The notes below the pieces were generated by a model that saw only the letters and a list, made by a program, of their open reading frames with translations, did not search any database and was not told the origin of the DNA. Shown here piece after piece: positions 1 to 64,000 of a DNA stretch of 64,000 nucleotides (positions are counted from its first letter, which is position 1; every line of letters starts with the position of its first letter). Source of the stretch: Leeuwenhoekiella sp. (GTDB lineage: Bacteria; Bacteroidota; Bacteroidia; Flavobacteriales; Flavobacteriaceae); assembly GCA_002708845.1 (NCBI GenBank), contig PAPI01000024.1, forward strand, positions 186,001 through 250,000, given 5' to 3'. The translations under genes and the position numbers were made by a program.

Positions 1-1
1 A

Positions 2-793
2 ATTAATGGCTTGCAGTTTAGTGCTCAATTAGGCTTTGAGCAACGCAGTCCCCTTTTTAATACTACAGATCAAACCTTTTTTAAATGGGATTTTGACTAT
101 ACCTCAAACAATCCCCTCGCACCTCAGGATTTTAATACCGCTGCCTTTAATAAGCACAGCCTGGCCAAGTTGAATCTGCAGGCCGTGATTCATTTTGACC
201 AAAAATATATGAGTTACCCAGATGGTAAGTTTAATCTGGAGGAGTCTAAATATCCTACTTTGACGGTAGGTGCAGAGCACGCATTTGCTACAAGCGATAA
301 GCAATACAATTTCACAGAAATTAAGGCTGAACTGCGCCAGGAACTCAGTCTTGGTAATAAAGGAAATTTGGGTTATGCTGTTAGTAGTGGCACCTTTTTT
401 AATGCCGAAGGAATCAGTTTTGTAGATTATCAGCATTTTAACGGCAACCGCACCTATCTCAATTTTAGAGACACGCGTCTTACTGGCTTCAATAATATGC
501 CCTATTACGATTTCAGTACCCGTAATACATTTTTTGAAGCCCACATAGAACATAATTTTAAAGGTTTCATTTTAGGGAAAATTCCCGGGATTCGGGCGCT
601 AAATCTTAATTTGATTGGCGGTGCGCACACGCTTTCCACTTTAGAAAACAAGCCTTACACCGAATTAAATCTAGGTATAGATAACTTAGGCTTTGGAAAA
701 TTCAAATTTTTCAGACTTGATTATGTGCATTCCTTTTTTGGAGACGGAAGTGAACAAGCGGTGGTTTTAGGCTTTAAACTTTCAACCAATTGA
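2..793 (+). CDS. DUF5686-type outer-membrane protein, C-terminal part (5' end outside window)
   Basis: The reading frame is open to the left edge of the window, so only the last ~263 residues are present. The visible part is rich in alternating aromatic/polar beta-strand patterns (FNGNRTYLNF, YYDFSTRNTFFEAHIEHNF) and ends in strands typical of an outer-membrane beta-barrel (LGIDNLGFGKFKFFRLDYVHSFF ... VVLGFKLSTN). This matches the C-terminal barrel of the Bacteroidota DUF5686 / carboxypeptidase-like-regulatory-domain family, usually ~800 residues with an N-terminal CarboxypepD_reg domain. Function is unknown; family members are outer-membrane proteins. The gene ends two bases before the ATG of the downstream DinB-like gene, so the two are probably co-transcribed. 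The family call rests on sequence style; the N-terminal domains cannot be seen. Confidence 0.65.
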   Translation: MNGLQFSAQLGFEQRSPLFNTTDQTFFKWDFDYTSNNPLAPQDFNTAAFNKHSLAKLNLQAVIHFDQKYMSYPDGKFNLEESKYPTLTVGAEHAFATSDKQYNFTEIKAELRQELSLGNKGNLGYAVSSGTFFNAEGISFVDYQHFNGNRTYLNFRDTRLTGFNNMPYYDFSTRNTFFEAHIEHNFKGFILGKIPGIRALNLNLIGGAHTLSTLENKPYTELNLGIDNLGFGKFKFFRLDYVHSFFGDGSEQAVVLGFKLSTN

Positions 794-795
794 TT

Positions 796-1311
796 ATGAA
801 AAAGCATAAACAACCTGAAGTCTGGCTTCGTGGGCCTATCCCTGAAGTTCCACAACTTCTGCAACCTGCGGCACACGCCTTATTGCAAACCTGTGAAGAA
901 TTACCGGTTTGGCTTGAAGACTTTGATGAAAATTTGCTCTGGACCAAACCGGCGGGCAGAGCAAGCATAGGTTTCCACTTGCAGCATTTGATCGGGGTTT
1001 TAGACCGAATGATGACGTATTCAAAGGAAGAAAAGCTAACTGAAGCGCAGTTTAATTATTTAAACCAGGAAGGAACTGAGGTTGAAAATATCACTGTTGC
1101 TGATTTAATTGCAGCTTTTAAGCATAAGGTTGACGAAGCCCTGGCCTACTTTAAAATCCTTGATACTTCAGTTTTACTTGAAAGTCGAAAAGTTGGCAGA
1201 AAAGCCTTACCTTCTACAACATTAGGACTTTTATTTCACGCGGCCGAGCATAGCCAGAGACATTTAGGACAAATTCTGGTTACGGCGAGCTTACTTAAAT
1301 ACGAAGAGTAA
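796..1311 (+). CDS. DinB-family four-helix-bundle protein
   Basis: This 171-residue protein has the DinB/YfiT-like pattern: a first metal-ligand histidine region GFHLQHLIGVLDRM and a C-terminal HAAEHSQRHLGQI helix supplying further histidines. DinB-superfamily proteins bind a divalent metal with three His residues; some are thiol-S-transferases and most are uncharacterised. The ATG at 796 is preferred over an upstream in-frame TTG at 790 because that TTG overlaps the preceding stop codon (791-793) and adds only two residues. It sits directly behind the DUF5686 gene and is probably in one transcript with it. The specific reaction is unknown. Confidence 0.8.
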   Translation: MKKHKQPEVWLRGPIPEVPQLLQPAAHALLQTCEELPVWLEDFDENLLWTKPAGRASIGFHLQHLIGVLDRMMTYSKEEKLTEAQFNYLNQEGTEVENITVADLIAAFKHKVDEALAYFKILDTSVLLESRKVGRKALPSTTLGLLFHAAEHSQRHLGQILVTASLLKYEE

Positions 1312-1367
1312 ATCCAAATCTTCTGTTGCGACGTATATAAGAGACCTCAAATCTTTAAAACAACAAT

Positions 1368-2792
1368 TTGACCTCGAGTTTAAACAATGCTCCAGACCAT
1401 CTGCGGAGTATTTCTGCAAGACAAAAAGAATTTTACGATCAAGGATTAACCCGTGACGTTGATTACCGCATTCGGCATTTAAAAAAATTAAAGAAAGTTC
1501 TTCTCGATCATGAAGATGAAATTTGCAAGGCCTTATATGCTGATTTTAGAAAACCTACTTATGAAACCGAAACAAGTGAGTTTTGGATGGTCGTCCTGGA
1601 ACTTAAAAGGTTTATAAAAAAATGTAAAAGCTGGTCAAAACCTAAACGGGTTAAATCTAGCTTAATTAATTTCCCCTCTACTTCAAAGATCTATTTTGAT
1701 CCTTACGGAACAACGCTCATCATTGCCCCCTGGAACTATCCCTTTCAACTCATAATGTCTCCCTTAATCGCGGCTATTGCTGCCGGTAATACAGCCGTAG
1801 TTAAATCCAGTGAACTTACGCCTGGAACTTCGAAAGTTATACATAAAATACTCTCAACCGTTTTTGAACCGGCTTATGTAAGTGTAGTTCAGGGAGATGC
1901 TCAAGTGTCTGAAAATTTACTCCGGCTTAAATGGGATTATATTTTTTTTACCGGAAGTCCCCGCGTGGGTAAAATCGTGTATGAGGCAGCAGCAAAGCAC
2001 CTCACTCCCGTTACATTAGAACTGGGGGGTAAAAATCCGTGTATTGTCGATGAAACGGCTCCACTTGAACTTAGCGCCAAACGCATTATATGGGGTAAAA
2101 TCGTAAATGCAGGACAAACCTGTATAGCCCCTGATTATCTTTTAGTAAATCAAAATATCAAAGATGATCTTCTGCTTGCCTTAAAAAATGAATTAAATCG
2201 TGCACTAGGAACCAATCCCAGGGAATCTCAAGATTTCGCTCGAATCATTAATAGTTCGAATTTTGAAAGGCTCACAACATTGCTTGAAGGTCAAAATATT
2301 CTTTTTGGTGGTGACAGCGATGCTTCAGAAAACTATATAGCGCCTACAATTCTTGATTTAGGGAGCCTTGACCCTAAAGCTGTTTTAGAAGAACTTCCTA
2401 AGGTCATGCGGGATGAGATTTTCGGTCCCATTTTACCTATACTTTCATACAAAAATGAAGCTGACCTCAAACCCTGGATTGAGAAATACCAAAAACCCTT
2501 AGCGGTTTATTTATTCTCGAAAAATAAGGCTTTTAAAGAATATATTACCAAAAACCTATCTTATGGCGGAGGTGTTATTAATGATGTAATATTGCAGTTC
2601 TTAAACCCAAGATTACCCTTCGGAGGAGTAGGAAACAGTGGTATTGGTGCTTATCACGGTCAGCATTCCTTTGAAGCATTTTCTCATCAAAAAGCGGTAG
2701 TCCATAAAGGGACGTGGCTTGACCTCAGCGTAAGATACGCCCCCTATGCTAAAAAATCAGATGTGATAAAACGCTTCAGGAAATACATCTAG
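1368..2792 (+). CDS. NAD(P)-dependent aldehyde dehydrogenase (class 3-like)
   Basis: The 474-residue protein oxidises aldehydes to acids with NAD(P)+. The general-base Glu218 is in the TLELGGKNP motif and the catalytic Cys252 is in NAGQTC. An APWNYPFQL segment and the C-terminal NSGIGAYHGQHSFEAFSHQKAVV block are typical of the compact, membrane-associated class 3/ALDH3 group that acts on long-chain or aromatic aldehydes. No in-frame ATG exists upstream of conserved sequence: the nearby ATG at 1387 is out of frame. The TTG at 1368 is therefore the likely start. Its stop codon overlaps the stop codon of the convergent response-regulator gene by two bases. The physiological aldehyde is not indicated by the context. 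Confidence 0.9.
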   Translation: MTSSLNNAPDHLRSISARQKEFYDQGLTRDVDYRIRHLKKLKKVLLDHEDEICKALYADFRKPTYETETSEFWMVVLELKRFIKKCKSWSKPKRVKSSLINFPSTSKIYFDPYGTTLIIAPWNYPFQLIMSPLIAAIAAGNTAVVKSSELTPGTSKVIHKILSTVFEPAYVSVVQGDAQVSENLLRLKWDYIFFTGSPRVGKIVYEAAAKHLTPVTLELGGKNPCIVDETAPLELSAKRIIWGKIVNAGQTCIAPDYLLVNQNIKDDLLLALKNELNRALGTNPRESQDFARIINSSNFERLTTLLEGQNILFGGDSDASENYIAPTILDLGSLDPKAVLEELPKVMRDEIFGPILPILSYKNEADLKPWIEKYQKPLAVYLFSKNKAFKEYITKNLSYGGGVINDVILQFLNPRLPFGGVGNSGIGAYHGQHSFEAFSHQKAVVHKGTWLDLSVRYAPYAKKSDVIKRFRKYI

Positions 2793-3436
2793 GTCTCTAC
2801 AATTTTATGTTTAAGCGCATAAAGAACCAGACCAATCCTGCTACGCACTTCGAGCTTTTTAAACAAGGTGTCGCGATAATTATCAATAGTTTTTGGACTG
2901 AGACACATCTCACTGGCAATTTCTTTATAGGTCTTGTCAGAACAGGCTAACTCCATAAATTCGAGTTCACGTTCAGAAAATGAAGCAACGCCATCCTCAT
3001 CATCACGTTTTGAGAAGCCACTTAATAAAGCAGAAGTCACGTTATCTGTATAGAAGTGTCCTTTATTAACTACTTCTTTTAGGGCATTGTGTAGGGTGTC
3101 TGGATGTATATCTTTTAGTAAATAGCCTTTACTGCCGGCTTTAAGCATCTGTATTATGGTTTCCTCATCATCATCCATAGAAAGAGCGATGGTTTTGATA
3201 TCTGGCTTGTGCTCATTTAACCAGCTAATCGTTTCAAAACCATTCATAACGGGCATATTGATATCGAGGAGAATGATATCAGGGTCTCGGGGCGTGGTGC
3301 TTAGCTTATTAATCAGATCGTTGCCATTGCGAGCCATAAAAGCAACATCAAAACCATCAAAACTGTTTATAAGTCCTTGAAGGGATTGCGCAAATAAAAC
3401 ATGATCATCAACTACACCAACTAGATGGTTAGTCAT
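2789..3436 (-). CDS. NarL/LuxR-family response regulator
   Basis: This 215-residue cytoplasmic protein has an N-terminal receiver domain (acidic pair near residue 10, phospho-acceptor Asp58 in LLDINMP, conserved Lys in GYLLKDI). A C-terminal LuxR-type helix-turn-helix follows (FSERELEFMELACSDKTYKEIA ... SPKTIDNYRDTLFKKL). The ATG at 3436 is preferred over an upstream in-frame alternative start because it begins directly at the conserved receiver strand. It lies 74 bp downstream of a HisKA_3-type sensor kinase on the same strand and is its obvious partner. Targets are unknown. The divergent eCIS cluster is the nearest large transcriptional unit, so regulation of that cluster is possible but is only inferred from proximity. 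Confidence 0.9.
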   Translation of the reverse strand: MTNHLVGVVDDHVLFAQSLQGLINSFDGFDVAFMARNGNDLINKLSTTPRDPDIILLDINMPVMNGFETISWLNEHKPDIKTIALSMDDDEETIIQMLKAGSKGYLLKDIHPDTLHNALKEVVNKGHFYTDNVTSALLSGFSKRDDEDGVASFSERELEFMELACSDKTYKEIASEMCLSPKTIDNYRDTLFKKLEVRSRIGLVLYALKHKIVET

Positions 3437-3510
3437 AATTTCAGTTTTTGTTAGTTGTTGGGAATTTTGATTCTTCAAATATAAAACTAAATAATGAAGC
3501 AAAGAGATTT

Positions 3511-4305
3511 CTATTTTTTCAAATAATTGATTCTTAAAGAAGTGCCCTTACTTTTTTGAGATGACAAATCAAAATCGGCATTGATAAGTGCTGCACGGCT
3601 GCGCATATTGATAAGTCCCGAACTTGAGTTTACCTGTTCCATATTAAAGCCTATTCCGTCGTCTTTTACCAAAATATGTAAATGATTACGTGTAAACCGA
3701 AAAAGCACCTGCAAATGAGCAGCTTTTGCGTGCTTGATTACATTAGTTAAAAACTCCTGAATAATTCGAAACAAGATTAAAGCATCATTTTGTGGGGGTT
3801 TCCAGTTATCGCCTTCTACAACTAGCGAAGTCTTTAAAATACCCAGTTTATCGAGCCGATTCAATTCGTACCGCACACTTTCGGCGAGACCTACCTGCGT
3901 GATGACTTCGTTGTTTAGATTTCGCGAAACAGCCCGTATTTCCATTAGACATTTACTTACAAGAGCCCTTATATCATCAAGCGTATTTTCCCGGTCTTCT
4001 TCATTCTTCCTATGCAGCATATTTAGCTCCAGATTAGCGACAGAAAGTAACTGACCAATATTGTCGTGAAGTTCCCAACTCACATTTTTTAAGGTAGCTT
4101 CCTGAATCTCAAGCTGTGTACGGGTTAACTCTTCCTGATAGCGCATTTCAGCCTTATTGCGCTCTGTGATAAATAGTATTTTTCGTTTTTGAAAGATGGA
4201 AAACAATACAATTACCAGAATCAAAAGTAAAAGAAGTACGATAGAGCATACTACAACCAGTAGCTCCATTGTGGGCAACACATCCTGTTCAAAAAAAGGG
4301 TTCAT
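3511..4305 (-). CDS. Sensor histidine kinase, HisKA_3 (LiaS/DegS/NarX) type
   Basis: This is a 264-residue inner-membrane kinase. One transmembrane segment (about residues 13-36, Val/Leu/Ile-rich) is followed by a coiled-coil linker. The HisKA_3 dimerisation domain carries phospho-acceptor His80 in ELHDNIGQLL. The HATPase_c domain has N-box EFLTNVIKHA, G1 box DDGIGF and a SGLINM G2 box. There is no extracytoplasmic sensing domain, so the signal is probably intramembrane or comes from a partner such as the membrane protein encoded just upstream. The ATG at 4305 is preferred; an in-frame TTG at 4326 would add seven residues. It forms a unit with the response regulator downstream. Confidence 0.88.
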   Translation of the reverse strand: MNPFFEQDVLPTMELLVVVCSIVLLLLLILVIVLFSIFQKRKILFITERNKAEMRYQEELTRTQLEIQEATLKNVSWELHDNIGQLLSVANLELNMLHRKNEEDRENTLDDIRALVSKCLMEIRAVSRNLNNEVITQVGLAESVRYELNRLDKLGILKTSLVVEGDNWKPPQNDALILFRIIQEFLTNVIKHAKAAHLQVLFRFTRNHLHILVKDDGIGFNMEQVNSSSGLINMRSRAALINADFDLSSQKSKGTSLRINYLKK

Positions 4306-4347
4306 AGCAGCTTGTGTTAGTTTCAATCTTTCAGTTCTTTAAAACGA

Positions 4348-4998
4348 TTAAGATTCATGTTCCATTCTATGTCGATTGGCCTGTATAAATGCAATTGAAA
4401 AACAACAATATTGAATGCAATTGATTAAAAATAAAGTAACATTTAAGATTACCGGGTTTTCACGATTTATAAAACTCAGAGTCAGGTAAAAGGGTAAATA
4501 GGTGACACAGTACACCAAAATACCAAAGGAAATCCAGAAATACGGCGACTGGGTGATGTGTAGAATGACTTCACGGGTTAGCATTTCCATAAAATAGAAA
4601 CCTACCGAAACGATTAAAAACAGTACCCCAATCGTAAACGAAAGCGTCACATCTTCACCGGTAAAATTATCCAGATAAAAACTCTCAAAAGACCAGAATA
4701 CCACAAAAAAGAAAAAGAATATTTTAAGGATTTTCTTTCGCATTTCAGATTCTAAAAGAGAATGATACCACGCGATAAAAAAGCAAAAATGCAGCAACAC
4801 ATATATGTTATAGAGGGCATAATTGGGCAGCCCAAAAACGGGATATGAAATACCTGCTACAAATTCATTAATTACTACATAAACCAAAAAGTAAAATACA
4901 TACCTTAACTGGTAATTTTTAAATTCCCGGTACTTTACAATTCCGATTATGACTGCTATCAATTCCAGGTATTGTGAATAAGAACCCAACTCTATCAT
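4348..4998 (-). CDS. Uncharacterised polytopic membrane protein linked to a two-component system
   Basis: The 216-residue protein has roughly six predicted membrane helices (for example YVFYFLVYVVINEFVAG, VLFLIVSVGFYFME, LFLINCIQYCCFSIAFI) and short loops. No recognised domain was identified. It lies between a small lipoprotein gene and the sensor kinase on the same strand and ends 42 bp before the kinase start. A role as membrane-embedded sensor or accessory to the kinase, which lacks its own sensor domain, is plausible but inferred. The ATG at 4998 is chosen over a TTG nine bases upstream. Confidence 0.7.
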   Translation of the reverse strand: MIELGSYSQYLELIAVIIGIVKYREFKNYQLRYVFYFLVYVVINEFVAGISYPVFGLPNYALYNIYVLLHFCFFIAWYHSLLESEMRKKILKIFFFFFVVFWSFESFYLDNFTGEDVTLSFTIGVLFLIVSVGFYFMEMLTREVILHITQSPYFWISFGILVYCVTYLPFYLTLSFINRENPVILNVTLFLINCIQYCCFSIAFIQANRHRMEHES

Positions 4999-5083
4999 CG
5001 CTTTCAAAACATTTAATTAACCATATACTTGGGTGATTTCAAAAGTTGTAGGGTAATTATCAGGATTTGCAGTGCTTAATACA

Positions 5084-5578
5084 TTAATATCCCTGATCTG
5101 GAGGTGTACGCGAATGCCCCATATTCAATGGCGGAATCTCCAAATCTGTACTCTGCTGATAATTTGAAAATAAATTAAGACTTCCCTGCTGGGTTTCAAC
5201 GTTACCTGTGGGCACGATAAATAAAGTTGAAAAACCGGCAACTTCCTGATTACTATATGATTTAGGATACGCACCAAAATAAATCCGCAAACCGTCTACC
5301 TGATACCCTTTTTCTTTTGCCTGTGACCGGGCATAAGCAATATAATCTTCCAAATCTTCTATCGACCACCAGCTGGATCGGTTGTCTTTAATACCTAGTT
5401 TTTCTAAGATAATTGCGTGTCGGGTTTCTCCGTACGTACGATCTAACATTTTGGCTTCTTTGATGGGAATAACACCTTTAGGTGGCTTCACAACCTTAGT
5501 ATCCTGTTCTACACAACTAACTGTAGTGCAGATTAAAAAAGCCGCGACAACGACCCATCCTGATTTTAAAAAACTCAT
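5084..5578 (-). CDS. Small lipoprotein of a widespread Flavobacteriia family, function unknown
   Basis: This 164-residue protein has an N-terminal signal peptide ending in a TVSC lipobox (Cys22), so it should be lipidated. The mature part opens with a PPKGVIPIKEAK segment. It then carries an LRIYFGAYP motif, resembling the FYFxxYP motif of a family often seen in Flavobacteriia near LiaS-type kinases and a polytopic membrane protein. That exact neighbourhood is present here, which supports a conserved signalling or envelope-stress module. Function is not known. It is the first gene of the minus-strand unit running to the response regulator and is divergent from the eCIS cluster. Confidence 0.75.
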   Translation of the reverse strand: MSFLKSGWVVVAAFLICTTVSCVEQDTKVVKPPKGVIPIKEAKMLDRTYGETRHAIILEKLGIKDNRSSWWSIEDLEDYIAYARSQAKEKGYQVDGLRIYFGAYPKSYSNQEVAGFSTLFIVPTGNVETQQGSLNLFSNYQQSTDLEIPPLNMGHSRTPPDQGY

Positions 5579-5756
5579 CGATTCTGATTTTTAAATTAAG
5601 AATTCTAAAGTACCGTTTTAAATGGAAGCTATATCCTGTTTTATTAAAATAGGGGGAAATACCCCCACCCCTTTAGGATATACCTCTATGCAAAAAAAGG
5701 GAAATCAGATACTGAATTTCAGGGTTTTACAGCCGTACTGCTTTTACTACTCTGAA

Positions 5757-5764
5757 TACATTTG
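5757..5764 (+). promoter_or_regulatory. Candidate -7 promoter element of the eCIS cluster
   Basis: TACATTTG matches the Bacteroidota -7 consensus TAnnTTTG exactly. It lies 27 bp before the ATG at 5792, so transcription would begin around 5770 and leave a short leader. A clear -33 TTG was not found at the usual distance. The box contains the in-frame TTG at 5762, which argues against that codon being the translation start. Confidence 0.5.
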
Positions 5765-5791
5765 AAGAAGACAAAAAATCATTCTCCAAAA

Positions 5792-6391
5792 ATGCTTTAC
5801 GAGGCCATTGAAATATTACGGGAACAACTGGCAAACTACCTCAATAATACCGGTCTCGGTAGCGATAAGGTAGCTCTTGACTCTATTGCGCACTTTATCG
5901 ATAATCCAAAAAATGATAATGAGGCTCTGGATGATAAGGTCATTATTTCATTACTCAGTCTTCAGGAAGAAACCAGCCTCAAGAATCAGCGTAATATGAG
6001 TTTTCAAAACGGAAGTCCCGTTTATACAAACAATCCGGTAAATGTACATGCCTACATTCTTTTCACCTGCAATCGCAGTGATTATGCATTCTCGTTACGT
6101 TCATTGGCCGCCGTTATCGCATTTTTTCAAGGTAAGAGCATTTTCAATCATAAGAATACCGTGTTCACACGCAATACCCAGGTGATGCGTGATGTAAAGG
6201 AATTCTACTTTACGCTGGACCTCTACACCCCCACTTTTGAAGAGCTTAACTACATCTGGAGTATGCACGGTGGTAAAGCCTACCCCGCCGCACTTTATAA
6301 ACTAAACTTATTAAGTCTTGAACGTGAACACAGCTTATTTGAAGGTGTACCACTTTCTCAGGTAAATAAAGAATATAAACATATCAACTGA
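5792..6391 (+). CDS. eCIS cap / tube-terminator protein, Pvc16-like (DUF4255)
   Basis: The 199-residue protein starts MLYEAIEILREQLANYL, as Pvc16/Afp16 N-terminal (DUF4255) proteins do, and its central region (VNVHAYILFTCNRSDYAFSLRSLAAVIAFFQG) fits that family. In characterised eCIS the Afp16 protein ends the tube and sheath and sets final tail length. An alternative in-frame TTG at 5762 would add ten residues but lies inside a putative -7 promoter box, so the ATG is preferred. Its TGA overlaps the next ATG by one base (ATGA), indicating translational coupling. It is the first gene of the cluster. Confidence 0.88.
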   Translation: MLYEAIEILREQLANYLNNTGLGSDKVALDSIAHFIDNPKNDNEALDDKVIISLLSLQEETSLKNQRNMSFQNGSPVYTNNPVNVHAYILFTCNRSDYAFSLRSLAAVIAFFQGKSIFNHKNTVFTRNTQVMRDVKEFYFTLDLYTPTFEELNYIWSMHGGKAYPAALYKLNLLSLEREHSLFEGVPLSQVNKEYKHIN

Positions 6392-7242
6392 TGATTTCTC
6401 AGGCTACATATAGAATCTTATGCGAAGTACAGGTTTTTCACCGGTATTTTCTGGATGATGGCGAGACGATTTTTGATCAGGATACTGCTTTTAAAACGGC
6501 CCGACTCAAAAAATACGATTGGTCCCAGTTTGCTTTTGCTAGCCCAACATCAGACACCAGACATAAGTTGATGAATCACCGGCTATTTTATAAAAACACC
6601 GCTTTAGGTTTTAAAATTTTTGTTGAGGCCCTCGCACAAAACCCCGATGCAACCATCTACAGACCTGTTATTGATCTGGATGAAGACCTGCAGCTTGACT
6701 TTATGGTGGTGACAACAGATGCTTTATTTGGAAACTATTCTAATCTCGACGAGGTTACCCGTTATCCATTGGTTTTTAGAAATTATAATGACCTACTAGA
6801 TCCTTCTTTACCACTCATCAATACTGCTTCAGAAGCGATTGTAGCATCGGATTATGCGATAAATGAAGACCTTCAAAAGCAAGTTTTTGTAGACTATCAG
6901 AAGGATCGTATAAATCAGGCTACAGCTTTGATATCCTTAAGAATGCGCGGTCAGGGTACGGGTCGTAATCTTATTCTGGTAAACGGTAACCTTCCGCAAG
7001 AATTACCTGTATTCAATATTCGGTTTGAAAACAGAAGGACCATCTGGAATTATTACTCAGGCCGGGATAAAAGCCTTATTCATACTACAGATCCAGACAC
7101 AAAGCCGCTCACTCAAAATGGAATCATAGAGGTTAGCCAGGGCAACACCGATTATCCTGCGGCTTCTCCTGAAAATATAATCTGGGAACGTGACTCCGGT
7201 GGTAACCTGCTAAAAACTTATTCAAAAATTTATATTAACTAA
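6391..7242 (+). CDS. Uncharacterised eCIS protein, candidate cap adaptor
   Basis: This 283-residue soluble protein has no signal peptide or membrane segment. It is rich in beta-type segments (LQLDFMVVTTDALFG, ALISLRMRGQGTGRNLILVNG). I do not recognise a named domain. Genes in this position, between the DUF4255 cap gene and the sheath gene, recur in Bacteroidota eCIS loci. The AlgoCIS particle is known to contain an additional cap-adaptor component, so this is a reasonable candidate for that role. That assignment is inference from gene position only. It is translationally coupled to the cap gene by a one-base overlap and is followed after 11 bp by the sheath gene. Confidence 0.6.
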   Translation: MISQATYRILCEVQVFHRYFLDDGETIFDQDTAFKTARLKKYDWSQFAFASPTSDTRHKLMNHRLFYKNTALGFKIFVEALAQNPDATIYRPVIDLDEDLQLDFMVVTTDALFGNYSNLDEVTRYPLVFRNYNDLLDPSLPLINTASEAIVASDYAINEDLQKQVFVDYQKDRINQATALISLRMRGQGTGRNLILVNGNLPQELPVFNIRFENRRTIWNYYSGRDKSLIHTTDPDTKPLTQNGIIEVSQGNTDYPAASPENIIWERDSGGNLLKTYSKIYIN

Positions 7243-7253
7243 ACACACTAATT

Positions 7254-9221
7254 ATGGCATCATCATACAAAACGCCAGGGGTTTATGTAGAAGAAATATC
7301 AATATTTCCTCCCTCTGTTGCTCAGGTAGAGACTGCGATCCCGGCATTTATTGGGTATACCAATATGGCTAAAGACCGCAACGGAAAGTCATTGGACGAT
7401 ACTCCACAGAAAATTACTTCTATGCTCGAGTTTGTAACCTATTTTGGTGGCTCACCTAAAATTTCGGTCAATTCGGTTAAACTCAACAACCTCAATCAGG
7501 TCACCGAATTAATATTGGAAGACAATTACTATCTCTACGAGGCTATGCGACTGTTCTATGCAAATGGTGGTGGCAAATGTTATGTCGTGAGTGTGGGTAA
7601 ATCAGACGGATCAAACATCACACTTACCGCTCTCAAGAAAGGTCTTGATGCTATTGCTAAAGTAGATGAACCTACCCTACTGGTAGCGCCTGACGCCTGC
7701 ATTTTAGGGCAAAGCGATATGAATAGCCTGTATCAGGCTATGCTCGCGCAGTGTGGAAAACTGGGAGATCGGTTTGCCATTTTCGATCTCAAAAATGAGG
7801 AGAGTCTAACGCTTGATGAGGAGATTCAAAATTTCAGAAACGGTATTGGGATGAATAACCTTAAATACGGTGCAGCCTATACCCCCTGGCTTAAAGCCAA
7901 TCTTCCACGAGAGGTCAGTTATGCCAGTATTAAAGGTAAAATAAACCGAAACGGAAGCCCTTTAAGTTTGGCTGATCTAATTGATGATGCCGATGCAAAA
8001 GCATTGGCCAATCAATTAGACCAACTCATAGATGATAGTGTGACTATTGATGCACAACTTACCGCATTAGCAGATGGCACTAGCTCGGCAGATGCACGTT
8101 ATGATGGTTTAGTTACAAGCCTTAAGCTTGACACAACTAAAACCAATTTTCAAAATCTAATTAACCTATATATTGAAGGAATTGATTTTGTACGCGATAC
8201 CCTTGAGATCGGCACCAGCACTTTTGCCCTGACGCACACCGCTGCTACCCCACCCAATGAGGCCTTACTTACTCACCTAAAAGCTCAATTGGATGATAGC
8301 GTAAACAGTGGAGCAATCAATACGGTCGTTTCTGCAATACAACAAATGAAAGCTGACTTTGAAGATGAATTTTCTGCCACATTAACGCTAGCTGCTTCTG
8401 CTACAGGTTTAGATTATGCAACAGGTACGGCAAACGGAACCTATTTTAGCGGTGCGGCTAGTCAGGGAGCGGGAATTACCGCTCACCTCAAAGATATTAT
8501 GGGTCTATACGGCGATATAAAATCGGCTGTAGATTATATCAGAACTACGGTTTCCAGTTATGTAAGCACCTATGAAAACTCAGCTGTAGAAAGTATACCT
8601 ACGCTTAAGAATATTAAGAATGCTATTGCAAGTGAATACCTAACTCTTCCACCCAGTGCAGCAATGGCAGGCGTTTACTCACGTATTGACGAAAACCGCG
8701 GGGTCTGGAAAGCTCCGGCAAATACTTCGTTAAACAGTGTAGTTGGGGTTACCGAGCTCATTGATCACGATCAACAAAAAGACATCAACGTAGATGTGGT
8801 TGCGGGTAAAAGTATTAACGCGATCCGCCCGTTTACCGGAAAAGGTATTATGGTTTGGGGAGCACGCACCCTGGCCGGAAACGATAATGAATGGCGCTAT
8901 ATCTCCGTACGTCGTTTTTTTAATATGGTTGAAGAATCAGTTAAAAAAGCTACCGAACAATTTGTTTTTGAGGCCAATGATGCGAACACCTGGGTAAAAG
9001 TACGAGCGATGATTGAAAACTTCCTCAACCTCCAGTGGCGTGCGGGAGCACTTGCCGGAGCCAAGCCAAATGACGCCTTCTTTGTACGGGTAGGTTTGGG
9101 CGAAACAATGACCGCCGAAGACATCCTAAACGGGGTTATGAACATCGAGATCGGCATGGCCGTTGTAAGACCGGCAGAATTCATCATTCTCAAGTTCTCT
9201 CATAAAATGCAGGAGTCTTAG
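7254..9221 (+). CDS. eCIS contractile sheath protein (Afp2-4 / T4 gp18-like)
   Basis: The 655-residue protein opens with the classical sheath N-terminus YKTPGVYVEEI (residues 5-15). It ends with the conserved tail-sheath C-terminal domain (IRPFTGKGIMVWGARTL ... NEWRYISVRRFFNMVEESV ... NLQWRAGALAG ... VVRPAEFIILKFSHKM). The sheath polymerises around the tube and contracts to drive injection. A long Ala/Thr/Asp-rich, largely helical segment at about residues 235-460 separates the two conserved parts and probably forms a surface-exposed outer domain. There is a single sheath gene, whereas Afp and PVC loci have three paralogues. The gene lies within the same-strand eCIS unit. Confidence 0.95.
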   Translation: MASSYKTPGVYVEEISIFPPSVAQVETAIPAFIGYTNMAKDRNGKSLDDTPQKITSMLEFVTYFGGSPKISVNSVKLNNLNQVTELILEDNYYLYEAMRLFYANGGGKCYVVSVGKSDGSNITLTALKKGLDAIAKVDEPTLLVAPDACILGQSDMNSLYQAMLAQCGKLGDRFAIFDLKNEESLTLDEEIQNFRNGIGMNNLKYGAAYTPWLKANLPREVSYASIKGKINRNGSPLSLADLIDDADAKALANQLDQLIDDSVTIDAQLTALADGTSSADARYDGLVTSLKLDTTKTNFQNLINLYIEGIDFVRDTLEIGTSTFALTHTAATPPNEALLTHLKAQLDDSVNSGAINTVVSAIQQMKADFEDEFSATLTLAASATGLDYATGTANGTYFSGAASQGAGITAHLKDIMGLYGDIKSAVDYIRTTVSSYVSTYENSAVESIPTLKNIKNAIASEYLTLPPSAAMAGVYSRIDENRGVWKAPANTSLNSVVGVTELIDHDQQKDINVDVVAGKSINAIRPFTGKGIMVWGARTLAGNDNEWRYISVRRFFNMVEESVKKATEQFVFEANDANTWVKVRAMIENFLNLQWRAGALAGAKPNDAFFVRVGLGETMTAEDILNGVMNIEIGMAVVRPAEFIILKFSHKMQES

Positions 9222-9263
9222 ACTTTTTAAGCTTAAAAAAATCAATAACTAAAAACAGATAAG

Positions 9264-9701
9264 ATGGCAGCTACATATCCATTAGTAAAATTTCATTTCC
9301 TGGTAGACTGGGGCGGTACAAACGTAGGCTTTACAGAAGTTTCAGGTCTTGATATTGAAACCGAACTCATCGAATACCGCCAGGGAGCCAGTCCGGAATA
9401 CAGTAAGATCAAAATGCCGGGGATGCAGAAATACAGCAATATTACGCTTAAACGCGGCACCTTTTTGGCCGATAACGAGTACTACACTTGGTGGAATACC
9501 GTCAAACTCAATACCATTGAGCGACGCGACATTACCATAAGCCTGCTTAACGAAGAGCACGCTCCCGTTGTAGTCTGGAAGGTCAAAAACGCTTTCCCAA
9601 TTAAGGTGCAGTCAACAGACCTTAAAGGCGATGCCAATGAAGTCGCTATAGAATCTATGGAAATTGCTCACGAAGGCCTAACCATTCAAAACGGAAGTTA
9701 A
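9264..9701 (+). CDS. eCIS inner tube protein (Afp1 / T4 gp19-like)
   Basis: The 145-residue protein has the T4 gp19-like tail-tube signature: a start YPLVKFHFLVDWGG, then FTEVSGLDIETELIEYRQG, a KMPGM loop, LKRGTF and a C-terminal SMEIAHEGL strand. This form is the likely main tube subunit, building the hollow hexameric-ring tube inside the sheath. Its stop overlaps the start of the second tube gene by one base (TAATG), so the two are translationally coupled. Confidence 0.93.
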   Translation: MAATYPLVKFHFLVDWGGTNVGFTEVSGLDIETELIEYRQGASPEYSKIKMPGMQKYSNITLKRGTFLADNEYYTWWNTVKLNTIERRDITISLLNEEHAPVVVWKVKNAFPIKVQSTDLKGDANEVAIESMEIAHEGLTIQNGS

Positions 9702-10132
9702 TGGCAACTTACTATCCACCGGTTGGTTTTCACTTTAAGGTTGAATTTGGAATCACGCAGGACAGTGAGTTTGAATTTCAGTCAGTAAGCGGTCTTTCGG
9801 TTGATATTGAGACCGAAGAATTTACCGAGGGCGGCGAAAATCGCTTTAAGCACAAGCTACCGGTGCGTACCAAATTTCCAAATCTGGTTCTTAAGCGCGG
9901 TCTGGTAACCAATTCAGACCTTATTGCCTGGTGCCGGGATGCCATTGAAGATTTTCAGTTTAAACCTACGGGCGTGATGGTCAAGTTGCTTAATGAGGAG
10001 CATCAGCCCTTAAAAACGTGGAATGTGGTACACGCCTACCCTGTAAAATGGAGCGTAAGTGACTTTAATGCTGAAGAGAACAGCCTGGTAATCGAGACTA
10101 TAGAACTTGCCTACAACTATTTTAAAAGCTAA
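9701..10132 (+). CDS. eCIS tube-initiator protein (Afp5-like, gp19 family)
   Basis: This 143-residue paralogue of the preceding tube protein has the same fold markers (YPPVGFHFKVEFG, QSVSGLSVDIETEEFTEGG, LVLKRGL, IETIELAYNYF). In Afp-type particles a second gp19-family protein forms the initiating ring between the baseplate hub and the tube. The order here, main tube then a divergent paralogue then DUF5908 and LysM, fits that role. Assigning initiator versus main tube to the two genes is inferred from order. Confidence 0.88.
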   Translation: MATYYPPVGFHFKVEFGITQDSEFEFQSVSGLSVDIETEEFTEGGENRFKHKLPVRTKFPNLVLKRGLVTNSDLIAWCRDAIEDFQFKPTGVMVKLLNEEHQPLKTWNVVHAYPVKWSVSDFNAEENSLVIETIELAYNYFKS

Positions 10133-10135
10133 GCC

Positions 10136-10297
10136 ATGCCAATAGCCATTAAAGAACTGCACATCAAGATCAATGTAAGTGATGATTCTCAAAGCACCGC
10201 TTCAGCATCACGTACACCGGCAGATAAAAAAGACGCTATTATTCAGGCTTGTCTGGAGCAGGTCGCACACATAGAAAAACGTAAAAATGAACGCTAA
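10136..10297 (+). CDS. DUF5908 small eCIS protein (Afp6 position)
   Basis: A 53-residue gene fits exactly between the second tube gene and the LysM gene. It starts at an ATG three bases after the previous stop, and its TAA at 10295-10297 abuts the next ATG at 10298. The N-terminal MPIAIKELHIKINVS matches the DUF5908 pattern (MPIxIxELxIK) found in the same slot of other eCIS loci. A variable Ser/Thr/Ala linker follows, then a C-terminal amphipathic helix (KDAIIQACLEQVAHIEKRK). The function of the family is not established. Confidence 0.85.
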   Translation: MPIAIKELHIKINVSDDSQSTASASRTPADKKDAIIQACLEQVAHIEKRKNER

Positions 10298-10984
10298 ATG
10301 ACAACCGGAGCTCACGATAAACTAAAGATTACGGCCTATAAAGATCCCGAGTTTACAGACAAGGTGGGCGACGGGCAGTTTACAACGCTGCTTAATCCGG
10401 AGAAGTACGTGCTCAATTACCAGATTGAGTACAAAGAGGAACAGGCTTCAGGAAGTAGCTCCACGGCTCCTGTTTTCGATAAAATCACGCCTAAAGAGCT
10501 TGATCTGGAGTTTCTCTTTGACCGTACCGGCATCATTGCCCACGACGATCAGGGTAGCGAGCAGGGAATCATTGAAGACATTAAACTGTTTAAAAAAGTA
10601 GTTTTTGATTATGCGGGAGAAGAGCACAAACCCTACTATCTGGAGATTCGCTGGGGTAACCTCATCTTCAAATGTGTGATGCTCAATATGAGCATTGAGT
10701 TTAAGCTTTTTAGTCCCGATGGCACTCCGTTACGGGCAGTTATCAAAGCTAAGTTTAAAGAAACGGTTGACGAAGAGTTACGACTGGCACAGGAAAACAG
10801 CAGTTCGCCAGACCTCACCCATATGCGCACGGTAGCAGATGGCGACACCCTTCCGTTAATGACCTATCGCATTTATGGCGACAGCAAGTATTATCTGGAG
10901 GTGGCCCGGGTAAATGGGATTACCAACTTCAGAAAGCTAAAAACAGGGCAGCAATTATTTTTTCCGCCTTTGGCGAAAGCATAA
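10298..10984 (+). CDS. LysM-containing eCIS baseplate hub protein (Afp7 / gp53-like)
   Basis: The 228-residue protein has an N-terminal domain typical of Afp7-like hub proteins (FTTLLNPEKYVLNYQIEYKEEQ ... KELDLEFLFDRTGI ... LEIRWGNLIFKCVMLNMSIEFKLFSPDGTPLRAVI). It ends in a LysM module at about residues 175-225 (VADGDTLPLMTYRIYGD ... LKTGQQLFFP). In eCIS and T4-like tails this protein joins tube and spike or clamps wedge components. Here LysM is a structural module rather than a wall-binding device. It starts directly at the stop of the DUF5908 gene. Confidence 0.9.
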   Translation: MTTGAHDKLKITAYKDPEFTDKVGDGQFTTLLNPEKYVLNYQIEYKEEQASGSSSTAPVFDKITPKELDLEFLFDRTGIIAHDDQGSEQGIIEDIKLFKKVVFDYAGEEHKPYYLEIRWGNLIFKCVMLNMSIEFKLFSPDGTPLRAVIKAKFKETVDEELRLAQENSSSPDLTHMRTVADGDTLPLMTYRIYGDSKYYLEVARVNGITNFRKLKTGQQLFFPPLAKA

Positions 10985-11017
10985 CAAGTTAAAAACTAGA
11001 AAAATCAGTATTAATTT

Positions 11018-12766
11018 ATGAACACTTCCCGAAGCATAGCAACCGCACAAAATCCCGATTTGGTTACCACAACTATTTTGGTAAATGGCGAGCAGCTCTC
11101 TGCGGCTTATGCGGTTAAATCCATTTTGGTAAACCGGGAAGTTAATCGCATTCCGTATGCCCAGCTGATTATTCTGGACGGGGAAGCTGCCAGTCAGGAA
11201 TTTGAGCTGAGCAACACCGATTTATTTGTGCCGGGAAGTGAAATTGAAATCAAAGCCGGCTACCACAGTGATGAGGAATCGATCTTTAAAGGAATTGTCA
11301 TCAGTCACGGTATTAAAATCCGCGATGCCGCTTCAGCCTTGATTGTTGAATGTAAAGATCCTGCGGTTAAAATGACTGTTGGGACCAAAAGCGCCTATTT
11401 CTATGAAAGTTCAGACAGTGATATTATTGAACAGCTTATTTCGGCATACAGCGGTCTTTCGGCAGATGTGGAAGCTACGAGTGTCACCCACAAAGAACTG
11501 GTACAGTATCAGACTTCAGATTGGGATTTTATGATGCTCCGCACACAGGCAAACGGCAAATTGGGTTTTGTAGAAAATGGAAGGATTCAAATTAAAGAAC
11601 CTAATTTAAGTCAGGAACCTGTGGAAACGGTTGCCTACGGTGCTACAATGCTCGCCTTTGACGGCGAAGTTGATGCTCGTGACCAAATCAAAAAAATTAC
11701 CGCCTACAGCTGGAATGCCGGTGATCAGGAACTCATAGAGACTGAAGCTGCTGATGCTAATGTCAATTTAAACGGTGATTTGTCTAAAAATAATCTTGCG
11801 GAAGTGGTAAACCTGGAAAATCTTGCTCTCAAACATGGGGGACAGTTAAACACCAGTCAGTTACAGCAATGGGCGGATGCAAAAGCTAAAATACAGGAAC
11901 TCGCCCGTAACCGGGGCAGGGTTCAATTTATTGGAATTCCGCAGGTAAAACCAGATACCATCATTAAACTGGAAGGTGTTGGCAATCGCTTTAATGGCAA
12001 CGCCTACATTACCGGCGTACGTCACGAGATTGCAGACGGCACCTGGACAATTGATGCGCAGTTTGGCCTGGATCCCAAATGGTTTAGTGAAACCTACAAC
12101 GTAAACCCACAGCCCGCAGCCGGTCTGGTTGCAGCAGTACAGGGTCTGCAAACCGGTATTGTTACCCAACTTGAAGAAGACCCAGAGGGTGAAGACCGTA
12201 TTTTGGTCAACATTCCCATTATTGATGCTACTTCCGAAGGGATTTGGGCTCGGGTGGCCACATTAGATGCCGGAGATAGCCGCGGAAGCTTTTTCAGACC
12301 CGAAGTTGGCGACGAAGTTATTGTGGGATTCATCAATAGTGATCCCAACTATGCCGTGGTACTGGGCGGTGTTAACAGCAGTAAAAAACCTGCTCCTCTT
12401 CAGGCATCTGATGACAACCACGAAAAAGGCTTTGTGACTCGCAGCGGGATGAAGTTGCTTTTTAATGACGAAAAATCATCGGTCACTATAGAAACTCCGG
12501 CCGGGCGTGTGATTGTGATTGACGATGATGCCGAAGAAATTAAAATTGACGATGCTGGGTCTAATAGCATCATCCTGAATACAGATGGGATTGAAATCAA
12601 CAGCAGTGCAGATATCAATATCAAGGCCTCCGGCGATCTTAATCTCGAAGGAACCAATGTAAACATCAAAGCCAATGCAGAATTTAAGGCGGAAGGCGGC
12701 GCGGGTGCAGAACTCTCTACTAGCGCAGTTGCCGTACTTAAAGGCTCTTTGGTGCAAATAAATTAG
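11018..12766 (+). CDS. VgrG-like central spike protein (Afp8; gp27-gp5 fusion type)
   Basis: The 582-residue protein has a gp27-like region (about 20-350, including the IEIKAGYHSDEESIFKGIVISHGI barrel), then a gp5-type OB-fold at about 367-455 (GIVTQLEEDPEGEDRILVNIP ... SRGSFFRPEVGDEVIVGFI). It ends in a triple-stranded beta-helix of short hydrophobic repeats (INSSADINIKASGDLNLEGTN). It should trimerise as the needle at the distal end of the tube, capped by the PAAR protein encoded four bases downstream. No extra effector domain is fused. Confidence 0.93.
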   Translation: MNTSRSIATAQNPDLVTTTILVNGEQLSAAYAVKSILVNREVNRIPYAQLIILDGEAASQEFELSNTDLFVPGSEIEIKAGYHSDEESIFKGIVISHGIKIRDAASALIVECKDPAVKMTVGTKSAYFYESSDSDIIEQLISAYSGLSADVEATSVTHKELVQYQTSDWDFMMLRTQANGKLGFVENGRIQIKEPNLSQEPVETVAYGATMLAFDGEVDARDQIKKITAYSWNAGDQELIETEAADANVNLNGDLSKNNLAEVVNLENLALKHGGQLNTSQLQQWADAKAKIQELARNRGRVQFIGIPQVKPDTIIKLEGVGNRFNGNAYITGVRHEIADGTWTIDAQFGLDPKWFSETYNVNPQPAAGLVAAVQGLQTGIVTQLEEDPEGEDRILVNIPIIDATSEGIWARVATLDAGDSRGSFFRPEVGDEVIVGFINSDPNYAVVLGGVNSSKKPAPLQASDDNHEKGFVTRSGMKLLFNDEKSSVTIETPAGRVIVIDDDAEEIKIDDAGSNSIILNTDGIEINSSADINIKASGDLNLEGTNVNIKANAEFKAEGGAGAELSTSAVAVLKGSLVQIN

Positions 12767-12770
12767 AAGT

Positions 12771-13067
12771 ATGCCACCAGCAGCACGAATAAACGATATG
12801 CACGTTTGCCCACAGGTAATTCCCGGCCCAACACCGGTACCTCACGTAGGCGGACCAATTTTACCTCCGGGTGCACCAACGGTATTAATAGGCAATTTGC
12901 CTGCAGCCCGCGTGGGCGATATGGCTGTTTGCACCGGTCCGCCGGATAGTATTGTTGCAGGCTCGGCCACGGTATTGATTGAAGGAATGCCCGCAGCACG
13001 ATTGGGGGATAGTACAGCCCATGGGGGAACCATAATGGCCGGTGATCTCACGGTTTTAATAGGATAA
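12771..13067 (+). CDS. PAAR-domain spike-tip protein (Afp10-like)
   Basis: This 98-residue protein consists only of a PAAR domain. It has three Pro-Ala-Ala-Arg copies (PAARIND, PAARVGD, PAARLGD), each preceded by a short strand such as TVLIGNL or TVLIEGM, plus conserved Cys and His residues (HVC, AVC, STAHGG) for zinc binding. It sharpens the spike and can carry effectors, but none is fused here. It follows the spike gene by four bases. Confidence 0.95.
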   Translation: MPPAARINDMHVCPQVIPGPTPVPHVGGPILPPGAPTVLIGNLPAARVGDMAVCTGPPDSIVAGSATVLIEGMPAARLGDSTAHGGTIMAGDLTVLIG

Positions 13068-13145
13068 ACCACAAGGCGGTAACTAATTAGACGTATAAAC
13101 GAGCTTAAAGGTATTATACCTTTTTGCGATGTCAATAGAAAAACA

Positions 13146-13556
13146 ATGAAAGATAATCTGGCATTTTTAGGTACAGGATGGGCATTTCCCCCGCATTTTG
13201 ATAAAGAATCGGGTAAAACGAAAATGACCTCGGGTGTTGAAGATATCAATGCCAGCCTGTACATTTTACTGAGCACCAAACTGGGTGAACGCGTAATGCT
13301 ACCCAAATACGGCTGCGCGATGCTGGACCTCGTTTTTGAATCGCTAGACCTTTCTACCCGCACCTACATTGAGGAGCGCATACGTACCGCAATTCTCTAT
13401 CACGAGAAACGCATAGATCTGCTCGGTGTGAGTTACGACCGTAGCCGCGAGCTCGAGGGTGAAGTGCGCTTGCTTATAGAATACAACATCAGGCAAACCA
13501 ATTCCAGAGGAAATATGGTTTATCCCTTTTACAAGGAAGAAGGTTTTAATAATTAG
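13146..13556 (+). CDS. gp25-like baseplate wedge protein (Afp9)
   Basis: The 136-residue protein shows the GPW/gp25 pattern: an N-terminal FLGTGWAFPPHF, then EDINASLYILLSTKLGERVMLPKYGC and a C-terminal RLLIEYNIRQTNSRGNMVYPFY. In T4-like and eCIS baseplates gp25 initiates sheath polymerisation, since its fold mimics the sheath handshake. The 78-bp gap before it is the longest since the sheath-tube spacing and contains no recognisable signal. The next gene starts five bases after its stop. Confidence 0.92.
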   Translation: MKDNLAFLGTGWAFPPHFDKESGKTKMTSGVEDINASLYILLSTKLGERVMLPKYGCAMLDLVFESLDLSTRTYIEERIRTAILYHEKRIDLLGVSYDRSRELEGEVRLLIEYNIRQTNSRGNMVYPFYKEEGFNN

Positions 13557-13561
13557 AAACG

Positions 13562-16500
13562 ATGGCAAAAGAATGCGACACCAGCTTTTTAACCGGACGA
13601 GCAGGCACTTCTCAGGCCGCTCGCTGGACATCTGCACTCAATCCGGAATCCTTTGAATTACAGGACCTGGATGTGGTAGAGTGGTTGCAGCTGGCACGCG
13701 ATTTTGCCGTTCATATTCAATATTTCAAGATTGATAATCCTGATGTGCCTAGCGGAAATTGGCAAAATTTCTTCCCTGAAGGCGATTTGAATACACTTAA
13801 AAACTTCATTGCCGAAGCCCAATTGGAGCAAAATCTGGAACCTCACCTGACGCTTTTCGTTTGCTTTCTCAAACTAATGGAGTTTTCGCGTAAGCGCTTC
13901 AATCATTTAACAAGCAGGCATCTCGAATATTATTATGCCAAAATTTTACAGATTCCACGTAAACAGGCACAACCAGACCAGGTGCATATTTTATTCGAAT
14001 TAGCCAAAAATTTTACCGAAGCTCCTGTTTTAATGGGAAGTTTATTAGATGCTAAAAAAGATGCTCTAAACAAACCCAGAAAATACGAAACAACAGCAGA
14101 CCTCATTGTTAACAAGGCTCGGGTAAAAACATTAAAAAGCATCTATCACGATCCGGCGCTTCAGGTAATTAAGGTTGCGCAAAGCACGAATACCTTTGAT
14201 GGAATCGAAAAACCTCTTAAAGACAATAAATCATGGTGGCCATTTGGATATCCTGAGACTTATGATAACCGGCCTCCTTTAGAAAACGCTTCTTTAGGGC
14301 TTGCGATTAGCGCGCCATTGCTTCAGCTACAGGAAGGTAACCGAAACATAGCGATAACCTGCACGGTGGCAGATTTAAATGATTTGAATCTTGCACTTTT
14401 GCAAAACCACGCGAAAATCTATGTTTCCGGAGAAAAAGGTTGGCTGGGCCCATTTACGCTACGCGAAAATGCTTCAGAAAACCTTCCCGGCACCGGAATT
14501 ATTTCCAGTTCAAATCCTGCGATTTTTAATCTTGCATTCACCATTCCGCAGGAAGAAAAAGCGGTAATCCCCTACGATCCTGAACTACACAGTATGGGCT
14601 TTGAAACTGCGCATCCGCTTTTAAAACTGATGGTTGATCACAATACCGCTGAGGCCTATACAGTTGCACAAACGTTAGGCAAATTACAACTCGTCAATTT
14701 AAAACTTGAAGTCGAAGTTACCGGTATAACAAGTTTAAAGCTTGAAAATGATTTGGGCGCCATCAACACCAAAAAACCCTTTTTACCATTTGGCCCGAGG
14801 CCGTATAAACGCTCTCATTTTAAGATTGATTATCCTGAACTTTTTAGCAAACGCTGGTCTGCGATCGGCTTGCGATTAAGCTGGCTTAACCTTCCGGAAA
14901 GCTTCCGTAAACATTATGAGGCCTATCGCAGTTCGACAAATGGGTATATAAGCAGTAACGCACAATACCTTAATATCCTTTATGACTTTGAAGAATTAAA
15001 GGTCGAAAAATCACCTGTAAAAGACCTACGTGAATTACGGGATGGTGTGGATGCTGAGGGGATAATAAGACAGCTCTCAGATAGTTCAAAGCAGAAATCT
15101 TACAGTTTAAAAAATCTTATTGTCAACGATGCTTCCCACTTTAGTGTAAGCCTCAGTTTAGATAATGACAGTAACGCCGTTTTAAGTCCCACTTCTGCCC
15201 CGTTATTTGCAGAGGATGAAGGGCAAACCCTGGAGGAATCAAGTTTTGTTGTAAGTACAGCCTCTGCACAGGGGCAAAAACCAGGCAGCGGTCCGCTGGA
15301 ACTGAGTCTCAACAACTCCTTTTACCACAACCTGTATCCAAGACTGTACACACTTGCCATTACCAGCACCGAAAATGATGTGGTAATCCCCAATGAGCCC
15401 TATACGCCTTTTGTTGAGCAACTGAGCCTATCTTATCTGGCTGCTCAGGAAATCAGTTTCCTAAACGGGCAAGTCACCACAACGCCAGATGTTGAAGGCA
15501 TTCAGATTTTTCATGTGCATCCCTTTGGTACTCAAGAGACTCAGAATCTTTTTCCAACTTATGATAAAGGCGGAAACCTCTACATAGGACTTAAAGATGC
15601 CCTTGCCGGTCAAAACATCAATTTACTTATACAGCTTTTGGAAGGAACTGAGAATACTTCAAAACCCGGTTTTGCGCTAAAAGAGCGCATTACATGGTCT
15701 GTGTTAAGCGGCAACCAGTGGTTGCAATTACCTGAAAGTTCAATATTAGAGGATAATACCACCAATTTCTTAAAAACCGGAATTGTGAGTATTGCGATTC
15801 CCGCAGAGGCTACAACCCAACACCATCTAATGCCTGCAGGTGTCATTTGGCTTCGCGCGCATACTGAAAAGGACTATGATGTGGTATGTCGCTTTCTTGA
15901 CGTGCGTGCGGGGGCGGTTCTGGCTCAGTTTAAAAACCATGATAACAGTCTTGAGCATCTCGAAAACGGGCTTGAAGCCGGTACCATTTCAAAACTCATC
16001 AATCGCGAGGCCGCTATTAAAAAGGTAGAGCAGCCCTTCTCCAGTTTTGGTGGTAGTCCAAAAGAAACTGACGACGCGTATTACCGCAGAGTAAGTGAAC
16101 GCCTGCGCCATAAAGACCGTGCGGTAAGTCTTTGGGATTATGAGCATCTGGTTTTGGAGCACTTTAAAGAAGTCTACAAAGTAAAATGCCTTAACCATAC
16201 CTGTAATAACCGGTTTACCGCTTCGGGTAAGGTCACAGTAGTAGTCATACCTGATATCATCAATCAAAATGTATTTGACATTTTCGAACCACGGGTAAGC
16301 GCGGCAAAGCTTCGGGCTATTCAGGAATTTTTAATCGCACGTACTTCATTTTTCGTCACGCCGCAAGTGATCAATCCCGAGTATGAAGCAGTACACATTG
16401 CGCTTAAAGCTCGCATCAAACACGGGATGGATGAAAATTACTACCTCAAACAACTGGAGGAAGATTTAAAAAAATTCCTTTCTCCCTGGGCCTATGCAGA

Positions 16501-16741
16501 GACCGCAAAAATTGTATTTGGTATAGAATTGCATCGGCATACGCTGGTCAACTACATCGAAGAGCTCGATTATGTGGATTTTATTACCGATTTGGTCATC
16601 ACCCATCTGGGAGTGGAAAAGAAACGCGTTAAACCTTCTAATCCTAAAGCAATACTGGTCTCTGCCAAAACGCACAGCGTGACGCGAGCACCGGAATACT
16701 GCGCATCTAACACTTCAAATACGACGGAAAGTCTATGCTAA
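13562..16741 (+). CDS. Baseplate J-type wedge protein (Afp11-like)
   Basis: The 1059-residue protein carries a baseplate-J-like C-terminal half. Around residues 830-1020 it has PFSSFGGSPKETDDAYYRRVSERLRHKDRAVSLWDYEHLVLEHF and a KVTVVVIPD strand, typical of gp6/Afp11 wedge proteins. The large N-terminal part is beta-rich and less conserved, and binds neighbouring wedge subunits in homologues. It is larger than the Photorhabdus homologue in my recollection, as is common in Bacteroidota loci. Its end overlaps the start of the next wedge gene by seven bases. Confidence 0.88.
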   Translation: MAKECDTSFLTGRAGTSQAARWTSALNPESFELQDLDVVEWLQLARDFAVHIQYFKIDNPDVPSGNWQNFFPEGDLNTLKNFIAEAQLEQNLEPHLTLFVCFLKLMEFSRKRFNHLTSRHLEYYYAKILQIPRKQAQPDQVHILFELAKNFTEAPVLMGSLLDAKKDALNKPRKYETTADLIVNKARVKTLKSIYHDPALQVIKVAQSTNTFDGIEKPLKDNKSWWPFGYPETYDNRPPLENASLGLAISAPLLQLQEGNRNIAITCTVADLNDLNLALLQNHAKIYVSGEKGWLGPFTLRENASENLPGTGIISSSNPAIFNLAFTIPQEEKAVIPYDPELHSMGFETAHPLLKLMVDHNTAEAYTVAQTLGKLQLVNLKLEVEVTGITSLKLENDLGAINTKKPFLPFGPRPYKRSHFKIDYPELFSKRWSAIGLRLSWLNLPESFRKHYEAYRSSTNGYISSNAQYLNILYDFEELKVEKSPVKDLRELRDGVDAEGIIRQLSDSSKQKSYSLKNLIVNDASHFSVSLSLDNDSNAVLSPTSAPLFAEDEGQTLEESSFVVSTASAQGQKPGSGPLELSLNNSFYHNLYPRLYTLAITSTENDVVIPNEPYTPFVEQLSLSYLAAQEISFLNGQVTTTPDVEGIQIFHVHPFGTQETQNLFPTYDKGGNLYIGLKDALAGQNINLLIQLLEGTENTSKPGFALKERITWSVLSGNQWLQLPESSILEDNTTNFLKTGIVSIAIPAEATTQHHLMPAGVIWLRAHTEKDYDVVCRFLDVRAGAVLAQFKNHDNSLEHLENGLEAGTISKLINREAAIKKVEQPFSSFGGSPKETDDAYYRRVSERLRHKDRAVSLWDYEHLVLEHFKEVYKVKCLNHTCNNRFTASGKVTVVVIPDIINQNVFDIFEPRVSAAKLRAIQEFLIARTSFFVTPQVINPEYEAVHIALKARIKHGMDENYYLKQLEEDLKKFLSPWAYAETAKIVFGIELHRHTLVNYIEELDYVDFITDLVITHLGVEKKRVKPSNPKAILVSAKTHSVTRAPEYCASNTSNTTESLC

Positions 16742-19452
16742 GTTTTAATGAACATATCAGCATTCCTAAAGATACCGCCAGCCTTGATGATCTGGATTTT
16801 GAGTTCTTAAGACAAGAAGGTATCGCCTATATTGAAAATCTGGCCGGTAGTCTGTGGACGGACTTCAACAGTCACGATCCCGGTATTACCATACTCGAAG
16901 TACTCACCTACGCCATTACCGATCTAGCCAACCGTATGAATCTACCTATGGCCGATTTGCTTACGGAAGGCGAAAATGGCTTTAGTAATCAGTTTCACGA
17001 GGCACACGAGATATTAAGTAGTAAACCCGTTACCCATCTCGATTACCGCAAACTCTTTATCGATATGCCCGGAGTGCGTAACGCCTGGCTGCAACGTTTT
17101 GAAAAGAAAGTTTACGTCAATTGCAGAGACCGTAAGCTCAATTACGATTCGTTTCTGGGGAAGGAAGGCTTTAAATATTTACAGAAAAAAGACGAAACCC
17201 ATTTTTATCTAAACGGATTACATACGCTCCTGCTCGATCTGGAGGAAGGTGTAAAGCTGGAAACTATTGAGGAAGCGGTTCGCGCCAAATACCACCAAAA
17301 CCGAAACCTTTGTGAAGACCTTATAGAAATCAAAGAGGTTAAAAAACATCCCGTAAAAATATGTGCCGAGGTCGAATTGCATCCTGAGGCTGATGAAGAT
17401 GCGGTAAAAGCCGCAATCCTGCTAGCTATTGAAGACTATCTGACTCCTTCGGTACAGCCTAAAACCCTCGCAGAACTGATGGCTTCCGGTAAATCACCAC
17501 TGGACATTTTTAACGGTCCGCAGCTTGAAAACGGCTTTTTGGACGACGATGAAGTAATCAAAGCGGCATTAAAAACCGAAGTGCGTCAATCAGATCTTAT
17601 CAACATCATTATGAATTTGGATGGGGTTCAAAACATCAGGGATATTAGCATTGGGGCTTGTAATGATCAAACTCCGGACGGAAACAACTGGGTATTCTGT
17701 ATTGATTCGGGCAAAAAACCGGTATTGTGTGACAAGAGTTCGTGGAGCTTCTTTAAAGGGTTTATTCCTCTGAATATTGATGAGCAACGCGTCAACCAAA
17801 TCAAGAACGAACTTTTAGAGAGCCGGGCTGCAGATCTTAACGCGATTGCTGCAAGTACTAAAAGCCTGAAGTTACCTACAGGAAACACCTATAATCTGGG
17901 GGAAACCACAAGCATACAAAACGACTTTCCGGAGGTTTATGGTATTGGTCCTTACGGGCTTAAGTCTACCGCAACTAGCGCAGAGCGTGCCCAGGCTAAG
18001 CAATTAAAGGCTTACCTCCTATTCTTTGATCAGATTTTAGCAAACTACTTCAAACACCTCGAAGAAGTGGGCACTTTGTTTTCAGTTACCGGGAAATCGC
18101 GGAATCATTATTTCGCGCAGGCGATAAAAGATTTGAAGGATCGGAATACACTTTTTACGTTCAATCCCGACGATGAAGAAGAGCTAACCGCACATTTCTA
18201 TCCCAATTTTGAAGACCGAAATCTTAAAAAGCGTAATGAAATTTTAGATCATTTACTGGCACGCTTTGCAGAAAGCTTTGGGGACTACGCCTTTTTAATG
18301 CGAAAAATTTACGGAGAGTTTGCTGAAGAAGCGATTATAGACACCAAAGAACGCTTTCTGGAGGAATATGCTACAAGTGGCAGTGAACGTGCATTGAGTT
18401 TTAATTACTTCAATCAAAAACCTAAGGATTTATGGGATACGCCTAATATTTCGGCCCTGCAAAAACGGCTCTATCTCTTGCTGGGTATTACAGACATAAA
18501 CCGAAGAAACCTGTCTGAGGATTACATTGAGATATATGAAGAAAAAGATACTGATGACATTTTAGAATACCGCTGGCGAATTAAAGATGGCTCTAAAACC
18601 ATTTTGTCTTCGGCAACCAAGCATTACGAAAATCTGGAGCAGTTACATCAGGAATTGATGTTGGTTAAACGCTACGCCCAGGATTCAAACAACTTTAAGA
18701 TTAAAGAAACCAAGCCTAAAGACCCTAACAAAACACCAGATTGGCATTTTGTTTTGGTCAATCCCAACGAAGAGCCCGGCACCGAAGCTTATATCATTGC
18801 ACGACGTATTTCAATATTTAAGAGCAAAGAAAATGCTGAAAAAGCCAGTAAAGCTGTGCTTAATTTCATTAAAGCACTCAAAGGCAATGAAGGTATGTAC
18901 CTCATTGAACACATCTTGCTTAGACCCGATGTAAATCTGGAAACCACAAACCCCGGGACGTTTCTACCCATCTGTAAAGATGCTTGTGAGACTGATTCGT
19001 GCGAAGCGCTGGATCCCTTTAGCTTTAGAGTAAGCATCGTCCTGCCGGGATGGACAGAGCGTTTTAGCAACATAGACTTCAGGCGTTTTGTAGAGGACCT
19101 TATTCGACGTGAATTACCGGCACATATCGTTGCCAAAATCTGCTGGATAGGCTACGCCAAAAACTATACTGATGAAGATGGCAATCCTCCTGAAGAAAAT
19201 GAGATGGTGATACTAGAAGAAGCCTACAAAGCCTGGCTTTTGAGCCGTACTTCGAGTGAACAGGAACAGGACGAGACCGCTTTGATGAATCTGAATAAAG
19301 CCATTAGCAGTCTTCACACCATCTACCATCAGGGCAGGCTGCATCGCTGCAGACCCAAAGACCAGAACCAGACGCCTGAGAGCGCAGAAACCAAAGAGAA
19401 CCAAACGAACCGAAATGTCATATTGGGTAGAACCAATCTTGGCAAACTCTAA
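16735..19452 (+). CDS. Second baseplate J/gp7-type wedge protein (Afp12-like)
   Basis: The 905-residue protein begins with a segment characteristic of the second eCIS wedge component: RQEGIAYIENLAGSLW, then TDFNSHDPGITILEVLTYAI at about residues 45-65. A Cys pair region (PICKDACETDSCEA) and an RFVEDLIRRELPAHIVAKICWI segment near the C-terminus are also typical. It pairs with the Afp11-like protein to build the wedge ring. The C-terminal ~60 residues are polar and low-complexity. Its start overlaps the previous gene, implying stoichiometric coupled translation. Confidence 0.85.
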   Translation: MLSFNEHISIPKDTASLDDLDFEFLRQEGIAYIENLAGSLWTDFNSHDPGITILEVLTYAITDLANRMNLPMADLLTEGENGFSNQFHEAHEILSSKPVTHLDYRKLFIDMPGVRNAWLQRFEKKVYVNCRDRKLNYDSFLGKEGFKYLQKKDETHFYLNGLHTLLLDLEEGVKLETIEEAVRAKYHQNRNLCEDLIEIKEVKKHPVKICAEVELHPEADEDAVKAAILLAIEDYLTPSVQPKTLAELMASGKSPLDIFNGPQLENGFLDDDEVIKAALKTEVRQSDLINIIMNLDGVQNIRDISIGACNDQTPDGNNWVFCIDSGKKPVLCDKSSWSFFKGFIPLNIDEQRVNQIKNELLESRAADLNAIAASTKSLKLPTGNTYNLGETTSIQNDFPEVYGIGPYGLKSTATSAERAQAKQLKAYLLFFDQILANYFKHLEEVGTLFSVTGKSRNHYFAQAIKDLKDRNTLFTFNPDDEEELTAHFYPNFEDRNLKKRNEILDHLLARFAESFGDYAFLMRKIYGEFAEEAIIDTKERFLEEYATSGSERALSFNYFNQKPKDLWDTPNISALQKRLYLLLGITDINRRNLSEDYIEIYEEKDTDDILEYRWRIKDGSKTILSSATKHYENLEQLHQELMLVKRYAQDSNNFKIKETKPKDPNKTPDWHFVLVNPNEEPGTEAYIIARRISIFKSKENAEKASKAVLNFIKALKGNEGMYLIEHILLRPDVNLETTNPGTFLPICKDACETDSCEALDPFSFRVSIVLPGWTERFSNIDFRRFVEDLIRRELPAHIVAKICWIGYAKNYTDEDGNPPEENEMVILEEAYKAWLLSRTSSEQEQDETALMNLNKAISSLHTIYHQGRLHRCRPKDQNQTPESAETKENQTNRNVILGRTNLGKL

Positions 19453-19464
19453 AAACAAATTATC

Positions 19465-22400
19465 ATGCAAGCACAATTAACAAAAATAACACCCGATTAC
19501 CGCGCGTTTGTTGATGATCAGGTATTGACCGCGGGTCAACTCAATGAGTTTTTAGACTTTTTTCAGGATCAGGACCGTCTTTCACGGGTGTGCCTCAGCG
19601 GTGTGGGTATCGTTTGTGGTTTTGAAGTTTCAACAGCAGGAACTACAGTAATCCTTAAACCCGGTTGTGGGATTACGACCGATGGTGATCTGATAAAACT
19701 GCTGCAACCTGTTAAAGAAACAGATGAAGGTGAAAGCCTTACCGGAAGCGATGTATATCAAAAACTTGCCAGCCAGGCTGTGCATTACACCCATTATCGG
19801 GAATTTGAAGATAGCTATGCTAAATATCCCTACTTTAGAACACATGACGGTGAAAGCGCAACATTAATCCCTTTATTCGAATTAAAAACCGATACTACGA
19901 AGGAAACCGGAAAGGATAAAGTTCTTACCGCTGAAGCGCTTAAAGATAAAGTAGTGGTTTTATACCTGGAAACGTATCCACAAACACCAGACATCTGTAC
20001 AGAAACCAATTGTGACAATCAGGGCGAGCGACATGTGGTAAATTTGAGAGTACTGCTGGTTGGTGAAAGTGATGTACCTGTACTTCTAAAAAAAGATTCA
20101 GTCTACAACGTTCACAACAATCTGGTTGCCTATCAAAGCCTGCCCGAAATAAAAGTACCAAGACTTCTTCTGAAACCGGGAGCAAAAGAGATTAAAGCTC
20201 CCCCTAGACTTGATACCTCTGCCCTGCTTGATTTTATCAATCTGCGCAAAGACCTTGTTTTTGATGAAAGCCTTATTCAACTACCCGAAGAGCTGCAAGC
20301 ATTAGATAGTTTTAGAACAATCAAAGAAATCTCAGAAACACCTCTGAAACTAAAAACAGACTTGTCAATTGCTGAAGAATTCAAACCTTTAAAACCGGCA
20401 TTTCCAAATCTTCGAGATCTATCAGGGATTCGTATAAATACCAGTCTCAAATCGGTTAATACTAAAACTTATTCGGCTCTGGCTTCTGACTACAGAGTGA
20501 AAGCTTCAAGGTTGGCAGATGAATTAGCAACTGGATTTCTTAAAATAAAAGAAAATTTTAGTCAACTACTTGATTTAGAAAACATAAAACTCAATATCCT
20601 TATTGAAAACTTGAATGTTCTTTCCAGGCAAATTCCACAGGAACAGGTACAGTATTATTACGATCATTTGGCTGATTTGACGGCTGTGTATAATGAAGTG
20701 CGCGATTTAATTTTACATATTCAACATGTGTGCTGTCCGCCAATTGATGCCTTCCCCAAACATTTGCTTTTGGGAAAACCCAATACGTCGCTGCGCTTTG
20801 CCAAAAACAGGCATAAATTCTACAACTCGCCCATTACCGCCAATGGAGACAAAGCTTTTCAAAAAGCACGATTTCTACTTCAAAAGGCTATGGTTTTAAG
20901 TGAATCTTTCAGTTTACCCATGCAGCCCGAAGTTATTATAACCCCTTCAAACAATCCCGCACAACAACCCGAGGATGCCCTGGCCATTCCTTTTTACTAC
21001 AAACCCGGAGAGCAACTTACCGCCTTATGGGATTACTTCAAAACATCTGTTTACCGGGAGAAATTCAACCTGGGTTACCATAAAAACTTTTTAAGCAAAG
21101 ATCTTACGGTTACTAATCCCCTGGCTTATGAGCTCACAAGGTTTAATTTCCTTCGAATTGAAGGTATACAGGGTAAATCCTATAGTCAGGCACTGAAAGA
21201 TCTTGAAAACCTTAAGAAGGAATACAATCTCGCCTTTGACGTCAAGGCTATAAATATCAATGCAAGCCTTGAAGATATTGACTTGGACGCCTATTCCTGC
21301 AATTTTGATTATCTGGCAACCAGTCTTAAGTCGTGGATGGCTGAGCAAGATTGCCTTAACAGCGAGGTAACTTCCTTTTTCAGCGGATTTAATATAAAAG
21401 ATTTAGGCAGTCATAATTACAGTTTTGAGCAATTTGGCCGCGAAGATTTGTTAGATAAAGAGGTCGTCATCCGTCCTGATTTGCGAGATATTTCAAAGGT
21501 CGCAGATGACCGAAAAGCAATACTTGACTATTATAAAATTGATGTTGAATCCCTAAAAAAATACCCCAGAGCCCAGTTAGAGCAACTCGAAACGCTTCTG
21601 GAAGAGATTCGAAAAAAATTAACCATTACGCGCGACACACAAGCGGTTTTGGCATCTTACCAAAAGCAGGTTAGCAGTCTGATTAGCAAAATTACCGGTG
21701 GGCAAACAGATGGTGTAATCAAAGAGTCTCTGGTGGAAGATGCCGTACGCATGGATTTCTTTACCGAAAAATCAACGTCCGCTAAAACCGATATGTATAG
21801 CAGTCTGAGCGGTTTCAGCGAAAAAAGTACAAAGTCTTCGGCAAAAGACAGCACAGTACGCATGAAAAGTGCCTACAAAACCATCGCACCACTCACGCAA
21901 GAAGTTAAGGTGAATAAAACGGTAACAGAGAGCTTATATACCAAACCTGAAGACCTGGGCTCTGTAGTTGATTACGTTTCTAAAGACCGTCTCAATGCAA
22001 GCGCTGTCGAACTTATCCGGGATATTTTACGCAGGCAAAAAGAACTTTTCCCTAAAGAAACTCCGCCAAATCCCAATGATCTCAAAGTGGGTCTGGAGAT
22101 TCCGGCAGGGATTTTATCCCGTTTACAACTCGCTGCTTCTCACATCCCTCCTGACCTGGAGTCTGTAACCAAAGAAGGCAAAGAAAATTTTGTAAAGGCT
22201 ATGGCAGACCTCTGTGCCTTTGTAAAAGAAGCCCGCGCTGTTGTTAACGAGATTTTTAACAATCCGCAGGTAGATTATACGCATTACGGCTACGAAACCA
22301 TTTATACGTTTATGTTAGACCGGCTGCAGGAAAACTGCTGTGCCGCTGAGCAACTAGAAGTTATTCTCGAAGAGATCGAAGCTAAAAAGGCTCAAATTCT

Positions 22401-24663
22401 TGACGAACTCATTTTTGAAAATTTTGTACGTAAACATCCCGGTTTGGAGCATAAGGCCGGTGTACCTATGGGAGGAACATTTGTGATGCTTTACGCAGGC
22501 ATCACACGAGAACAGGCCGATTCAAATATAGCTCCCAACACTGTAGTGGCTGATTTTGCCCTTCCCTATATGTGCTGTTCAGACTGCGCACCTGTTGCAT
22601 TCATAATTCCGGAACCTGTAGATAGCGCTTCGCTCATTGTAAATCCAGACCGTTTATGCCTTGATCCTACAAGCAAAGATCCGGTAGAGGTAATATTTAC
22701 GGTAAGTCCACCAGATGGCGAAGTAAGCCTCATCAACAAAACCATTAAAGGGGTTAGTATTCAGGGAACCACATTCCGTATCAGTCCGCCAGAATACAAT
22801 GCCTACGATACACCGGTACAATTTTCCGTTAATGGTGTACTTACCACAGCCAGCTTAACGATTATCAAAAAGCCGGCTTTTGAGATCACCAGTCTTCCTC
22901 AGGAAATTACGGCTGCACCCGGAGAATCTGTTGAATTGAAATTAGATATTCAAAACACCAATCAATTTAATACCAATGCCTTTGAATTTAACTGGAAAGT
23001 AGGAGATCAGGAACTTTCCGGTAAAAATCCGACGTATCGGGTTACGGTACCCAAAGAATTTGACGGTAGTGTGTTTGAAATTCCGGTAATTCTTGAACTC
23101 AAAGGTGCTGTTTGCGAAAGTGTGACTCAGGAAAGTAATATCCTCATTGAAATCAGACAAACCGAAGAAACCTTCATCAATATTGAGCCTCGTGAATTTT
23201 GTGCAAATGACGAGTTTGCCTACCCGATCACGGTAATTCCTGAAGATGCCGAAGTCGAACTTGGCGGAGCAGGTGTTGAACAAAACGATAAAGGCTGGAC
23301 GTTTATGCCTGCTAAAGCGGGCCCCGGTTTGCATCAGATTCTTTTAAAAGATGGAAAACCCATTAGCGTAACCGTGCAGGAAGTTCCCAAAGATTTTGGT
23401 CTTAAACAAAGTTTTGACACTGCCACTAGAGAGCTCAGTATACGCGTAGAAGATCCTAATGCAAAAGCTCCTTTTGAATGGTTTATTAATGGTAAGCCTC
23501 ATGAGAAAACAGAAGAAGGTCTGCTCATTATTAAGCAAAGCCAAACCGCTTTAACGGCACGGGTTTTTGTTGACGCCATTATTGAACCCTGTGGCAGCAT
23601 TCGCTCTGAAATTATCAGTATTGAAATTCCTGCGTTGGAAACGGATACGGTAGAAACAGTCATCGCGATGGAAGAAACCCAGTTTTGTAATACCGATCAG
23701 AGTACCTACATGATCACGTTCCTATCCGGAGATTCTAAAGCCAAAATAACTGGCGAAGGTGTAGTCTTTCAAAACGAAAAATGGGGCTTTATACCTCTGG
23801 GACTAACGCCAAAAAGCTATCAAATTACTCCTGAGGGTGGCAAGTCTATCACCGTAAATGTGGGGGCTCCTTCCGGCAGAGATGTAATTCTTACGGCCAA
23901 AGAAGAAAATGGAAAACGCGTGTACACGAGTAGTATTACCGATGCTAAAGCCAGCTATACCTGGCTGTTGGATGGTAAGGCACTTGATGAATTCAAAGAA
24001 AATGAAATCATGTTTGCGCTTGAAAAGCCGCTCTCGGCAGAATTGGTAGTACAGGTTAGTATTCCGCCCTGTGATAATTTACAATCCAAGCCCATTCGTG
24101 TGGAGATCAAGCCTCAAGAGCCTGGTGATCCGCCGGTTGATGATACCACCTGTACCGATAGAACGACCCAATACTTAAAGAGTCAGCTTCCGGCGCTTAA
24201 CAGCCTTTTAAAAGGTAGTCAGAATATGGATCTGGTTGGAGCAGGTAATCTGGTTAAAGAACTGTACCGGGACGTACTCGCTGATCCTGCCCTACTTACT
24301 ACAGGACTTAGCAGCGAACTCGGTCAGCGAATTCAGCAGGCGCTAGACCGTATTCATGAAGCCTGTCTCGCTGCAAAAAGCACGGAGAAGCCTTTATTTG
24401 TAAGACTTTACATTTTTGCTCAGGATTTATTTTACGGCGTGATGCGTTGTAAGAAATCAACCTTCTGGAGCACAACCGTAGTAGCCCCTATTCTCACAGC
24501 GATTGAAAAACATTTTGATCGTAAAGAGAATGGTGCTTTTGGCAATCAGAATGGGGTCAACTTCCCCGATAACCTGATGTCAAAATATACGGATCTGGCT
24601 AAGCATTTTAATACTCCGCGTTACGAAGCGCATTTTAAACTGTTAATTGAGAATATTAAGTAA
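19465..24663 (+). CDS. Giant eCIS protein (1732 aa) with GIVCGF N-terminal domain and duplicated beta modules
   Basis: The N-terminal ~70 residues (YRAFVDDQVLTAGQLNEFLDFF, RLSRVCLSGVGIVCGFEV, GCGITTDGDLIKL) match a domain seen in other Bacteroidota eCIS loci whose role is unknown. Residues ~250-1000 are mostly helical with coiled-coil-like stretches. A Cys cluster (YMCCSDC) is near 1036. From ~1058 to ~1545 there is an array of Ig/PKD-like beta domains, including a two-module unit repeated with Cys1246 and Cys1408 in equivalent places (QFCN/FCAND context), a 162-residue period. The last ~170 residues are helical. There is no signal peptide. It sits where Afp-type loci encode tail fibres, and no trimeric fibre gene is present. 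A receptor-binding, spike-plate or baseplate-collar role is therefore plausible but unproven. Confidence 0.75.
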   Translation: MQAQLTKITPDYRAFVDDQVLTAGQLNEFLDFFQDQDRLSRVCLSGVGIVCGFEVSTAGTTVILKPGCGITTDGDLIKLLQPVKETDEGESLTGSDVYQKLASQAVHYTHYREFEDSYAKYPYFRTHDGESATLIPLFELKTDTTKETGKDKVLTAEALKDKVVVLYLETYPQTPDICTETNCDNQGERHVVNLRVLLVGESDVPVLLKKDSVYNVHNNLVAYQSLPEIKVPRLLLKPGAKEIKAPPRLDTSALLDFINLRKDLVFDESLIQLPEELQALDSFRTIKEISETPLKLKTDLSIAEEFKPLKPAFPNLRDLSGIRINTSLKSVNTKTYSALASDYRVKASRLADELATGFLKIKENFSQLLDLENIKLNILIENLNVLSRQIPQEQVQYYYDHLADLTAVYNEVRDLILHIQHVCCPPIDAFPKHLLLGKPNTSLRFAKNRHKFYNSPITANGDKAFQKARFLLQKAMVLSESFSLPMQPEVIITPSNNPAQQPEDALAIPFYYKPGEQLTALWDYFKTSVYREKFNLGYHKNFLSKDLTVTNPLAYELTRFNFLRIEGIQGKSYSQALKDLENLKKEYNLAFDVKAININASLEDIDLDAYSCNFDYLATSLKSWMAEQDCLNSEVTSFFSGFNIKDLGSHNYSFEQFGREDLLDKEVVIRPDLRDISKVADDRKAILDYYKIDVESLKKYPRAQLEQLETLLEEIRKKLTITRDTQAVLASYQKQVSSLISKITGGQTDGVIKESLVEDAVRMDFFTEKSTSAKTDMYSSLSGFSEKSTKSSAKDSTVRMKSAYKTIAPLTQEVKVNKTVTESLYTKPEDLGSVVDYVSKDRLNASAVELIRDILRRQKELFPKETPPNPNDLKVGLEIPAGILSRLQLAASHIPPDLESVTKEGKENFVKAMADLCAFVKEARAVVNEIFNNPQVDYTHYGYETIYTFMLDRLQENCCAAEQLEVILEEIEAKKAQILDELIFENFVRKHPGLEHKAGVPMGGTFVMLYAGITREQADSNIAPNTVVADFALPYMCCSDCAPVAFIIPEPVDSASLIVNPDRLCLDPTSKDPVEVIFTVSPPDGEVSLINKTIKGVSIQGTTFRISPPEYNAYDTPVQFSVNGVLTTASLTIIKKPAFEITSLPQEITAAPGESVELKLDIQNTNQFNTNAFEFNWKVGDQELSGKNPTYRVTVPKEFDGSVFEIPVILELKGAVCESVTQESNILIEIRQTEETFINIEPREFCANDEFAYPITVIPEDAEVELGGAGVEQNDKGWTFMPAKAGPGLHQILLKDGKPISVTVQEVPKDFGLKQSFDTATRELSIRVEDPNAKAPFEWFINGKPHEKTEEGLLIIKQSQTALTARVFVDAIIEPCGSIRSEIISIEIPALETDTVETVIAMEETQFCNTDQSTYMITFLSGDSKAKITGEGVVFQNEKWGFIPLGLTPKSYQITPEGGKSITVNVGAPSGRDVILTAKEENGKRVYTSSITDAKASYTWLLDGKALDEFKENEIMFALEKPLSAELVVQVSIPPCDNLQSKPIRVEIKPQEPGDPPVDDTTCTDRTTQYLKSQLPALNSLLKGSQNMDLVGAGNLVKELYRDVLADPALLTTGLSSELGQRIQQALDRIHEACLAAKSTEKPLFVRLYIFAQDLFYGVMRCKKSTFWSTTVVAPILTAIEKHFDRKENGAFGNQNGVNFPDNLMSKYTDLAKHFNTPRYEAHFKLLIENIK
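23161..24120 (+). repeat. Tandem duplication of a two-module beta unit inside the giant eCIS gene
   Basis: Two consecutive segments of about 160 codons share the same layout. An F-C-(A/N)-(N/T)-D strand start is followed by a Y-x-IT strand and a G-x-GV ... W-x-F-x-P turn. Then comes a second module with an F/Y-x-W-(F/L)-x-(N/D)-GK strand, and the unit closes with P-C ... S-x-x-I-x-(I/V)-EI. The cysteines fall at residues 1246 and 1408. The copies are diverged at the DNA level, so the duplication is old. Confidence 0.6.
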
Positions 24664-24666
24664 GTG

Positions 24667-26184
24667 ATGGCGACAGCGCAGGCACATATCATAGATAAAG
24701 TAGTTGTAGAAGTAAACTGCAACTCAATGGAGCGTGCGCTGTTTCTAAAAGATCGTATTGATGAGGTGCTGCAGCAGCAGGTTTTTCCAAAACTAGAGGC
24801 CTGGTTGGAAAATCAGGGACTTTATTCTGAAAACCTGTACCGGCTGGACGCACTTGATCTGGATTTAAACACTTCCAGCTCAGCTATAGATTCAGATTTG
24901 GCAGTTAAGCTGTGCGAAAAAATTCAGGAAAAAATAAGTCAAACGATTCAAAAGAAAAACACCAGTGAGAAGTCGGTTGATGTTAAGCCTTTGGGAGAAA
25001 AGGAGCGTCATCCGGAAGCCTTTCTTCATTTTTTAAAAACCGGAAGCCTGCCATGGTATTTTAATGAAGGTGAAAAGCTGAATCTAAATGAGGTTACAGC
25101 AGCATTAAAGCTAATGGCTCCTGACCTTAAAAAGCTGCTTTCCGAAAACTCAAACGCTCGGAAACGTCTGGTTTTTCAATTCGCAGAAGACTCTGAATTT
25201 TTGAAGAACCTTTTGCCAGTTTTGCTGAATGATAATTCAAAATCAATCAGCGCTTTTGAAAATCGCTATTCCCAAAACACCGATTCTGCATATCGGGAAT
25301 CTTTGTTTAATCTGGTTCTGGAATGCTTTACGGGTGCACCCAAATCTCGAGTTGATCAAGCTCTAAATCAGCTTCTATACACATTACTTCCACATAAGGA
25401 ATCGGTACGTTTTGCAGACCTAATGGCATGGTCGCAACTCACCGAAAATCAAATTATACTATTTATAAAAAACAATAAAGCAAAACTTTTAGTAAATGAT
25501 GCTAATCAGTTAAAAAATAATAGTTTAATATTTATAATAACTCCAAATCAAATTCTAAATAAAGACCTTCAAAAACTTCCAGTTTCTGAACAAACCCCGG
25601 TTTTTAAGTCATCTGAAAATCTGGTGATTCCCAAAATCTTTAGCGCTCAAAACAAGGAGCAAGATCAGCTTTTGGAAGCCGATACCGGGTCATCAATTGT
25701 ACAACAAGCAGGTCTGGTCCTATTGCACCCTTTTTTACCGGTTCTATTTAACGAACTGAATTTCCTGAGTGAAACTAAACAACTACAGGAATCAAAACGA
25801 GATGAAGCAGTTCACCTACTTCATTTTTTAGCCACCGGTAACCTCAAGCCTTACGAAGCCGAATTGGGTTTTGAGAAATACCTGTGCGGCCTTCCACAAC
25901 AGTTTCCAGTGAGAAGAGATGTAAAGCTTTCGCGAAAGCAAAAAGCAGAAGCCACACATTTGCTGGAAACCGCCATTAAACACTGGTCTGCATTAAAAAA
26001 CACATCACCGGCCGGTTTACGGGGACAATTTCTTGTGCGTCCCGGAAAATTATCATTTGAAAACGAACGGGATCAGCTTCAATTGGAGCGCGTTACGGCA
26101 GACATACTGCTTGATCAACTCCCCTGGGGACTAAGTATGATGCGGCTGCCCTGGCTCAAAAAAATACTGTACATAAACTGGTAA
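24667..26184 (+). CDS. Contractile injection system tape measure protein (CIS_TMP, Afp14-like)
   Basis: The 505-residue protein has the family N-terminus (AHIIDKVVVEVNCNS, LKDRIDEVL). The diagnostic C-terminus is also present: LRGQFLVRPGKL, then WGLSMMRLPWLKKILYINW, equivalent to the LPW-P-x-S-x-I-x-LPWM pattern of the family. It should lie in the tube lumen and set tail length. ATG 24667 is preferred over the GTG at 24664, which is directly adjacent to the previous stop. The middle section (codons around nt 25480-25560) is strikingly AT-rich and Asn/Lys/Ile-rich, possibly the variable ruler region. Comparatively short for a ruler, it suggests a short particle. Confidence 0.85.
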   Translation: MATAQAHIIDKVVVEVNCNSMERALFLKDRIDEVLQQQVFPKLEAWLENQGLYSENLYRLDALDLDLNTSSSAIDSDLAVKLCEKIQEKISQTIQKKNTSEKSVDVKPLGEKERHPEAFLHFLKTGSLPWYFNEGEKLNLNEVTAALKLMAPDLKKLLSENSNARKRLVFQFAEDSEFLKNLLPVLLNDNSKSISAFENRYSQNTDSAYRESLFNLVLECFTGAPKSRVDQALNQLLYTLLPHKESVRFADLMAWSQLTENQIILFIKNNKAKLLVNDANQLKNNSLIFIITPNQILNKDLQKLPVSEQTPVFKSSENLVIPKIFSAQNKEQDQLLEADTGSSIVQQAGLVLLHPFLPVLFNELNFLSETKQLQESKRDEAVHLLHFLATGNLKPYEAELGFEKYLCGLPQQFPVRRDVKLSRKQKAEATHLLETAIKHWSALKNTSPAGLRGQFLVRPGKLSFENERDQLQLERVTADILLDQLPWGLSMMRLPWLKKILYINW

Positions 26185-26195
26185 AACCGAAAACT

Positions 26196-26642
26196 ATGAA
26201 AAATCTCAAACACAGCTTTTATACCCTGTTTACTTCCCTGATTCTGCTTTCGTGCGGTACCAGTCTTTACGATCATTACAGCTATACCCAAACTCTGGAG
26301 ACCAAAGCTGCGGCCATTAGCCTGATTAACGTTTCTGATCAAAATTTTGAAGATCACAAAGCCGCCGCCGAAGCCTTAAAAAGTCAGATAGACCTGATGA
26401 CGACTTATGAGCGTGCCAAATCGAAAAATGAAATTACCGTACAGATGTGGCAATACCTTCAAAATGATGAAAGTAGCCTGCAGCAATTCTTAAAACTTTG
26501 GCAGGAACAGGGCACTCTGAGTCCGGTTTTTAAAGAGGAATATAGGCCACAGGTTGAAAAAATATTTGATCTGATGGCCAATTACGAAACTCAAAAAGAT
26601 GCGCAGTCAAAAAGCCTGTTGCTTGATCTCATAACCCTTTAA
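26196..26642 (+). CDS. Small lipoprotein in the eCIS cluster, function unknown
   Basis: The 148-residue protein has a signal peptide with a lipobox (LILLSCG, Cys20), and the mature part is almost entirely helical and charged (ETKAAAISLIN ... EDHKAAAEALKSQIDLMTTYERAKSKNE). No domain was recognised. Core eCIS particles assemble in the cytoplasm, so an exported lipoprotein in the cluster is unexpected. It may act in envelope anchoring or particle release together with the next two genes. It starts 11 bp after the tape measure gene. Confidence 0.65.
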   Translation: MKNLKHSFYTLFTSLILLSCGTSLYDHYSYTQTLETKAAAISLINVSDQNFEDHKAAAEALKSQIDLMTTYERAKSKNEITVQMWQYLQNDESSLQQFLKLWQEQGTLSPVFKEEYRPQVEKIFDLMANYETQKDAQSKSLLLDLITL

Positions 26643-26652
26643 ACCGACGATT

Positions 26653-26976
26653 ATGGATTTTAAAAACTTATTTGAAGCACTTAAAGCAGATATTCTTGAT
26701 CTGGTAAAAGACCGTTTTGACGAAGAGGGAACTCAGGTGCGCAAGGATATTGAGAATTTTCTGGAAGGATCTAAAGATAAACTTATGCGTTGGACGCTGC
26801 TGCTCGAACAAGGAGCACTGACTCCGGCTGAATTTGAACTCCTACTAAAAAGTCAAAAAGATTTACTGGTAATTCAAAGCCTGCAACGAGCCGGAATTTC
26901 TAAAATAAAGATTGGGTTATTTAAAAATGAAACCATAAAAATTATTGTGAACAAGGCTGTCACAGCACTCATTTAA
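26653..26976 (+). CDS. Small helical eCIS-associated protein, function unknown
   Basis: The 107-residue protein is charged and helical (FEALKADILDLVKDRFDEEGTQVRKDIENFLEGSKDKLMRW). It ends in a more hydrophobic, Ile/Lys-rich tail (KIKIGLFKNETIKIIVNKAVTALI) that could be an amphipathic or membrane-associating helix. There is no signal peptide and no recognised domain. It lies 10 bp after the lipoprotein gene and 11 bp before the two-TM protein gene, in the same unit. Confidence 0.65.
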   Translation: MDFKNLFEALKADILDLVKDRFDEEGTQVRKDIENFLEGSKDKLMRWTLLLEQGALTPAEFELLLKSQKDLLVIQSLQRAGISKIKIGLFKNETIKIIVNKAVTALI

Positions 26977-26987
26977 AACGAAGAACT

Positions 26988-27596
26988 ATGGAGAGTCTCA
27001 CACTTTTCGAACAGGTTTTTATGTATCTCGGCATTCTGATGTTTGTTGTTTTACTGGGTTCACTGGTATTTTTTGTAGTAAAGGGAAAAGAACTTAAACC
27101 CCTGCTCCTGTTTTTCCTGATGCCGATTTTGATGATTGGCTATCCCAGTATTCAGGAGATAAAATATCAGGAAATCTGGATCAAGCTACATAAGTCCCAG
27201 CAGAATCTTGTTGAGAATCCCGCCGATAGTGCTTCGCGCAGAAAGGTTGAAGCACTCACTAACAAAATTGAAGCCCGTGCACATACCGAAGAACAATTAA
27301 ACAGCATCACCTATTCTAAAATTCTGCTTCAAAAACCCAAAGAAGCAGAATATTTTGCCGAAAAAGCCCTTTCTGAAAATAAAAATTCAGAGACCGCTAA
27401 AGAGTTGAAGCAAGTTGCACAGGTACAGGAAGAATTGAAGATTGCCAAACGAGACACCGCTACATCAGCCTCTCTTGACAGCTCGGCAGTCAAACAACTC
27501 GAACAGGTAAGGCTTCCTGCGCGATACGAGCCTATAAACCAGTATGTACTGCGTACGCGCTACTTAAGCACACAGCAACGAACTCAAAATAATTAG
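26988..27596 (+). CDS. Two-transmembrane eCIS-associated protein with a coiled-coil C-terminus
   Basis: In this 202-residue protein, two close hydrophobic helices (residues ~10-32, MYLGILMFVVLLGSLVFFVV, and ~36-54, LKPLLLFFLMPILMIGY) form a hairpin. An ~145-residue helical, coiled-coil-like soluble tail rich in Lys/Glu/Gln follows, with a segment resembling a TPR-like helix pair (AEYFAEKALSENKNSETAKELKQV). The hairpin topology recalls small membrane-anchor or holin-like proteins, but no family was recognised. It lies directly upstream of the DUF4157 cargo gene (4 bp gap). Confidence 0.65.
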   Translation: MESLTLFEQVFMYLGILMFVVLLGSLVFFVVKGKELKPLLLFFLMPILMIGYPSIQEIKYQEIWIKLHKSQQNLVENPADSASRRKVEALTNKIEARAHTEEQLNSITYSKILLQKPKEAEYFAEKALSENKNSETAKELKQVAQVQEELKIAKRDTATSASLDSSAVKQLEQVRLPARYEPINQYVLRTRYLSTQQRTQNN

Positions 27597-27600
27597 GATC

Positions 27601-30600
27601 ATGCCTGTATTTGCAAAAAATAAACCCGCTTCTCAGAAGACTTCCGGCAAACCCGGAAAAGCTTCTTTTTTTGGCGTACAGGCAAAGCTAAAATCGGGCA
27701 AACCCGGCGATCGCTATGAGATAGAAGCAGATAACGTGGCTGCACGGGTGGTTCAGAATACCGGCAATTTGGGATCTGGCAGTCCTGCAGCACAGGCAAA
27801 ACCTCTGGCTAAAAGCATCAGTACAGGCGTACAATTGAAGCCTTTGGAAGACGAATCGGTACAAACCAAAGCCGATGACGAACTTCAAAAGCAGGAAGAA
27901 GAAGAGGCAGTTCAATCAAAGGCAGATAGCCAATTGCAAATGCAGGAGGAAGAAGAAGCTGTTCAATCTAAAGGTAAGGAAGAAGAGGCCATTCAGTCAA
28001 AAGAAGAGCAAGAAGAAGTACAAATGCGCGCAGGAACGGCGCAAAGGAGTGCGGATATCAGCAGTGAATTGCAAAGTTCCCGGGGTGGCGGTTCGCAACT
28101 GCCTGAAACATCCCGAAATCAAATGGAAGCCGGTTTTGGCACCGATTTAAGCGATGTGCGCGTGCATACTGATCAGCGGGCGCAGACTATGGCTCAAAAT
28201 ATAGGTGCTCAGGCTTTTACCAGCGGTAGTGATATTTATTTTAATCAGGGACGTTTTAATCCAGGTACAACGCAAGGCGATGCCCTACTGGCACATGAAT
28301 TGACGCATACTATTCAACAAGGCGCTGTTGATGCGAAACAGGAACCTCAAAGCACAACAACCGGAGGTACATCTGCGAATACGACTTCAGCTACCGAAGT
28401 AGAATTGGCCCCAGAAAATGCCACAGCTGTAGTAACTCCTGAAAATGGAGAAACTACCGCCAATCCACAGGAGGGAACGCCTCAAAATGCAGAGAATCAG
28501 GCAGGCGGCGCTCAAACCGAGGCAACACCTTATCCCCGAAGTCCCCAGAAAGATCCCGCCTTTCAACAGGCCGAAAATCAGGTGGATGATCGTTCAGAAA
28601 CTGCCCAGACCACCCAGCCTGCCTCTCAGGCGGCAGCGGCAGCATCTGCTGCAGCTCCTGCTGCTTCAAATGAGCAACTAAGTGAAGCTCAGGCCGGTCA
28701 GGTTGCCGTGATGGAAGAACAGGAACCCGGAACTTTTGATGCTGTAGCTTTTAAAGCCCGCCTGATGGAACGCATCGAAGCCATGCAGCTTCCGGCAAAC
28801 GAAGAAGAGGCAGATGATTTTGAAAACAACAATAACATTGATGAAGTTACCGCAGACGGTACCGCGATGGCTTCGGCAGAGCGGCAACAGGCCGCCGGGG
28901 CTATAGATCAGGCTACTCAAACAGAACCCAACCCCGACTCGGTACCGGCCCGAGAAGTTGAACCACTCCCAGAACCCGAATACGGCTCCCCTCCTGCTCC
29001 TGTGCGGGCAGCTCAGGCAATGCCTGCGCCCCGTCCAGAAGATCAGGTAAGTGCTCCTTTGCAGGAAAATATGCAGGATATTGATGCGGAGATGGCCAAT
29101 AACGAGGTTACTGATGAGATGCTGGCAAACAGTAACGAACCCAGTTTTACCCAGGCATTAGACAGTAAACAGGAAGCGCGTACACATACCGAGCAGGCTC
29201 CACAGGAGTTTAGACAAACAGAACAAAACAGTCTTGCCGCTACTTGCGAACAGGCGCAAAATAGCAGCGGTGCACAGCTTGAGGCCATGCACAATAGCCG
29301 TACCGGAACTTTGGGTACGATGCAAACCCAACAACAAACCGGAGCACAGTCAGACAGTGCAGAACGTGAACGTATCGCAGGAGAAATCAACCGCATTTTT
29401 GAAGCTACCAAAACCGATGTGGAAACCTTGCTGGCTGATTTGGAAACTGAAGTTGAAACTCGCTTTGAAGCTGCAGCAAAACGTGCTAAAAAAGTTTTTG
29501 AAGACTATGTTGAGCGTAAAATGGATGCATACAAGGACGAGCGTTACAGCGGAGTGGGCGGTGCTTTGACCTGGGTAGGAGACGCCTTTACCGGATTGCC
29601 TGATGAAGTAAACGCCTTTTTTGAAGAAGGCCGAAACAAATACATTGAGGCCATGGATAGTGAACTCACCACAATTGCAGAGTTCATCGCTCAAAAACTT
29701 ACCGAAGCTAAACAGCGTATCGCTCAGGGGAAACAGGATGTCGCGACGTTTGTAGAATCACAACCCGAGGCTTTGAGAGGTATAGCACAGGAAGCTGCAG
29801 AAAACATACAGGAGCAGTTTGACAGCCTGGAAGACGACGTAAACAGCAAGCAGGATGAATTGATAGACTCTCTGGCACAGCAGTATCAGGACAGTCTGGC
29901 CGAAGTTGATGCTCGTATTGAAGAAATGCAGGCCGCAAACCGTGGTCTCATAGATATGGCTATGGGATTGGTGATGGGCATTATCAACACCATTATTGCC
30001 ATTAAAAATATGCTGACCAATTTACTCAGCGCTGCACTGGAAGCTATTGGTGCGATCATTTCAGATCCTATAGGTTTCCTAAGTAACCTGATAAGTGGTG
30101 TAAAAGCGGGCTTTATCAATTTTGGAAACAATATTATGCAGCATTTGATGAATGGATTGGTCACCTGGCTAACCGGTGCATTGGGTCCTATGGGCATTAC
30201 CATTCCTGAAGATATTTTTAGTCTTAAAGGCATCTTTAGCCTCGTGATGCAAGTATTAGGACTTACCTGGGATTACATGCGTCAAAAGGCTGTAAAACTG
30301 CTGGGAGAACCCGTAGTACAGGCTCTGGAAATGGGATTTGAACTTTTTCAAATAATCAGGACTGAAGGTATTGCCGGTATTTGGGAATACATTAAAGAGC
30401 AATTCAATGACCTTAAAGAAACGGTAATTGACAGCATACAGGAAATGATTATTTCAACCGTCGTTGATGCAGGGATCAAATGGGTATTGGGCTTGATGAG
30501 TCCGGCGGGAGCCTTTGTCAAGGCTGCAATGATGATCATCGATATTGTCAAATTCTTTATTGAGCGCGGCAGCCAGATTATGGAACTCATCAACGCATTT

Positions 30601-32208
30601 ATTGATGGTATTAAAGCTGTGGCTTCCGGAAATGTGGGAATAATTGCCCAGAAAATCGAAACGGCTCTGGGTAAGGCCATTCCGGTAATTATTGGTTTTT
30701 TGGCTTCGTTACTAGGCATCAGCGGACTGGCTCAAAAGGTTCAAAAACTTATTGGAAAAATCAGAAAGCGCATTGATAAAGCAATTGATAAGTTGATTTT
30801 AAAGGCGAAGAAGGCTTTTTCAAAATTAGTCCGTAAGGGTAAAGCAGCTGCCGGAAAATTTGTGGACTGGCTCGGAATCAAAAAACGTTTTAAGACTAAA
30901 GATGGTAAAAACCATAAGCTTTTCTTAGAAGAAACTGGTGGCAAAACCGAACTGGTGGTACAAAGCGAAAAACAATTGGTTGGTGTACGCCTCATCAAGG
31001 CAAAACAGGAAACTCAGGCGATGCCTGATGGGGAAACCAAAACCAAACGCATTGCTGCCGAAGGTCGCATTGACACTTATTTGTCAGAAACCCGTGCGAT
31101 TCTGCAAAAAATCAAAACTGAAGAAAAAAAGCCGACGCCCAATTCTTCAAAAATAGAGGGTTGGAAATCAGAAATTGAGCAGAAATTTACTAGTATCGCC
31201 GGGGATCTGGAAACTATTGGAGTTGAGCCAGGAACCGTGGGCACCGGTGATAATGGAATGCTTCAGGAAATAGGAAAGCAATATGTAACGCCAGATCACA
31301 AAACCAAAGCTGGAAGTAATAATGGCACAGATACATTCCTTTCTGAAAATGGGTATCATTATGCGACTTCAGCTTCGGGTAAGATATATATTCGCAGAAA
31401 AGAAGCTAAAGAAAATGTGCCTCAACTTTCATTTGATATAGAAGGAAAATTACAATTAGGAGGTTCATCTTCTAGCAGTGAAGCTGAGCATAAAAATTAC
31501 ATACCAGATAAGATTACCAGGACAGAAACTGGAATGGGGTATGAAGTAGTCTACACAACTCTTACCGATACAGGAGAAAAAGGACCAAACTTCCAAATCA
31601 ATATTAGCCACGCTGGTGTATTGGCTGCAAATGAAGACGAAAATATCACCCGTCACGTTTCAGGTAGAAATTTGAAGCTCAAAGCCACCGGAGGCGCTCG
31701 TGGAGTTACCGATAGTGCAACCGGCGGTTTCCACAATGCTCACCTAATAGCAGACCGTTTTGGTGGTTCGGGAAGCAATTCAGCAGAAAACATTCATCCG
31801 AGCACCCCAAGATACAATACCAAGGAAATGAAGTCAAAAGAAGATGCTATTGCCCGTATTTTGGAATCAGGTTCAAAAGATCAAAATAATTTTAATTTGG
31901 ATGTTTCGGCAAATATTGTAAAAGAGAAATCGACCAGCGCAGGATTACTTGCTGCCTTAAATGAAGAAGCTAAAAAAGATAATACAGATCACATTCCTTC
32001 TATTGAAGACGCGATGGAACGGGATTTACTAACGCTAATAAGACCTGATTTACATGCATTACCCGGTAAGTTTATGGGAGTGCATTATAATCTTGATGGT
32101 ACAACAAGTTATACAGATGGAAATACTCAAGGTGTTTCTGTCGATTTGTCTGTGGGACAAGATACTGAGTACGACACAAAAATTTTAGAAATTATCAAAA
32201 GAAAATAA
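27601..32208 (+). CDS. eCIS cargo: DUF4157 protein with C-terminal DNA/RNA non-specific endonuclease-like tip
   Basis: The order in this 1535-residue protein is as follows. N-terminal ~85 residues; tandem V/I-Q-S-K...QEEEEA repeats (87-140); DUF4157 at ~150-245 with HELTH zinc-protease motif (His232, Glu233, His236); a long Ala/Gln/Pro/Glu-rich linker (250-560); coiled-coil region (570-780); hydrophobic tape-measure-like helices (~785-1050); a basic segment; and the C-terminal domain (~1290-1535). The last contains GGFHNAHLIADRFGGSG with His1381, then Asn1397 and Asn1406, matching the Endonuclea_NS_2 type of polymorphic-toxin nuclease. DUF4157 is a known marker of eCIS-loaded toxins. There is no signal peptide, as expected for tube-loaded cargo. 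No adjacent gene looks like an immunity protein. Confidence 0.82.
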   Translation: MPVFAKNKPASQKTSGKPGKASFFGVQAKLKSGKPGDRYEIEADNVAARVVQNTGNLGSGSPAAQAKPLAKSISTGVQLKPLEDESVQTKADDELQKQEEEEAVQSKADSQLQMQEEEEAVQSKGKEEEAIQSKEEQEEVQMRAGTAQRSADISSELQSSRGGGSQLPETSRNQMEAGFGTDLSDVRVHTDQRAQTMAQNIGAQAFTSGSDIYFNQGRFNPGTTQGDALLAHELTHTIQQGAVDAKQEPQSTTTGGTSANTTSATEVELAPENATAVVTPENGETTANPQEGTPQNAENQAGGAQTEATPYPRSPQKDPAFQQAENQVDDRSETAQTTQPASQAAAAASAAAPAASNEQLSEAQAGQVAVMEEQEPGTFDAVAFKARLMERIEAMQLPANEEEADDFENNNNIDEVTADGTAMASAERQQAAGAIDQATQTEPNPDSVPAREVEPLPEPEYGSPPAPVRAAQAMPAPRPEDQVSAPLQENMQDIDAEMANNEVTDEMLANSNEPSFTQALDSKQEARTHTEQAPQEFRQTEQNSLAATCEQAQNSSGAQLEAMHNSRTGTLGTMQTQQQTGAQSDSAERERIAGEINRIFEATKTDVETLLADLETEVETRFEAAAKRAKKVFEDYVERKMDAYKDERYSGVGGALTWVGDAFTGLPDEVNAFFEEGRNKYIEAMDSELTTIAEFIAQKLTEAKQRIAQGKQDVATFVESQPEALRGIAQEAAENIQEQFDSLEDDVNSKQDELIDSLAQQYQDSLAEVDARIEEMQAANRGLIDMAMGLVMGIINTIIAIKNMLTNLLSAALEAIGAIISDPIGFLSNLISGVKAGFINFGNNIMQHLMNGLVTWLTGALGPMGITIPEDIFSLKGIFSLVMQVLGLTWDYMRQKAVKLLGEPVVQALEMGFELFQIIRTEGIAGIWEYIKEQFNDLKETVIDSIQEMIISTVVDAGIKWVLGLMSPAGAFVKAAMMIIDIVKFFIERGSQIMELINAFIDGIKAVASGNVGIIAQKIETALGKAIPVIIGFLASLLGISGLAQKVQKLIGKIRKRIDKAIDKLILKAKKAFSKLVRKGKAAAGKFVDWLGIKKRFKTKDGKNHKLFLEETGGKTELVVQSEKQLVGVRLIKAKQETQAMPDGETKTKRIAAEGRIDTYLSETRAILQKIKTEEKKPTPNSSKIEGWKSEIEQKFTSIAGDLETIGVEPGTVGTGDNGMLQEIGKQYVTPDHKTKAGSNNGTDTFLSENGYHYATSASGKIYIRRKEAKENVPQLSFDIEGKLQLGGSSSSSEAEHKNYIPDKITRTETGMGYEVVYTTLTDTGEKGPNFQINISHAGVLAANEDENITRHVSGRNLKLKATGGARGVTDSATGGFHNAHLIADRFGGSGSNSAENIHPSTPRYNTKEMKSKEDAIARILESGSKDQNNFNLDVSANIVKEKSTSAGLLAALNEEAKKDNTDHIPSIEDAMERDLLTLIRPDLHALPGKFMGVHYNLDGTTSYTDGNTQGVSVDLSVGQDTEYDTKILEIIKRK
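27859..28017 (+). repeat. Tandem acidic repeats in the eCIS cargo gene
   Basis: Two 17-codon copies (VQTKADDELQKQEEEEA and VQSKADSQLQMQEEEEA) are followed by two shortened copies (VQSKGKEEEA, IQSKEEQEE). They precede the DUF4157 domain. Acidic V/I-Q-x-K repeats of this style occur ahead of DUF4157 in other eCIS cargos and are probably disordered; a loading role is speculative. Confidence 0.8.
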
Positions 32209-32214
32209 CCCATT

Positions 32215-33042
32215 ATGAAAACACTACGCTATCGCTCACAGGATCAGGAAGTCTACTTCCTTGAAGAAGTTTTACAACAACTGGGGTATTCGGTTTACGT
32301 TTCCACCTATTTTGGGAAAGACACCGATGCCGCAATACGGGATTTTCAAAAGAAGAACGATCTCGTTATAGATGGGGTTGTGGGGCTTAAAACCTGGTCA
32401 AAACTACTTTCGGCTCGTGATAACCTCTTCAGCTTTAGCGATAAATTGTTGGGGGAAGCTGATTTAAAAAAGTTTGCCGAAGACTTTGATGTGGAACTGG
32501 CTGCGGTTAAAGCGGTAAATGAGGTAGAAAGTAGCGGTAAAGGCTTTTTGATTGACGGCAGGCCGCGTATCTTATTTGAAGGTCATGTTTTCTGGCGCCA
32601 ACTTAAAAAGCGCGGACTCAATCCGGGTGATTTTGTGAATGATTATACCAAAGATGTACTTTATGAAACCTGGACCCGCTCGCATTACAAAGGGGGCGCA
32701 GAAGAATACGAACGTCTGGAAAAAGCTGCCGGAATGAGCGATCTGGATGCTGTGCACGATGCGGCTTATGCCTCGGCTTCTTACGGTTCGTATCAAATAA
32801 TGGGTTTTCATTATGAAAGTCTGGGCTATCCCAGCGTTGATGCTTTTGTTGCTCATATGTACACACACGAGCGAGCGCATCTGGAGGCTTTTGGCAAATT
32901 CCTAAAAGCCAATAATCTGCTGAGACATCTGCAAGCTAAAAACTGGGCTGCCTTTGCCAAAGGCTATAACGGCCCGGGTTATGCACAGAACAAGTACGAC
33001 ATCAAACTGGAAAAAGCCTACCAAAAATATAGCAATGCCTGA
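32215..33042 (+). CDS. Endolysin-like N-acetylmuramidase with peptidoglycan-binding domain
   Basis: The 275-residue protein has an N-terminal PG_binding_1 domain (residues ~5-65: LQQLGYSV, DTDAAIRDFQKKNDLVIDGVVGLKTWSKL). A C-terminal N-acetylmuramidase (DUF3380) domain follows, with catalytic Glu105 in NEVESSGKGF plus PRILFEGHVFWR and YGSYQIMGFHYESLGY. It hydrolyses the glycan strands of peptidoglycan. There is no signal peptide, the same as phage endolysins that need another factor to cross the membrane. Within an eCIS it could serve particle release by lysis or be a delivered enzyme. Its last eight bases overlap the ATPase start. Confidence 0.88.
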   Translation: MKTLRYRSQDQEVYFLEEVLQQLGYSVYVSTYFGKDTDAAIRDFQKKNDLVIDGVVGLKTWSKLLSARDNLFSFSDKLLGEADLKKFAEDFDVELAAVKAVNEVESSGKGFLIDGRPRILFEGHVFWRQLKKRGLNPGDFVNDYTKDVLYETWTRSHYKGGAEEYERLEKAAGMSDLDAVHDAAYASASYGSYQIMGFHYESLGYPSVDAFVAHMYTHERAHLEAFGKFLKANNLLRHLQAKNWAAFAKGYNGPGYAQNKYDIKLEKAYQKYSNA

Positions 33043-34354
33043 ATTTAAAGCATTTGAACTGGCCATACAGTATTTAAGAGAAGTGCTGCTCTGGCGTTTG
33101 CGCAATCCCGACATACCATTTAAGAAGGCTCCGGGTTTTGACCCAAACACTTTGCCTCAATCCTACTTAAAAAAACTAATTTCTATTCTGGAGTTACAGC
33201 CTGAGGAACGGCTTATTTTATTTTTGACTCTAGCCCCACACCTCGCCCCGGCTCTATTTCAGCATTGTGTAAATGAAATGTATCCCGAAGGAACTGAATT
33301 ACCCGAAATGGGTGGGGTAAAAGGTTCTAACCATCGCGGAATACTCCCCACCGGTGAAACGGTACTTTTTCTGCTGGCCGGGAATAATGTTCAGCAACGA
33401 CTGCGAAATCTTAGCTATCTGCTTCCGGAAGCACCACTACGGTCTAACAAAGTGATTCAACTTGAGAAAGCTGCGGCTCACGAACCTTTTTTAAGCGGAA
33501 ACCTCCTGCTACAGGAAGATTACGTACAGCTTTTACTCACCGGAAGTATTCCAGATCCAGAGCTCAGCATCGAATTTCCGGCTCAAAAACTGAAGACCAA
33601 TCTTTCCTGGGATGATTTGGTTTTAAACAAGCAAACCTTAAACGAGATTAAGGAATTGGAAATCTGGCTCAACCATCACGAGACACTTCAGAAACAACAC
33701 GACCGTACCGGAAAATTTAAACCCGGTTATCGCGCTCTTTTTTACGGACCGCCGGGAACCGGAAAAACGCTTACCGCCAGCCTGCTTGGTAAATACACTG
33801 GTCGCGAAGTCTACCGCATTGATCTTTCTGTCGTGATTTCCAAATATATTGGGGAGACCGAAAAAAACTTGTCAAAACTCTTTGACAAGGCCCGCTACAA
33901 AAACTGGGTTCTCTTTTTTGATGAGGCCGATGCCATTTTTGGTAAACGCACGCAGGTACGAGATGCACACGATAAATATGCCAATCAGGAAGTTTCCTAT
34001 TTATTACAGCGACTTGAAGAACATCCGGGTCTGGTCATTTTAGCTTCCAACTTTAAATCGAATATTGATGCTGCTTTTACCAGACGTTTTCAGGCCATTG
34101 TTCAATTTACTTCGCCAGACTTTGATGAACGCCTCAAACTCTGGGAACTAGCGCTTCCTAAAGGATTTCGCTTTGCGAAAGACATTGATCTAAAAATACT
34201 GGCTAAAACCTACGACATTACTGGTGCTAACATCAATAATGTGGTGCATTACAGTTGTCTAAATGCTTTGGATCTTAAAACCTTTGAAATTGATAATCAG
34301 AACCTGATTAAAGGCCTGAAACGCGAGTATCAAAAGGAAGAGAAAATGTTTTAA
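33035..34354 (+). CDS. eCIS-associated AAA+ ATPase (Afp15-like)
   Basis: This 439-residue cytoplasmic ATPase has a C-terminal AAA+ domain with Walker A GPPGTGKT (238-245), Walker B LFFDEAD (Asp296, Glu297) and a sensor/arginine-finger region ILASNFKSNIDAAFTRRFQ. The N-terminal ~200 residues are a family-specific helical domain. Afp15/Pvc15 homologues are required for eCIS assembly or cargo loading and are not ClpV. ATG 33035 is chosen because it opens with sequence resembling Afp15 N-termini (FELAIQYLREVLLWRL). Longer in-frame extensions run into the muramidase gene. It is the last gene of the cluster and overlaps the muramidase by eight bases. Confidence 0.92.
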   Translation: MPEFKAFELAIQYLREVLLWRLRNPDIPFKKAPGFDPNTLPQSYLKKLISILELQPEERLILFLTLAPHLAPALFQHCVNEMYPEGTELPEMGGVKGSNHRGILPTGETVLFLLAGNNVQQRLRNLSYLLPEAPLRSNKVIQLEKAAAHEPFLSGNLLLQEDYVQLLLTGSIPDPELSIEFPAQKLKTNLSWDDLVLNKQTLNEIKELEIWLNHHETLQKQHDRTGKFKPGYRALFYGPPGTGKTLTASLLGKYTGREVYRIDLSVVISKYIGETEKNLSKLFDKARYKNWVLFFDEADAIFGKRTQVRDAHDKYANQEVSYLLQRLEEHPGLVILASNFKSNIDAAFTRRFQAIVQFTSPDFDERLKLWELALPKGFRFAKDIDLKILAKTYDITGANINNVVHYSCLNALDLKTFEIDNQNLIKGLKREYQKEEKMF

Positions 34355-34415
34355 TCAAAGGAAGCTCAAGTTCGTTAATTGACTGAAACAAAGAACATCT
34401 AATCGTTTTGAGAAT

Positions 34416-34454
34416 CGTATTTTTACGGAAACATCCCTAAACTCCGAAAATACG
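34416..34454. repeat. 8-bp inverted repeat just upstream of the glutathione peroxidase start
   Basis: CGTATTTT at 34416-34423 is mirrored by AAAATACG at 34447-34454, with 23 bases between and the ATG immediately after. The left arm also resembles a -7 box (TATTTTTA, seven of eight positions of TAnnTTTG). It may be an operator or a weak hairpin in the leader; significance is uncertain. Confidence 0.3.
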
Positions 34455-34934
34455 ATGACTTTTTACGATTTTGAAGCCAAAACCTTGAAAGGCGAAAGCC
34501 TGTCTATGAATACCTACGCCGGCAAAGTAGTAGTTGTGGTGAACACCGCCAGCAAATGCGGACTCACCCCACAGTACGAAGGTCTTGAGAAATTATATGA
34601 GAAATACAAAAATGACGGACTGGTCATTTTGGGATTTCCCTGTAATCAGTTTGGCAAACAAGAACCCGGAAGCGCCGAAGAGATTGATTCCTTCTGCCAG
34701 GTAAACTACGGAGTAAGTTTCCCGATGTTTGATAAAGTCGACGTTAACGGCTCTGAGGCTCACCCGCTGTTTAAATGGCTTAAAGGCAGACTGGGCAGCT
34801 TGCTCGGAAGTAAAATTAAATGGAACTTCACCAAGTTTGTAATCGATAAAACCGGAAGACCGGTAAAACGCTTTGCTCCTACTACTAAACCTAAAAAGAT
34901 GGAGAAAACGATTAAGGAGCTTTTAGATAATTAA
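34455..34934 (+). CDS. Glutathione peroxidase family peroxidase (Cys type)
   Basis: The 159-residue thioredoxin-fold protein has the peroxidatic cysteine Cys35 in [12 protein letters not shown] in place of selenocysteine, the Gln-containing [13 protein letters not shown] block, and the Trp motif in [10 protein letters not shown]. It reduces hydroperoxides. Bacterial Cys-type members generally use thioredoxin rather than glutathione. No signal peptide is present, so it is cytoplasmic. It stands alone between the eCIS cluster and a convergent transporter gene. Confidence 0.93.
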
Positions 34935-34952
34935 TAAATTACCAAAAACTTT

Positions 34953-37793
34953 TCAGGAATTGGCATCCTTCTGCATCAGCGCAGGCTGTAACTTTTTTAA
35001 AGCCAAAGAAGCGAAGGAGCGCACATCCCGGTTTTTTGCAGTGATTTGCAGTTCGGCAAGTAGCGGTGAAAAACTGGTATCTCCTAAAAACTGAATCAGA
35101 TAAATTACCGGAAGTCTCAGGTTACCATCTCCTACTTTAATCAGGTTGATAAGCGCACGGTTAAAACTGATGTCTGTGTCTTCTAAAATTTCCTGATAAA
35201 CATCTGCATCTTCAATAATTGCTAATTCTAATAAAGGCAATAATACGTGCTTAAGCTTTGGTGCCAGAATGTTGTCTAAAAATTCAATAGCATTTGCCCG
35301 CGTATCCCGATCTTCACTTTTAAAACCTTTATAGGCGACATCCAGATCTTTGTGGCTGTAATAAACCGCCAGCAGGTTGAAAATAGTTGAAATACGTTTG
35401 CCGAGTTGGATATCTAAAATTTCAAGTAAGCCTTCGCGTGCCTGAAAAAGTTCGGTTTTATCGTCTTCAGAAAGACCGCTGTAATTTTCTGCCCTAAAAT
35501 TGCTTTTTATAACCTTACGGCAACTGATAATATCCCTATATTCAAAGGAATAATTCAGTATAAAACGAAAGATGCTTTTTGAAAAAAAGTTGAGTTTTGG
35601 ATTTTTGTTTTTGAGGCGATTCAATGATTTGGCACTAGCCAGTCTAATCAGGTTATCCCTACTCTGAAGCAGGCGCAGCAACACCCGTACAGAGGTTTGG
35701 GTTTCAAATTTTTGAATGACCTGCGGTATGTATTTCTTTACATCATTACGCAGGGTTTTTGCTGCCTCACGTGCCAGAAGCAATTCGCTTATAGATTCGC
35801 CGTAAGCTATAAGAGCTTCGATCGCTTCTTCCCGATATTCTTTAACCTTCAGAAAATCAATTAAAGCATCTACAAACATCTCTTCACCGGAAATTCCGGC
35901 AGCTATGATGGCATGCTTTACGATCATTGGGTTTCGGTTGTTGAAGTTGGCCGAGATAAATGACAGGAACCGTGGGAAACCGGCATAACCTATAGACTCC
36001 AATAAAAAAGAGAGTTCTTCGGGACGGTGTTCGCTGTTTGGGAGTTCAAACTCAGCCATCCAAAGTTCAATACGCAATTCAAGATTGTAACGTGAAGCAA
36101 TTTTTTTATTCGTTCTTCCTTCTTTTGCGAGACAGAGTAATGCGGCGTGTGCGATATAATCGCTGCTGTGGTTGAGATACGAATCAAAAATACGGTTATC
36201 GTTAAGCGAAGTGTGTAATATGAGATAATTCATCGCGGAAAAAACCACTTCATCATCCTTCTGATACACCAGTTGACGCACGGTTTCCAAAGCTGTTCCT
36301 TCGGGATAATGGTATAACTGACTAATAGCTTCAATTTTAACCGCATCATCCGGGTGCTCCAGTAACGGTAGAATCTTAGCTTTAAGCAAGCGCGACTTTC
36401 TTCCGTTTAAACTACTTAAATATTTTACAATCTGTTCAGAATCATCTGATGAAAGTATACGCTTACCTATCTCCACAGGGGACTTACGTTTACGACCTGA
36501 GGGTTCTTCTGAGTGTTCAATTGCCTGGCGAAGGCTTTGTCTAAAACTTTTGAAATACGAGTCGCGTACCTTAAAAATACCTACCATCCAAATAAGAATC
36601 AGAAATAAAATGATGACCGTTACATAGGTTGATGGCAGGTCTAAAGCTTTTATTACAAAAATGAGTAAACAGCCCGCAAGACCCGTAGCAATACTATCTA
36701 CCACCACATCGATAAAGGATTTGGTCTTGTTTTTCACTTCAAGTGAAATAGGAACCATCACAAGCTCTGTGGCTGCTTTATTTACCGATTGTTTGAAACT
36801 GCCGTCGATTCCTTTTATTAAAACCAGCACCCACAACTCCGGAAATGTCAAAAACAATAGTGAACCGATGGCTATGCCTAGTGGTAAGATAAGTAATGAA
36901 CTATTGACTCCCAGTTTTTCTACGACCCTATTTGTCAAAAACAGTTGAATCCCCAGTGATACGAGGTTAAATGTCGAAAACCAAAACGCGAAAAAGGAAG
37001 CCAGACGGTCGGCATCAGGTATTGCCTTACTAGCAAAATCACTGAATTGAAAATCTATAAGCTTGGCAACAATAACTCCAATTCCTATAATAAGAGCCAG
37101 ATAGGTAAGATGTTTTGATTTTAAAACCAGTTTAAATGCGGTTTCCCCGCCTATACTTTCCTGCGAACTGGAACGGGAAGCACGGCTTACATAGCCTTTC
37201 CTATAAATTAATGACAATAAGGGAATACACGACAGGATAAGTACAGCGGCAATAAGGAGCATATTACCATTACCGATGTAAGGAACCAAAATCGTTGTAA
37301 GATACCCTCCAAAAATCCCGCCAGCTATGGCTCCACTTCCTATAAAACCAAAGAGGCGTTTGGCTTCGCGTGCATTAAAAACCATATTGGCAAGTAACCA
37401 AAACTGACTCGTAGTGAGCACGGCAAAAATTCCGCTTATCACATAGTATACATAGAGGGCAGAAGCATCAATAAGCCTGAATTTATAGAGCAGACTCAGT
37501 ACGGTGAATGCTAAAGCAAAAAAGGACAGCGAAACCACAATAATTCGCCTTAATGAATATCGGCGCACTGCCCGATTGTAAAAATAGGTGGTTGCTATTG
37601 CGGTAGCTGCGATTAAAAGATAACCATAAGCAAGATTATCGGCACCCAGACCTTCCAGAAAGAGGGCATTTACAATGGGTTTTACGATAAGCAGTATCGT
37701 GATTATCAAAAACACGTATAACTGCATGAAAAAAGAGATGGTAATTTCACCATCTCTTATATTAAACGTTTTTTTGAGGAATTTTCTAATCAC
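34953..37793 (-). CDS. MFS / nucleotide-transporter-like membrane protein fused to HEAT repeats
   Basis: In this 946-residue protein, residues ~15-410 form about 12 membrane helices in an MFS-like arrangement resembling the ATP/ADP-translocase-like (Npt/Tlc) branch. Residues ~430-930 are a cytoplasmic solenoid of HEAT-type repeats (for example LEHPDDAVKIEAISQLYHYPEGTALETVRQLV). Substrate is unknown. The start is a GTG at 37791-37793 inside the last codons of the upstream beta-lactamase-like gene (overlap 8 bp), indicating translational coupling. The fusion of transporter and HEAT solenoid suggests a protein-interaction or regulatory role. Confidence 0.75.
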   Translation of the reverse strand: MIRKFLKKTFNIRDGEITISFFMQLYVFLIITILLIVKPIVNALFLEGLGADNLAYGYLLIAATAIATTYFYNRAVRRYSLRRIIVVSLSFFALAFTVLSLLYKFRLIDASALYVYYVISGIFAVLTTSQFWLLANMVFNAREAKRLFGFIGSGAIAGGIFGGYLTTILVPYIGNGNMLLIAAVLILSCIPLLSLIYRKGYVSRASRSSSQESIGGETAFKLVLKSKHLTYLALIIGIGVIVAKLIDFQFSDFASKAIPDADRLASFFAFWFSTFNLVSLGIQLFLTNRVVEKLGVNSSLLILPLGIAIGSLLFLTFPELWVLVLIKGIDGSFKQSVNKAATELVMVPISLEVKNKTKSFIDVVVDSIATGLAGCLLIFVIKALDLPSTYVTVIILFLILIWMVGIFKVRDSYFKSFRQSLRQAIEHSEEPSGRKRKSPVEIGKRILSSDDSEQIVKYLSSLNGRKSRLLKAKILPLLEHPDDAVKIEAISQLYHYPEGTALETVRQLVYQKDDEVVFSAMNYLILHTSLNDNRIFDSYLNHSSDYIAHAALLCLAKEGRTNKKIASRYNLELRIELWMAEFELPNSEHRPEELSFLLESIGYAGFPRFLSFISANFNNRNPMIVKHAIIAAGISGEEMFVDALIDFLKVKEYREEAIEALIAYGESISELLLAREAAKTLRNDVKKYIPQVIQKFETQTSVRVLLRLLQSRDNLIRLASAKSLNRLKNKNPKLNFFSKSIFRFILNYSFEYRDIISCRKVIKSNFRAENYSGLSEDDKTELFQAREGLLEILDIQLGKRISTIFNLLAVYYSHKDLDVAYKGFKSEDRDTRANAIEFLDNILAPKLKHVLLPLLELAIIEDADVYQEILEDTDISFNRALINLIKVGDGNLRLPVIYLIQFLGDTSFSPLLAELQITAKNRDVRSFASLALKKLQPALMQKDANS

Positions 37794-38724
37794 CTAAGTG
37801 GCCGGTACCTTTTGTAGCACTTGCCAGTAAAGTTCGAGATTTTTGAATAGCTTTCTCAACCGGAAATACTAAATTTCTGATAATTTGTTCGCCATTGGGA
37901 TCTTCCACTAAAGCAACCAAAATATACTTGCGCCCGTCTTCTCCCCATACCAAAATAGAATCTGAATGGTATGATTTCCAGGAACCAGACTTGCGGAATA
38001 AGCGTGCATTTGGAGCAATACGCTCTAAAGTATTTACAAACTTGTGATGCAGCGACGGGTTTTCCATAATGTCTAGCATTTGCTTAGAACGCTCTGGACT
38101 TACCAGTTTACCGGTTACCAGTTTGTAATAAAAACGGCATACCTGCTCAGCAGTTGCTGCATGGCTCAAACCTTTAATAGGATCTGGTCTGCGCTCACCG
38201 GCTGCGGCATAACGCTTACCCACCCAAAGGCCACCACCGTGAGCCTTGTCGTATAATTTGTATTTATCACTGGTTAAAACACCTGCAATTTTATCATAGC
38301 CCAGACGGTCTATCATACGGGTACTTGCCTGATTGTTTGACTTACTGATCATAAGCCACATATCATTGCGTATCGCTGCGGTTTCTTTAAGTTCTCCCTT
38401 TTCTATAGCATCCATCGCTGCAAGCAGAATGGCGATTTTGGGCAGACTGGCCGCATACATCATTTCTTCACCGTTTAAACCGGCATATTGAATAGCATTA
38501 GGATCGTCCAGACTTACAATGCCTACTGCCATTTTTTTGCGATCAATCAGACTTTTCATCTGAGGATCTTTAGCAATCTGATTATAGAGTTGAGTTTTTA
38601 AAACGGAACTTTCGAAGTCTTCAAGAGGGGCGTCAATGCAATCTTTAAAAGGTAGTTCCTGAGCTTGTATTTTTGAAAACAGTGCCAATGTTAAAAGGAC
38701 TGCGACAAAAGTGAATTTTTTCAT
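37786..38724 (-). CDS. Exported class A beta-lactamase-like serine hydrolase
   Basis: The 312-residue protein has a cleavable signal peptide (MKKFTFVAVLLTLALF ... IQAQ). The penicilloyl-serine fold motifs are SLPK (Ser93, Lys96), SNN (129-131, the SDN equivalent) and KSG near residue 245. It matches the beta-lactamase2 (class A-like) family. Whether it hydrolyses beta-lactams or acts on the cell wall cannot be told, as no canonical Glu166-containing omega loop was assigned. It is translationally coupled to the transporter-HEAT gene. Confidence 0.8.
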   Translation of the reverse strand: MKKFTFVAVLLTLALFSKIQAQELPFKDCIDAPLEDFESSVLKTQLYNQIAKDPQMKSLIDRKKMAVGIVSLDDPNAIQYAGLNGEEMMYAASLPKIAILLAAMDAIEKGELKETAAIRNDMWLMISKSNNQASTRMIDRLGYDKIAGVLTSDKYKLYDKAHGGGLWVGKRYAAAGERRPDPIKGLSHAATAEQVCRFYYKLVTGKLVSPERSKQMLDIMENPSLHHKFVNTLERIAPNARLFRKSGSWKSYHSDSILVWGEDGRKYILVALVEDPNGEQIIRNLVFPVEKAIQKSRTLLASATKGTGHLGD

Positions 38725-38881
38725 ATATTTTTTTGGTCTTAAGGGGTTTGGGGCTCTAACGCTTTAAGTACTTCCAAAGTATGTAAAAGTTGCATTAAAA
38801 TTTACCGAAACCCAAAGTTTAACAATTTTGCATCTTAAATAGTCCAAACTCTATGCCAAAGAAATGTTAAAGAAAAAGGAT

Positions 38882-39685
38882 TTAGTATTCCCACTGCCTG
38901 GTCTTATTGAGCTCTTCCTCTTTTTGTAGTTCTTCCTGAGGAATAACCTTTAAAAACGAAGGATGTTGCTCAATGGCGTACTCAATCTGTTCTACTATGT
39001 CTTCAATACTGTCGTTTTCATAATCAATCTCCAGTGGTTTTTTGATTTCCATAGTCTGAAGAATTCCCCGCTTTTTAATGCGGATTCCCTTTTTATCAAA
39101 TGAACGTCTAAAACCGTCAATTACAATAGGTACTACTACAGGTTTATACTGCTTGATGATGTGAGCTGTTCCTTTTCTGATGGGTTTCCAGGGTTTTGTT
39201 GTTCCCTGTGGAAAGGTAATCACCCAGCCATCGTGCAGGGCAATCCCAATATTTTCAGTATCGCTGAGATTTACAGGACGGTCAACCTCCTTACCTTTCT
39301 CTCTCCAGGTACGACTCACCGTTATAGCTCCGGCATAAGCCATAATACGGGGTAAGAGCCCACTGCGCATAGTCTCACCAGCGGCCACATAATAAATATT
39401 AAGTTTGGGTTGCCAGAGATAGCCTATGTTTTTAATGCTGTCTACCCTCCCACTCAGGCTCGCATTAAAGACGTGAAACATCGCCACCACATCAGCAAAA
39501 TAGGTTTGATGATTAGAAACGAAAAGCACACCCGTATCCGGCAGTTCATTAATTATTTCTGAACCATCTATTTGCAAAGCATTAAAACCGCGATACCGCC
39601 TGTGGGTCATCATACCCGCAATACGTATCAACCATTTTTTCAAAAAGTTGTAATGCCCAAAAGGATTGGTCTTAAAAAGTCCCAT
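38882..39685 (-). CDS. 1-acylglycerol-3-phosphate acyltransferase-family protein (PlsC-like)
   Basis: The 267-residue protein has an acyltransferase-fold catalytic motif NHQTYFADV, in which the His and Asp are separated by five residues rather than the usual four. A substrate-binding block FPQGTTKPW and a VPIVIDGFRRSF strand follow. It likely acylates a lysophospholipid or ornithine/glycine-type lipid at the inner membrane. A C-terminal ~50-residue polar extension ends the protein. No operon partner is obvious: 157 bp separate it from the beta-lactamase-like gene and 59 bp from the NUDIX gene. Confidence 0.8.
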   Translation of the reverse strand: MGLFKTNPFGHYNFLKKWLIRIAGMMTHRRYRGFNALQIDGSEIINELPDTGVLFVSNHQTYFADVVAMFHVFNASLSGRVDSIKNIGYLWQPKLNIYYVAAGETMRSGLLPRIMAYAGAITVSRTWREKGKEVDRPVNLSDTENIGIALHDGWVITFPQGTTKPWKPIRKGTAHIIKQYKPVVVPIVIDGFRRSFDKKGIRIKKRGILQTMEIKKPLEIDYENDSIEDIVEQIEYAIEQHPSFLKVIPQEELQKEEELNKTRQWEY

Positions 39686-39744
39686 ATTTAGTTAGAAGGT
39701 TTTGCCAAAGGCGAAATTTAACTTAAATGTAAAGAATAAGCGTA

Positions 39745-40392
39745 TTAAAACGTATCTATTTGCTGCAATACCCATTTGATTTCGCTCAGCATCATTGCGG
39801 TGGCACCCCATACCACGTGACCTCCAAGTTCAAAAGCTGGTACATCAATCATACTACCATAAGAGGTGTCAATCTGTCGTCTGATGAGGCTTTCTTCGGA
39901 AAGGAATGTAGTTAAAGGAACTTCAAGTATAGCTGCTACTTCTGCTTCTTCGGGAATAAACTCAGGCGTATAATCTACAACACCCATAAAAGGTTGTACC
40001 CAGAAATTACTGGGTGGTATGTACAAACGTGTTAGTTTTTTAAGCACCTTGATATCTTCAGCTTTAAGACCTACCTCCTCTTCGGTCTCCCGTAAAGCGG
40101 TGGCTTCTAAATCGGTATCTACTGGTTCTGCCTTCCCTCCCGGAAAACCCACCTGATTGCTGTGGACGCCTTTATAGGTACGACGTAAAATGAGTACCAG
40201 TGTAGTTTCGCCCTGAGAATCCGGATAAAATACCGCCATAACACCGGCCTCCCGGGGATTCCGCTTTTCAATATCTAATTCTGAAAGTTGCTGTATGCGC
40301 TCTTGTGGAGCCATCAGATAATGAGCCTCTTGCCCGGGTAAGTCCAAAATGCTTAATTTTGAAACTTGTTTTAAAAATTCTTCAAACTGCAT
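39745..40392 (-). CDS. CoA pyrophosphatase-type NUDIX hydrolase
   Basis: The 215-residue protein has a Nudix box at about residues 85-109 (GGKAEPVDTDLEATALRETEEEVGL region, with the RETEEEVGL core). It is preceded by the family signature SNQVGFPGGK and by a PREAGVMAVFYP strand, as in CoA diphosphohydrolases (NudL/YeaB type) that split CoA and acyl-CoA. Start ATG 40392 gives the family N-terminus. It is head-to-head with the peptidyl-prolyl isomerase gene, with only two bases between start codons, so its promoter must lie inside that neighbour's coding sequence. Confidence 0.9.
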   Translation of the reverse strand: MQFEEFLKQVSKLSILDLPGQEAHYLMAPQERIQQLSELDIEKRNPREAGVMAVFYPDSQGETTLVLILRRTYKGVHSNQVGFPGGKAEPVDTDLEATALRETEEEVGLKAEDIKVLKKLTRLYIPPSNFWVQPFMGVVDYTPEFIPEEAEVAAILEVPLTTFLSEESLIRRQIDTSYGSMIDVPAFELGGHVVWGATAMMLSEIKWVLQQIDTF

Positions 40393-40394
40393 CT

Positions 40395-41123
40395 ATGCGT
40401 CTGTATATACGTTTAAGTCTTCTTGCTTTAGTGCTCCTGTTAGCCGGCTGTGAAGATAAAAAATCTAAAGAAAAAGCAACAGAAACTGAGGTTGCTCAAA
40501 AACCGAAAGACAGCACGGCTGAGGATAAGGCTAAAGCTCAGAATGAAAAACTCAAGAAAAAACCAGGTTCTATTATTGAGTCACAGGCCGAACTCATTCC
40601 TTTTCTTACCGAATACGGAAAGCAGAATCCTGAAAACCGCGTACGTATTACCACCAAGTATGGCGATATTGAAATTCAGCTTTATCGGGATACACCTCTG
40701 CATCGCGCCAATTTTATATTGCTGGTAAAACAGGGCTATTTTGAAGATACGATGATACACCGCAATGCGCTTGATTTTGTAGTACAGGGCGGAAACTCAG
40801 ACGGATATGAGACCCCGCGTAAACGGATGCGCATAGGTAATTATTTGATTCCCAACGAAGCTTCAGCCAATCATACTCACGTACGTGGTGCTTTTTCGGC
40901 AGCCAAATATACCGAGCAAAACATCAGCGATGCCTCCTCTCCTTTTGAATGGTTTATCGTGGTGCCCGAGCGTGGCGCGCATCATCTGGACGGCGAGCAT
41001 ACCGTTTTTGGTCGTGTCACCAAAGGTATGGATGTGGTAGACCGTATCAACAAAGTAGAAGTTGACGACAATGAGTGGCCTATTGAGAATATTTATTTGG
41101 AAAAAGTAGAATTGATTAAATAA
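40395..41123 (+). CDS. Lipoprotein cyclophilin-type peptidyl-prolyl cis-trans isomerase
   Basis: In this 242-residue protein the signal peptide ends in LLLAGC (lipobox Cys at about residue 18), followed by a Lys/Glu-rich linker. A cyclophilin domain then spans residues ~75-240 (TTKYGDIEIQLYRDTPLHRANFI, VKQGYFEDTMIHR, FVVQGGN, FEWFIVV, HTVFGRVTKGMDVVDRI). It isomerises X-Pro bonds in the periplasm, attached to a membrane. The ATG at 40395 is preferred over upstream in-frame alternatives because it begins the signal peptide. It is probably co-transcribed with the following endopeptidase-like gene. Confidence 0.93.
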   Translation: MRLYIRLSLLALVLLLAGCEDKKSKEKATETEVAQKPKDSTAEDKAKAQNEKLKKKPGSIIESQAELIPFLTEYGKQNPENRVRITTKYGDIEIQLYRDTPLHRANFILLVKQGYFEDTMIHRNALDFVVQGGNSDGYETPRKRMRIGNYLIPNEASANHTHVRGAFSAAKYTEQNISDASSPFEWFIVVPERGAHHLDGEHTVFGRVTKGMDVVDRINKVEVDDNEWPIENIYLEKVELIK

Positions 41124-41137
41124 TACCAAAATCTGAA

Positions 41138-41941
41138 TTGAGGCTTTTAAAATTTGGCTTGCACCTGGTGCTATTCGTATTTCTTACAATACTTACTCAG
41201 GTGGGTGGAATCATCTATTTGATAGCCCTGTTTGCAACTTTAAAAGCTAAAAAATTAAGAATATTCAAACGCGCGGTAATTTTTATTCTGCTCTATTGCA
41301 TTTGCTGCCTGTTTCTTATCCCCAGAATTGCTCTTTATTTTGGTCGCGAAAAGATTGAAACTACCGATCATCTTCAGGCCTATTCTATTTTTTACATTTT
41401 AGCTAATCGAGACTATGTGAAACCGGAATTGAAGCTGGCTTTACAGGAAATTGGGCTGGGTCTGTCTAAAAATTATCCAGACTTAACCGTGGTTTATCTG
41501 GATGCTAATTTTCCATTTTTTGATGGTTTTCCGCTTCTGCCACACCTGAGCCACAATGACGGAAAGAAAATAGATCTGGCTTTTATTTATGCTGACGAAA
41601 ATGGAAAAGTAAGCAATGAAAAGCCTTCGCGAAGTGGCTATGGTATTTATGAGACCCCTGCTGATGGCGAACGAGATCAAACCAAAATTTGTAAAGAACA
41701 GGGCTACTGGCAATATGATTTCACTAAATATGTAAGTTTCGGAAAGCGCAATTCTCAGCTTACACTTTCTGATGAAGCTACCCGAAAGCTAATTTCCTTA
41801 ATCTTAAATCAAAAACAAACGAGTAAATTATTCTTAGAACCTCATTTGGTAGACCGAATGAATCTTTCCCATCCTAAAATTCGCTTTCACGGATGCCGTG
41901 CGGTACGACACGACGATCACATTCATTTTCAGGTCAGGTAA
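41138..41941 (+). CDS. Membrane-anchored LAS-type murein endopeptidase-like protein
   Basis: The 267-residue protein has two N-terminal hydrophobic helices (LVLFVFLTILTQVGGIIYLIALF and AVIFILLYCICCLFLI). A soluble domain follows with the LAS metallopeptidase zinc signature: SHNDGKKID (H-x3-G-x3-D) and HDDHIHFQV near the C-terminus. These motifs match MepA-like (M74) and related M15 murein endopeptidases that cleave peptide crosslinks. The start is a TTG, because no in-frame ATG precedes the first helix. It follows the isomerase gene by 14 bp and ends one base before the convergent PNPOx-like gene's stop. Confidence 0.65.
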   Translation: MRLLKFGLHLVLFVFLTILTQVGGIIYLIALFATLKAKKLRIFKRAVIFILLYCICCLFLIPRIALYFGREKIETTDHLQAYSIFYILANRDYVKPELKLALQEIGLGLSKNYPDLTVVYLDANFPFFDGFPLLPHLSHNDGKKIDLAFIYADENGKVSNEKPSRSGYGIYETPADGERDQTKICKEQGYWQYDFTKYVSFGKRNSQLTLSDEATRKLISLILNQKQTSKLFLEPHLVDRMNLSHPKIRFHGCRAVRHDDHIHFQVR

Positions 41942-42484
41942 TTACTCAAAAATTCCGGTTTCAAAACCGTCAATACTTTTCTGATTTTTTTCAGTCCAGT
42001 ACTCTTTGATACCTGAATCGCCTTTTTCCGCAGCCCAGGTTTTTAAAGTTTCCCGCTCGCCGTTGTATTCCATAAAAGGAACGCCAAATCCACACGAGGT
42101 CTGTACCATTTCGATATTCAATTTATAAATCTGTCGTGCGCCCTGGGTATCTTCAAAATGGTTTAAATAGGATTCAAATTCCTTATCGCGGGGATGGTAC
42201 ATTTCGGCTTTGCCGTATAACCGCAGAATAAGAGGTTTGCGTTCAAAAGAGCAGAACATAATAGTCATACGCGAATCCTTCAGCAGATGTGCTGCAGTCT
42301 CATTTCCACTTCCGGTCATATTGAGCCAGATCACCTCCCGTTCGTTGAGTACTGCAAAGGTATTCATCCCTTTAGGAGAAACATTTACGCGTCCTTCTGC
42401 AGCCGCGGTACCTACAAAAAAGATATGCTGCTCTTTAATAAATTTAATAAGTTGACTGGTTAGTTCCGGTAATTGCTTTCCCAT
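41942..42484 (-). CDS. Pyridoxamine 5'-phosphate oxidase-fold flavoprotein
   Basis: The 180-residue protein has the FMN-binding split-barrel pattern (FFVGTAAAEGRVNVSPKGMNTFAVLNEREVIWLNMTGSGNETAAHLLKDSRMTIMFCSFER in sequence order, residues ~21-80). The SPKGMNTF and GSGNETAAHL segments are typical of the PNPOx-like subgroup annotated as general-stress or flavin-dependent enzymes. It is not a true PdxH. Substrate is unknown. It is placed four bases downstream of the TRIC channel gene, at the end of a three-gene minus-strand unit. Confidence 0.88.
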   Translation of the reverse strand: MGKQLPELTSQLIKFIKEQHIFFVGTAAAEGRVNVSPKGMNTFAVLNEREVIWLNMTGSGNETAAHLLKDSRMTIMFCSFERKPLILRLYGKAEMYHPRDKEFESYLNHFEDTQGARQIYKLNIEMVQTSCGFGVPFMEYNGERETLKTWAAEKGDSGIKEYWTEKNQKSIDGFETGIFE

Positions 42485-42487
42485 AGT

Positions 42488-43120
42488 TTAATCGTTTTGC
42501 TCGCGTTCGGCTTTGGTATAAATACTGGGCAATTGCAGTTCATACACCACCGCCAGGGTACGTACCAGAATGACCGTGGCTCCTGCTATGATGGCGGTAA
42601 CCCCGGGTGTCGCACCCAGATGGATTAAGCCTATATAAACCGATCCGCCCAAAATACACGCACTGGCATAAATTTCTTTTCTAAAAATTACCGGGATTTC
42701 GTTACACAGAATATCCCGAATCACCCCTCCAAAACAGGCTGTTATGGTTCCCAAAGCCACGCAAATGGCAGGATGTAAATCTATAAGTATTCCCATTTGA
42801 GTACCGGTAATCGTATACAGGGCAATACCGATGGTATCAAACAAAAACAACGACTTCCGCACATAGTGCAATTGTTTTCTAAAAATTACTCCAACAATTG
42901 TTGTTACCAGAATGGTATAAACAAAAGTCGTATTGAGCAACCAGCTCACTGGTGATTTGCCGATAAGCAGGTCGCGAAGCGTACCACCGCCTACCGAAGT
43001 CACTGTAGCGATAATAAGAATCCCGAAGAGATCCATGCGCTTTTTAGTAGCAGTTATCACCCCCGAAATTGCAAAGGCAACAGTACCTAATATATCAATG
43101 ATGCTTACGACAGGTTCCAT
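42488..43120 (-). CDS. TRIC-family (YadS/UPF0126) cation channel protein
   Basis: The 210-residue membrane protein has seven predicted helices and the two family repeats carrying GGGTLRDLL (first) and FGGVIRDIL (second). Prokaryotic TRIC homologues form trimeric monovalent-cation channels. Its ATG overlaps the stop of the RDD gene by one base (TGATG-type), so the two are co-translated. Confidence 0.9.
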   Translation of the reverse strand: MEPVVSIIDILGTVAFAISGVITATKKRMDLFGILIIATVTSVGGGTLRDLLIGKSPVSWLLNTTFVYTILVTTIVGVIFRKQLHYVRKSLFLFDTIGIALYTITGTQMGILIDLHPAICVALGTITACFGGVIRDILCNEIPVIFRKEIYASACILGGSVYIGLIHLGATPGVTAIIAGATVILVRTLAVVYELQLPSIYTKAEREQND

Positions 43121-43842
43121 CAGTTCTGGGTATAAAAATTATAATCTTTAAGCACCCGGTCTACAAAGGCAAACGGCGTTTCATCTGGTGTAACCTGCAT
43201 CGTTTTACTCAGCTTTTCGCTTAGCTTCAATATAACATTGTGCTTGCCCTCCCTTTTGGCTTTACTATAAACCGTTTTAATTTTTTGCATATCAGCATCC
43301 GTAAAAACCGTTACCTGGAGATATTTAGGCACATAATCTTCCGGGATATTTTCAAGTAAGGTTTGGCCCAAATTTACTTTTTTGCGTTCGTTAACCACTG
43401 TGGTTCCAGCTGCAATATCGCCCAGGCGCTGCCCTTTTCCGTTTAACAAAATGGTAAATACTGCGATTCCACCGCTGCTTAAACTAATATCGATGATACG
43501 CATCAGCCAGCGTACAAAATAACTCCCGAAACCCGGTTTAGAACCGTCAAGCTTTACCACACGCAAACCAATGGCCGATTTTCCCGGGGTACGCCCGTCC
43601 CAAAAGGATTCAAAGAGCAAGAAGTACAAAAAGGATGGTATCCCGATGATCATAAAATAAATTGTTATCGAACCACCGGAGTTGGTTTCCAAACCAAAAG
43701 CCGAGACCAAAAACAGTGAAATGATCCAATAACCTATTAAAATCAGAGCGTCAATGATATAAGCGAGTATGCGATCGCCAATGCCCGCAACCTGTTGTTG
43801 AATGCTGATATTTTGTGCGGTTTCAATTTGAAAGTTATCCAT
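43120..43842 (-). CDS. RDD-family membrane protein
   Basis: The 240-residue protein has an N-terminal RDD domain with the family motifs GIGDRILAYIIDALIL and FWDGRTPGKSAIGLRVVKLDG. Four membrane helices precede a cytoplasmic C-terminal helical region. RDD proteins are often found beside SpoIIM-like genes in Bacteroidota. Here the SpoIIM gene is divergent 190 bp away. Function is probably transport-related or membrane-associated; not established. Confidence 0.88.
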   Translation of the reverse strand: MDNFQIETAQNISIQQQVAGIGDRILAYIIDALILIGYWIISLFLVSAFGLETNSGGSITIYFMIIGIPSFLYFLLFESFWDGRTPGKSAIGLRVVKLDGSKPGFGSYFVRWLMRIIDISLSSGGIAVFTILLNGKGQRLGDIAAGTTVVNERKKVNLGQTLLENIPEDYVPKYLQVTVFTDADMQKIKTVYSKAKREGKHNVILKLSEKLSKTMQVTPDETPFAFVDRVLKDYNFYTQN

Positions 43843-43858
43843 GAATTCTTTTTCTTTA

Positions 43859-43871
43859 CCCGATAATCGGG
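43859..43871. promoter_or_regulatory. Palindrome in the RDD / SpoIIM divergent intergenic region
   Basis: CCCGATAATCGGG is a perfect 6-bp inverted repeat around one central base, followed by a T run on the plus strand. It sits 16 bp upstream of the RDD start codon. The one-base spacer rules out a simple hairpin loop, so a protein-binding operator is the more likely reading. No regulator can be named. Confidence 0.3.
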
Positions 43872-44032
43872 ATTTTTTGTCCCAGGGCTTGCCTTGAAAT
43901 TAATTGTTAGCTTAAATTATGACCTCCAGATTAATACCCGGATTCATACTTTAAGATTTTAAGACAGCTGTTCTGAAAGCTCCTGCCCTACTTGGAAACT
44001 TATTCAGAACTAAATGACTAATACATAAAACT

Positions 44033-45016
44033 ATGCGCGAGGCTGCTTTCGTGAGGCAAAATAAGGATAAATGGTTAAGATTTGAAAACGTATTGTTGGG
44101 TAATACTAACGAACTTACGCCTGACGAACTTTCAGCATTATATCTTGAGGTAACTGATCATCTAAGCTATGCCCGAACTTTCTATCCTGAGAGTAAAACC
44201 ACGCAGTATTTAAATTACCTCGCATCCCGTTCCCATCAAAAAATTTATAAGACCAAACGCGAGTCAAGCCGCCGGTTTATCACCTTCTTTACCAAAGAAT
44301 TCCCCCTACTGATGTTTAACTACCAGCGTGAGCTGTTGCTTTCGTTTCTGGTTTTTGCGCTCTTTTGTGTTGTAGGAGCCTACAGTGCTGCAACAGACGG
44401 AGCTTATGTACGCAGCATTCTGGGCGACGGCTATGTGAATATGACCCTTGAGAATATGGAAGGAGGTGACCCAATGCGCGTGTATAAAGAGATGAACGAG
44501 GTCGAAATGTTTATGGGCATTACCATAAATAACATCAAAGTGGCCTTAATGGCATTTATTTACGGAGTTCTTTTCAGCATAGGTTCGCTTTTTATAATGA
44601 TGCGCAATGGGGTTATGCTAGGCTCGTTTCAGTATTTTTTCTACGAAAAGGGATTTTTGTGGGAGTCTGCGCGCACCATCTGGATTCACGGTACGATTGA
44701 AATTTCGGTGATTGTAATTGCCGGTGCGGCCGGACTTGTTCTGGGTAATGGTATTTTATTTCCCGGCACGTATACCCGTCTCGAATCTTTTAAACGCAAG
44801 ATGAAAGATGGACTCAAAATCGTGGTGAGTACCATTCCGTTTTTTATTATTGCAGGTTTTCTGGAAGGTTTTGTGACCCGCCATACCGAAATGCCCGACT
44901 GGCTTGCGATTACAATCATAGGCCTTTCACTGTTACTAATTATCTATTATTACGTCCTATACCCCCGAATAGCTACCAAAAAATACCAAAATCATATCGA
45001 TGAACAATTACATTAA
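44033..45016 (+). CDS. Stage II sporulation protein M-like (SpoIIM/DUF95) membrane protein
   Basis: The 327-residue protein has an N-terminal soluble helical part (FVRQNKDKWLRFENVL, ELSALYLEVTDHLSYARTFYP) followed by about five membrane helices (including NNIKVALMAFIYGVLFSIGSLFIMM, IEISVIVIAGAAGLVLGNGIL). This is the pattern of SpoIIM-family proteins in non-sporulating Bacteroidota. The role is unknown there. It opens the operon with DUF4129, DUF4350, MoxR and DUF58, and overlaps the next gene by 17 bp. Confidence 0.88.
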   Translation: MREAAFVRQNKDKWLRFENVLLGNTNELTPDELSALYLEVTDHLSYARTFYPESKTTQYLNYLASRSHQKIYKTKRESSRRFITFFTKEFPLLMFNYQRELLLSFLVFALFCVVGAYSAATDGAYVRSILGDGYVNMTLENMEGGDPMRVYKEMNEVEMFMGITINNIKVALMAFIYGVLFSIGSLFIMMRNGVMLGSFQYFFYEKGFLWESARTIWIHGTIEISVIVIAGAAGLVLGNGILFPGTYTRLESFKRKMKDGLKIVVSTIPFFIIAGFLEGFVTRHTEMPDWLAITIIGLSLLLIIYYYVLYPRIATKKYQNHIDEQLH

Positions 45017-45857
45017 CTTTAAAAGACAACGCGAACTCGGTGAGACCCTTACCGATACGTTTAAATTTTTACGGCAGGAATATAAAGGTCTGTTTCAGGC
45101 ACTGTTGCGTAATGCCGCAATTCCCTTTATAATTTTAATTGCTGCCGCGGGTTACTATGCTACTATTTCTGCAGATTCTTCACTTTTTGATGGCGGAATA
45201 TTTAGCATGGCAAACTTGGTGCTGCCTGCTATAATCTTGCTTCTGGCAGTGCTTTTTTATTATGCTGTGATGTACGGAACCGTGCTTCATTACATTAGGC
45301 TTTATATTGAAAATCGCGGTGTCGTAGATCAGGATATTTTAAAAAATGAAGTGCGTTCTCAACTTGGTTCGCTAATAGGAGTAACATTCCTCATTGCACT
45401 AATCGTATTCTTCGGTTTGATGTTGTGTATATTACCCGGGATCTACCTTGCCATTCCGCTTTCGTTGGGCTGGGCGCTCCTGGTATTTAAAAACAAACCA
45501 ATAGGTGATGTAATTTCAGATTCTTTCAAACTTGTAAAAGGCGAATGGTGGATGACCTTCGCAACTATGTTTGTGCTCGGATTGTTGTTGTACGTTGCCA
45601 ATATAGTATTCTCATTACCTGTTATCATCTATACGCTTGTCAAAGCATTTACTTCTGGAGCAGAAATTTCGCAGGGAAATATGAGCGGTTTATTTGACTG
45701 GGTGTATCTCACGCTAAATGTAATCGCTTCTGCAGCGCAATACATTTTGGCCGTTATATTTCCCATCGCCATTGCTTTTATCTACTACAACCTTAACGAA
45801 AAAACCAATCAAACCGGAGCTTTTGAAACTATAGACAGCATAGGTACAGACCGCTAA
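45000..45857 (+). CDS. Polytopic membrane protein of the MoxR/DUF58 operon
   Basis: The 285-residue protein has an N-terminal RELGETLTDTFKFLRQEY segment and about six membrane helices (for example FIILIAAAGYYATI, NLVLPAIILLLAVLFYYAVMY, LIALIVFFGLMLCILPGIYLAIPLSLGWALLVF). It resembles proteins with a glycerophosphoryl-diester-phosphodiesterase-type membrane domain, but there is no catalytic domain. Genes like it recur beside SpoIIM-like genes in Flavobacteriia. Function unknown. It overlaps both neighbours (17 bp and 1 bp). Confidence 0.75.
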   Translation: MNNYINFKRQRELGETLTDTFKFLRQEYKGLFQALLRNAAIPFIILIAAAGYYATISADSSLFDGGIFSMANLVLPAIILLLAVLFYYAVMYGTVLHYIRLYIENRGVVDQDILKNEVRSQLGSLIGVTFLIALIVFFGLMLCILPGIYLAIPLSLGWALLVFKNKPIGDVISDSFKLVKGEWWMTFATMFVLGLLLYVANIVFSLPVIIYTLVKAFTSGAEISQGNMSGLFDWVYLTLNVIASAAQYILAVIFPIAIAFIYYNLNEKTNQTGAFETIDSIGTDR

Positions 45858-46609
45858 TGCATAAAATACTCTTCTACATAATCTTATTGATAAGCCTTCA
45901 GAACCCTGCACTGGCTCAGGATTCTACTGCTGTTGAAAAACCAAAGGTCGCTCAGGAAATAAAATACGACAGGACACCGGCATCGCCGCTTGAGTTTGAT
46001 ATAGAACAGCTTAAGGAATATGCTGCTCAGGATGAGTTTAATTATGTGGAAGAAGAAGCACCAGACAATATCTGGACGCGTTTTAAAGCCTGGGTTAACA
46101 GTATTTGGAGTCAGTTTATTAACTGGATTCTTCAGGGTGAGGAAGCTACTGGTTTTCTAGGATTTTTGGTACGAGCCCTGCCCTATCTACTGGTTGCCGG
46201 CGTGATTGCCTTGCTGGTATGGCTCTTTTTAAAAGTAGATTTGGGTGGCTCTCCACTTAAAGGCCCGGACCTCAGTAAAGTCATTCTCACCGATGAGCAG
46301 GAAATCATCGAAAATCAAAACATAAACGAACTCATAGAAGCTGCGCTCCGGGAAAAAAATTACCGTCTGGCCGTACGTTTTTATTACCTCTTATTGCTGC
46401 AAAAACTGGCGCAAAAGGAACTAATTGACTGGGAAGTACAAAAAACCAATGCGGATTATGTGTATGAACTTAAAGATGCCGGTCTGCGAAATACCTTTAC
46501 CCGTCTAACACGCGTTTATGACTTTATCTGGTATGGAAATTTTGAAGTCAATGAGACCGATTTCGCGAAAGCAGAAACCGAATTTAAAAAGAGTATTGCC
46601 AACTTATGA
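45857..46609 (+). CDS. DUF4129 domain protein
   Basis: In this 250-residue protein, the signal peptide (MHKILFYIILLISLQNPALAQ) is followed by a short periplasmic part with WTRFKAWVNSIWSQF. One membrane helix (YLLVAGVIALLVWLFLKV) then leads to a C-terminal cytoplasmic DUF4129 region (AALREKNYRLAVRFYYLLLLQKLAQKELIDWEVQKTNADYVYEL ... RVYDFIWYG). It typically accompanies MoxR/DUF58 genes. Its stop and the next ATG overlap as ATGA. Confidence 0.88.
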   Translation: MHKILFYIILLISLQNPALAQDSTAVEKPKVAQEIKYDRTPASPLEFDIEQLKEYAAQDEFNYVEEEAPDNIWTRFKAWVNSIWSQFINWILQGEEATGFLGFLVRALPYLLVAGVIALLVWLFLKVDLGGSPLKGPDLSKVILTDEQEIIENQNINELIEAALREKNYRLAVRFYYLLLLQKLAQKELIDWEVQKTNADYVYELKDAGLRNTFTRLTRVYDFIWYGNFEVNETDFAKAETEFKKSIANL

Positions 46610-47826
46610 GTAAACGCTATAAAATACTTGCCGGTTTGCTGATTCTCTTCCTGGGACTTCTCGTGTATGCCGAAGCCTCTCAGAAAGAACCTATAAACTG
46701 GTACGAGTCGTATGGGAAACAGGATAAAATTCCCTTTGGCACCTATGTATTTTACGAGCAACTCTCCACGCTGCTTGATGAAGATCGAATTGAAGAAGTA
46801 AATATTCCGCCGTATGAATTTTTGATGGACAGCCTCAATCCCCCCAAAGGCACGTATTTCTTTGTAAACTCCTACATCTATAACGACGAGTTTGAAACCC
46901 GAAAGCTGCTGAACTGGGTAGCCCGGGGTAACACGCTTTTTATGGCTTCTGATGGTTTTAGCGAAGTTTTAGAAGACACTTTGAGTCTGGAGAGTGATTA
47001 TACCTATGACACCGATGATCTGGTCAAACGTCCGCTGGTAAATCTGAGCAATCCTTCTCTGGGCCGAAAGCTTCCGTATATCTTTGACAAGGATTATTCA
47101 ATAGCCTATTTTGAGGTGATTGACACCCTAAAAACCACCGTTTTGGGTGTTGCAGATATTATGCGTGACGAGGATTCCACACGCATTAAGCAACCCAAAG
47201 TCAATTTCATCAAACTGCCTTTTGAAGAAGGAGAGATTATTCTAAGCACCTTTCCGCAGGCATTTACCAACTATTTTATGCTGCAAGACAGCAATGCAGA
47301 CTATACTGCGAATGTGTTGTCGTATCTGCCTAAAGATGGAACCATCTATATAGATCAATACTACAAAAACAGCAAGACCGTAGCCGTATCGCCCCTGTTT
47401 TTGATTCTGAATAACAAATACCTGAAATGGTCCTGGTATACACTTTTACTGGGTGCTTTAATCTGGGTGATTTTTGAGGGTAAACGCAAACAGCGAAGCA
47501 TCCCGGTCATTAAACCCTTACCCAATAATACGCTGGACTATACCCGAACCATTGCCGGAATGTATCTCGACAAGAAAGAAAACCGCCAGATCGCCACGCA
47601 CCAGATCAACCATTTTATGGAATACCTGCGCAGCACCTATGTTTTGGCTACAGACCGGCTTAACCGCGATTTTATTGAGCGCCTTACGGCGAAAAGTGGA
47701 AAGCCCCACGACACGGTTCAAAATACTATAGATTATATCGTAACCATCAGGCAAAAGGCCGAATTGAGTGAAGACGAACTCATACGCCTCAACAGCCTGA
47801 TCGAAAATTTTAAAACTACCCATTGA
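46606..47826 (+). CDS. DUF4350 domain protein
   Basis: In this 406-residue protein, an N-terminal membrane helix (ILAGLLILFLGLLVYA) precedes a periplasmic DUF4350 domain (NWYESYGKQDKIPFGTYVFYEQL, WVARGNTLFMASDGF). A second membrane helix (about residue 275, WYTLLLGALIWVIFEG) and a cytoplasmic helical tail follow. DUF4350 proteins are regular partners of MoxR-type ATPases with DUF58 and DUF4129. Both ends overlap neighbours: ATGA upstream, and TGATG at the MoxR start. Confidence 0.88.
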   Translation: MSKRYKILAGLLILFLGLLVYAEASQKEPINWYESYGKQDKIPFGTYVFYEQLSTLLDEDRIEEVNIPPYEFLMDSLNPPKGTYFFVNSYIYNDEFETRKLLNWVARGNTLFMASDGFSEVLEDTLSLESDYTYDTDDLVKRPLVNLSNPSLGRKLPYIFDKDYSIAYFEVIDTLKTTVLGVADIMRDEDSTRIKQPKVNFIKLPFEEGEIILSTFPQAFTNYFMLQDSNADYTANVLSYLPKDGTIYIDQYYKNSKTVAVSPLFLILNNKYLKWSWYTLLLGALIWVIFEGKRKQRSIPVIKPLPNNTLDYTRTIAGMYLDKKENRQIATHQINHFMEYLRSTYVLATDRLNRDFIERLTAKSGKPHDTVQNTIDYIVTIRQKAELSEDELIRLNSLIENFKTTH

Positions 47827-48890
47827 TGGAAGATTCAAATCCTTTAGAAAACGAGCAGACCCCGCAAAACACACCTCAGGAAACACCCGGCACTCCGGAA
47901 GAATCTGTGCAGTCTGACGATAATCTCGAATTTCAAAACCGCATTCCGCTAGACGGCCTGCGCGACTCGGTTGCAGCTTTGAAGGCAGAGCTTGCCAAAG
48001 TGATTGTAGGCCAACACGAGTTTATAGAACTGCTTATCGTAGCCCTGCTTTCTGATGGTCACGTGCTCATTGAAGGGGTACCCGGAATCGCCAAGACAGT
48101 CACGGCCAAGCTGTTTGCTAAAACCCTCAACACCGGGTTTAGCCGTATTCAGTTTACGCCCGATTTGATGCCGAGTGATGTATTAGGAACTTCGGTGCTC
48201 AATATGCAAACCAGTAATTTTGAGTTCAAGCACGGGCCTATTTTCTCAAACATTGTGCTTATTGATGAGATCAACCGGGCACCCGCCAAAACCCAGGCTG
48301 CACTATTTGAGGTGATGGAAGAACGCCAGATTACCATTGATGGTACGCAGTACGATCTTGAGAAACCTTTTATGGTTCTTGCCACCCAAAACCCTATCGA
48401 GCAGGAAGGCACCTATGCCCTACCCGAGGCCCAGCTGGACCGGTTCCTGTTTAAAATCAAGGTGACCTACCCCGATCTGGAAGACGAAATCGCCATTTTA
48501 AAAAGTCAGAATCAGCTTACCGGTAAAGCCATTGCGGTAATTGATGCGGTGTTGAGCCCCGCAAAACTTCAGGAATACCGCGAACAAACCGGGCAGGTTT
48601 TAGTTGAAGAAAAAATACTTAATTACATCGCGCAGATTACGGTAAAATCGCGAACGCATCCGCATTTGTATTTGGGTGGTTCTCCACGTGCGTCTTTGGC
48701 CATTTTAAAGTCGGCTAAGGCCTTTGCTGCCATCAACGGTCGGGATTTTGTTACGCCCGAAGATGTAAAACGCTCGGTAACACCGGTGTTAAGGCATCGC
48801 GTAATTCTTTCGCCCGAACGCGAAATGGAAGGCATGACGCCCGAAACAGTTATTGATATGCTTGTTCAATCTGTAGAAGTACCCCGCTAG
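47826..48890 (+). CDS. MoxR-family AAA+ ATPase
   Basis: The 354-residue ATPase has Walker A GVPGIAKT (84-91), Walker B IVLIDEINRAP, a sensor 1 LATQNPIEQEGTY block and the C-terminal lid domain (HLYLGGSPRASLAILKSAKAFA), typical of MoxR proteins. These act as chaperones for VWA/DUF58-type partners. The N-terminal ~40 residues are acidic and Pro/Gln-rich. ATG 47826 is preferred over the TTG three bases upstream. It is followed by the DUF58 partner gene with a one-base overlap. Confidence 0.94.
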   Translation: MEDSNPLENEQTPQNTPQETPGTPEESVQSDDNLEFQNRIPLDGLRDSVAALKAELAKVIVGQHEFIELLIVALLSDGHVLIEGVPGIAKTVTAKLFAKTLNTGFSRIQFTPDLMPSDVLGTSVLNMQTSNFEFKHGPIFSNIVLIDEINRAPAKTQAALFEVMEERQITIDGTQYDLEKPFMVLATQNPIEQEGTYALPEAQLDRFLFKIKVTYPDLEDEIAILKSQNQLTGKAIAVIDAVLSPAKLQEYREQTGQVLVEEKILNYIAQITVKSRTHPHLYLGGSPRASLAILKSAKAFAAINGRDFVTPEDVKRSVTPVLRHRVILSPEREMEGMTPETVIDMLVQSVEVPR

Positions 48891-50230
48891 TGCGCATCAT
48901 CGCCTTCATAAAGAGCCTGTATTTACATCAACGCGTATTCTATGCTTTGGCGGTACTGGCTGTGTTGTTCCTGTTTTCGTACTGGTACAACAGCCTTTTC
49001 CCGATTGCTTCGGTGGGTATGCTGTTGTTGGGGATCGCTATGCTTTTTGACGGAGTTACGCTTTATAAGAAAAAGGAAGGTATTAGCGCTACGCGAAAAC
49101 TCCCCGAAAAATTCTCCAACTCAGATCTCAACGAGGTGCCGCTGCAACTCAGTAACCGCTACCCGTTTAAAATAGATTTTGAAGTAATTGATGAGATCCC
49201 GGTACAGTTTCAAAAACGGGATTTCCTAAAAACCGGAAGCATCCCTGCCGGAGAAAAAATCCGTATAACCTACGGTTTGCGCCCGGTAGAACGTGGTGTG
49301 TATACCTTTGGCCGACTTAATATTTTTGTGACCACGACATTAAAACTGGTTAAACGCCGCTATGTGTTTGACAACGGCCAGCCGGTAAAAGTGTACCCCT
49401 CTTTTATACAGATGAAAAAGTATGCCTTTCTGGCTATTGACAACAAGCTGACGCAATTTGGGCTCAAGAAAATACGCCGTATAGGCCATACGATGGAGTT
49501 TGAACAAATTAAAGATTATGTTAGCGGCGATGATGTGCGTACCATCAACTGGAAGGCGACTGCCAAGCGCGGCGATCTGATGGTCAACCAGTTTCAGGAT
49601 GAGAAATCCCAGCCCATCTACTCCATCATTGATGCCAGCCGGGTGATGAAAATGCCCTTTGAAGGCCTAAGCCTCCTGGATTACGCGATAAACTCCACGT
49701 TGGCCTTTAGCAATGTGGCCCTTAAAAAGAATGACAAAACGGGGCTGATTACCTTTAGCAACACGATTATCAATCACCTGGCTGCCAGCAGTAAGAAAAC
49801 CCATCTCAATACGATTCTCGAGGTACTCTACTCCATCGAAACCCGGTTTTTAGATAGTGATTTTGGTCGCCTGTATGCCGAAGTCAAACGCAAAATCACT
49901 CATCGCAGCCTGCTCTTGTTGTATACCAATTTTGAACACGAAAGCGCGATGCAGCGCCAACTCCCCTACCTGAAAGGTTTGGCTCAAAAGCACGTGCTGG
50001 TCGTGATCTTTTTTGAAAACACCGAGCTAACCGAACTGATCTCCAAAAAGGCCGAAAACACCCCCGAAATCTATCACAAGACCATCGCCCAGAAAATGGA
50101 CTATGAAAAGAAGCGTATGGTTAAAGAACTGGAACGCCACGGCATACAAACCGTACTCACCAAACCCGAAGATCTTACAGTAAACACCATCAACAAATAC
50201 CTCGAGATCAAAGCTCGGGGGATTTTATAG
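48890..50230 (+). CDS. DUF58 domain protein, MoxR partner
   Basis: In this 446-residue protein, two N-terminal membrane helices (residues ~15-50) precede a beta-rich region and then the DUF58 core (VSGDDVRTINWKATAKRGDLMVNQF) and a VWA-like C-terminal part (IIDASRVMKM, LLLYTNFEHESAM). The start is a GTG overlapping the MoxR stop (TAGTG). It is the last gene of the operon, whose products are proposed to work as a membrane-associated chaperone complex. Confidence 0.92.
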   Translation: MRIIAFIKSLYLHQRVFYALAVLAVLFLFSYWYNSLFPIASVGMLLLGIAMLFDGVTLYKKKEGISATRKLPEKFSNSDLNEVPLQLSNRYPFKIDFEVIDEIPVQFQKRDFLKTGSIPAGEKIRITYGLRPVERGVYTFGRLNIFVTTTLKLVKRRYVFDNGQPVKVYPSFIQMKKYAFLAIDNKLTQFGLKKIRRIGHTMEFEQIKDYVSGDDVRTINWKATAKRGDLMVNQFQDEKSQPIYSIIDASRVMKMPFEGLSLLDYAINSTLAFSNVALKKNDKTGLITFSNTIINHLAASSKKTHLNTILEVLYSIETRFLDSDFGRLYAEVKRKITHRSLLLLYTNFEHESAMQRQLPYLKGLAQKHVLVVIFFENTELTELISKKAENTPEIYHKTIAQKMDYEKKRMVKELERHGIQTVLTKPEDLTVNTINKYLEIKARGIL

Positions 50231-50386
50231 AATTTTGCGGTAGAATGAGGATTTCCGTATGCGAGCTTTAGAAGAGATGGGTATATTTACGATTGTTAAG
50301 TGTATAGTATTCGTTTACAAACACGTGCAAATGACTACAAATAAATCCTAAAATGGATATAACAGTACATGTTGTACGTTTATACA

Positions 50387-50398
50387 ATTGTTATGTGC
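50387..50398 (+). repeat. Left arm of a 12-bp inverted repeat flanking a two-gene cassette
   Basis: ATTGTTATGTGC lies 10 bp before the ATG at 50409. Its exact reverse complement GCACATAACAAT occurs at 51155-51166, across the stop codon of the second gene of the unit. The two arms enclose both genes, 757 bp apart. Confidence 0.6.
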
Positions 50399-50408
50399 AA
50401 GCGGAAAA

Positions 50409-50834
50409 ATGAAAACGGATAAGTCAATTAGAAATATAACAATCGCTGCGATTAATCGGAGTGCAATGGATATTGATTCTTGGAATCATTCTCGAATTGC
50501 GGATGAAAATGATACGGAATTGATTGAGAAATTTGAGTTATTAGAAAACGAATTGCCAGTGTTTGAAATTAAAAGTGAATTCGCTCATACTCTAATTTCA
50601 ACTCGTCAGATTATTGAGCGGAATAAGGAAAAACTTCATAGTCTAAACTTCGACTTTTTAGATGATGTGGTTTATGGCAATTTCAAAGGACAACGGAACA
50701 AACCTAAATTATCTATTTTTAGAGTTGTGGATATTCACGGAGATGAACTTGACTTTCAAATGGAAACTGGAAAAGCATCAATCGGACTGATTTACTCTGT
50801 AGATACTATTAGACAATTAAGAGCTGATGATTGA
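50409..50834 (+). CDS. Hypothetical protein of an AT-rich cassette-like unit
   Basis: This 141-residue soluble protein, probably helical then beta (IIERNKEKLHSLNFDFLDDVVYGNF, LSIFRVVDIHGDELDFQMETGKASIGLIYS), has no recognised domain. Base composition is visibly more AT-rich than the preceding operon. ATG 50409 is preferred; an in-frame TTG at 50388 lies inside the flanking inverted repeat. It overlaps the next gene by eight bases, so the two are co-translated and may form a pair. Confidence 0.65.
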   Translation: MKTDKSIRNITIAAINRSAMDIDSWNHSRIADENDTELIEKFELLENELPVFEIKSEFAHTLISTRQIIERNKEKLHSLNFDFLDDVVYGNFKGQRNKPKLSIFRVVDIHGDELDFQMETGKASIGLIYSVDTIRQLRADD

Positions 50835-51162
50835 CAATGCAGATTTCATTGCGGAACTGAAATACAGAACGACTGAACAAGGTGGACGCAGAACACCTGC
50901 GAATTCTGGTTATCGTCCACAATTGAAATTTGATTTTACAGAAATGCAGACTTCTGGACATCAATTTTTCATCGGAACAGATTCTGTAATGCCTGGAGAA
51001 ACAGTTTTAGCTCAAATAGGAATGAATTCGACTCATTCTTATGAAAACAAATTAGAAATCGGTATGGAGTTTGAATTTCGAGAAGGAGCAACAATTATCG
51101 GAATTGGACAAATAACTGAAATAATAAATAAATTGCTGGAGAAGAAAAAAGCCAGCACATAA
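50827..51162 (+). CDS. Stand-alone EF-Tu domain III-like small protein
   Basis: The 111-residue protein shows the beta-barrel pattern of EF-Tu domain III in the right order: an EGGR-like EQGGRRTP segment, then SGYRPQLKFDF, a TDSVMPGETV strand and EFREGATIIGIGQITEI. These correspond to EGGRHTPF, NYRPQFYFRT, VMPGDNV and REGGRTVGAGVV in EF-Tu. There is no GTPase domain. The function of such stand-alone domains is unknown. Overlapped by the preceding gene by eight bases, it is the second member of the repeat-flanked unit. Confidence 0.7.
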   Translation: MIDNADFIAELKYRTTEQGGRRTPANSGYRPQLKFDFTEMQTSGHQFFIGTDSVMPGETVLAQIGMNSTHSYENKLEIGMEFEFREGATIIGIGQITEIINKLLEKKKAST

Positions 51163-51166
51163 CAAT
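51155..51166 (+). repeat. Right arm of the 12-bp inverted repeat
   Basis: GCACATAACAAT is the exact reverse complement of 50387-50398. It contains the TAA stop (51160-51162) of the EF-Tu-domain-III-like gene. Confidence 0.6.
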
Positions 51167-51233
51167 CGGTATATTGCGTAGCGGCTTTAAGCATGCTACA
51201 CATCATACCCGAGACCGTCGCCAGTAATACAAA

Positions 51234-52319
51234 ATGATAGAAGAACTTAAGAAATACGAATCAACAATTAAGAAAAAACACAGTTTCAACTGGACTCCGA
51301 AATTTGAGGAAGAGTTTCGAACAGACTTGAACAAAAAAGTATTTGTGCCAATTGTCATTATGACTTTTGAAAAGTTAGGATGGGATTTAGTTTTTCAGGA
51401 CGAAATTTTAGCAGAAGCTAAACGAAAAGGGAAGTGGGATAGGTGGACTGAAAAAATCTCTGTGGTTTATGAATATGGAAAGGTCAAAGTCAAAAGTGTT
51501 TCACTTGGAAATGAAATGTGGGACAATGGACGAAATTCAAAAAGAGTTCGACTATTCAAATATGCATTCCAACAAACAGAGAAAGAATTTGACAAAGATG
51601 CCTTGGCAGAATTAGAAAAAGAAGTTGAACGAACAAATAACTGGGATGATTATGAAATCCCAGAAAGTTTACCCCAACCGAAAGAAAGAAAAGAACCGAA
51701 ATTATGGATTCCGATTTTGGGTGGATTGATTACAGCAATTATACTTGGATTTACTATCGCTCTTCTTTCAGTAAAAGGAATTTATATAATTGGAGTTTTT
51801 GAGGTTGGGGTCGCCTTTGCAATTGGATTTGCTTTGAAGTTTTTGATTAAGGTGAGTAATTACACCAATTATGACATTCTCAATTATATGCTTATTGGAA
51901 TGGTAATTATAGTTTATGTTTCTAACCAATATTTTCAATACCAAATAGTATTAAACGAAAACAATTACAAACCAATTGGTTTTTTTGAATTTATGAAGCT
52001 TCGACTTGAAGCTGGCTTAACCATAAAGGCGTTAAATACTGGATGGATAGGATTAGTCATAAGCTGGATTTTCCAGCTTGGATTCACATATTTAATTGGA
52101 ATGTTACGATTAGCTTCAAATTTGACTGCATATCAATTGGAAAGGGTGCCAATGGAAGTTGTGAATTTTGCCTTCTATCATTTTGTCAAGGAGAAAACTG
52201 AAAATCAAGTACGTTCTGAACTCTCTAAAATGGGATGGACAGAAGAACAAGATCAGAACGAAGTTTTCGAATCGATTGGTGCGGTACAAGGAGCAACCGA
52301 ATTAAATAGAATGGAATAA
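51234..52319 (+). CDS. Hypothetical membrane protein of the cassette-like region
   Basis: The 361-residue protein has a soluble N-terminal half (~155 residues, with a beta strand pair EKISVVYEYGKVKVKSVSLGNEMWDNGRNSKRVRLFKYAF). About four membrane helices follow (WIPILGGLITAIILGFTIALL, GVFEVGVAFAIGFALKFLI, YMLIGMVIIVYVS, WIGLVISWIFQLGFTYLI). A C-terminal helical tail resembles a short helical domain (VRSELSKMGWTEEQDQNEVFESI). No family was recognised. It is AT-rich compared with neighbours and stands as a single-gene unit between intergenic spacers of 71 and 91 bp. Confidence 0.7.
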   Translation: MIEELKKYESTIKKKHSFNWTPKFEEEFRTDLNKKVFVPIVIMTFEKLGWDLVFQDEILAEAKRKGKWDRWTEKISVVYEYGKVKVKSVSLGNEMWDNGRNSKRVRLFKYAFQQTEKEFDKDALAELEKEVERTNNWDDYEIPESLPQPKERKEPKLWIPILGGLITAIILGFTIALLSVKGIYIIGVFEVGVAFAIGFALKFLIKVSNYTNYDILNYMLIGMVIIVYVSNQYFQYQIVLNENNYKPIGFFEFMKLRLEAGLTIKALNTGWIGLVISWIFQLGFTYLIGMLRLASNLTAYQLERVPMEVVNFAFYHFVKEKTENQVRSELSKMGWTEEQDQNEVFESIGAVQGATELNRME

Positions 52320-52387
52320 AAATACTACCGCCAATCAGGCTTGGTAAGTCAAGTGCTAACCCACGCAACTACTCATAGCCAAGACGG

Positions 52388-52396
52388 TTGTAACAC
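52388..52396 (+). repeat. Left arm of a 9-bp inverted repeat flanking the DMP19-like gene
   Basis: TTGTAACAC, within GGTTGTAACAC, occurs 15 bp before the start codon. Its reverse complement GTGTTACAA lies at 52940-52948, just after the stop. This mirrors the arrangement around the 50409-51162 unit. Confidence 0.5.
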
Positions 52397-52410
52397 ATTG
52401 AAACAAACCT

Positions 52411-52938
52411 TTGAAAAGACTATTAATATTCATAGCATCATTATTTTCAACCAATGCAAGTTCGCAAACTCAATTTGATTTGGACAAAGTTCTAAAAATC
52501 GAAAGACGGGATATGATTGTTATGGAAATTGACACGTATCTGAACAAAAAATGTGAATACGGAGAAAAGATTGACCGACTTAATGAATCGCAAAAAATTT
52601 TACTGATTGTGGAAAATTTGGAACGTGAAATTAATAATGGTGGATTTCATCAATTTTACTGGAATTCAAGTGGAAATTATGCGAATGAGACTATTGATGC
52701 TTTAATAAAAATCGGAGCGAATAAAACTGCCGAAATAGTTAAAAAAGCCAATTCTGAATTTGAAACCGGAGACGTACCAAAAGACAGAGCTGAAAGACAA
52801 AATGAAATTGAACTGATTGAGGGAAAAGCAGAAGAAAATTGGAACAAATACGATTCTGAATTTTACGAATATCAAGATAATTTGACCAAATTATTAATTG
52901 CATTTGTAATTAAAAACAAATCGGATTTTAAAAAATAA
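52411..52938 (+). CDS. DMP19-family (DUF4375-like) protein with a signal peptide
   Basis: The 175-residue protein carries the DMP19-type core NGGFHQFYWNSSGNYANETIDALIKIGA at residues ~88-115 (motif given in family order: NGGF-x-Q-x-x-x-NSSG-x-YA). A hydrophobic N-terminus (LLIFIASLFSTNASSQ) looks like a cleavable signal peptide, which is unusual for this family. DMP19 of Neisseria is a DNA-mimic protein; other members are uncharacterised. The start is a TTG, as no suitable ATG exists. It is flanked by 9-bp inverted repeats and AT-rich. Confidence 0.7.
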   Translation: MKRLLIFIASLFSTNASSQTQFDLDKVLKIERRDMIVMEIDTYLNKKCEYGEKIDRLNESQKILLIVENLEREINNGGFHQFYWNSSGNYANETIDALIKIGANKTAEIVKKANSEFETGDVPKDRAERQNEIELIEGKAEENWNKYDSEFYEYQDNLTKLLIAFVIKNKSDFKK

Positions 52939-52995
52939 CGTGTTACAAAAATGTACAACCGCAATTAACACGTCCCAACGCTTCGGGATAAAGCG
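52938..52995 (+). terminator. Inverted repeats and weak hairpin after the DMP19-like gene
   Basis: ACGTGTTA (52938-52945) pairs perfectly with TAACACGT (52966-52973). A second short stem CGCTT/AAGCG (52979-52983 and 52991-52995) is followed by a T run. The first may be a cassette-end recombination signal rather than a terminator; the second is a weak intrinsic-terminator candidate. Confidence 0.35.
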
Positions 52996-53165
52996 GTTTT
53001 CTGGTTTTATACAATCTGTAAATTAGCCAGATAAAGTCCTCATCTTGATGGGAGGCGCACACACGGCATTTTTTTAGTCGCAGTCCAAAGTTTGAGCAGG
53101 TTAATACGCTCGATTTTCTTTAAAATACCGCAAGCTTAAGTCTCAGTCGGGTTTAAACGTCCTGC

Positions 53166-53462
53166 CTAGGCGGCTACTTGCAGCAATTGTCTTTTTCCGG
53201 CAAGGCCAAAGGTTGTGCGTACCGAAGCATTTTCAAGCCCCAGGAACACCACATTTTTACCGCAAGCCGCATAGTTGGCTTGAAGTTGAGCCAGTTTCAT
53301 CACGGTGCTTAAACTGAGTTCCTGAAGTTTACTCAGGTCGAGTACGATTTCATTTTGAGTTTTAAATTCGTCATTTAAAGTTGCGGCCAGTTCGCCAACA
53401 GCATTTAAACTCAATACACCGCGTACGACTAGAGATTGCTGATTTTTGATAAAAGTATACAT
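53166..53462 (-). CDS. STAS-domain protein (anti-sigma-factor-antagonist-like)
   Basis: The 98-residue cytoplasmic protein is a single STAS-like domain: VVRGVLSLNAVGELAATL, then the core LDLSKLQELSLSTVMKLAQLQ and a KNVVFLGL strand. The usual phospho-acceptor Ser region is represented by LSLSTV, so phospho-regulation is possible. It may act in partner switching. No anti-sigma factor gene is nearby. A SulP transporter, itself ending in STAS, is 0.7 kb away on the same strand but is separated by another gene and a terminator. Confidence 0.7.
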   Translation of the reverse strand: MYTFIKNQQSLVVRGVLSLNAVGELAATLNDEFKTQNEIVLDLSKLQELSLSTVMKLAQLQANYAACGKNVVFLGLENASVRTTFGLAGKRQLLQVAA

Positions 53463-53504
53463 AGCTTATGGGGTTTTTGTGTTAATCTTAAAACAAAGAT
53501 GTCC

Positions 53505-53512
53505 CAAAAATA
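53505..53512 (-). promoter_or_regulatory. Candidate -7 promoter element for the STAS gene
   Basis: On the minus strand TATTTTTG fits TAnnTTTG exactly and lies 42 bp before the ATG at 53462. No clear -33 element was identified. Confidence 0.4.
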
Positions 53513-53688
53513 CCGGGGGCTTACCCCATAATCGCTTAACCGAAATGAGCCGTAGATGAATGGAGATTTAGTGTCGGTGAGTTGGTTTTCGTTAAAGATT
53601 GAAATCAGCATTTAAATTAAATTTGCTCATAAACGCAACTTTTTGCTAATGATGCATCTATAAAAGGTAAACATCGAATTAAAAAACC

Positions 53689-54033
53689 TTGAAATTCCAA
53701 ATATTCTTTTTCCTGACTTTAATAGGAATCATCACTGGTAGCTGTAGTGATGAAGACGAATCTAACGATAACCAAAATTTATTTTTCTGGAATCAGACCC
53801 AATGTGCTGATCCTTGGGAAACCGGTGGTAATAATTCTAATTCAGAGACTGAAATGGCTGTAATTCTTTATTTAGAAAATGAAGGTATAACAGTAACTGA
53901 TTTATATTTTGATCAAAAATCACCCTTAGCCAGTGCTTGTTCAGCCTGTAACTGTGGAACCGACCAACGTATAATTCTCAGGGTAAACCCCACAGATGCT
54001 ACAAAGATGATCCAGCTTGGATTTTATCAATAA
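53689..54033 (+). CDS. Small hypothetical lipoprotein
   Basis: In this 114-residue protein, the signal peptide FQIFFFLTLIGIITGSC carries a lipobox cysteine (TGSC), followed by an acidic, Asn-rich linker (SDEDESNDNQN). A compact domain then contains four cysteines (QCADPW and ACSACNCG), which may form disulfides. A start at TTG 53689 is needed to include the signal peptide. No homologous family was recognised. It ends 51 bp before a strong bidirectional terminator. Confidence 0.65.
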   Translation: MKFQIFFFLTLIGIITGSCSDEDESNDNQNLFFWNQTQCADPWETGGNNSNSETEMAVILYLENEGITVTDLYFDQKSPLASACSACNCGTDQRIILRVNPTDATKMIQLGFYQ

Positions 54034-54084
54034 AAAAATTAAATCAACACTCCATAAAGATTCAAATCCTCCTTATCTAAACAA

Positions 54085-54115
54085 AAATCCCCAAAGCCAA
54101 CGACCTTGGGGATTT
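54085..54115. terminator. Bidirectional intrinsic terminator between convergent genes
   Basis: A perfect 10-bp stem, AAATCCCCAA (54085-54094) with TTGGGGATTT (54106-54115), encloses an 11-base loop. The A/T ends give a T tract on both strands. It lies between the convergent lipoprotein gene and the SulP gene. Confidence 0.8.
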
Positions 54116-54137
54116 ATAGATTTTCTAATCATCCAGT

Positions 54138-55634
54138 TTACTCCACCACATTGACATTGATCATCTCATCGGCCCTTAGAAGCAACTTGTGACTGCTGCT
54201 GCTTAGGTTTGAGATATACACTTTCTTATTCACCTTATGATAGCGTTCGGTGATCTTGTTTACCGCTTCAACGGCACTCATATCGGCAATACGGCTTTCT
54301 TTAAAATCGATGGTGATCTCATCCGGATCATCAAGCACGTCAAACTTTTCATTAAACATCTTAACCGAAGCAAAAAACAAAGGTCCGTAGATCTCGTAGT
54401 GCTTCATCCCGTTTTCGTCAATGCGTTTACGGGCACGTATGCGTTTGGCACTATCCCAGGCAAATACCAGCGCAGCGATGATCACACCTACCAGTACTGC
54501 AAGCGCCAGATTGTGCAAAAATACAGTCACTACAGCAACCAGAATTCCCACCAAAATATCGGATTTTGGGTATTTATTGATGATTCTAAAACTCACCCAT
54601 TCAAAAGTCCCTATCGATACCATAATCATCAGCCCGGTAAGAGCCGCCATAGGTAGACGCTCAATAAGCGGAGCGCCAAACATCACAAAAATCAGCAATA
54701 CAATTGCCGCGACAATCCCCGAAAGTCGGGCACGAGCACCGTTTGATATATTAATCATACTCTGCCCAATCATCGCGCAACCTCCCATCCCTGAGAAAAA
54801 TCCGGAAAGGACATTAGCAAGACCCTGAGCGGCAGCTTCCTTGTTCGTACGACCCCGGGTTTCGGTGATTTCATCAATCAATTCAAGCGTTAATAAACTT
54901 TCAATAAGCCCAACAGCAGCTACAATAGCGGAGTACGGAGCGATAATCTTTAGCGTTTCCCAGCTAAACGGAACATCGGGAATATGAAAGGGAGGAAAAC
55001 CACCTTCTATCGAAGCGATATCGCCAACCGTATTGGTGTCAATTCCAAAAAATACCACAATCCCGAAAATCACAAGAATCGCTGCCAGAGAAGCAGGAAA
55101 GGCTTTCGTTACTTTTGGCAAAGCATAAATAATAACCATGGTTAGCAGGACAAGGCCCAGCATTTTATAAAGCGCCTCCCCGGTGAGCCAGTTTCCTGAA
55201 GCATCCTGAAACTGCACCAACTGCGAGGTAAAAATGATGATTGCGAGACCGTTTACAAAACCGTAAACTACCGGTAAAGGTACCAGTCGCATCAGTTTAC
55301 CCAGTTTTAAAATCCCGGCCGCCGCCTGAATAAGACCGGCCAGCACCACACAGGCAAACACATATTCTACGCCATAATCTGCCGCAAGCGCTACGATCAC
55401 TACCGCCACAGCCCCTGTTGCTCCGGAGATCATTCCCGGTCTTCCGCCAAAAATAGAGGTTATCAGCCCCATCATAAAGGCTGCATAAAGTCCCGTTAGC
55501 GGCGATAAACCGGCAATTAGGGCAAAAGCCACAGCTTCGGGAACCAATGCAATGGCGACCGTAAGACCTGATAGGATTTCGGTTCTGTAATTTACTTTTT
55601 GTGAAAAGTCGAACAATTGTAAGTATTGTTTCAT
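54138..55634 (-). CDS. SulP-family inorganic anion transporter with C-terminal STAS domain
   Basis: The 498-residue inner-membrane protein has the SulP signature near the N-terminus (LSGLTVAIALVPEAVAFALIAGLSPLTGLYAAFMMGLI). About 12-14 helices follow, then a cytoplasmic STAS domain (residues ~400-498; ITIDFKESRIADMSAVEAVNKI). The family moves sulfate, bicarbonate or other anions, usually with Na+ or H+. Substrate is not determinable from context. A strong terminator follows it, and it appears to be a single-gene unit. Confidence 0.92.
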   Translation of the reverse strand: MKQYLQLFDFSQKVNYRTEILSGLTVAIALVPEAVAFALIAGLSPLTGLYAAFMMGLITSIFGGRPGMISGATGAVAVVIVALAADYGVEYVFACVVLAGLIQAAAGILKLGKLMRLVPLPVVYGFVNGLAIIIFTSQLVQFQDASGNWLTGEALYKMLGLVLLTMVIIYALPKVTKAFPASLAAILVIFGIVVFFGIDTNTVGDIASIEGGFPPFHIPDVPFSWETLKIIAPYSAIVAAVGLIESLLTLELIDEITETRGRTNKEAAAQGLANVLSGFFSGMGGCAMIGQSMINISNGARARLSGIVAAIVLLIFVMFGAPLIERLPMAALTGLMIMVSIGTFEWVSFRIINKYPKSDILVGILVAVVTVFLHNLALAVLVGVIIAALVFAWDSAKRIRARKRIDENGMKHYEIYGPLFFASVKMFNEKFDVLDDPDEITIDFKESRIADMSAVEAVNKITERYHKVNKKVYISNLSSSSHKLLLRADEMINVNVVE

Positions 55635-55995
55635 AAGCAGATTTAGCCGGTCGCACAGTCTTGCTGTACGCCCAATTTTAAGGATTTAAACCTGTCGGAA
55701 AACTGCAAAAAGCAATTAAAAGTCCCGGAAACAGGTTTGTTAAATTCAAACCGCAAAACTAATTATAAAAAGCCTTAAGCCAAAGGTTTAAAGCTTTAGA
55801 CTGCGAAAACGTTATAAATAAATGATTTACTGAATGTTATCCTTAAATGCAATTGCTCACCCCCAACCCTGATTCTGCTCACAACTCGATAACCACCCGG
55901 ATTAAACTTCGGTTTAATTCACTAAATTGGTCGCAATACCAGACGACTCAACCCGTCACGAATCCATAGCATTTGGTTTATTCCAAACCCAAAAC
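55635..55995. other. 361-bp intergenic region between divergent SulP and serine hydrolase genes
   Basis: There is no convincing open reading frame. It holds the upstream regions of two divergent genes and one strong hairpin (55899-55920). The rest is AT-rich sequence without a recognised -7 box or repeat. Confidence 0.6.
55899..55920 (+). promoter_or_regulatory. cUUCGg tetraloop hairpin in the leader of the serine hydrolase gene
   Basis: ATTAAAC (55901-55907) and GTTTAAT (55912-55918) form a perfect 7-bp stem closed by TTCG, giving the exceptionally stable C(UUCG)G tetraloop. The stem can be extended by one G-U and one G-C pair to 55899-55920. It lies 76 bp before the ATG. No T run follows, so it is more likely an mRNA leader structure than a terminator. 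Confidence 0.5.
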
Positions 55996-57447
55996 ATGAA
56001 AAAAACAACCTTACTCCTCCCCATTTTGATCGTCTGTGCTTATTGCGGCCTGGCACAACAGACTGAAAACTACGACTACGCACAAACAAACCGAAAACTG
56101 ATTCAGCACGGCGTACAGGCGATTCTTACCTGTAACGGACTTTTCACTTCTAACCGAACGCTGGAGCAAGTTTACGATCAGGAATTAGCCTATTTAAAAG
56201 AACCCATCGGCACCGCAGCTGGTGGCGATTATGTCATTGACTACGACAACAAAACGGTTACCATTGCTGCCAGCGACAGTACTTCGATTATGCGAGCAGC
56301 TTACCGGGCGGGAATAGGCTGTGTGATCCTGGCACCCAATCAAACTTTTGAAATCATTGAAGAACTTCCCAAGCAAAATCTTACGCCGCTTTTGGATGAT
56401 CCGGCAACTATTCCCTGGCCTAATGGGGATTTGGTCAAAAAACAAAAATTGCCCAAATACATGGATCAAAAGCTTTTGCAAGAAGCATCAGACTGGTCTT
56501 TTGATCGGGAAAGTGACGAACAGGTGACCCTCAGTCTGCTGGTGCTACACAAAGGCCAAATCATTCACGAGCGCTACGCCAATGGCGTTGACATGTACAC
56601 CAAAACCCGCACCTGGTCGGTGGCCAAAAGTATTGCGGTTACCTTAATCGGAATGCTGGTGGATCAGGGTAAACTGGAACTGGATGCCCCGCTGGGTATC
56701 CAATGGCTGCCTAAAGAACGTACCTCAGACAACGACCCAAGGGCAGCGATCACCTTACGAAATGTGCTCAATATGGCAAGCGGACTCTACACCGTAGACA
56801 GCCGCGGGATGGAATACGCAACCGGCTCCGGCCTTGCTTACTGGGCAGGCGCGAGTTCGGTCAATGGCGCGCGAGACCGGGGACTCATCCGCAATCCCGG
56901 TACTTATTGGGATTATGAAAATTACGACACCCTGCTGGCGGTATTGGCGATGAAAAATGCCCTCGGCGATACGGCTACCTATCATGAGTTTCCCCGTAAA
57001 GCCCTGTTTGATAAAATCGGAATGCTCAATACACTGGTGGGTACAGACCGCTTTGGAGATTTTATATTCAGCAGTCAGGTATATGCCACGGCACGCGATC
57101 TGGCGCGCTTGGGTCTGCTTTACGAACAAAACGGAATCTGGAATGGAGAACGCCTGCTCTCTGAATCCTGGATTGATTTTGTACGTACGCCCACCACAGC
57201 AGCCGGCCAAAACGGTATATCCTACGGCGGCCAATGGTGGCTGGTCGATGAATCCCGCACTGATGTCCCTAAAGATGCCTATGCCGCCCGAGGCAACCGC
57301 GGGCAGTATGTGGTGGTGGTGCCTTCCCGGGATCTGGTGATCGTAAGACGCGGTCTGGACTTTGGCAGACAGGGATTTGATGTCTGGGATCTTACCCGCG
57401 AAGTGGTTAAGGCATTTCCGGAGGATTATAAATCAGAGGATGAATAG
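55996..57447 (+). CDS. Exported beta-lactamase-family (class C-like) serine hydrolase
   Basis: In this 483-residue protein, the signal peptide (KKTTLLLPILIVCAYCGLAQ) precedes a ~150-residue N-terminal region. The catalytic domain has SVAK (Ser208, Lys211) and YEN (Tyr307, Asn309), the class C / esterase-like penicillin-binding arrangement. The HxG-like third motif is represented around RGNRGQYVVVVP. Such proteins act as D-aminopeptidases, esterases or carboxypeptidases; substrate unknown. ATG 55996 is preferred because it starts the signal peptide. Confidence 0.85.
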   Translation: MKKTTLLLPILIVCAYCGLAQQTENYDYAQTNRKLIQHGVQAILTCNGLFTSNRTLEQVYDQELAYLKEPIGTAAGGDYVIDYDNKTVTIAASDSTSIMRAAYRAGIGCVILAPNQTFEIIEELPKQNLTPLLDDPATIPWPNGDLVKKQKLPKYMDQKLLQEASDWSFDRESDEQVTLSLLVLHKGQIIHERYANGVDMYTKTRTWSVAKSIAVTLIGMLVDQGKLELDAPLGIQWLPKERTSDNDPRAAITLRNVLNMASGLYTVDSRGMEYATGSGLAYWAGASSVNGARDRGLIRNPGTYWDYENYDTLLAVLAMKNALGDTATYHEFPRKALFDKIGMLNTLVGTDRFGDFIFSSQVYATARDLARLGLLYEQNGIWNGERLLSESWIDFVRTPTTAAGQNGISYGGQWWLVDESRTDVPKDAYAARGNRGQYVVVVPSRDLVIVRRGLDFGRQGFDVWDLTREVVKAFPEDYKSEDE

Positions 57448-57531
57448 ATTACCAAAGCATTGAAAATTAAAGTAATTTCTTGTTTTCAGTTCTTTTGTGG
57501 AATTCCGTAAAATTTATTGATGGTGGTAGGT

Positions 57532-57539
57532 TATATTTG
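57532..57539 (+). promoter_or_regulatory. Candidate -7 promoter element of the SIR2-HerA operon
   Basis: TATATTTG fits TAnnTTTG exactly and lies 43 bp before the SIR2 start codon. No -33 TTG is present at the standard spacing. Confidence 0.45.
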
Positions 57540-57582
57540 ATATTAAGTCTAGTTTACGGATTTAAAATTTTTATTATTCAAG

Positions 57583-58848
57583 ATGAAAGAAAATTGGAAG
57601 TATATTCTATTAAACGGAAAATCAAATCAACTTAAAGTAAAGAATCCAGTTTACAAAAAAGGAGAATTGATATCCATTGATGACTTAAAACCTTTCAACA
57701 AAAAGGATAATGATGGTAATCCAGTTGAGCCAACCTTGGCAGATGCCAATAAAGAAAAGCGAAAAATCTATACTGATTTTTTTAAAAAACCCTTTAAAAA
57801 TCTACTCATTTTATCTGGAGCTGGTTCTTCAATGGACGTAGGTGGACTTTCAATGTGGCAACTTTGGAAAGAAACAGAAAATAAATATAAGATTGCTGAA
57901 ACTGAAGACAGACCTGAGATTGACGGTTTTAAAATCATAAGAGAAGCTGTAAAATTTGAATCAGAAGAAAAAAACTTAGAGGCATTTCTTTCACATATTG
58001 AAGGCTATAGCAAATTCATTAGAGACGTTGAAATAAAAATTGGTAAAACGAAAAAACAATTATCTACAATTAAAAATGAAATTTTCAAATTAATAAAAGA
58101 TAAATGCACCATTCCAGCACCTTCAGAGAATTTCCCGCATAAAACATTTTTAGAAAAATTATTGCAACGTAAACAAACCAATCCAAGAATTAAAGTTTTC
58201 ACACTCAACTATGACCTACTATTTGAATATGCCGCTACAGAAGTAAATGCAATAGTTGTTGATGGATTCTCTTTCACGTTTCCCAGAACATTTAGTGGAA
58301 GATATTTCGATTATGATATAGTCCAAAGAGAAGGTAGTAAATTAAAGGAAGAGGATAACTTCATTCAGAGAGTTTTCCACCTTCATAAATTACATGGCTC
58401 CTTAAACTGGGAACGAGATAGTACTGACCAAAAAATCAAAATAAAAGATAGTCCAGATAAACCATTGATGGTATATCCAAGAGATGCGAAATATGAAGAT
58501 TCCTACGGTCAACCATTTTTCGAAATGATGGCTAGGTTTCAAAGAAACCTCAGAAAAAATAATGACACCTTATTAATCTGTATTGGCTACAGTTTTAATG
58601 ACAAACATATAAATGCAGCAATTGAAGAAGCCTTAAATCAAAATCCTGGATTTAGACTTGCTTCCATTGATCCGGGTTTTGAATCCGAGAATATTTCATC
58701 CTCTTTGAATGAAATTAAAAAAGTGGCTAAAGAATCTGAAAGAATTTTATTGACCTCTGAAACTTTTACAGAATTTGCCAAACATTACCCGGAAATAAAA
58801 ACGTATGAAAACTTTAATCATCAATCCATAAATTTAAATAATGGATAG
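57583..58848 (+). CDS. SIR2-domain NADase of a SIR2-HerA antiphage system
   Basis: The 421-residue protein has a ~70-residue N-terminal extension, then the SIR2 Rossmann motifs: GAGSS (79-83), TLNYD (207-211, with Asn209) and catalytic His271 in KLHGSLNW. A GYSFNDKHINAAIEEAL segment closes the fold, as in SIR2_2/SIR2-like defence proteins. Together with the HerA ATPase it forms a supramolecular complex that degrades NAD+ on phage infection in characterised SIR2-HerA systems. The last eight bases overlap the HerA start. The gene is AT-rich relative to both flanks, consistent with acquisition by transfer. Confidence 0.88.
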   Translation: MKENWKYILLNGKSNQLKVKNPVYKKGELISIDDLKPFNKKDNDGNPVEPTLADANKEKRKIYTDFFKKPFKNLLILSGAGSSMDVGGLSMWQLWKETENKYKIAETEDRPEIDGFKIIREAVKFESEEKNLEAFLSHIEGYSKFIRDVEIKIGKTKKQLSTIKNEIFKLIKDKCTIPAPSENFPHKTFLEKLLQRKQTNPRIKVFTLNYDLLFEYAATEVNAIVVDGFSFTFPRTFSGRYFDYDIVQREGSKLKEEDNFIQRVFHLHKLHGSLNWERDSTDQKIKIKDSPDKPLMVYPRDAKYEDSYGQPFFEMMARFQRNLRKNNDTLLICIGYSFNDKHINAAIEEALNQNPGFRLASIDPGFESENISSSLNEIKKVAKESERILLTSETFTEFAKHYPEIKTYENFNHQSINLNNG

Positions 58849-60556
58849 TAAAAAGATTAATCCTTTTAGACACGAATATTTTCTTGGTTACATTAATCAA
58901 GTACTACCTCAATATGTTAAAGTTCACTTTCCTTCTTCTGTTTTATTGAACGGTTTCACTCATTATGGTAAAGAGTTTAATGGTGGCCTAGTTGGCAGTT
59001 TTGTAGTGATAGAAGGAAGCAAATATGGCTTTCTAGGAAGAATAACAGAGCTCTTACTTCCTGAGTCAGAAAGACTTTCATTAAGTGAAAAAGCATTTCA
59101 AACTAGCGAATTTCATCCATCAGGTAAAATTGAAATACTTTTATCCTTTGATTTATACGACCCCCTAACTGTAAAAAAAGGGTTAACTACATATCCAAAT
59201 ATTGGCGCTAAGGTTTTTGTGAGTTCAGGAGATTTAGTTCAAGATTATATGTCCAGATTTGGAATCAAATCTGATGAAAATACTAAGGCTATAGAATTAG
59301 GGCATTTAGTTTCAAGTCCAAACATAAATGTAAAGGTTAATCTTCAATCTATTTTCGGAAGACATTGTGCAGTCGTCGGCACAACGGGAGGAGGAAAGAG
59401 TTTTACGGTGAGTAAGTTAATTGAATCGTTAATTACAACTGGCAATAAGGCCATATTAATAGATGCAACTGGAGAATATGATGGAAAATACAATGGTTTA
59501 AAAAATATAAATGTGGGTTTTGATGGTAACATATTCCATTATTCACAACTTACCGTAGATGATTTATTCTTTATATTAAAACCATCAACTAAAACTCAAG
59601 CTCCTAAATTAATGGAAGCTATTCGTTCTTTAAAAATTGTAAAATTATTAAACGGGAAACCTCTTGAGTACAAAGGCGAAAAAATACCAATTGATGATGG
59701 TGTCTTAAAAAAGGAAAACGCAAAGAAAAGTCCTTACAATCATTTTTATTATAGCCATGTTAGCGAAATTGAAAATGGAAAAGCTGATTTTGACTTTAAA
59801 AAATTAAATCTACAAATTGCTCAGGAATGTGCCTTCGATAAAGGAACTCACTGGGAAAATATTTACAACAATGATTTCTCATTTTGTATAAGCTTAGTAT
59901 CTAGAATAAATAACCTTACAAATACACCCGAATACAACCAAATATTTGGTTTCCAAGAAAATAAAAATCAAAGCGACATTACTAATTCTATTGAATCATT
60001 TATTTCTAAGAAAAATACTAATGAAAATCTCCTTAGATTGAATTTAAAGGATGTTAAATATGATTTTCAAATTAGAGAGACATTTGTAAACGCAATTGGA
60101 AAATTTCTCTTAAATAAAGCTCGAAACAGAGATTTCGAAAATTCACCAATTGTTGTTTTAATAGATGAGGCACATCAATTCCTTAATAAATCAATTAAGG
60201 ATGAATTTTTCGATACAAAACCATTAGACGCCTTTGATTCAATTGCCAAAGAATGTAGAAAATATGGTTTGTTTCTATGTATTGCAACTCAAATGCCCAG
60301 AGATATACCCAAAGGGACATTAAGTCAAATGGGAACTTTTATAGTTCATAGACTTATAAATTATAATGACAAAGAAGCTATAAGTAGTGCTTGTAGTACA
60401 GCTAATAAAAATACATTAGACTTCTTACCTATTCTTGGAGAAGGAGAAGCAGTTGTTACTGGTGTTGATTTTCCGATGCCTATTATTATGAAATTCGAAA
60501 AACCAGTTGAAGAACCCAATTCAGGAACACCAAAGTTGAATATAAAGAATGCATAA
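58841..60556 (+). CDS. HerA-type FtsK/HerA ATPase of a SIR2-HerA antiphage system
   Basis: In this 571-residue protein, an N-terminal HAS-barrel-like domain (~1-160) is followed by the ATPase with Walker A GTTGGGKS (180-187) and Walker B VVLIDEAH (Asp442, Glu443). The ATQMPRDIPKGTLSQMG sensor segment and HRLINYND region are typical of HerA/FtsK hexameric translocases. It is translationally coupled to the SIR2 gene. In known systems it assembles as a hexamer with SIR2 rings. It is the second and last gene of an AT-rich island between a serine hydrolase gene and the Pxp operon. Confidence 0.9.
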   Translation: MDSKKINPFRHEYFLGYINQVLPQYVKVHFPSSVLLNGFTHYGKEFNGGLVGSFVVIEGSKYGFLGRITELLLPESERLSLSEKAFQTSEFHPSGKIEILLSFDLYDPLTVKKGLTTYPNIGAKVFVSSGDLVQDYMSRFGIKSDENTKAIELGHLVSSPNINVKVNLQSIFGRHCAVVGTTGGGKSFTVSKLIESLITTGNKAILIDATGEYDGKYNGLKNINVGFDGNIFHYSQLTVDDLFFILKPSTKTQAPKLMEAIRSLKIVKLLNGKPLEYKGEKIPIDDGVLKKENAKKSPYNHFYYSHVSEIENGKADFDFKKLNLQIAQECAFDKGTHWENIYNNDFSFCISLVSRINNLTNTPEYNQIFGFQENKNQSDITNSIESFISKKNTNENLLRLNLKDVKYDFQIRETFVNAIGKFLLNKARNRDFENSPIVVLIDEAHQFLNKSIKDEFFDTKPLDAFDSIAKECRKYGLFLCIATQMPRDIPKGTLSQMGTFIVHRLINYNDKEAISSACSTANKNTLDFLPILGEGEAVVTGVDFPMPIIMKFEKPVEEPNSGTPKLNIKNA

Positions 60557-60622
60557 AAGTTATTCTGAAATGACTTTCATGCAGTATTCAAAATACAACG
60601 CGAAAAATCAAGTTTTTAAAAA

Positions 60623-61477
60623 CTACTCCCCTTCCAATTCAAACCCAACCTCTTCCCCCGGCCTCTTTTGAGCCAAAGCCGAAATGCCTTTTTCACTGAG
60701 TTGTAAAACCCGGGGATAGCCACCGGTTACCTGACAATCGCGCATCAGGGCAATCAGGTTGCCGTTTGGGGTGAGTTGTACCGTACCGGGAATGACCGGG
60801 GCGGTTACAATCCCTTTTAGCGTGTTGGGCAGGAGCTCATTAAAACCAGTTGCCATTCGGTTTGAGGTTGGTGCAATGCTAAAGTCTTTTGAAAATAGTG
60901 CTTGCTGCAGAGGTTCTTCCAGGAGTTCAAACTCCGGACCTTTAAACACTTCAATTTTTGAGTGAAACAGACCAGAATCCTGAAAATTCACCCGTGCGGT
61001 ACTGCTTTTTCGGGTTTCCGATGCTGAATAGGGCAACACATCGCCTTTTTCCAGTCGGGCTTTTTGGGTAATTCCTGCGTACTGACTTCGGCTCTTGAGA
61101 ACCTGCTCGGTAAGAAAACCCCCGGATACCGCCAGATAAGCTCTAAAACCTTCTTTTAACCCCCCAAAACGTAATCGGCTTCCACTTGCTACGGTATAAG
61201 CTTTTGAGCGCTCTAACGGACTGTCATTGAGAACTACTTCAAAATGCGCTCCGCAGATCGCGATTTGGCAAGCAGCTTCAAAAAGCAATTCGGGACCAGT
61301 CATGGTGATTTCCAGTACCGCAGCATCCTCAGCATTGTTCAACAATAAATTGGCTTTTTGAGCCGAAAGCCGATCCATCGCGCCACTTTGGGGAACGCCA
61401 TAGCACGCACTTTGCAACCTGCCCAGATCCTGAATGCTGGTATAAAAACCGGGTTTGATAACCTGAACCTGACTCAT
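60623..61477 (-). CDS. pxpC: 5-oxoprolinase subunit C
   Basis: This 284-residue biotin-dependent carboxyltransferase-like (KipA/YbgK) family protein has the N-terminal VIKPGFYTSIQDLGR motif and GVPQSGAMDR block. The C-terminal DCQVTGGYPRVLQL segment is also typical of PxpC. With PxpA and PxpB it hydrolyses 5-oxoproline to glutamate using ATP. Its start overlaps the PxpB stop by four bases, so the subunits are coupled. It is the last gene of the operon, convergent with the SIR2-HerA island. Confidence 0.92.
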   Translation of the reverse strand: MSQVQVIKPGFYTSIQDLGRLQSACYGVPQSGAMDRLSAQKANLLLNNAEDAAVLEITMTGPELLFEAACQIAICGAHFEVVLNDSPLERSKAYTVASGSRLRFGGLKEGFRAYLAVSGGFLTEQVLKSRSQYAGITQKARLEKGDVLPYSASETRKSSTARVNFQDSGLFHSKIEVFKGPEFELLEEPLQQALFSKDFSIAPTSNRMATGFNELLPNTLKGIVTAPVIPGTVQLTPNGNLIALMRDCQVTGGYPRVLQLSEKGISALAQKRPGEEVGFELEGE

Positions 61478-62202
61478 AAATTGGCTTTTTCAAGGGTATA
61501 ACTTCCGGCTTCAACTTCAGTTTTGATTCGCTGATGTGCTGCTAGATCTACCGCGTAAAACTGAATACAATCTCCCGTCTGAAACGGGCACGGAATTTCG
61601 AATTTTGGATTGAACAATTCCACCGGGCAATTCCCGATAATTTGCCATCCCGCGGGGCTCGAATTAGGGTAGATTCCGGTTTGATTTTCGGCGATGCCCA
61701 CGGCACCTTTTGCTACACTTTTTCGGGGTTCTTTTTTACGGGAAATCCGGAGGCGTTTATCCATTCCACCCAGGTATAAAAATCCGGGTAAAAACCCGAT
61801 AAAATAAACCGTGTAAATCGGCTTCGTATGCAATGCGATTAGTTCCGGAATTTTAAGTTTAGTTGCTACGGCAAGTTCGTCCAGATCCAAACCAAATTCG
61901 GCATCATAACACACCGGGAGTTTATAGGTACTTGTCTCCAGCGCTTCGGTCTTGATGGAAGCGAAATCATACTGCTTCAGCAATAAAAAATCGTCATAGA
62001 TAACATTTATACTTAAACCGTAATTTATTAATAATGAATTGTATGTGTTAATTAGTTCAACTTTTGATTTAAGCACTTTTTCACGCAGTATTTTTTTAAC
62101 CGAAAGCAACCAATAGAGGTTTTCAGGTACGATTTCAAAGTCCCATTCCAGTAAAATGGCCTGTTCTCCCAATCGTGAAATTTTCGGTTTTTGATGCTTC
62201 AT
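61474..62202 (-). CDS. pxpB: 5-oxoprolinase subunit B
   Basis: The 242-residue KipI/YbgJ-family protein has the N-terminal KISRLGEQAILLEWDFEI strand and the conserved LPVCYDAEFGLDLDELA region. The IPELIALHTKPIYTVYFIGFLPGFLYLGGM block and NSSPAGWQIIGN complete the match. It pairs with PxpC to form a carboxyltransferase-like complex that acts with PxpA on 5-oxoproline. It overlaps both PxpA and PxpC genes by four bases. Confidence 0.92.
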   Translation of the reverse strand: MKHQKPKISRLGEQAILLEWDFEIVPENLYWLLSVKKILREKVLKSKVELINTYNSLLINYGLSINVIYDDFLLLKQYDFASIKTEALETSTYKLPVCYDAEFGLDLDELAVATKLKIPELIALHTKPIYTVYFIGFLPGFLYLGGMDKRLRISRKKEPRKSVAKGAVGIAENQTGIYPNSSPAGWQIIGNCPVELFNPKFEIPCPFQTGDCIQFYAVDLAAHQRIKTEVEAGSYTLEKANL

Positions 62203-62945
62203 ACCGTTTTAATCTGTATGTTTTCGGCTACTAATTTTTGAGTCAAAAAGCTTAGCAGTTCGACTGCTTTTGGTGTGTCTCCGTGTACACAAATCGTGTC
62301 TGCTTTCCGCTTTAAAATCCCTCCTGAAACGCTTTGGATTTCGCCCTTTTTTACCAGCCTGATTACGTGGTCTGCAAGTTGGTTTTTGTCGGTGATCATT
62401 GCATTGTTTTTAGACCTGGAAACCAACGAACCATCCGCTTCATAATTACGATCAGCAAAAGCCTCAAAAATCAATTTTAAACGTCCATTTGCAACCCGAT
62501 GCATCACCGAATTATAAGGCACATAAACCGGAATTTTTGAGTAGTTTTCTGCTAAAAAATCAGTCATAGCTTCGGCATAATCAGTATCGGTTGCGCACAA
62601 ATTATAGAGCGCTCCGTGCAACTTTATGTGATGCACCGGCAGATTTTGATTTGCGCAGGCTTCCGCTACCAAACCAATTTGTTCGCTTAAAGAATGCTTC
62701 AGTTCTTCGAAAGGGATTTCGATTTTTATCCTTCCAAAGTTTTCCCGATCCGGAAAAGAAGGGTGCGCCCCTACTCCAACCGCAAATTTTTTCGCCAGCT
62801 CAGCCACCTTTTTAATCGTTACGGCATCACCCGCGTGACCGCCACAGGCCAGATTGCACGAACTGATGTATGGCATAAGCGCTTCTTCATTTCCCACGCC
62901 CTCGCCCAGATCGCAATTGAGGTCTATATGCTGCTGTTGATTCAT
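62199..62945 (-). CDS. pxpA: 5-oxoprolinase subunit A (LamB/YcsF family)
   Basis: The 248-residue protein starts with the LamB/YcsF signature DLNCDLGEGVGNEEALMPYISSCNLACGGHAGD and has the GAHPSFPDRENFGR and HHIKLHGALYN blocks. A DTICVHGDTPKAVEL motif lies near the end. It is the catalytic subunit partner of PxpBC in 5-oxoproline recycling. Its ATG overlaps the stop of the Nramp gene by four bases, linking transport and metabolism in one transcript. Confidence 0.95.
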   Translation of the reverse strand: MNQQQHIDLNCDLGEGVGNEEALMPYISSCNLACGGHAGDAVTIKKVAELAKKFAVGVGAHPSFPDRENFGRIKIEIPFEELKHSLSEQIGLVAEACANQNLPVHHIKLHGALYNLCATDTDYAEAMTDFLAENYSKIPVYVPYNSVMHRVANGRLKLIFEAFADRNYEADGSLVSRSKNNAMITDKNQLADHVIRLVKKGEIQSVSGGILKRKADTICVHGDTPKAVELLSFLTQKLVAENIQIKTV

Positions 62946-64000
62946 AAATTACTAATTACGGAAACGATTACCTTTCCGCCCAAAATAAGGGTTATGATTA
63001 AAATAACCAGACTGATCGCATTTTTTACTACGGAATTTTTATGCACCCCCAATACGGTAGATCGATTGGCCAGCCAGATCAAAATCCCCGCAATCACGGG
63101 AAGTAAAACTCCATTAGCTACCTGCGCAAACTGAATGATCGCAATGGGTTTTAAGCCCAAAGTCGCCAGTAACACGCCGGTGCCTAAGATAGCCATCCAC
63201 GTGGCCCTGAATTTTGTATCCTGCAGTCCGCCTTTAAAATTGAGACAACCCTGCGCCACATATGCCCCTGCGAGCGGTGCCGTTATCGCCGAAGTAATCC
63301 CTGCAGCAAATAAGCCCAAACCGATGCAATAGCGTGCGGCTTCGCCATAAAGTGGCTCCAGACTTTGCGCCAGACCCGAAGCCCCGTCTACGCTGCTTCC
63401 ATTAATCGCAGCAGCCGAAATAATCACACACATCGATACGAGTCCGCCAAAAACCACTGCGATTATCGTGTCTTTGCGTGCAGCGGAAAGATCGCTTTTG
63501 TCGTTCCATTTTTGATTGACCAGTGACGCGTGTAAAAACAGATTGTAGGGCACCACTGTGGTCCCTACCAGTGCGATGATCATCAACAGGCTGCCTTCCG
63601 GGAAACCGGGGATCAGGGCATTTTCAAGCAAATCGAAAACATTGGGTTTGGTAAGTATCGCGGTGATGATAAACGACAGGCTCATCAGGATCACAAGCAC
63701 CAGAAACACCTTTTCCAACACCTTATAATTCCCGATATACAGCAAGACAAAAGCAATCCCACCAATCAACAGGCTGAAGCCATTAAGCTGAAAGCCGTTT
63801 AAATCGATAATTCCGTCGCTGCCTAGCGCCTGTAACCCCAGCACGCCCCCGCTGATGTTTCCACCCTCGTAAGCCGCGTTACCAATCACAATTGCCGCCA
63901 AAACCAAACCCAGAACCAGTTTGCGCATAATACCATCTGGCAATTGTTCGCGTAAAACCTGAGAAAGTCCCTTTTGGGTTACCAAGCCAATGCGCGCCGC
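62942..64000 (-). CDS. Nramp-family divalent-metal-transporter-like protein (5' part outside window)
   Basis: The minus-strand frame is open to the right edge, so the first ~70-80 residues, including TM1 with the DPGN motif, are missing. The visible part begins with the loop ARIGLVTQKGLSQVLRE and contains about nine membrane helices. The TM6 metal site, MPHN in canonical members, reads VPYN here (TTVVPYNLFLH), with Met to Val and His to Tyr changes. Such changes are seen in Nramp relatives with altered substrate. It is coupled to PxpA, which suggests a substrate or function linked to 5-oxoproline metabolism, but this is inferred. Confidence 0.88.
   Translation of the reverse strand, partial: AARIGLVTQKGLSQVLREQLPDGIMRKLVLGLVLAAIVIGNAAYEGGNISGGVLGLQALGSDGIIDLNGFQLNGFSLLIGGIAFVLLYIGNYKVLEKVFLVLVILMSLSFIITAILTKPNVFDLLENALIPGFPEGSLLMIIALVGTTVVPYNLFLHASLVNQKWNDKSDLSAARKDTIIAVVFGGLVSMCVIISAAAINGSSVDGASGLAQSLEPLYGEAARYCIGLGLFAAGITSAITAPLAGAYVAQGCLNFKGGLQDTKFRATWMAILGTGVLLATLGLKPIAIIQFAQVANGVLLPVIAGILIWLANRSTVLGVHKNSVVKNAISLVILIITLILGGKVIVSVISNL

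Follow-up and report, generated by a model that had tools for sequence, protein, structure and literature searches.

AlgoCIS, the subtype Ib eCIS of Algoriphagus machipongonensis, has a single sheath, a cap adaptor, a cage-type wedge and a giant Ig-rich fibre, according to the available part of its published description (PMC8894135). The accessible text of another study identifies Alg19 as the homotrimeric tail fibre of AlgoCIS and reports that AlgoCIS punctures the outer membrane of Echinicola pacifica (PMC13314943). A lysis cassette composed of an endopeptidase, a holin and a lysozyme was reported for Afp, as far as the available text goes (PMC12961389), and therefore this kind of module is known. 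In the T10SS of Yersinia entomophaga, the accessible text describes a lysis cassette that frees a large toxin complex; the exported particle is a Tc toxin and not an eCIS (PMC10847048).

The window analysed here, a 64,000-nucleotide stretch of DNA from a Leeuwenhoekiella sp., contains twenty tightly packed open reading frames on the + strand at positions 5792-34354. The gaps between them range from -8 to +78 bases, where the value of -8 presupposes the g20 start at 33035, an ATG picked for its overlap with g19. The frames bear out the first-pass annotation of a complete 20-gene eCIS on one strand. The locus g01-g20 is almost certainly a complete AlgoCIS-type system, and it is apparently an intact Bacteroidota eCIS with all parts present. 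Its genes are as follows:

5792..6391, +, g01, cap (Alg16A/Pvc16_N type, 199 aa); PF14065, E 4e-26
6391..7242, +, g02, cap adaptor (Alg16B type); phmmer match to 7adz_1A cap adaptor, E 1e-22
7254..9221, +, g03, single sheath (Alg2 type); PF17482; 7adz_2A, E 1e-139
9264..9701, +, g04, inner tube (taken as Alg1 type); PF06841; 7adz_1a, E 3e-78
9701..10132, +, g05, tube initiator (taken as Alg5 type); PF06841; 7aeb_Y, E 2e-71
10136..10297, +, g06, plug (Alg6 type, DUF5908); PF19265; 7aef_t, E 1e-7
10298..10984, +, g07, tube initiator of Alg7 type (CIS_tube, weak LysM); PF19266, E 1e-53
11018..12766, +, g08, central spike (VgrG/Alg8 type); PF04717; TIGR01646, E 3e-70
12771..13067, +, g09, PAAR tip; PF05488
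13146..13556, +, g10, gp25-like sheath initiator; PF04965
13562..16741, +, g11, baseplate wedge with cage extension (Alg11 type); PF04865; 7aeb_G, E 1e-211
16735..19452, +, g12, baseplate wedge (Alg12 type); 7aeb_A, E 3e-224
19465..24663, +, g13, giant tail fibre (Alg19 type); 9wt0_a, E 1e-126
24664..26184, +, g14, tape measure; PF19268, E 2e-104
26196..26642, +, g15, lipoprotein of the lysis-slot pair; lipobox Cys; all-helical model, pLDDT 87.5
26653..26976, +, g16, small helical partner without TM segment; alignment; model pLDDT 90.2; max KD19 0.92
26988..27596, +, g17, two-TM protein with soluble tail, holin or inner-membrane candidate; hydropathy; homologues
27601..32208, +, g18, cargo, eCIS_core (DUF4157) with nuclease-like C-terminus; PF13699, E 1e-30; PF13930, E 1e-5
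32215..33042, +, g19, phage-type endolysin, PG_binding_1 and N-acetylmuramidase; PF11860, E 2e-66; phrog_1224 endolysin, E 4e-94
33035..34354, +, g20, AAA ATPase (Afp15 type, by position); PF00004, E 2e-27

Profile searches agree with the first-pass annotation on the cap, sheath, two gp19 tubes, DUF5908 protein, CIS_tube protein, VgrG-like spike, PAAR tip, gp25, Baseplate_J, tape measure (CIS_TMP), eCIS_core cargo, N-acetylmuramidase and AAA ATPase. Two wedges had been named, of which g11 is recognized by the Baseplate_J profile, and g12, which belongs to no Pfam family, by its match to Alg12. The putative LysM hub, g07, has the CIS_tube profile, but its LysM part is weak (NF008399, E 0.071). 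An AlgoCIS chain was the top solved-structure match for all eight structural proteins compared (g02-g06 and g11-g13), which rules out a new eCIS architecture. The likeness to AlgoCIS covers the cap with its adaptor, the single sheath and two tube-type proteins, the plug, the LysM-type initiator, the spike and PAAR tip, gp25, both wedges including the cage wedge, the Ig-rich giant fibre and the eCIS_core cargo. The architecture had been described as non-canonical, which holds relative to Afp/PVC, but not relative to AlgoCIS, whose published features recur here. Afp and PVC have several sheath paralogues, whereas sheath families are matched in the locus by g03 alone, as had been predicted. The supposedly extra cap-side protein and giant beta-repeat protein are both present; however, they belong to known types, the cap adaptor (g02) and the Alg19-type tail fibre (g13).

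The claim that the locus lacks a trimeric tail fibre is contradicted by g13, which aligned in four stretches to chain 9wt0_a, with 1443 residues the same length as stated for Alg19, homotrimeric in the accessible text (PMC13314943); the trimer of g13 is predicted by homology only. The four matches of g13 in the structure library searched include no Afp13 or Pvc13 chain. The 1059-residue g11 aligned in two stretches to 7aeb_G, and its cage domain is likewise assigned by homology only. The locus encodes one cargo, whereas AlgoCIS has two. The eCIS_core domain of the cargo g18 agrees with the first-pass annotation, while its nuclease tip matches PF13930 just below the Pfam cut-off (26.3 versus 27 bits). 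Such a nuclease-tipped eCIS_core cargo is ordinary. No known immunity gene was found beside g18. The PADLOC match of g20 to IetA is an effect of the AAA domain.

Four accessory genes of the locus, g15-g17 and g19, fall outside the published AlgoCIS description, within its available text. The trio g15-g17 is extra relative to AlgoCIS, and a term search of the AlgoCIS main text, as far as accessible, returned no muramidase. The AlgoCIS gene ALPR1_12685, located by locus-tag numbering between cgo2 and the last gene, is unnamed in the accessible published text. As named in the first-pass annotation, which offered no mechanism, the locus has a lipoprotein, a two-TM protein and a muramidase. We propose, at somewhat less than even odds, that g15-g17 and g19 form a module that lyses the producer cell to release the particle. 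The whole explanation, an AlgoCIS-type eCIS with this release module, has a probability of about 0.5.

The muramidase g19 corresponds to the endolysin of a phage-type lysis cassette. It shows the complete PG_binding and muramidase arrangement of such endolysins, and 641 of 50,697 phage records gave a match to it. The endolysin of the P2-like phage KS14 is 43.5% identical to g19 and is encoded in the order holin-holin-endolysin-Rz-Rz1-tail. The eCIS muramidases form one clade (10/10, UFBoot 96), and the muramidase is carried by only seven of the 59 loci that have both a tape measure and an ATPase. Identities to g19 in seven loci are 95, 97, 65, 65, 72, 70 and 64%, in each case higher than those of the cargo, fibre and cage; in G010 and G011 they do not exceed those of the tubes, cap, PAAR or ATPase. 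The truncated copy in an eighth locus (L176) is 48% identical over half the length. A PG_binding protein with a CHAP domain just below cut-off is encoded immediately before the ATPase in L072, and a gene 58% identical to it lies between the tape measure and the ATPase in L105.

The lipobox cysteine of g15 is invariant among 21 aligned sequences. Rz1-type spanins are small and proline-rich, and the all-helical model of g15 is unlike them. Searches of Pfam, NCBIfam, PHROGs and PADLOC assigned neither g15 nor g16 to a family at a meaningful E-value, and tblastn searches with both against the 50,697 phage records gave no match at E 0.01. The fold search of g15 in a viral library returned at best an uncharacterised phage protein (E 0.19) and no known fold, and the lipoprotein profile matched no PDB sequence. 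Membership of the pair in a known defence system was rejected, as g15-g17 had no PADLOC match. The two proteins fit a spanin pair by gene position alone, not by a known spanin family. All 24 related viral contigs have homologues of g15-g16 located 1-6 bases behind an M15 endolysin gene; these contigs were fetched with a mostly phage-type alignment and apparently represent one family rather than 24 independent cases. The place directly behind the endolysin is the slot of the spanins in a P2-like phage. The locus resembles KS14 in its homologous endolysin and in the Rz/Rz1 place of the pair in viral contigs, but differs in that g15-g16 have no Rz/Rz1 family match and in that g18 parts the pair from the lysin in the window. 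The one such element sampled (L184) encodes, in addition, a PF05105 holin and a protein of DUF2586, which we take to represent a sheath family. The sheath PF04984 and the terminase phrog_2 were found in none of the 24 viral records, although fragments or divergent families could escape these searches; among 14 control genomes, the sheath profile gave matches in 3 and the terminase profile in 11.

From these family identities, the gene order and the phage parallels, we infer each step of lysis. By analogy to AlgoCIS, the particle would be assembled in the cytoplasm and then released, and fibre binding would lead to cage opening, sheath contraction and injection of the eCIS_core cargo. For the release, g19 would cut the cell wall, g17 may open the inner membrane for g19 or anchor a partner, and g15 together with g16 would target the outer membrane, the part played by spanins in phages. 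The Afp cassette is similar in that an eCIS locus has genes predicted to lyse the producer; however, in the available text it is located upstream and has a named holin (PMC12961389), whereas the window has a lysin and an undescribed pair inside the operon.

The release module is moderately supported, and only so because parts of it are absent in sister species, the pair also occurs beside non-lysis genes, and muramidase homologues are solitary in Algoriphagus, where no other eCIS gene was present in any of the 25 loci fetched from the genus of Algoriphagus resistens. Homologues of g16 occur widely across the phylum, in 24 of the 296 genomes sampled, and the pair resides mostly outside eCIS, as none of the 20 loci fetched after the g16 survey was an eCIS. 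A tape measure match was present in 7 of 24 genomes with g16 and in 73 of 392 overall, and these lists, compared by eye, show no clear link between the pair and eCIS. Seven of the eight eCIS-borne pairs belong to one clade (UFBoot 100). Elsewhere, the pair adjoins genes such as that of a SIR2 protein or, as annotated by reading, MsrA and glyoxalase genes.

T4 gp5 lysozyme is a particle-borne peptidoglycan hydrolase, and g19 could similarly be carried by the particle or injected, for wall passage or as a second effector, with g15-g17 as unrelated accessories. The absence of a signal peptide in g19, judged from hydropathy, and its position between the cargo and the ATPase, a spot of cargo-linked genes in other eCIS loci, agree with injection, as does the puncturing of a bacterial outer membrane, that of E. 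pacifica, by AlgoCIS (PMC13314943, accessible text). However, g19 lacks an eCIS_core sorting domain, it is more conserved than the cargo, fibre and cage, unlike typical effectors, and its nearest family is a phage endolysin whose gene, in KS14 and several others among the phages listed, is next to that of a holin. We consider an injected g19 unlikely. It is slightly less probable still that g17 is a membrane tether or particle assembly factor unrelated to lysis, like CisA of Streptomyces, which reportedly has such a role. Hydropathy shows two hydrophobic segments in g17, and Pfam, PHROG and other profile searches gave no holin family match. Its homologues were found only in eCIS loci (the window, L042, L092, L125 and L176) among 60 relatives and the fetched loci, which favours a tether, but of the six Leeuwenhoekiella eCIS loci compared, among them that of the window, three have no g17.

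The pair g15-g16, perhaps with g17, could confer immunity or protect the envelope against enzymes that attack it, including g19 or the cargo; g15 is a lipoprotein, a common kind of periplasmic immunity protein. The pair adjoins patatins (L153, L163), a PGAP1-like lipase, a GH46 protein, an amidase-like protein (annotated by reading) and M15 lysins, which favours protection, yet immunity would be an odd role for a single conserved family next to unrelated enzymes. In L. parthenopeia, the cargo is 86% and the muramidase 95% identical, while g15-g17 are absent from the locus; on this ground we reject the trio as immunity to g18, and protection from g19 by the pair becomes less likely. L. palythoae, which like L. 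blandensis lacks g17, has kept the pair with a different cargo tip, the alignment reaching only residue 1110. We regard envelope protection as improbable, and lysis of the producer by g15-g17 and g19 as the preferred reading.

It is possible, although doubtful, that some Bacteroidota eCIS hold a release cassette within the operon, with an undescribed outer-membrane lysis pair that is a new substitute for spanins and is common to flavobacterial tail-type elements, maybe headless tailocins. Should particle release be the work of g15-g17 and g19, the parts would be named, and the exit of eCIS from Bacteroidota cells would become testable by gene removals. Since four libraries contain no family for the pair and g16 is widespread, one experiment could annotate many genes.

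The 20 ORFs (g01–g20) of the eCIS locus are located on the forward strand between positions 5792 and 34354 and the spacing between neighbors ranges from −8 to +78 bases. Most belong to core eCIS families according to Pfam and NCBIfam. To determine the type of the system, eight structural proteins were searched against the full set of PDB sequences, and the best match of each of the eight was a chain of an entry of AlgoCIS, the eCIS of Algoriphagus machipongonensis. Alg numbers of PDB chains with other names were assigned via entry, length, and role.

Structural proteins of the eCIS locus and their AlgoCIS counterparts
g02, cap adaptor, best PDB match AlgoCIS
g03, sheath, best PDB match AlgoCIS
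g04, taken as Alg1, best PDB match AlgoCIS
g05, taken as Alg5, best PDB match AlgoCIS
g06, plug, best PDB match AlgoCIS
g11, Alg11, best PDB match AlgoCIS
g12, Alg12, best PDB match AlgoCIS
g13, fiber Alg19, best PDB match AlgoCIS

The AlgoCIS publications describe a single sheath protein together with a cap adaptor, a plug, and a cage built of Alg11 (PMC8894135, PMC13314943). Because these features recur here and all eight best matches are to AlgoCIS, the core part of the list that the first-pass annotation called a non-canonical architecture is the published AlgoCIS plan. The trimeric tail fiber reported missing is g13, which matches Alg19, a 1443-residue homotrimer in AlgoCIS (PMC13314943). 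Eleven of 60 relatives carry the tape-measure family, as do 73 of 392 genomes of the phylum, and thus such systems are common but patchy.

The Leeuwenhoekiella relatives compared include L. parthenopeia, L. nanhaiensis, L. palythoae, and L. blandensis. The tape measure was not found in genomes G001 and G008, in which (loci L205 and L208) the orthologue of the lipoprotein gene upstream of the eCIS (5084–5578) abuts the genes found downstream of the G006 eCIS locus. Given this unoccupied site, the whole eCIS behaves as one block in the comparison with these two genomes. Other genes follow the upstream flank gene in G002 and G009. A divergent operon beside the cap gene (2789–5578) encodes a lipoprotein, a 5-TM protein, a histidine kinase, and a LuxR-type regulator, all named by reading. 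Two to four of its genes flank the eCIS in five Leeuwenhoekiella relatives (L126, L128–L131). Since orthologues of the operon also occur in relatives lacking the eCIS (L205–L208), its regulatory link to the eCIS is only a guess. At positions 58001–60000 of the window, G+C falls to 0.313, compared with 0.449 and 0.416 in the adjoining 2-kb stretches.

The muramidase g19 has the layout of a full-length phage endolysin (phrog_1224, E = 4e-94). Matches to it occur in 641 of 50,697 phage records, 453 of which have one place covering at least 80% of its length, with identity below 60% in all 453. Both tape measure and ATPase are present in 59 of the 80 loci fetched by tape measure, and seven of these 59 carry the muramidase. 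Two more muramidase-bearing eCIS loci are L125 and L176, and in all nine the gene directly precedes that of the ATPase. Identity to g19 is 95–97% in the two closest species, 64–72% in five further loci, and 48% over half of the length for the copy in L176. That copy (L176:12371–12910), beside the eCIS of genome G708, is shortened and has no active-site stretch. A tree rooted with two phage outgroups places all ten eCIS muramidases in a single clade (UFBoot 96), separate from 25 homologues belonging to the genus that includes Algoriphagus resistens. For these homologues, 27 of 59 genomes searched had a match; none of the 25 loci fetched has another eCIS gene nearby, and in the three that were read the gene has a DEAD-box helicase on one side and a DinB-like gene on the other (names by reading). 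The muramidase is therefore an old part of the eCIS in some lineages, yet not confined to it.

The cargo g18 combines an eCIS_core domain (formerly DUF4157) with a nuclease-like tip scoring just below the Pfam cut-off, and is of the usual kind, comparable to Cgo1 and Cgo2 of AlgoCIS. No gene separates it from g19 in the window. Elsewhere, immunity genes often occupy the interval from tape measure to ATPase: the Tdi1 immunity family is matched by 7 of 31 tested forward-strand genes from this interval (L059 plus six further members of alignment A8), which suggests antibacterial DNase cargos in other eCIS. The 31 exclude seven genes assigned or presumed to be TPR genes, of which three were scanned separately, as well as all genes of L067 and L071, L076:17219–18625 (scanned separately), and loci with the ATPase beyond the fetched DNA. 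A PG_binding and CHAP protein is encoded in the muramidase region of L072 (15044–15856); a gene 58% identical to it (L105:15210–16025) is presumably the second PG_binding/CHAP match among the 31.

The lipoprotein g15 and the small helical protein g16 gave no meaningful E-value in Pfam, NCBIfam, PHROGs, or PADLOC, nor did four homologues in Pfam. Both are modeled as all-helical (pLDDT 87.5 for g15 and 90.2 for g16), and comparison of the g15 model with viral folds revealed no clear relative. A search of the phylum found homologues of g16 in 24 of 296 genomes, and a profile search of the order found them in 15 of 393. Twenty of the 23 matches other than its own from the phylum search were fetched. 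All 20 loci also contain the lipoprotein and none an eCIS, the sole trace being a lone AAA-ATPase match in L164. Their surroundings vary: a phage-like tail region (L154–L156), a patatin (L153 and L163 by Pfam; presumed in L151 and L160 from size or reading), a PGAP1-like lipase (L168), an amidase-like protein (L163, by reading), a SIR2 protein (L165), and in several cases no suggestive neighbors. Seven further g16 regions from the order comprise one eCIS (L176), three phage-type loci (L172–L174), L177 without a lipoprotein match, and L171 and L175. In the latter two, as in L151 and L153, the pair directly precedes a 345-residue protein, which in L153 is a patatin by Pfam matching a PADLOC effector phospholipase and in the other three is assumed to be one from its size. 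A tree of 57 loci unites seven of eight eCIS pairs in one clade and places 30 phage-type pairs in another (both UFBoot 100); the pair of the eCIS locus L104, followed by a GH46 protein, stands apart.

Viral contigs were searched with a five-row lipoprotein alignment, in which three rows were phage-type and two were not, and 24 loci were obtained (L179–L202). All 24 share the order M15 endolysin, lipoprotein, helical protein, gp25-like protein (a weak PHROG match plus reading), and tail genes, with 1–6 bases between endolysin and lipoprotein and the lipobox intact. In the P2-like phage KS14, the slot behind the g19 homologue holds Rz/Rz1. The only match of the 'baseplate J' protein is a PHROG of unknown function. 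In L184, Pfam identifies DUF2586 (a sheath family) along with a holin of phage type and an M15 peptidase; it identifies DUF4280 in L203 from the same element. Neither terminase (phrog_2) nor sheath PF04984 was matched in any of the 24 records, and the elements may therefore represent tailocins, fragments, or phages whose heads have diverged. Several fiber-like paralogues were recognized by reading in this family.

The protein g17 has two hydrophobic segments, and its homologues were found only in eCIS loci (the window, L042, L092, L125, and L176) among the 60 relatives and fetched loci that were searched. At the eCIS locus of L. parthenopeia (G003), g15–g17 are absent and only about 20 bases lie between the tape measure and the start of the cargo; g17 is missing from the whole genome, and the search for g15–g16 covered the locus. 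More distant species keep the pair, so G003 likely lost it.

Family membership, gene order, co-inheritance, and phage parallels constitute the demonstrated layer of the system. Assembly and firing would proceed as in AlgoCIS, and g17, g19, and g15–g16 may release the particles by lysing the producer. Afp is reported to have a cell-bursting cassette (PMC12961389), and lysis cassettes reportedly release the Tc toxin of Yersinia entomophaga (PMC10847048); therefore, the idea of release by lysis is not new. In literature searches mostly outside subscription papers, the titles and abstract beginnings of the papers listed showed no such cassette in Bacteroidota eCIS, and no paper was found on lysis cassettes of contractile injection systems in Bacteroidota or on contractile injection in Leeuwenhoekiella. 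The parts may be new. The core of the locus is ordinary, and its accessory genes are moderately interesting.
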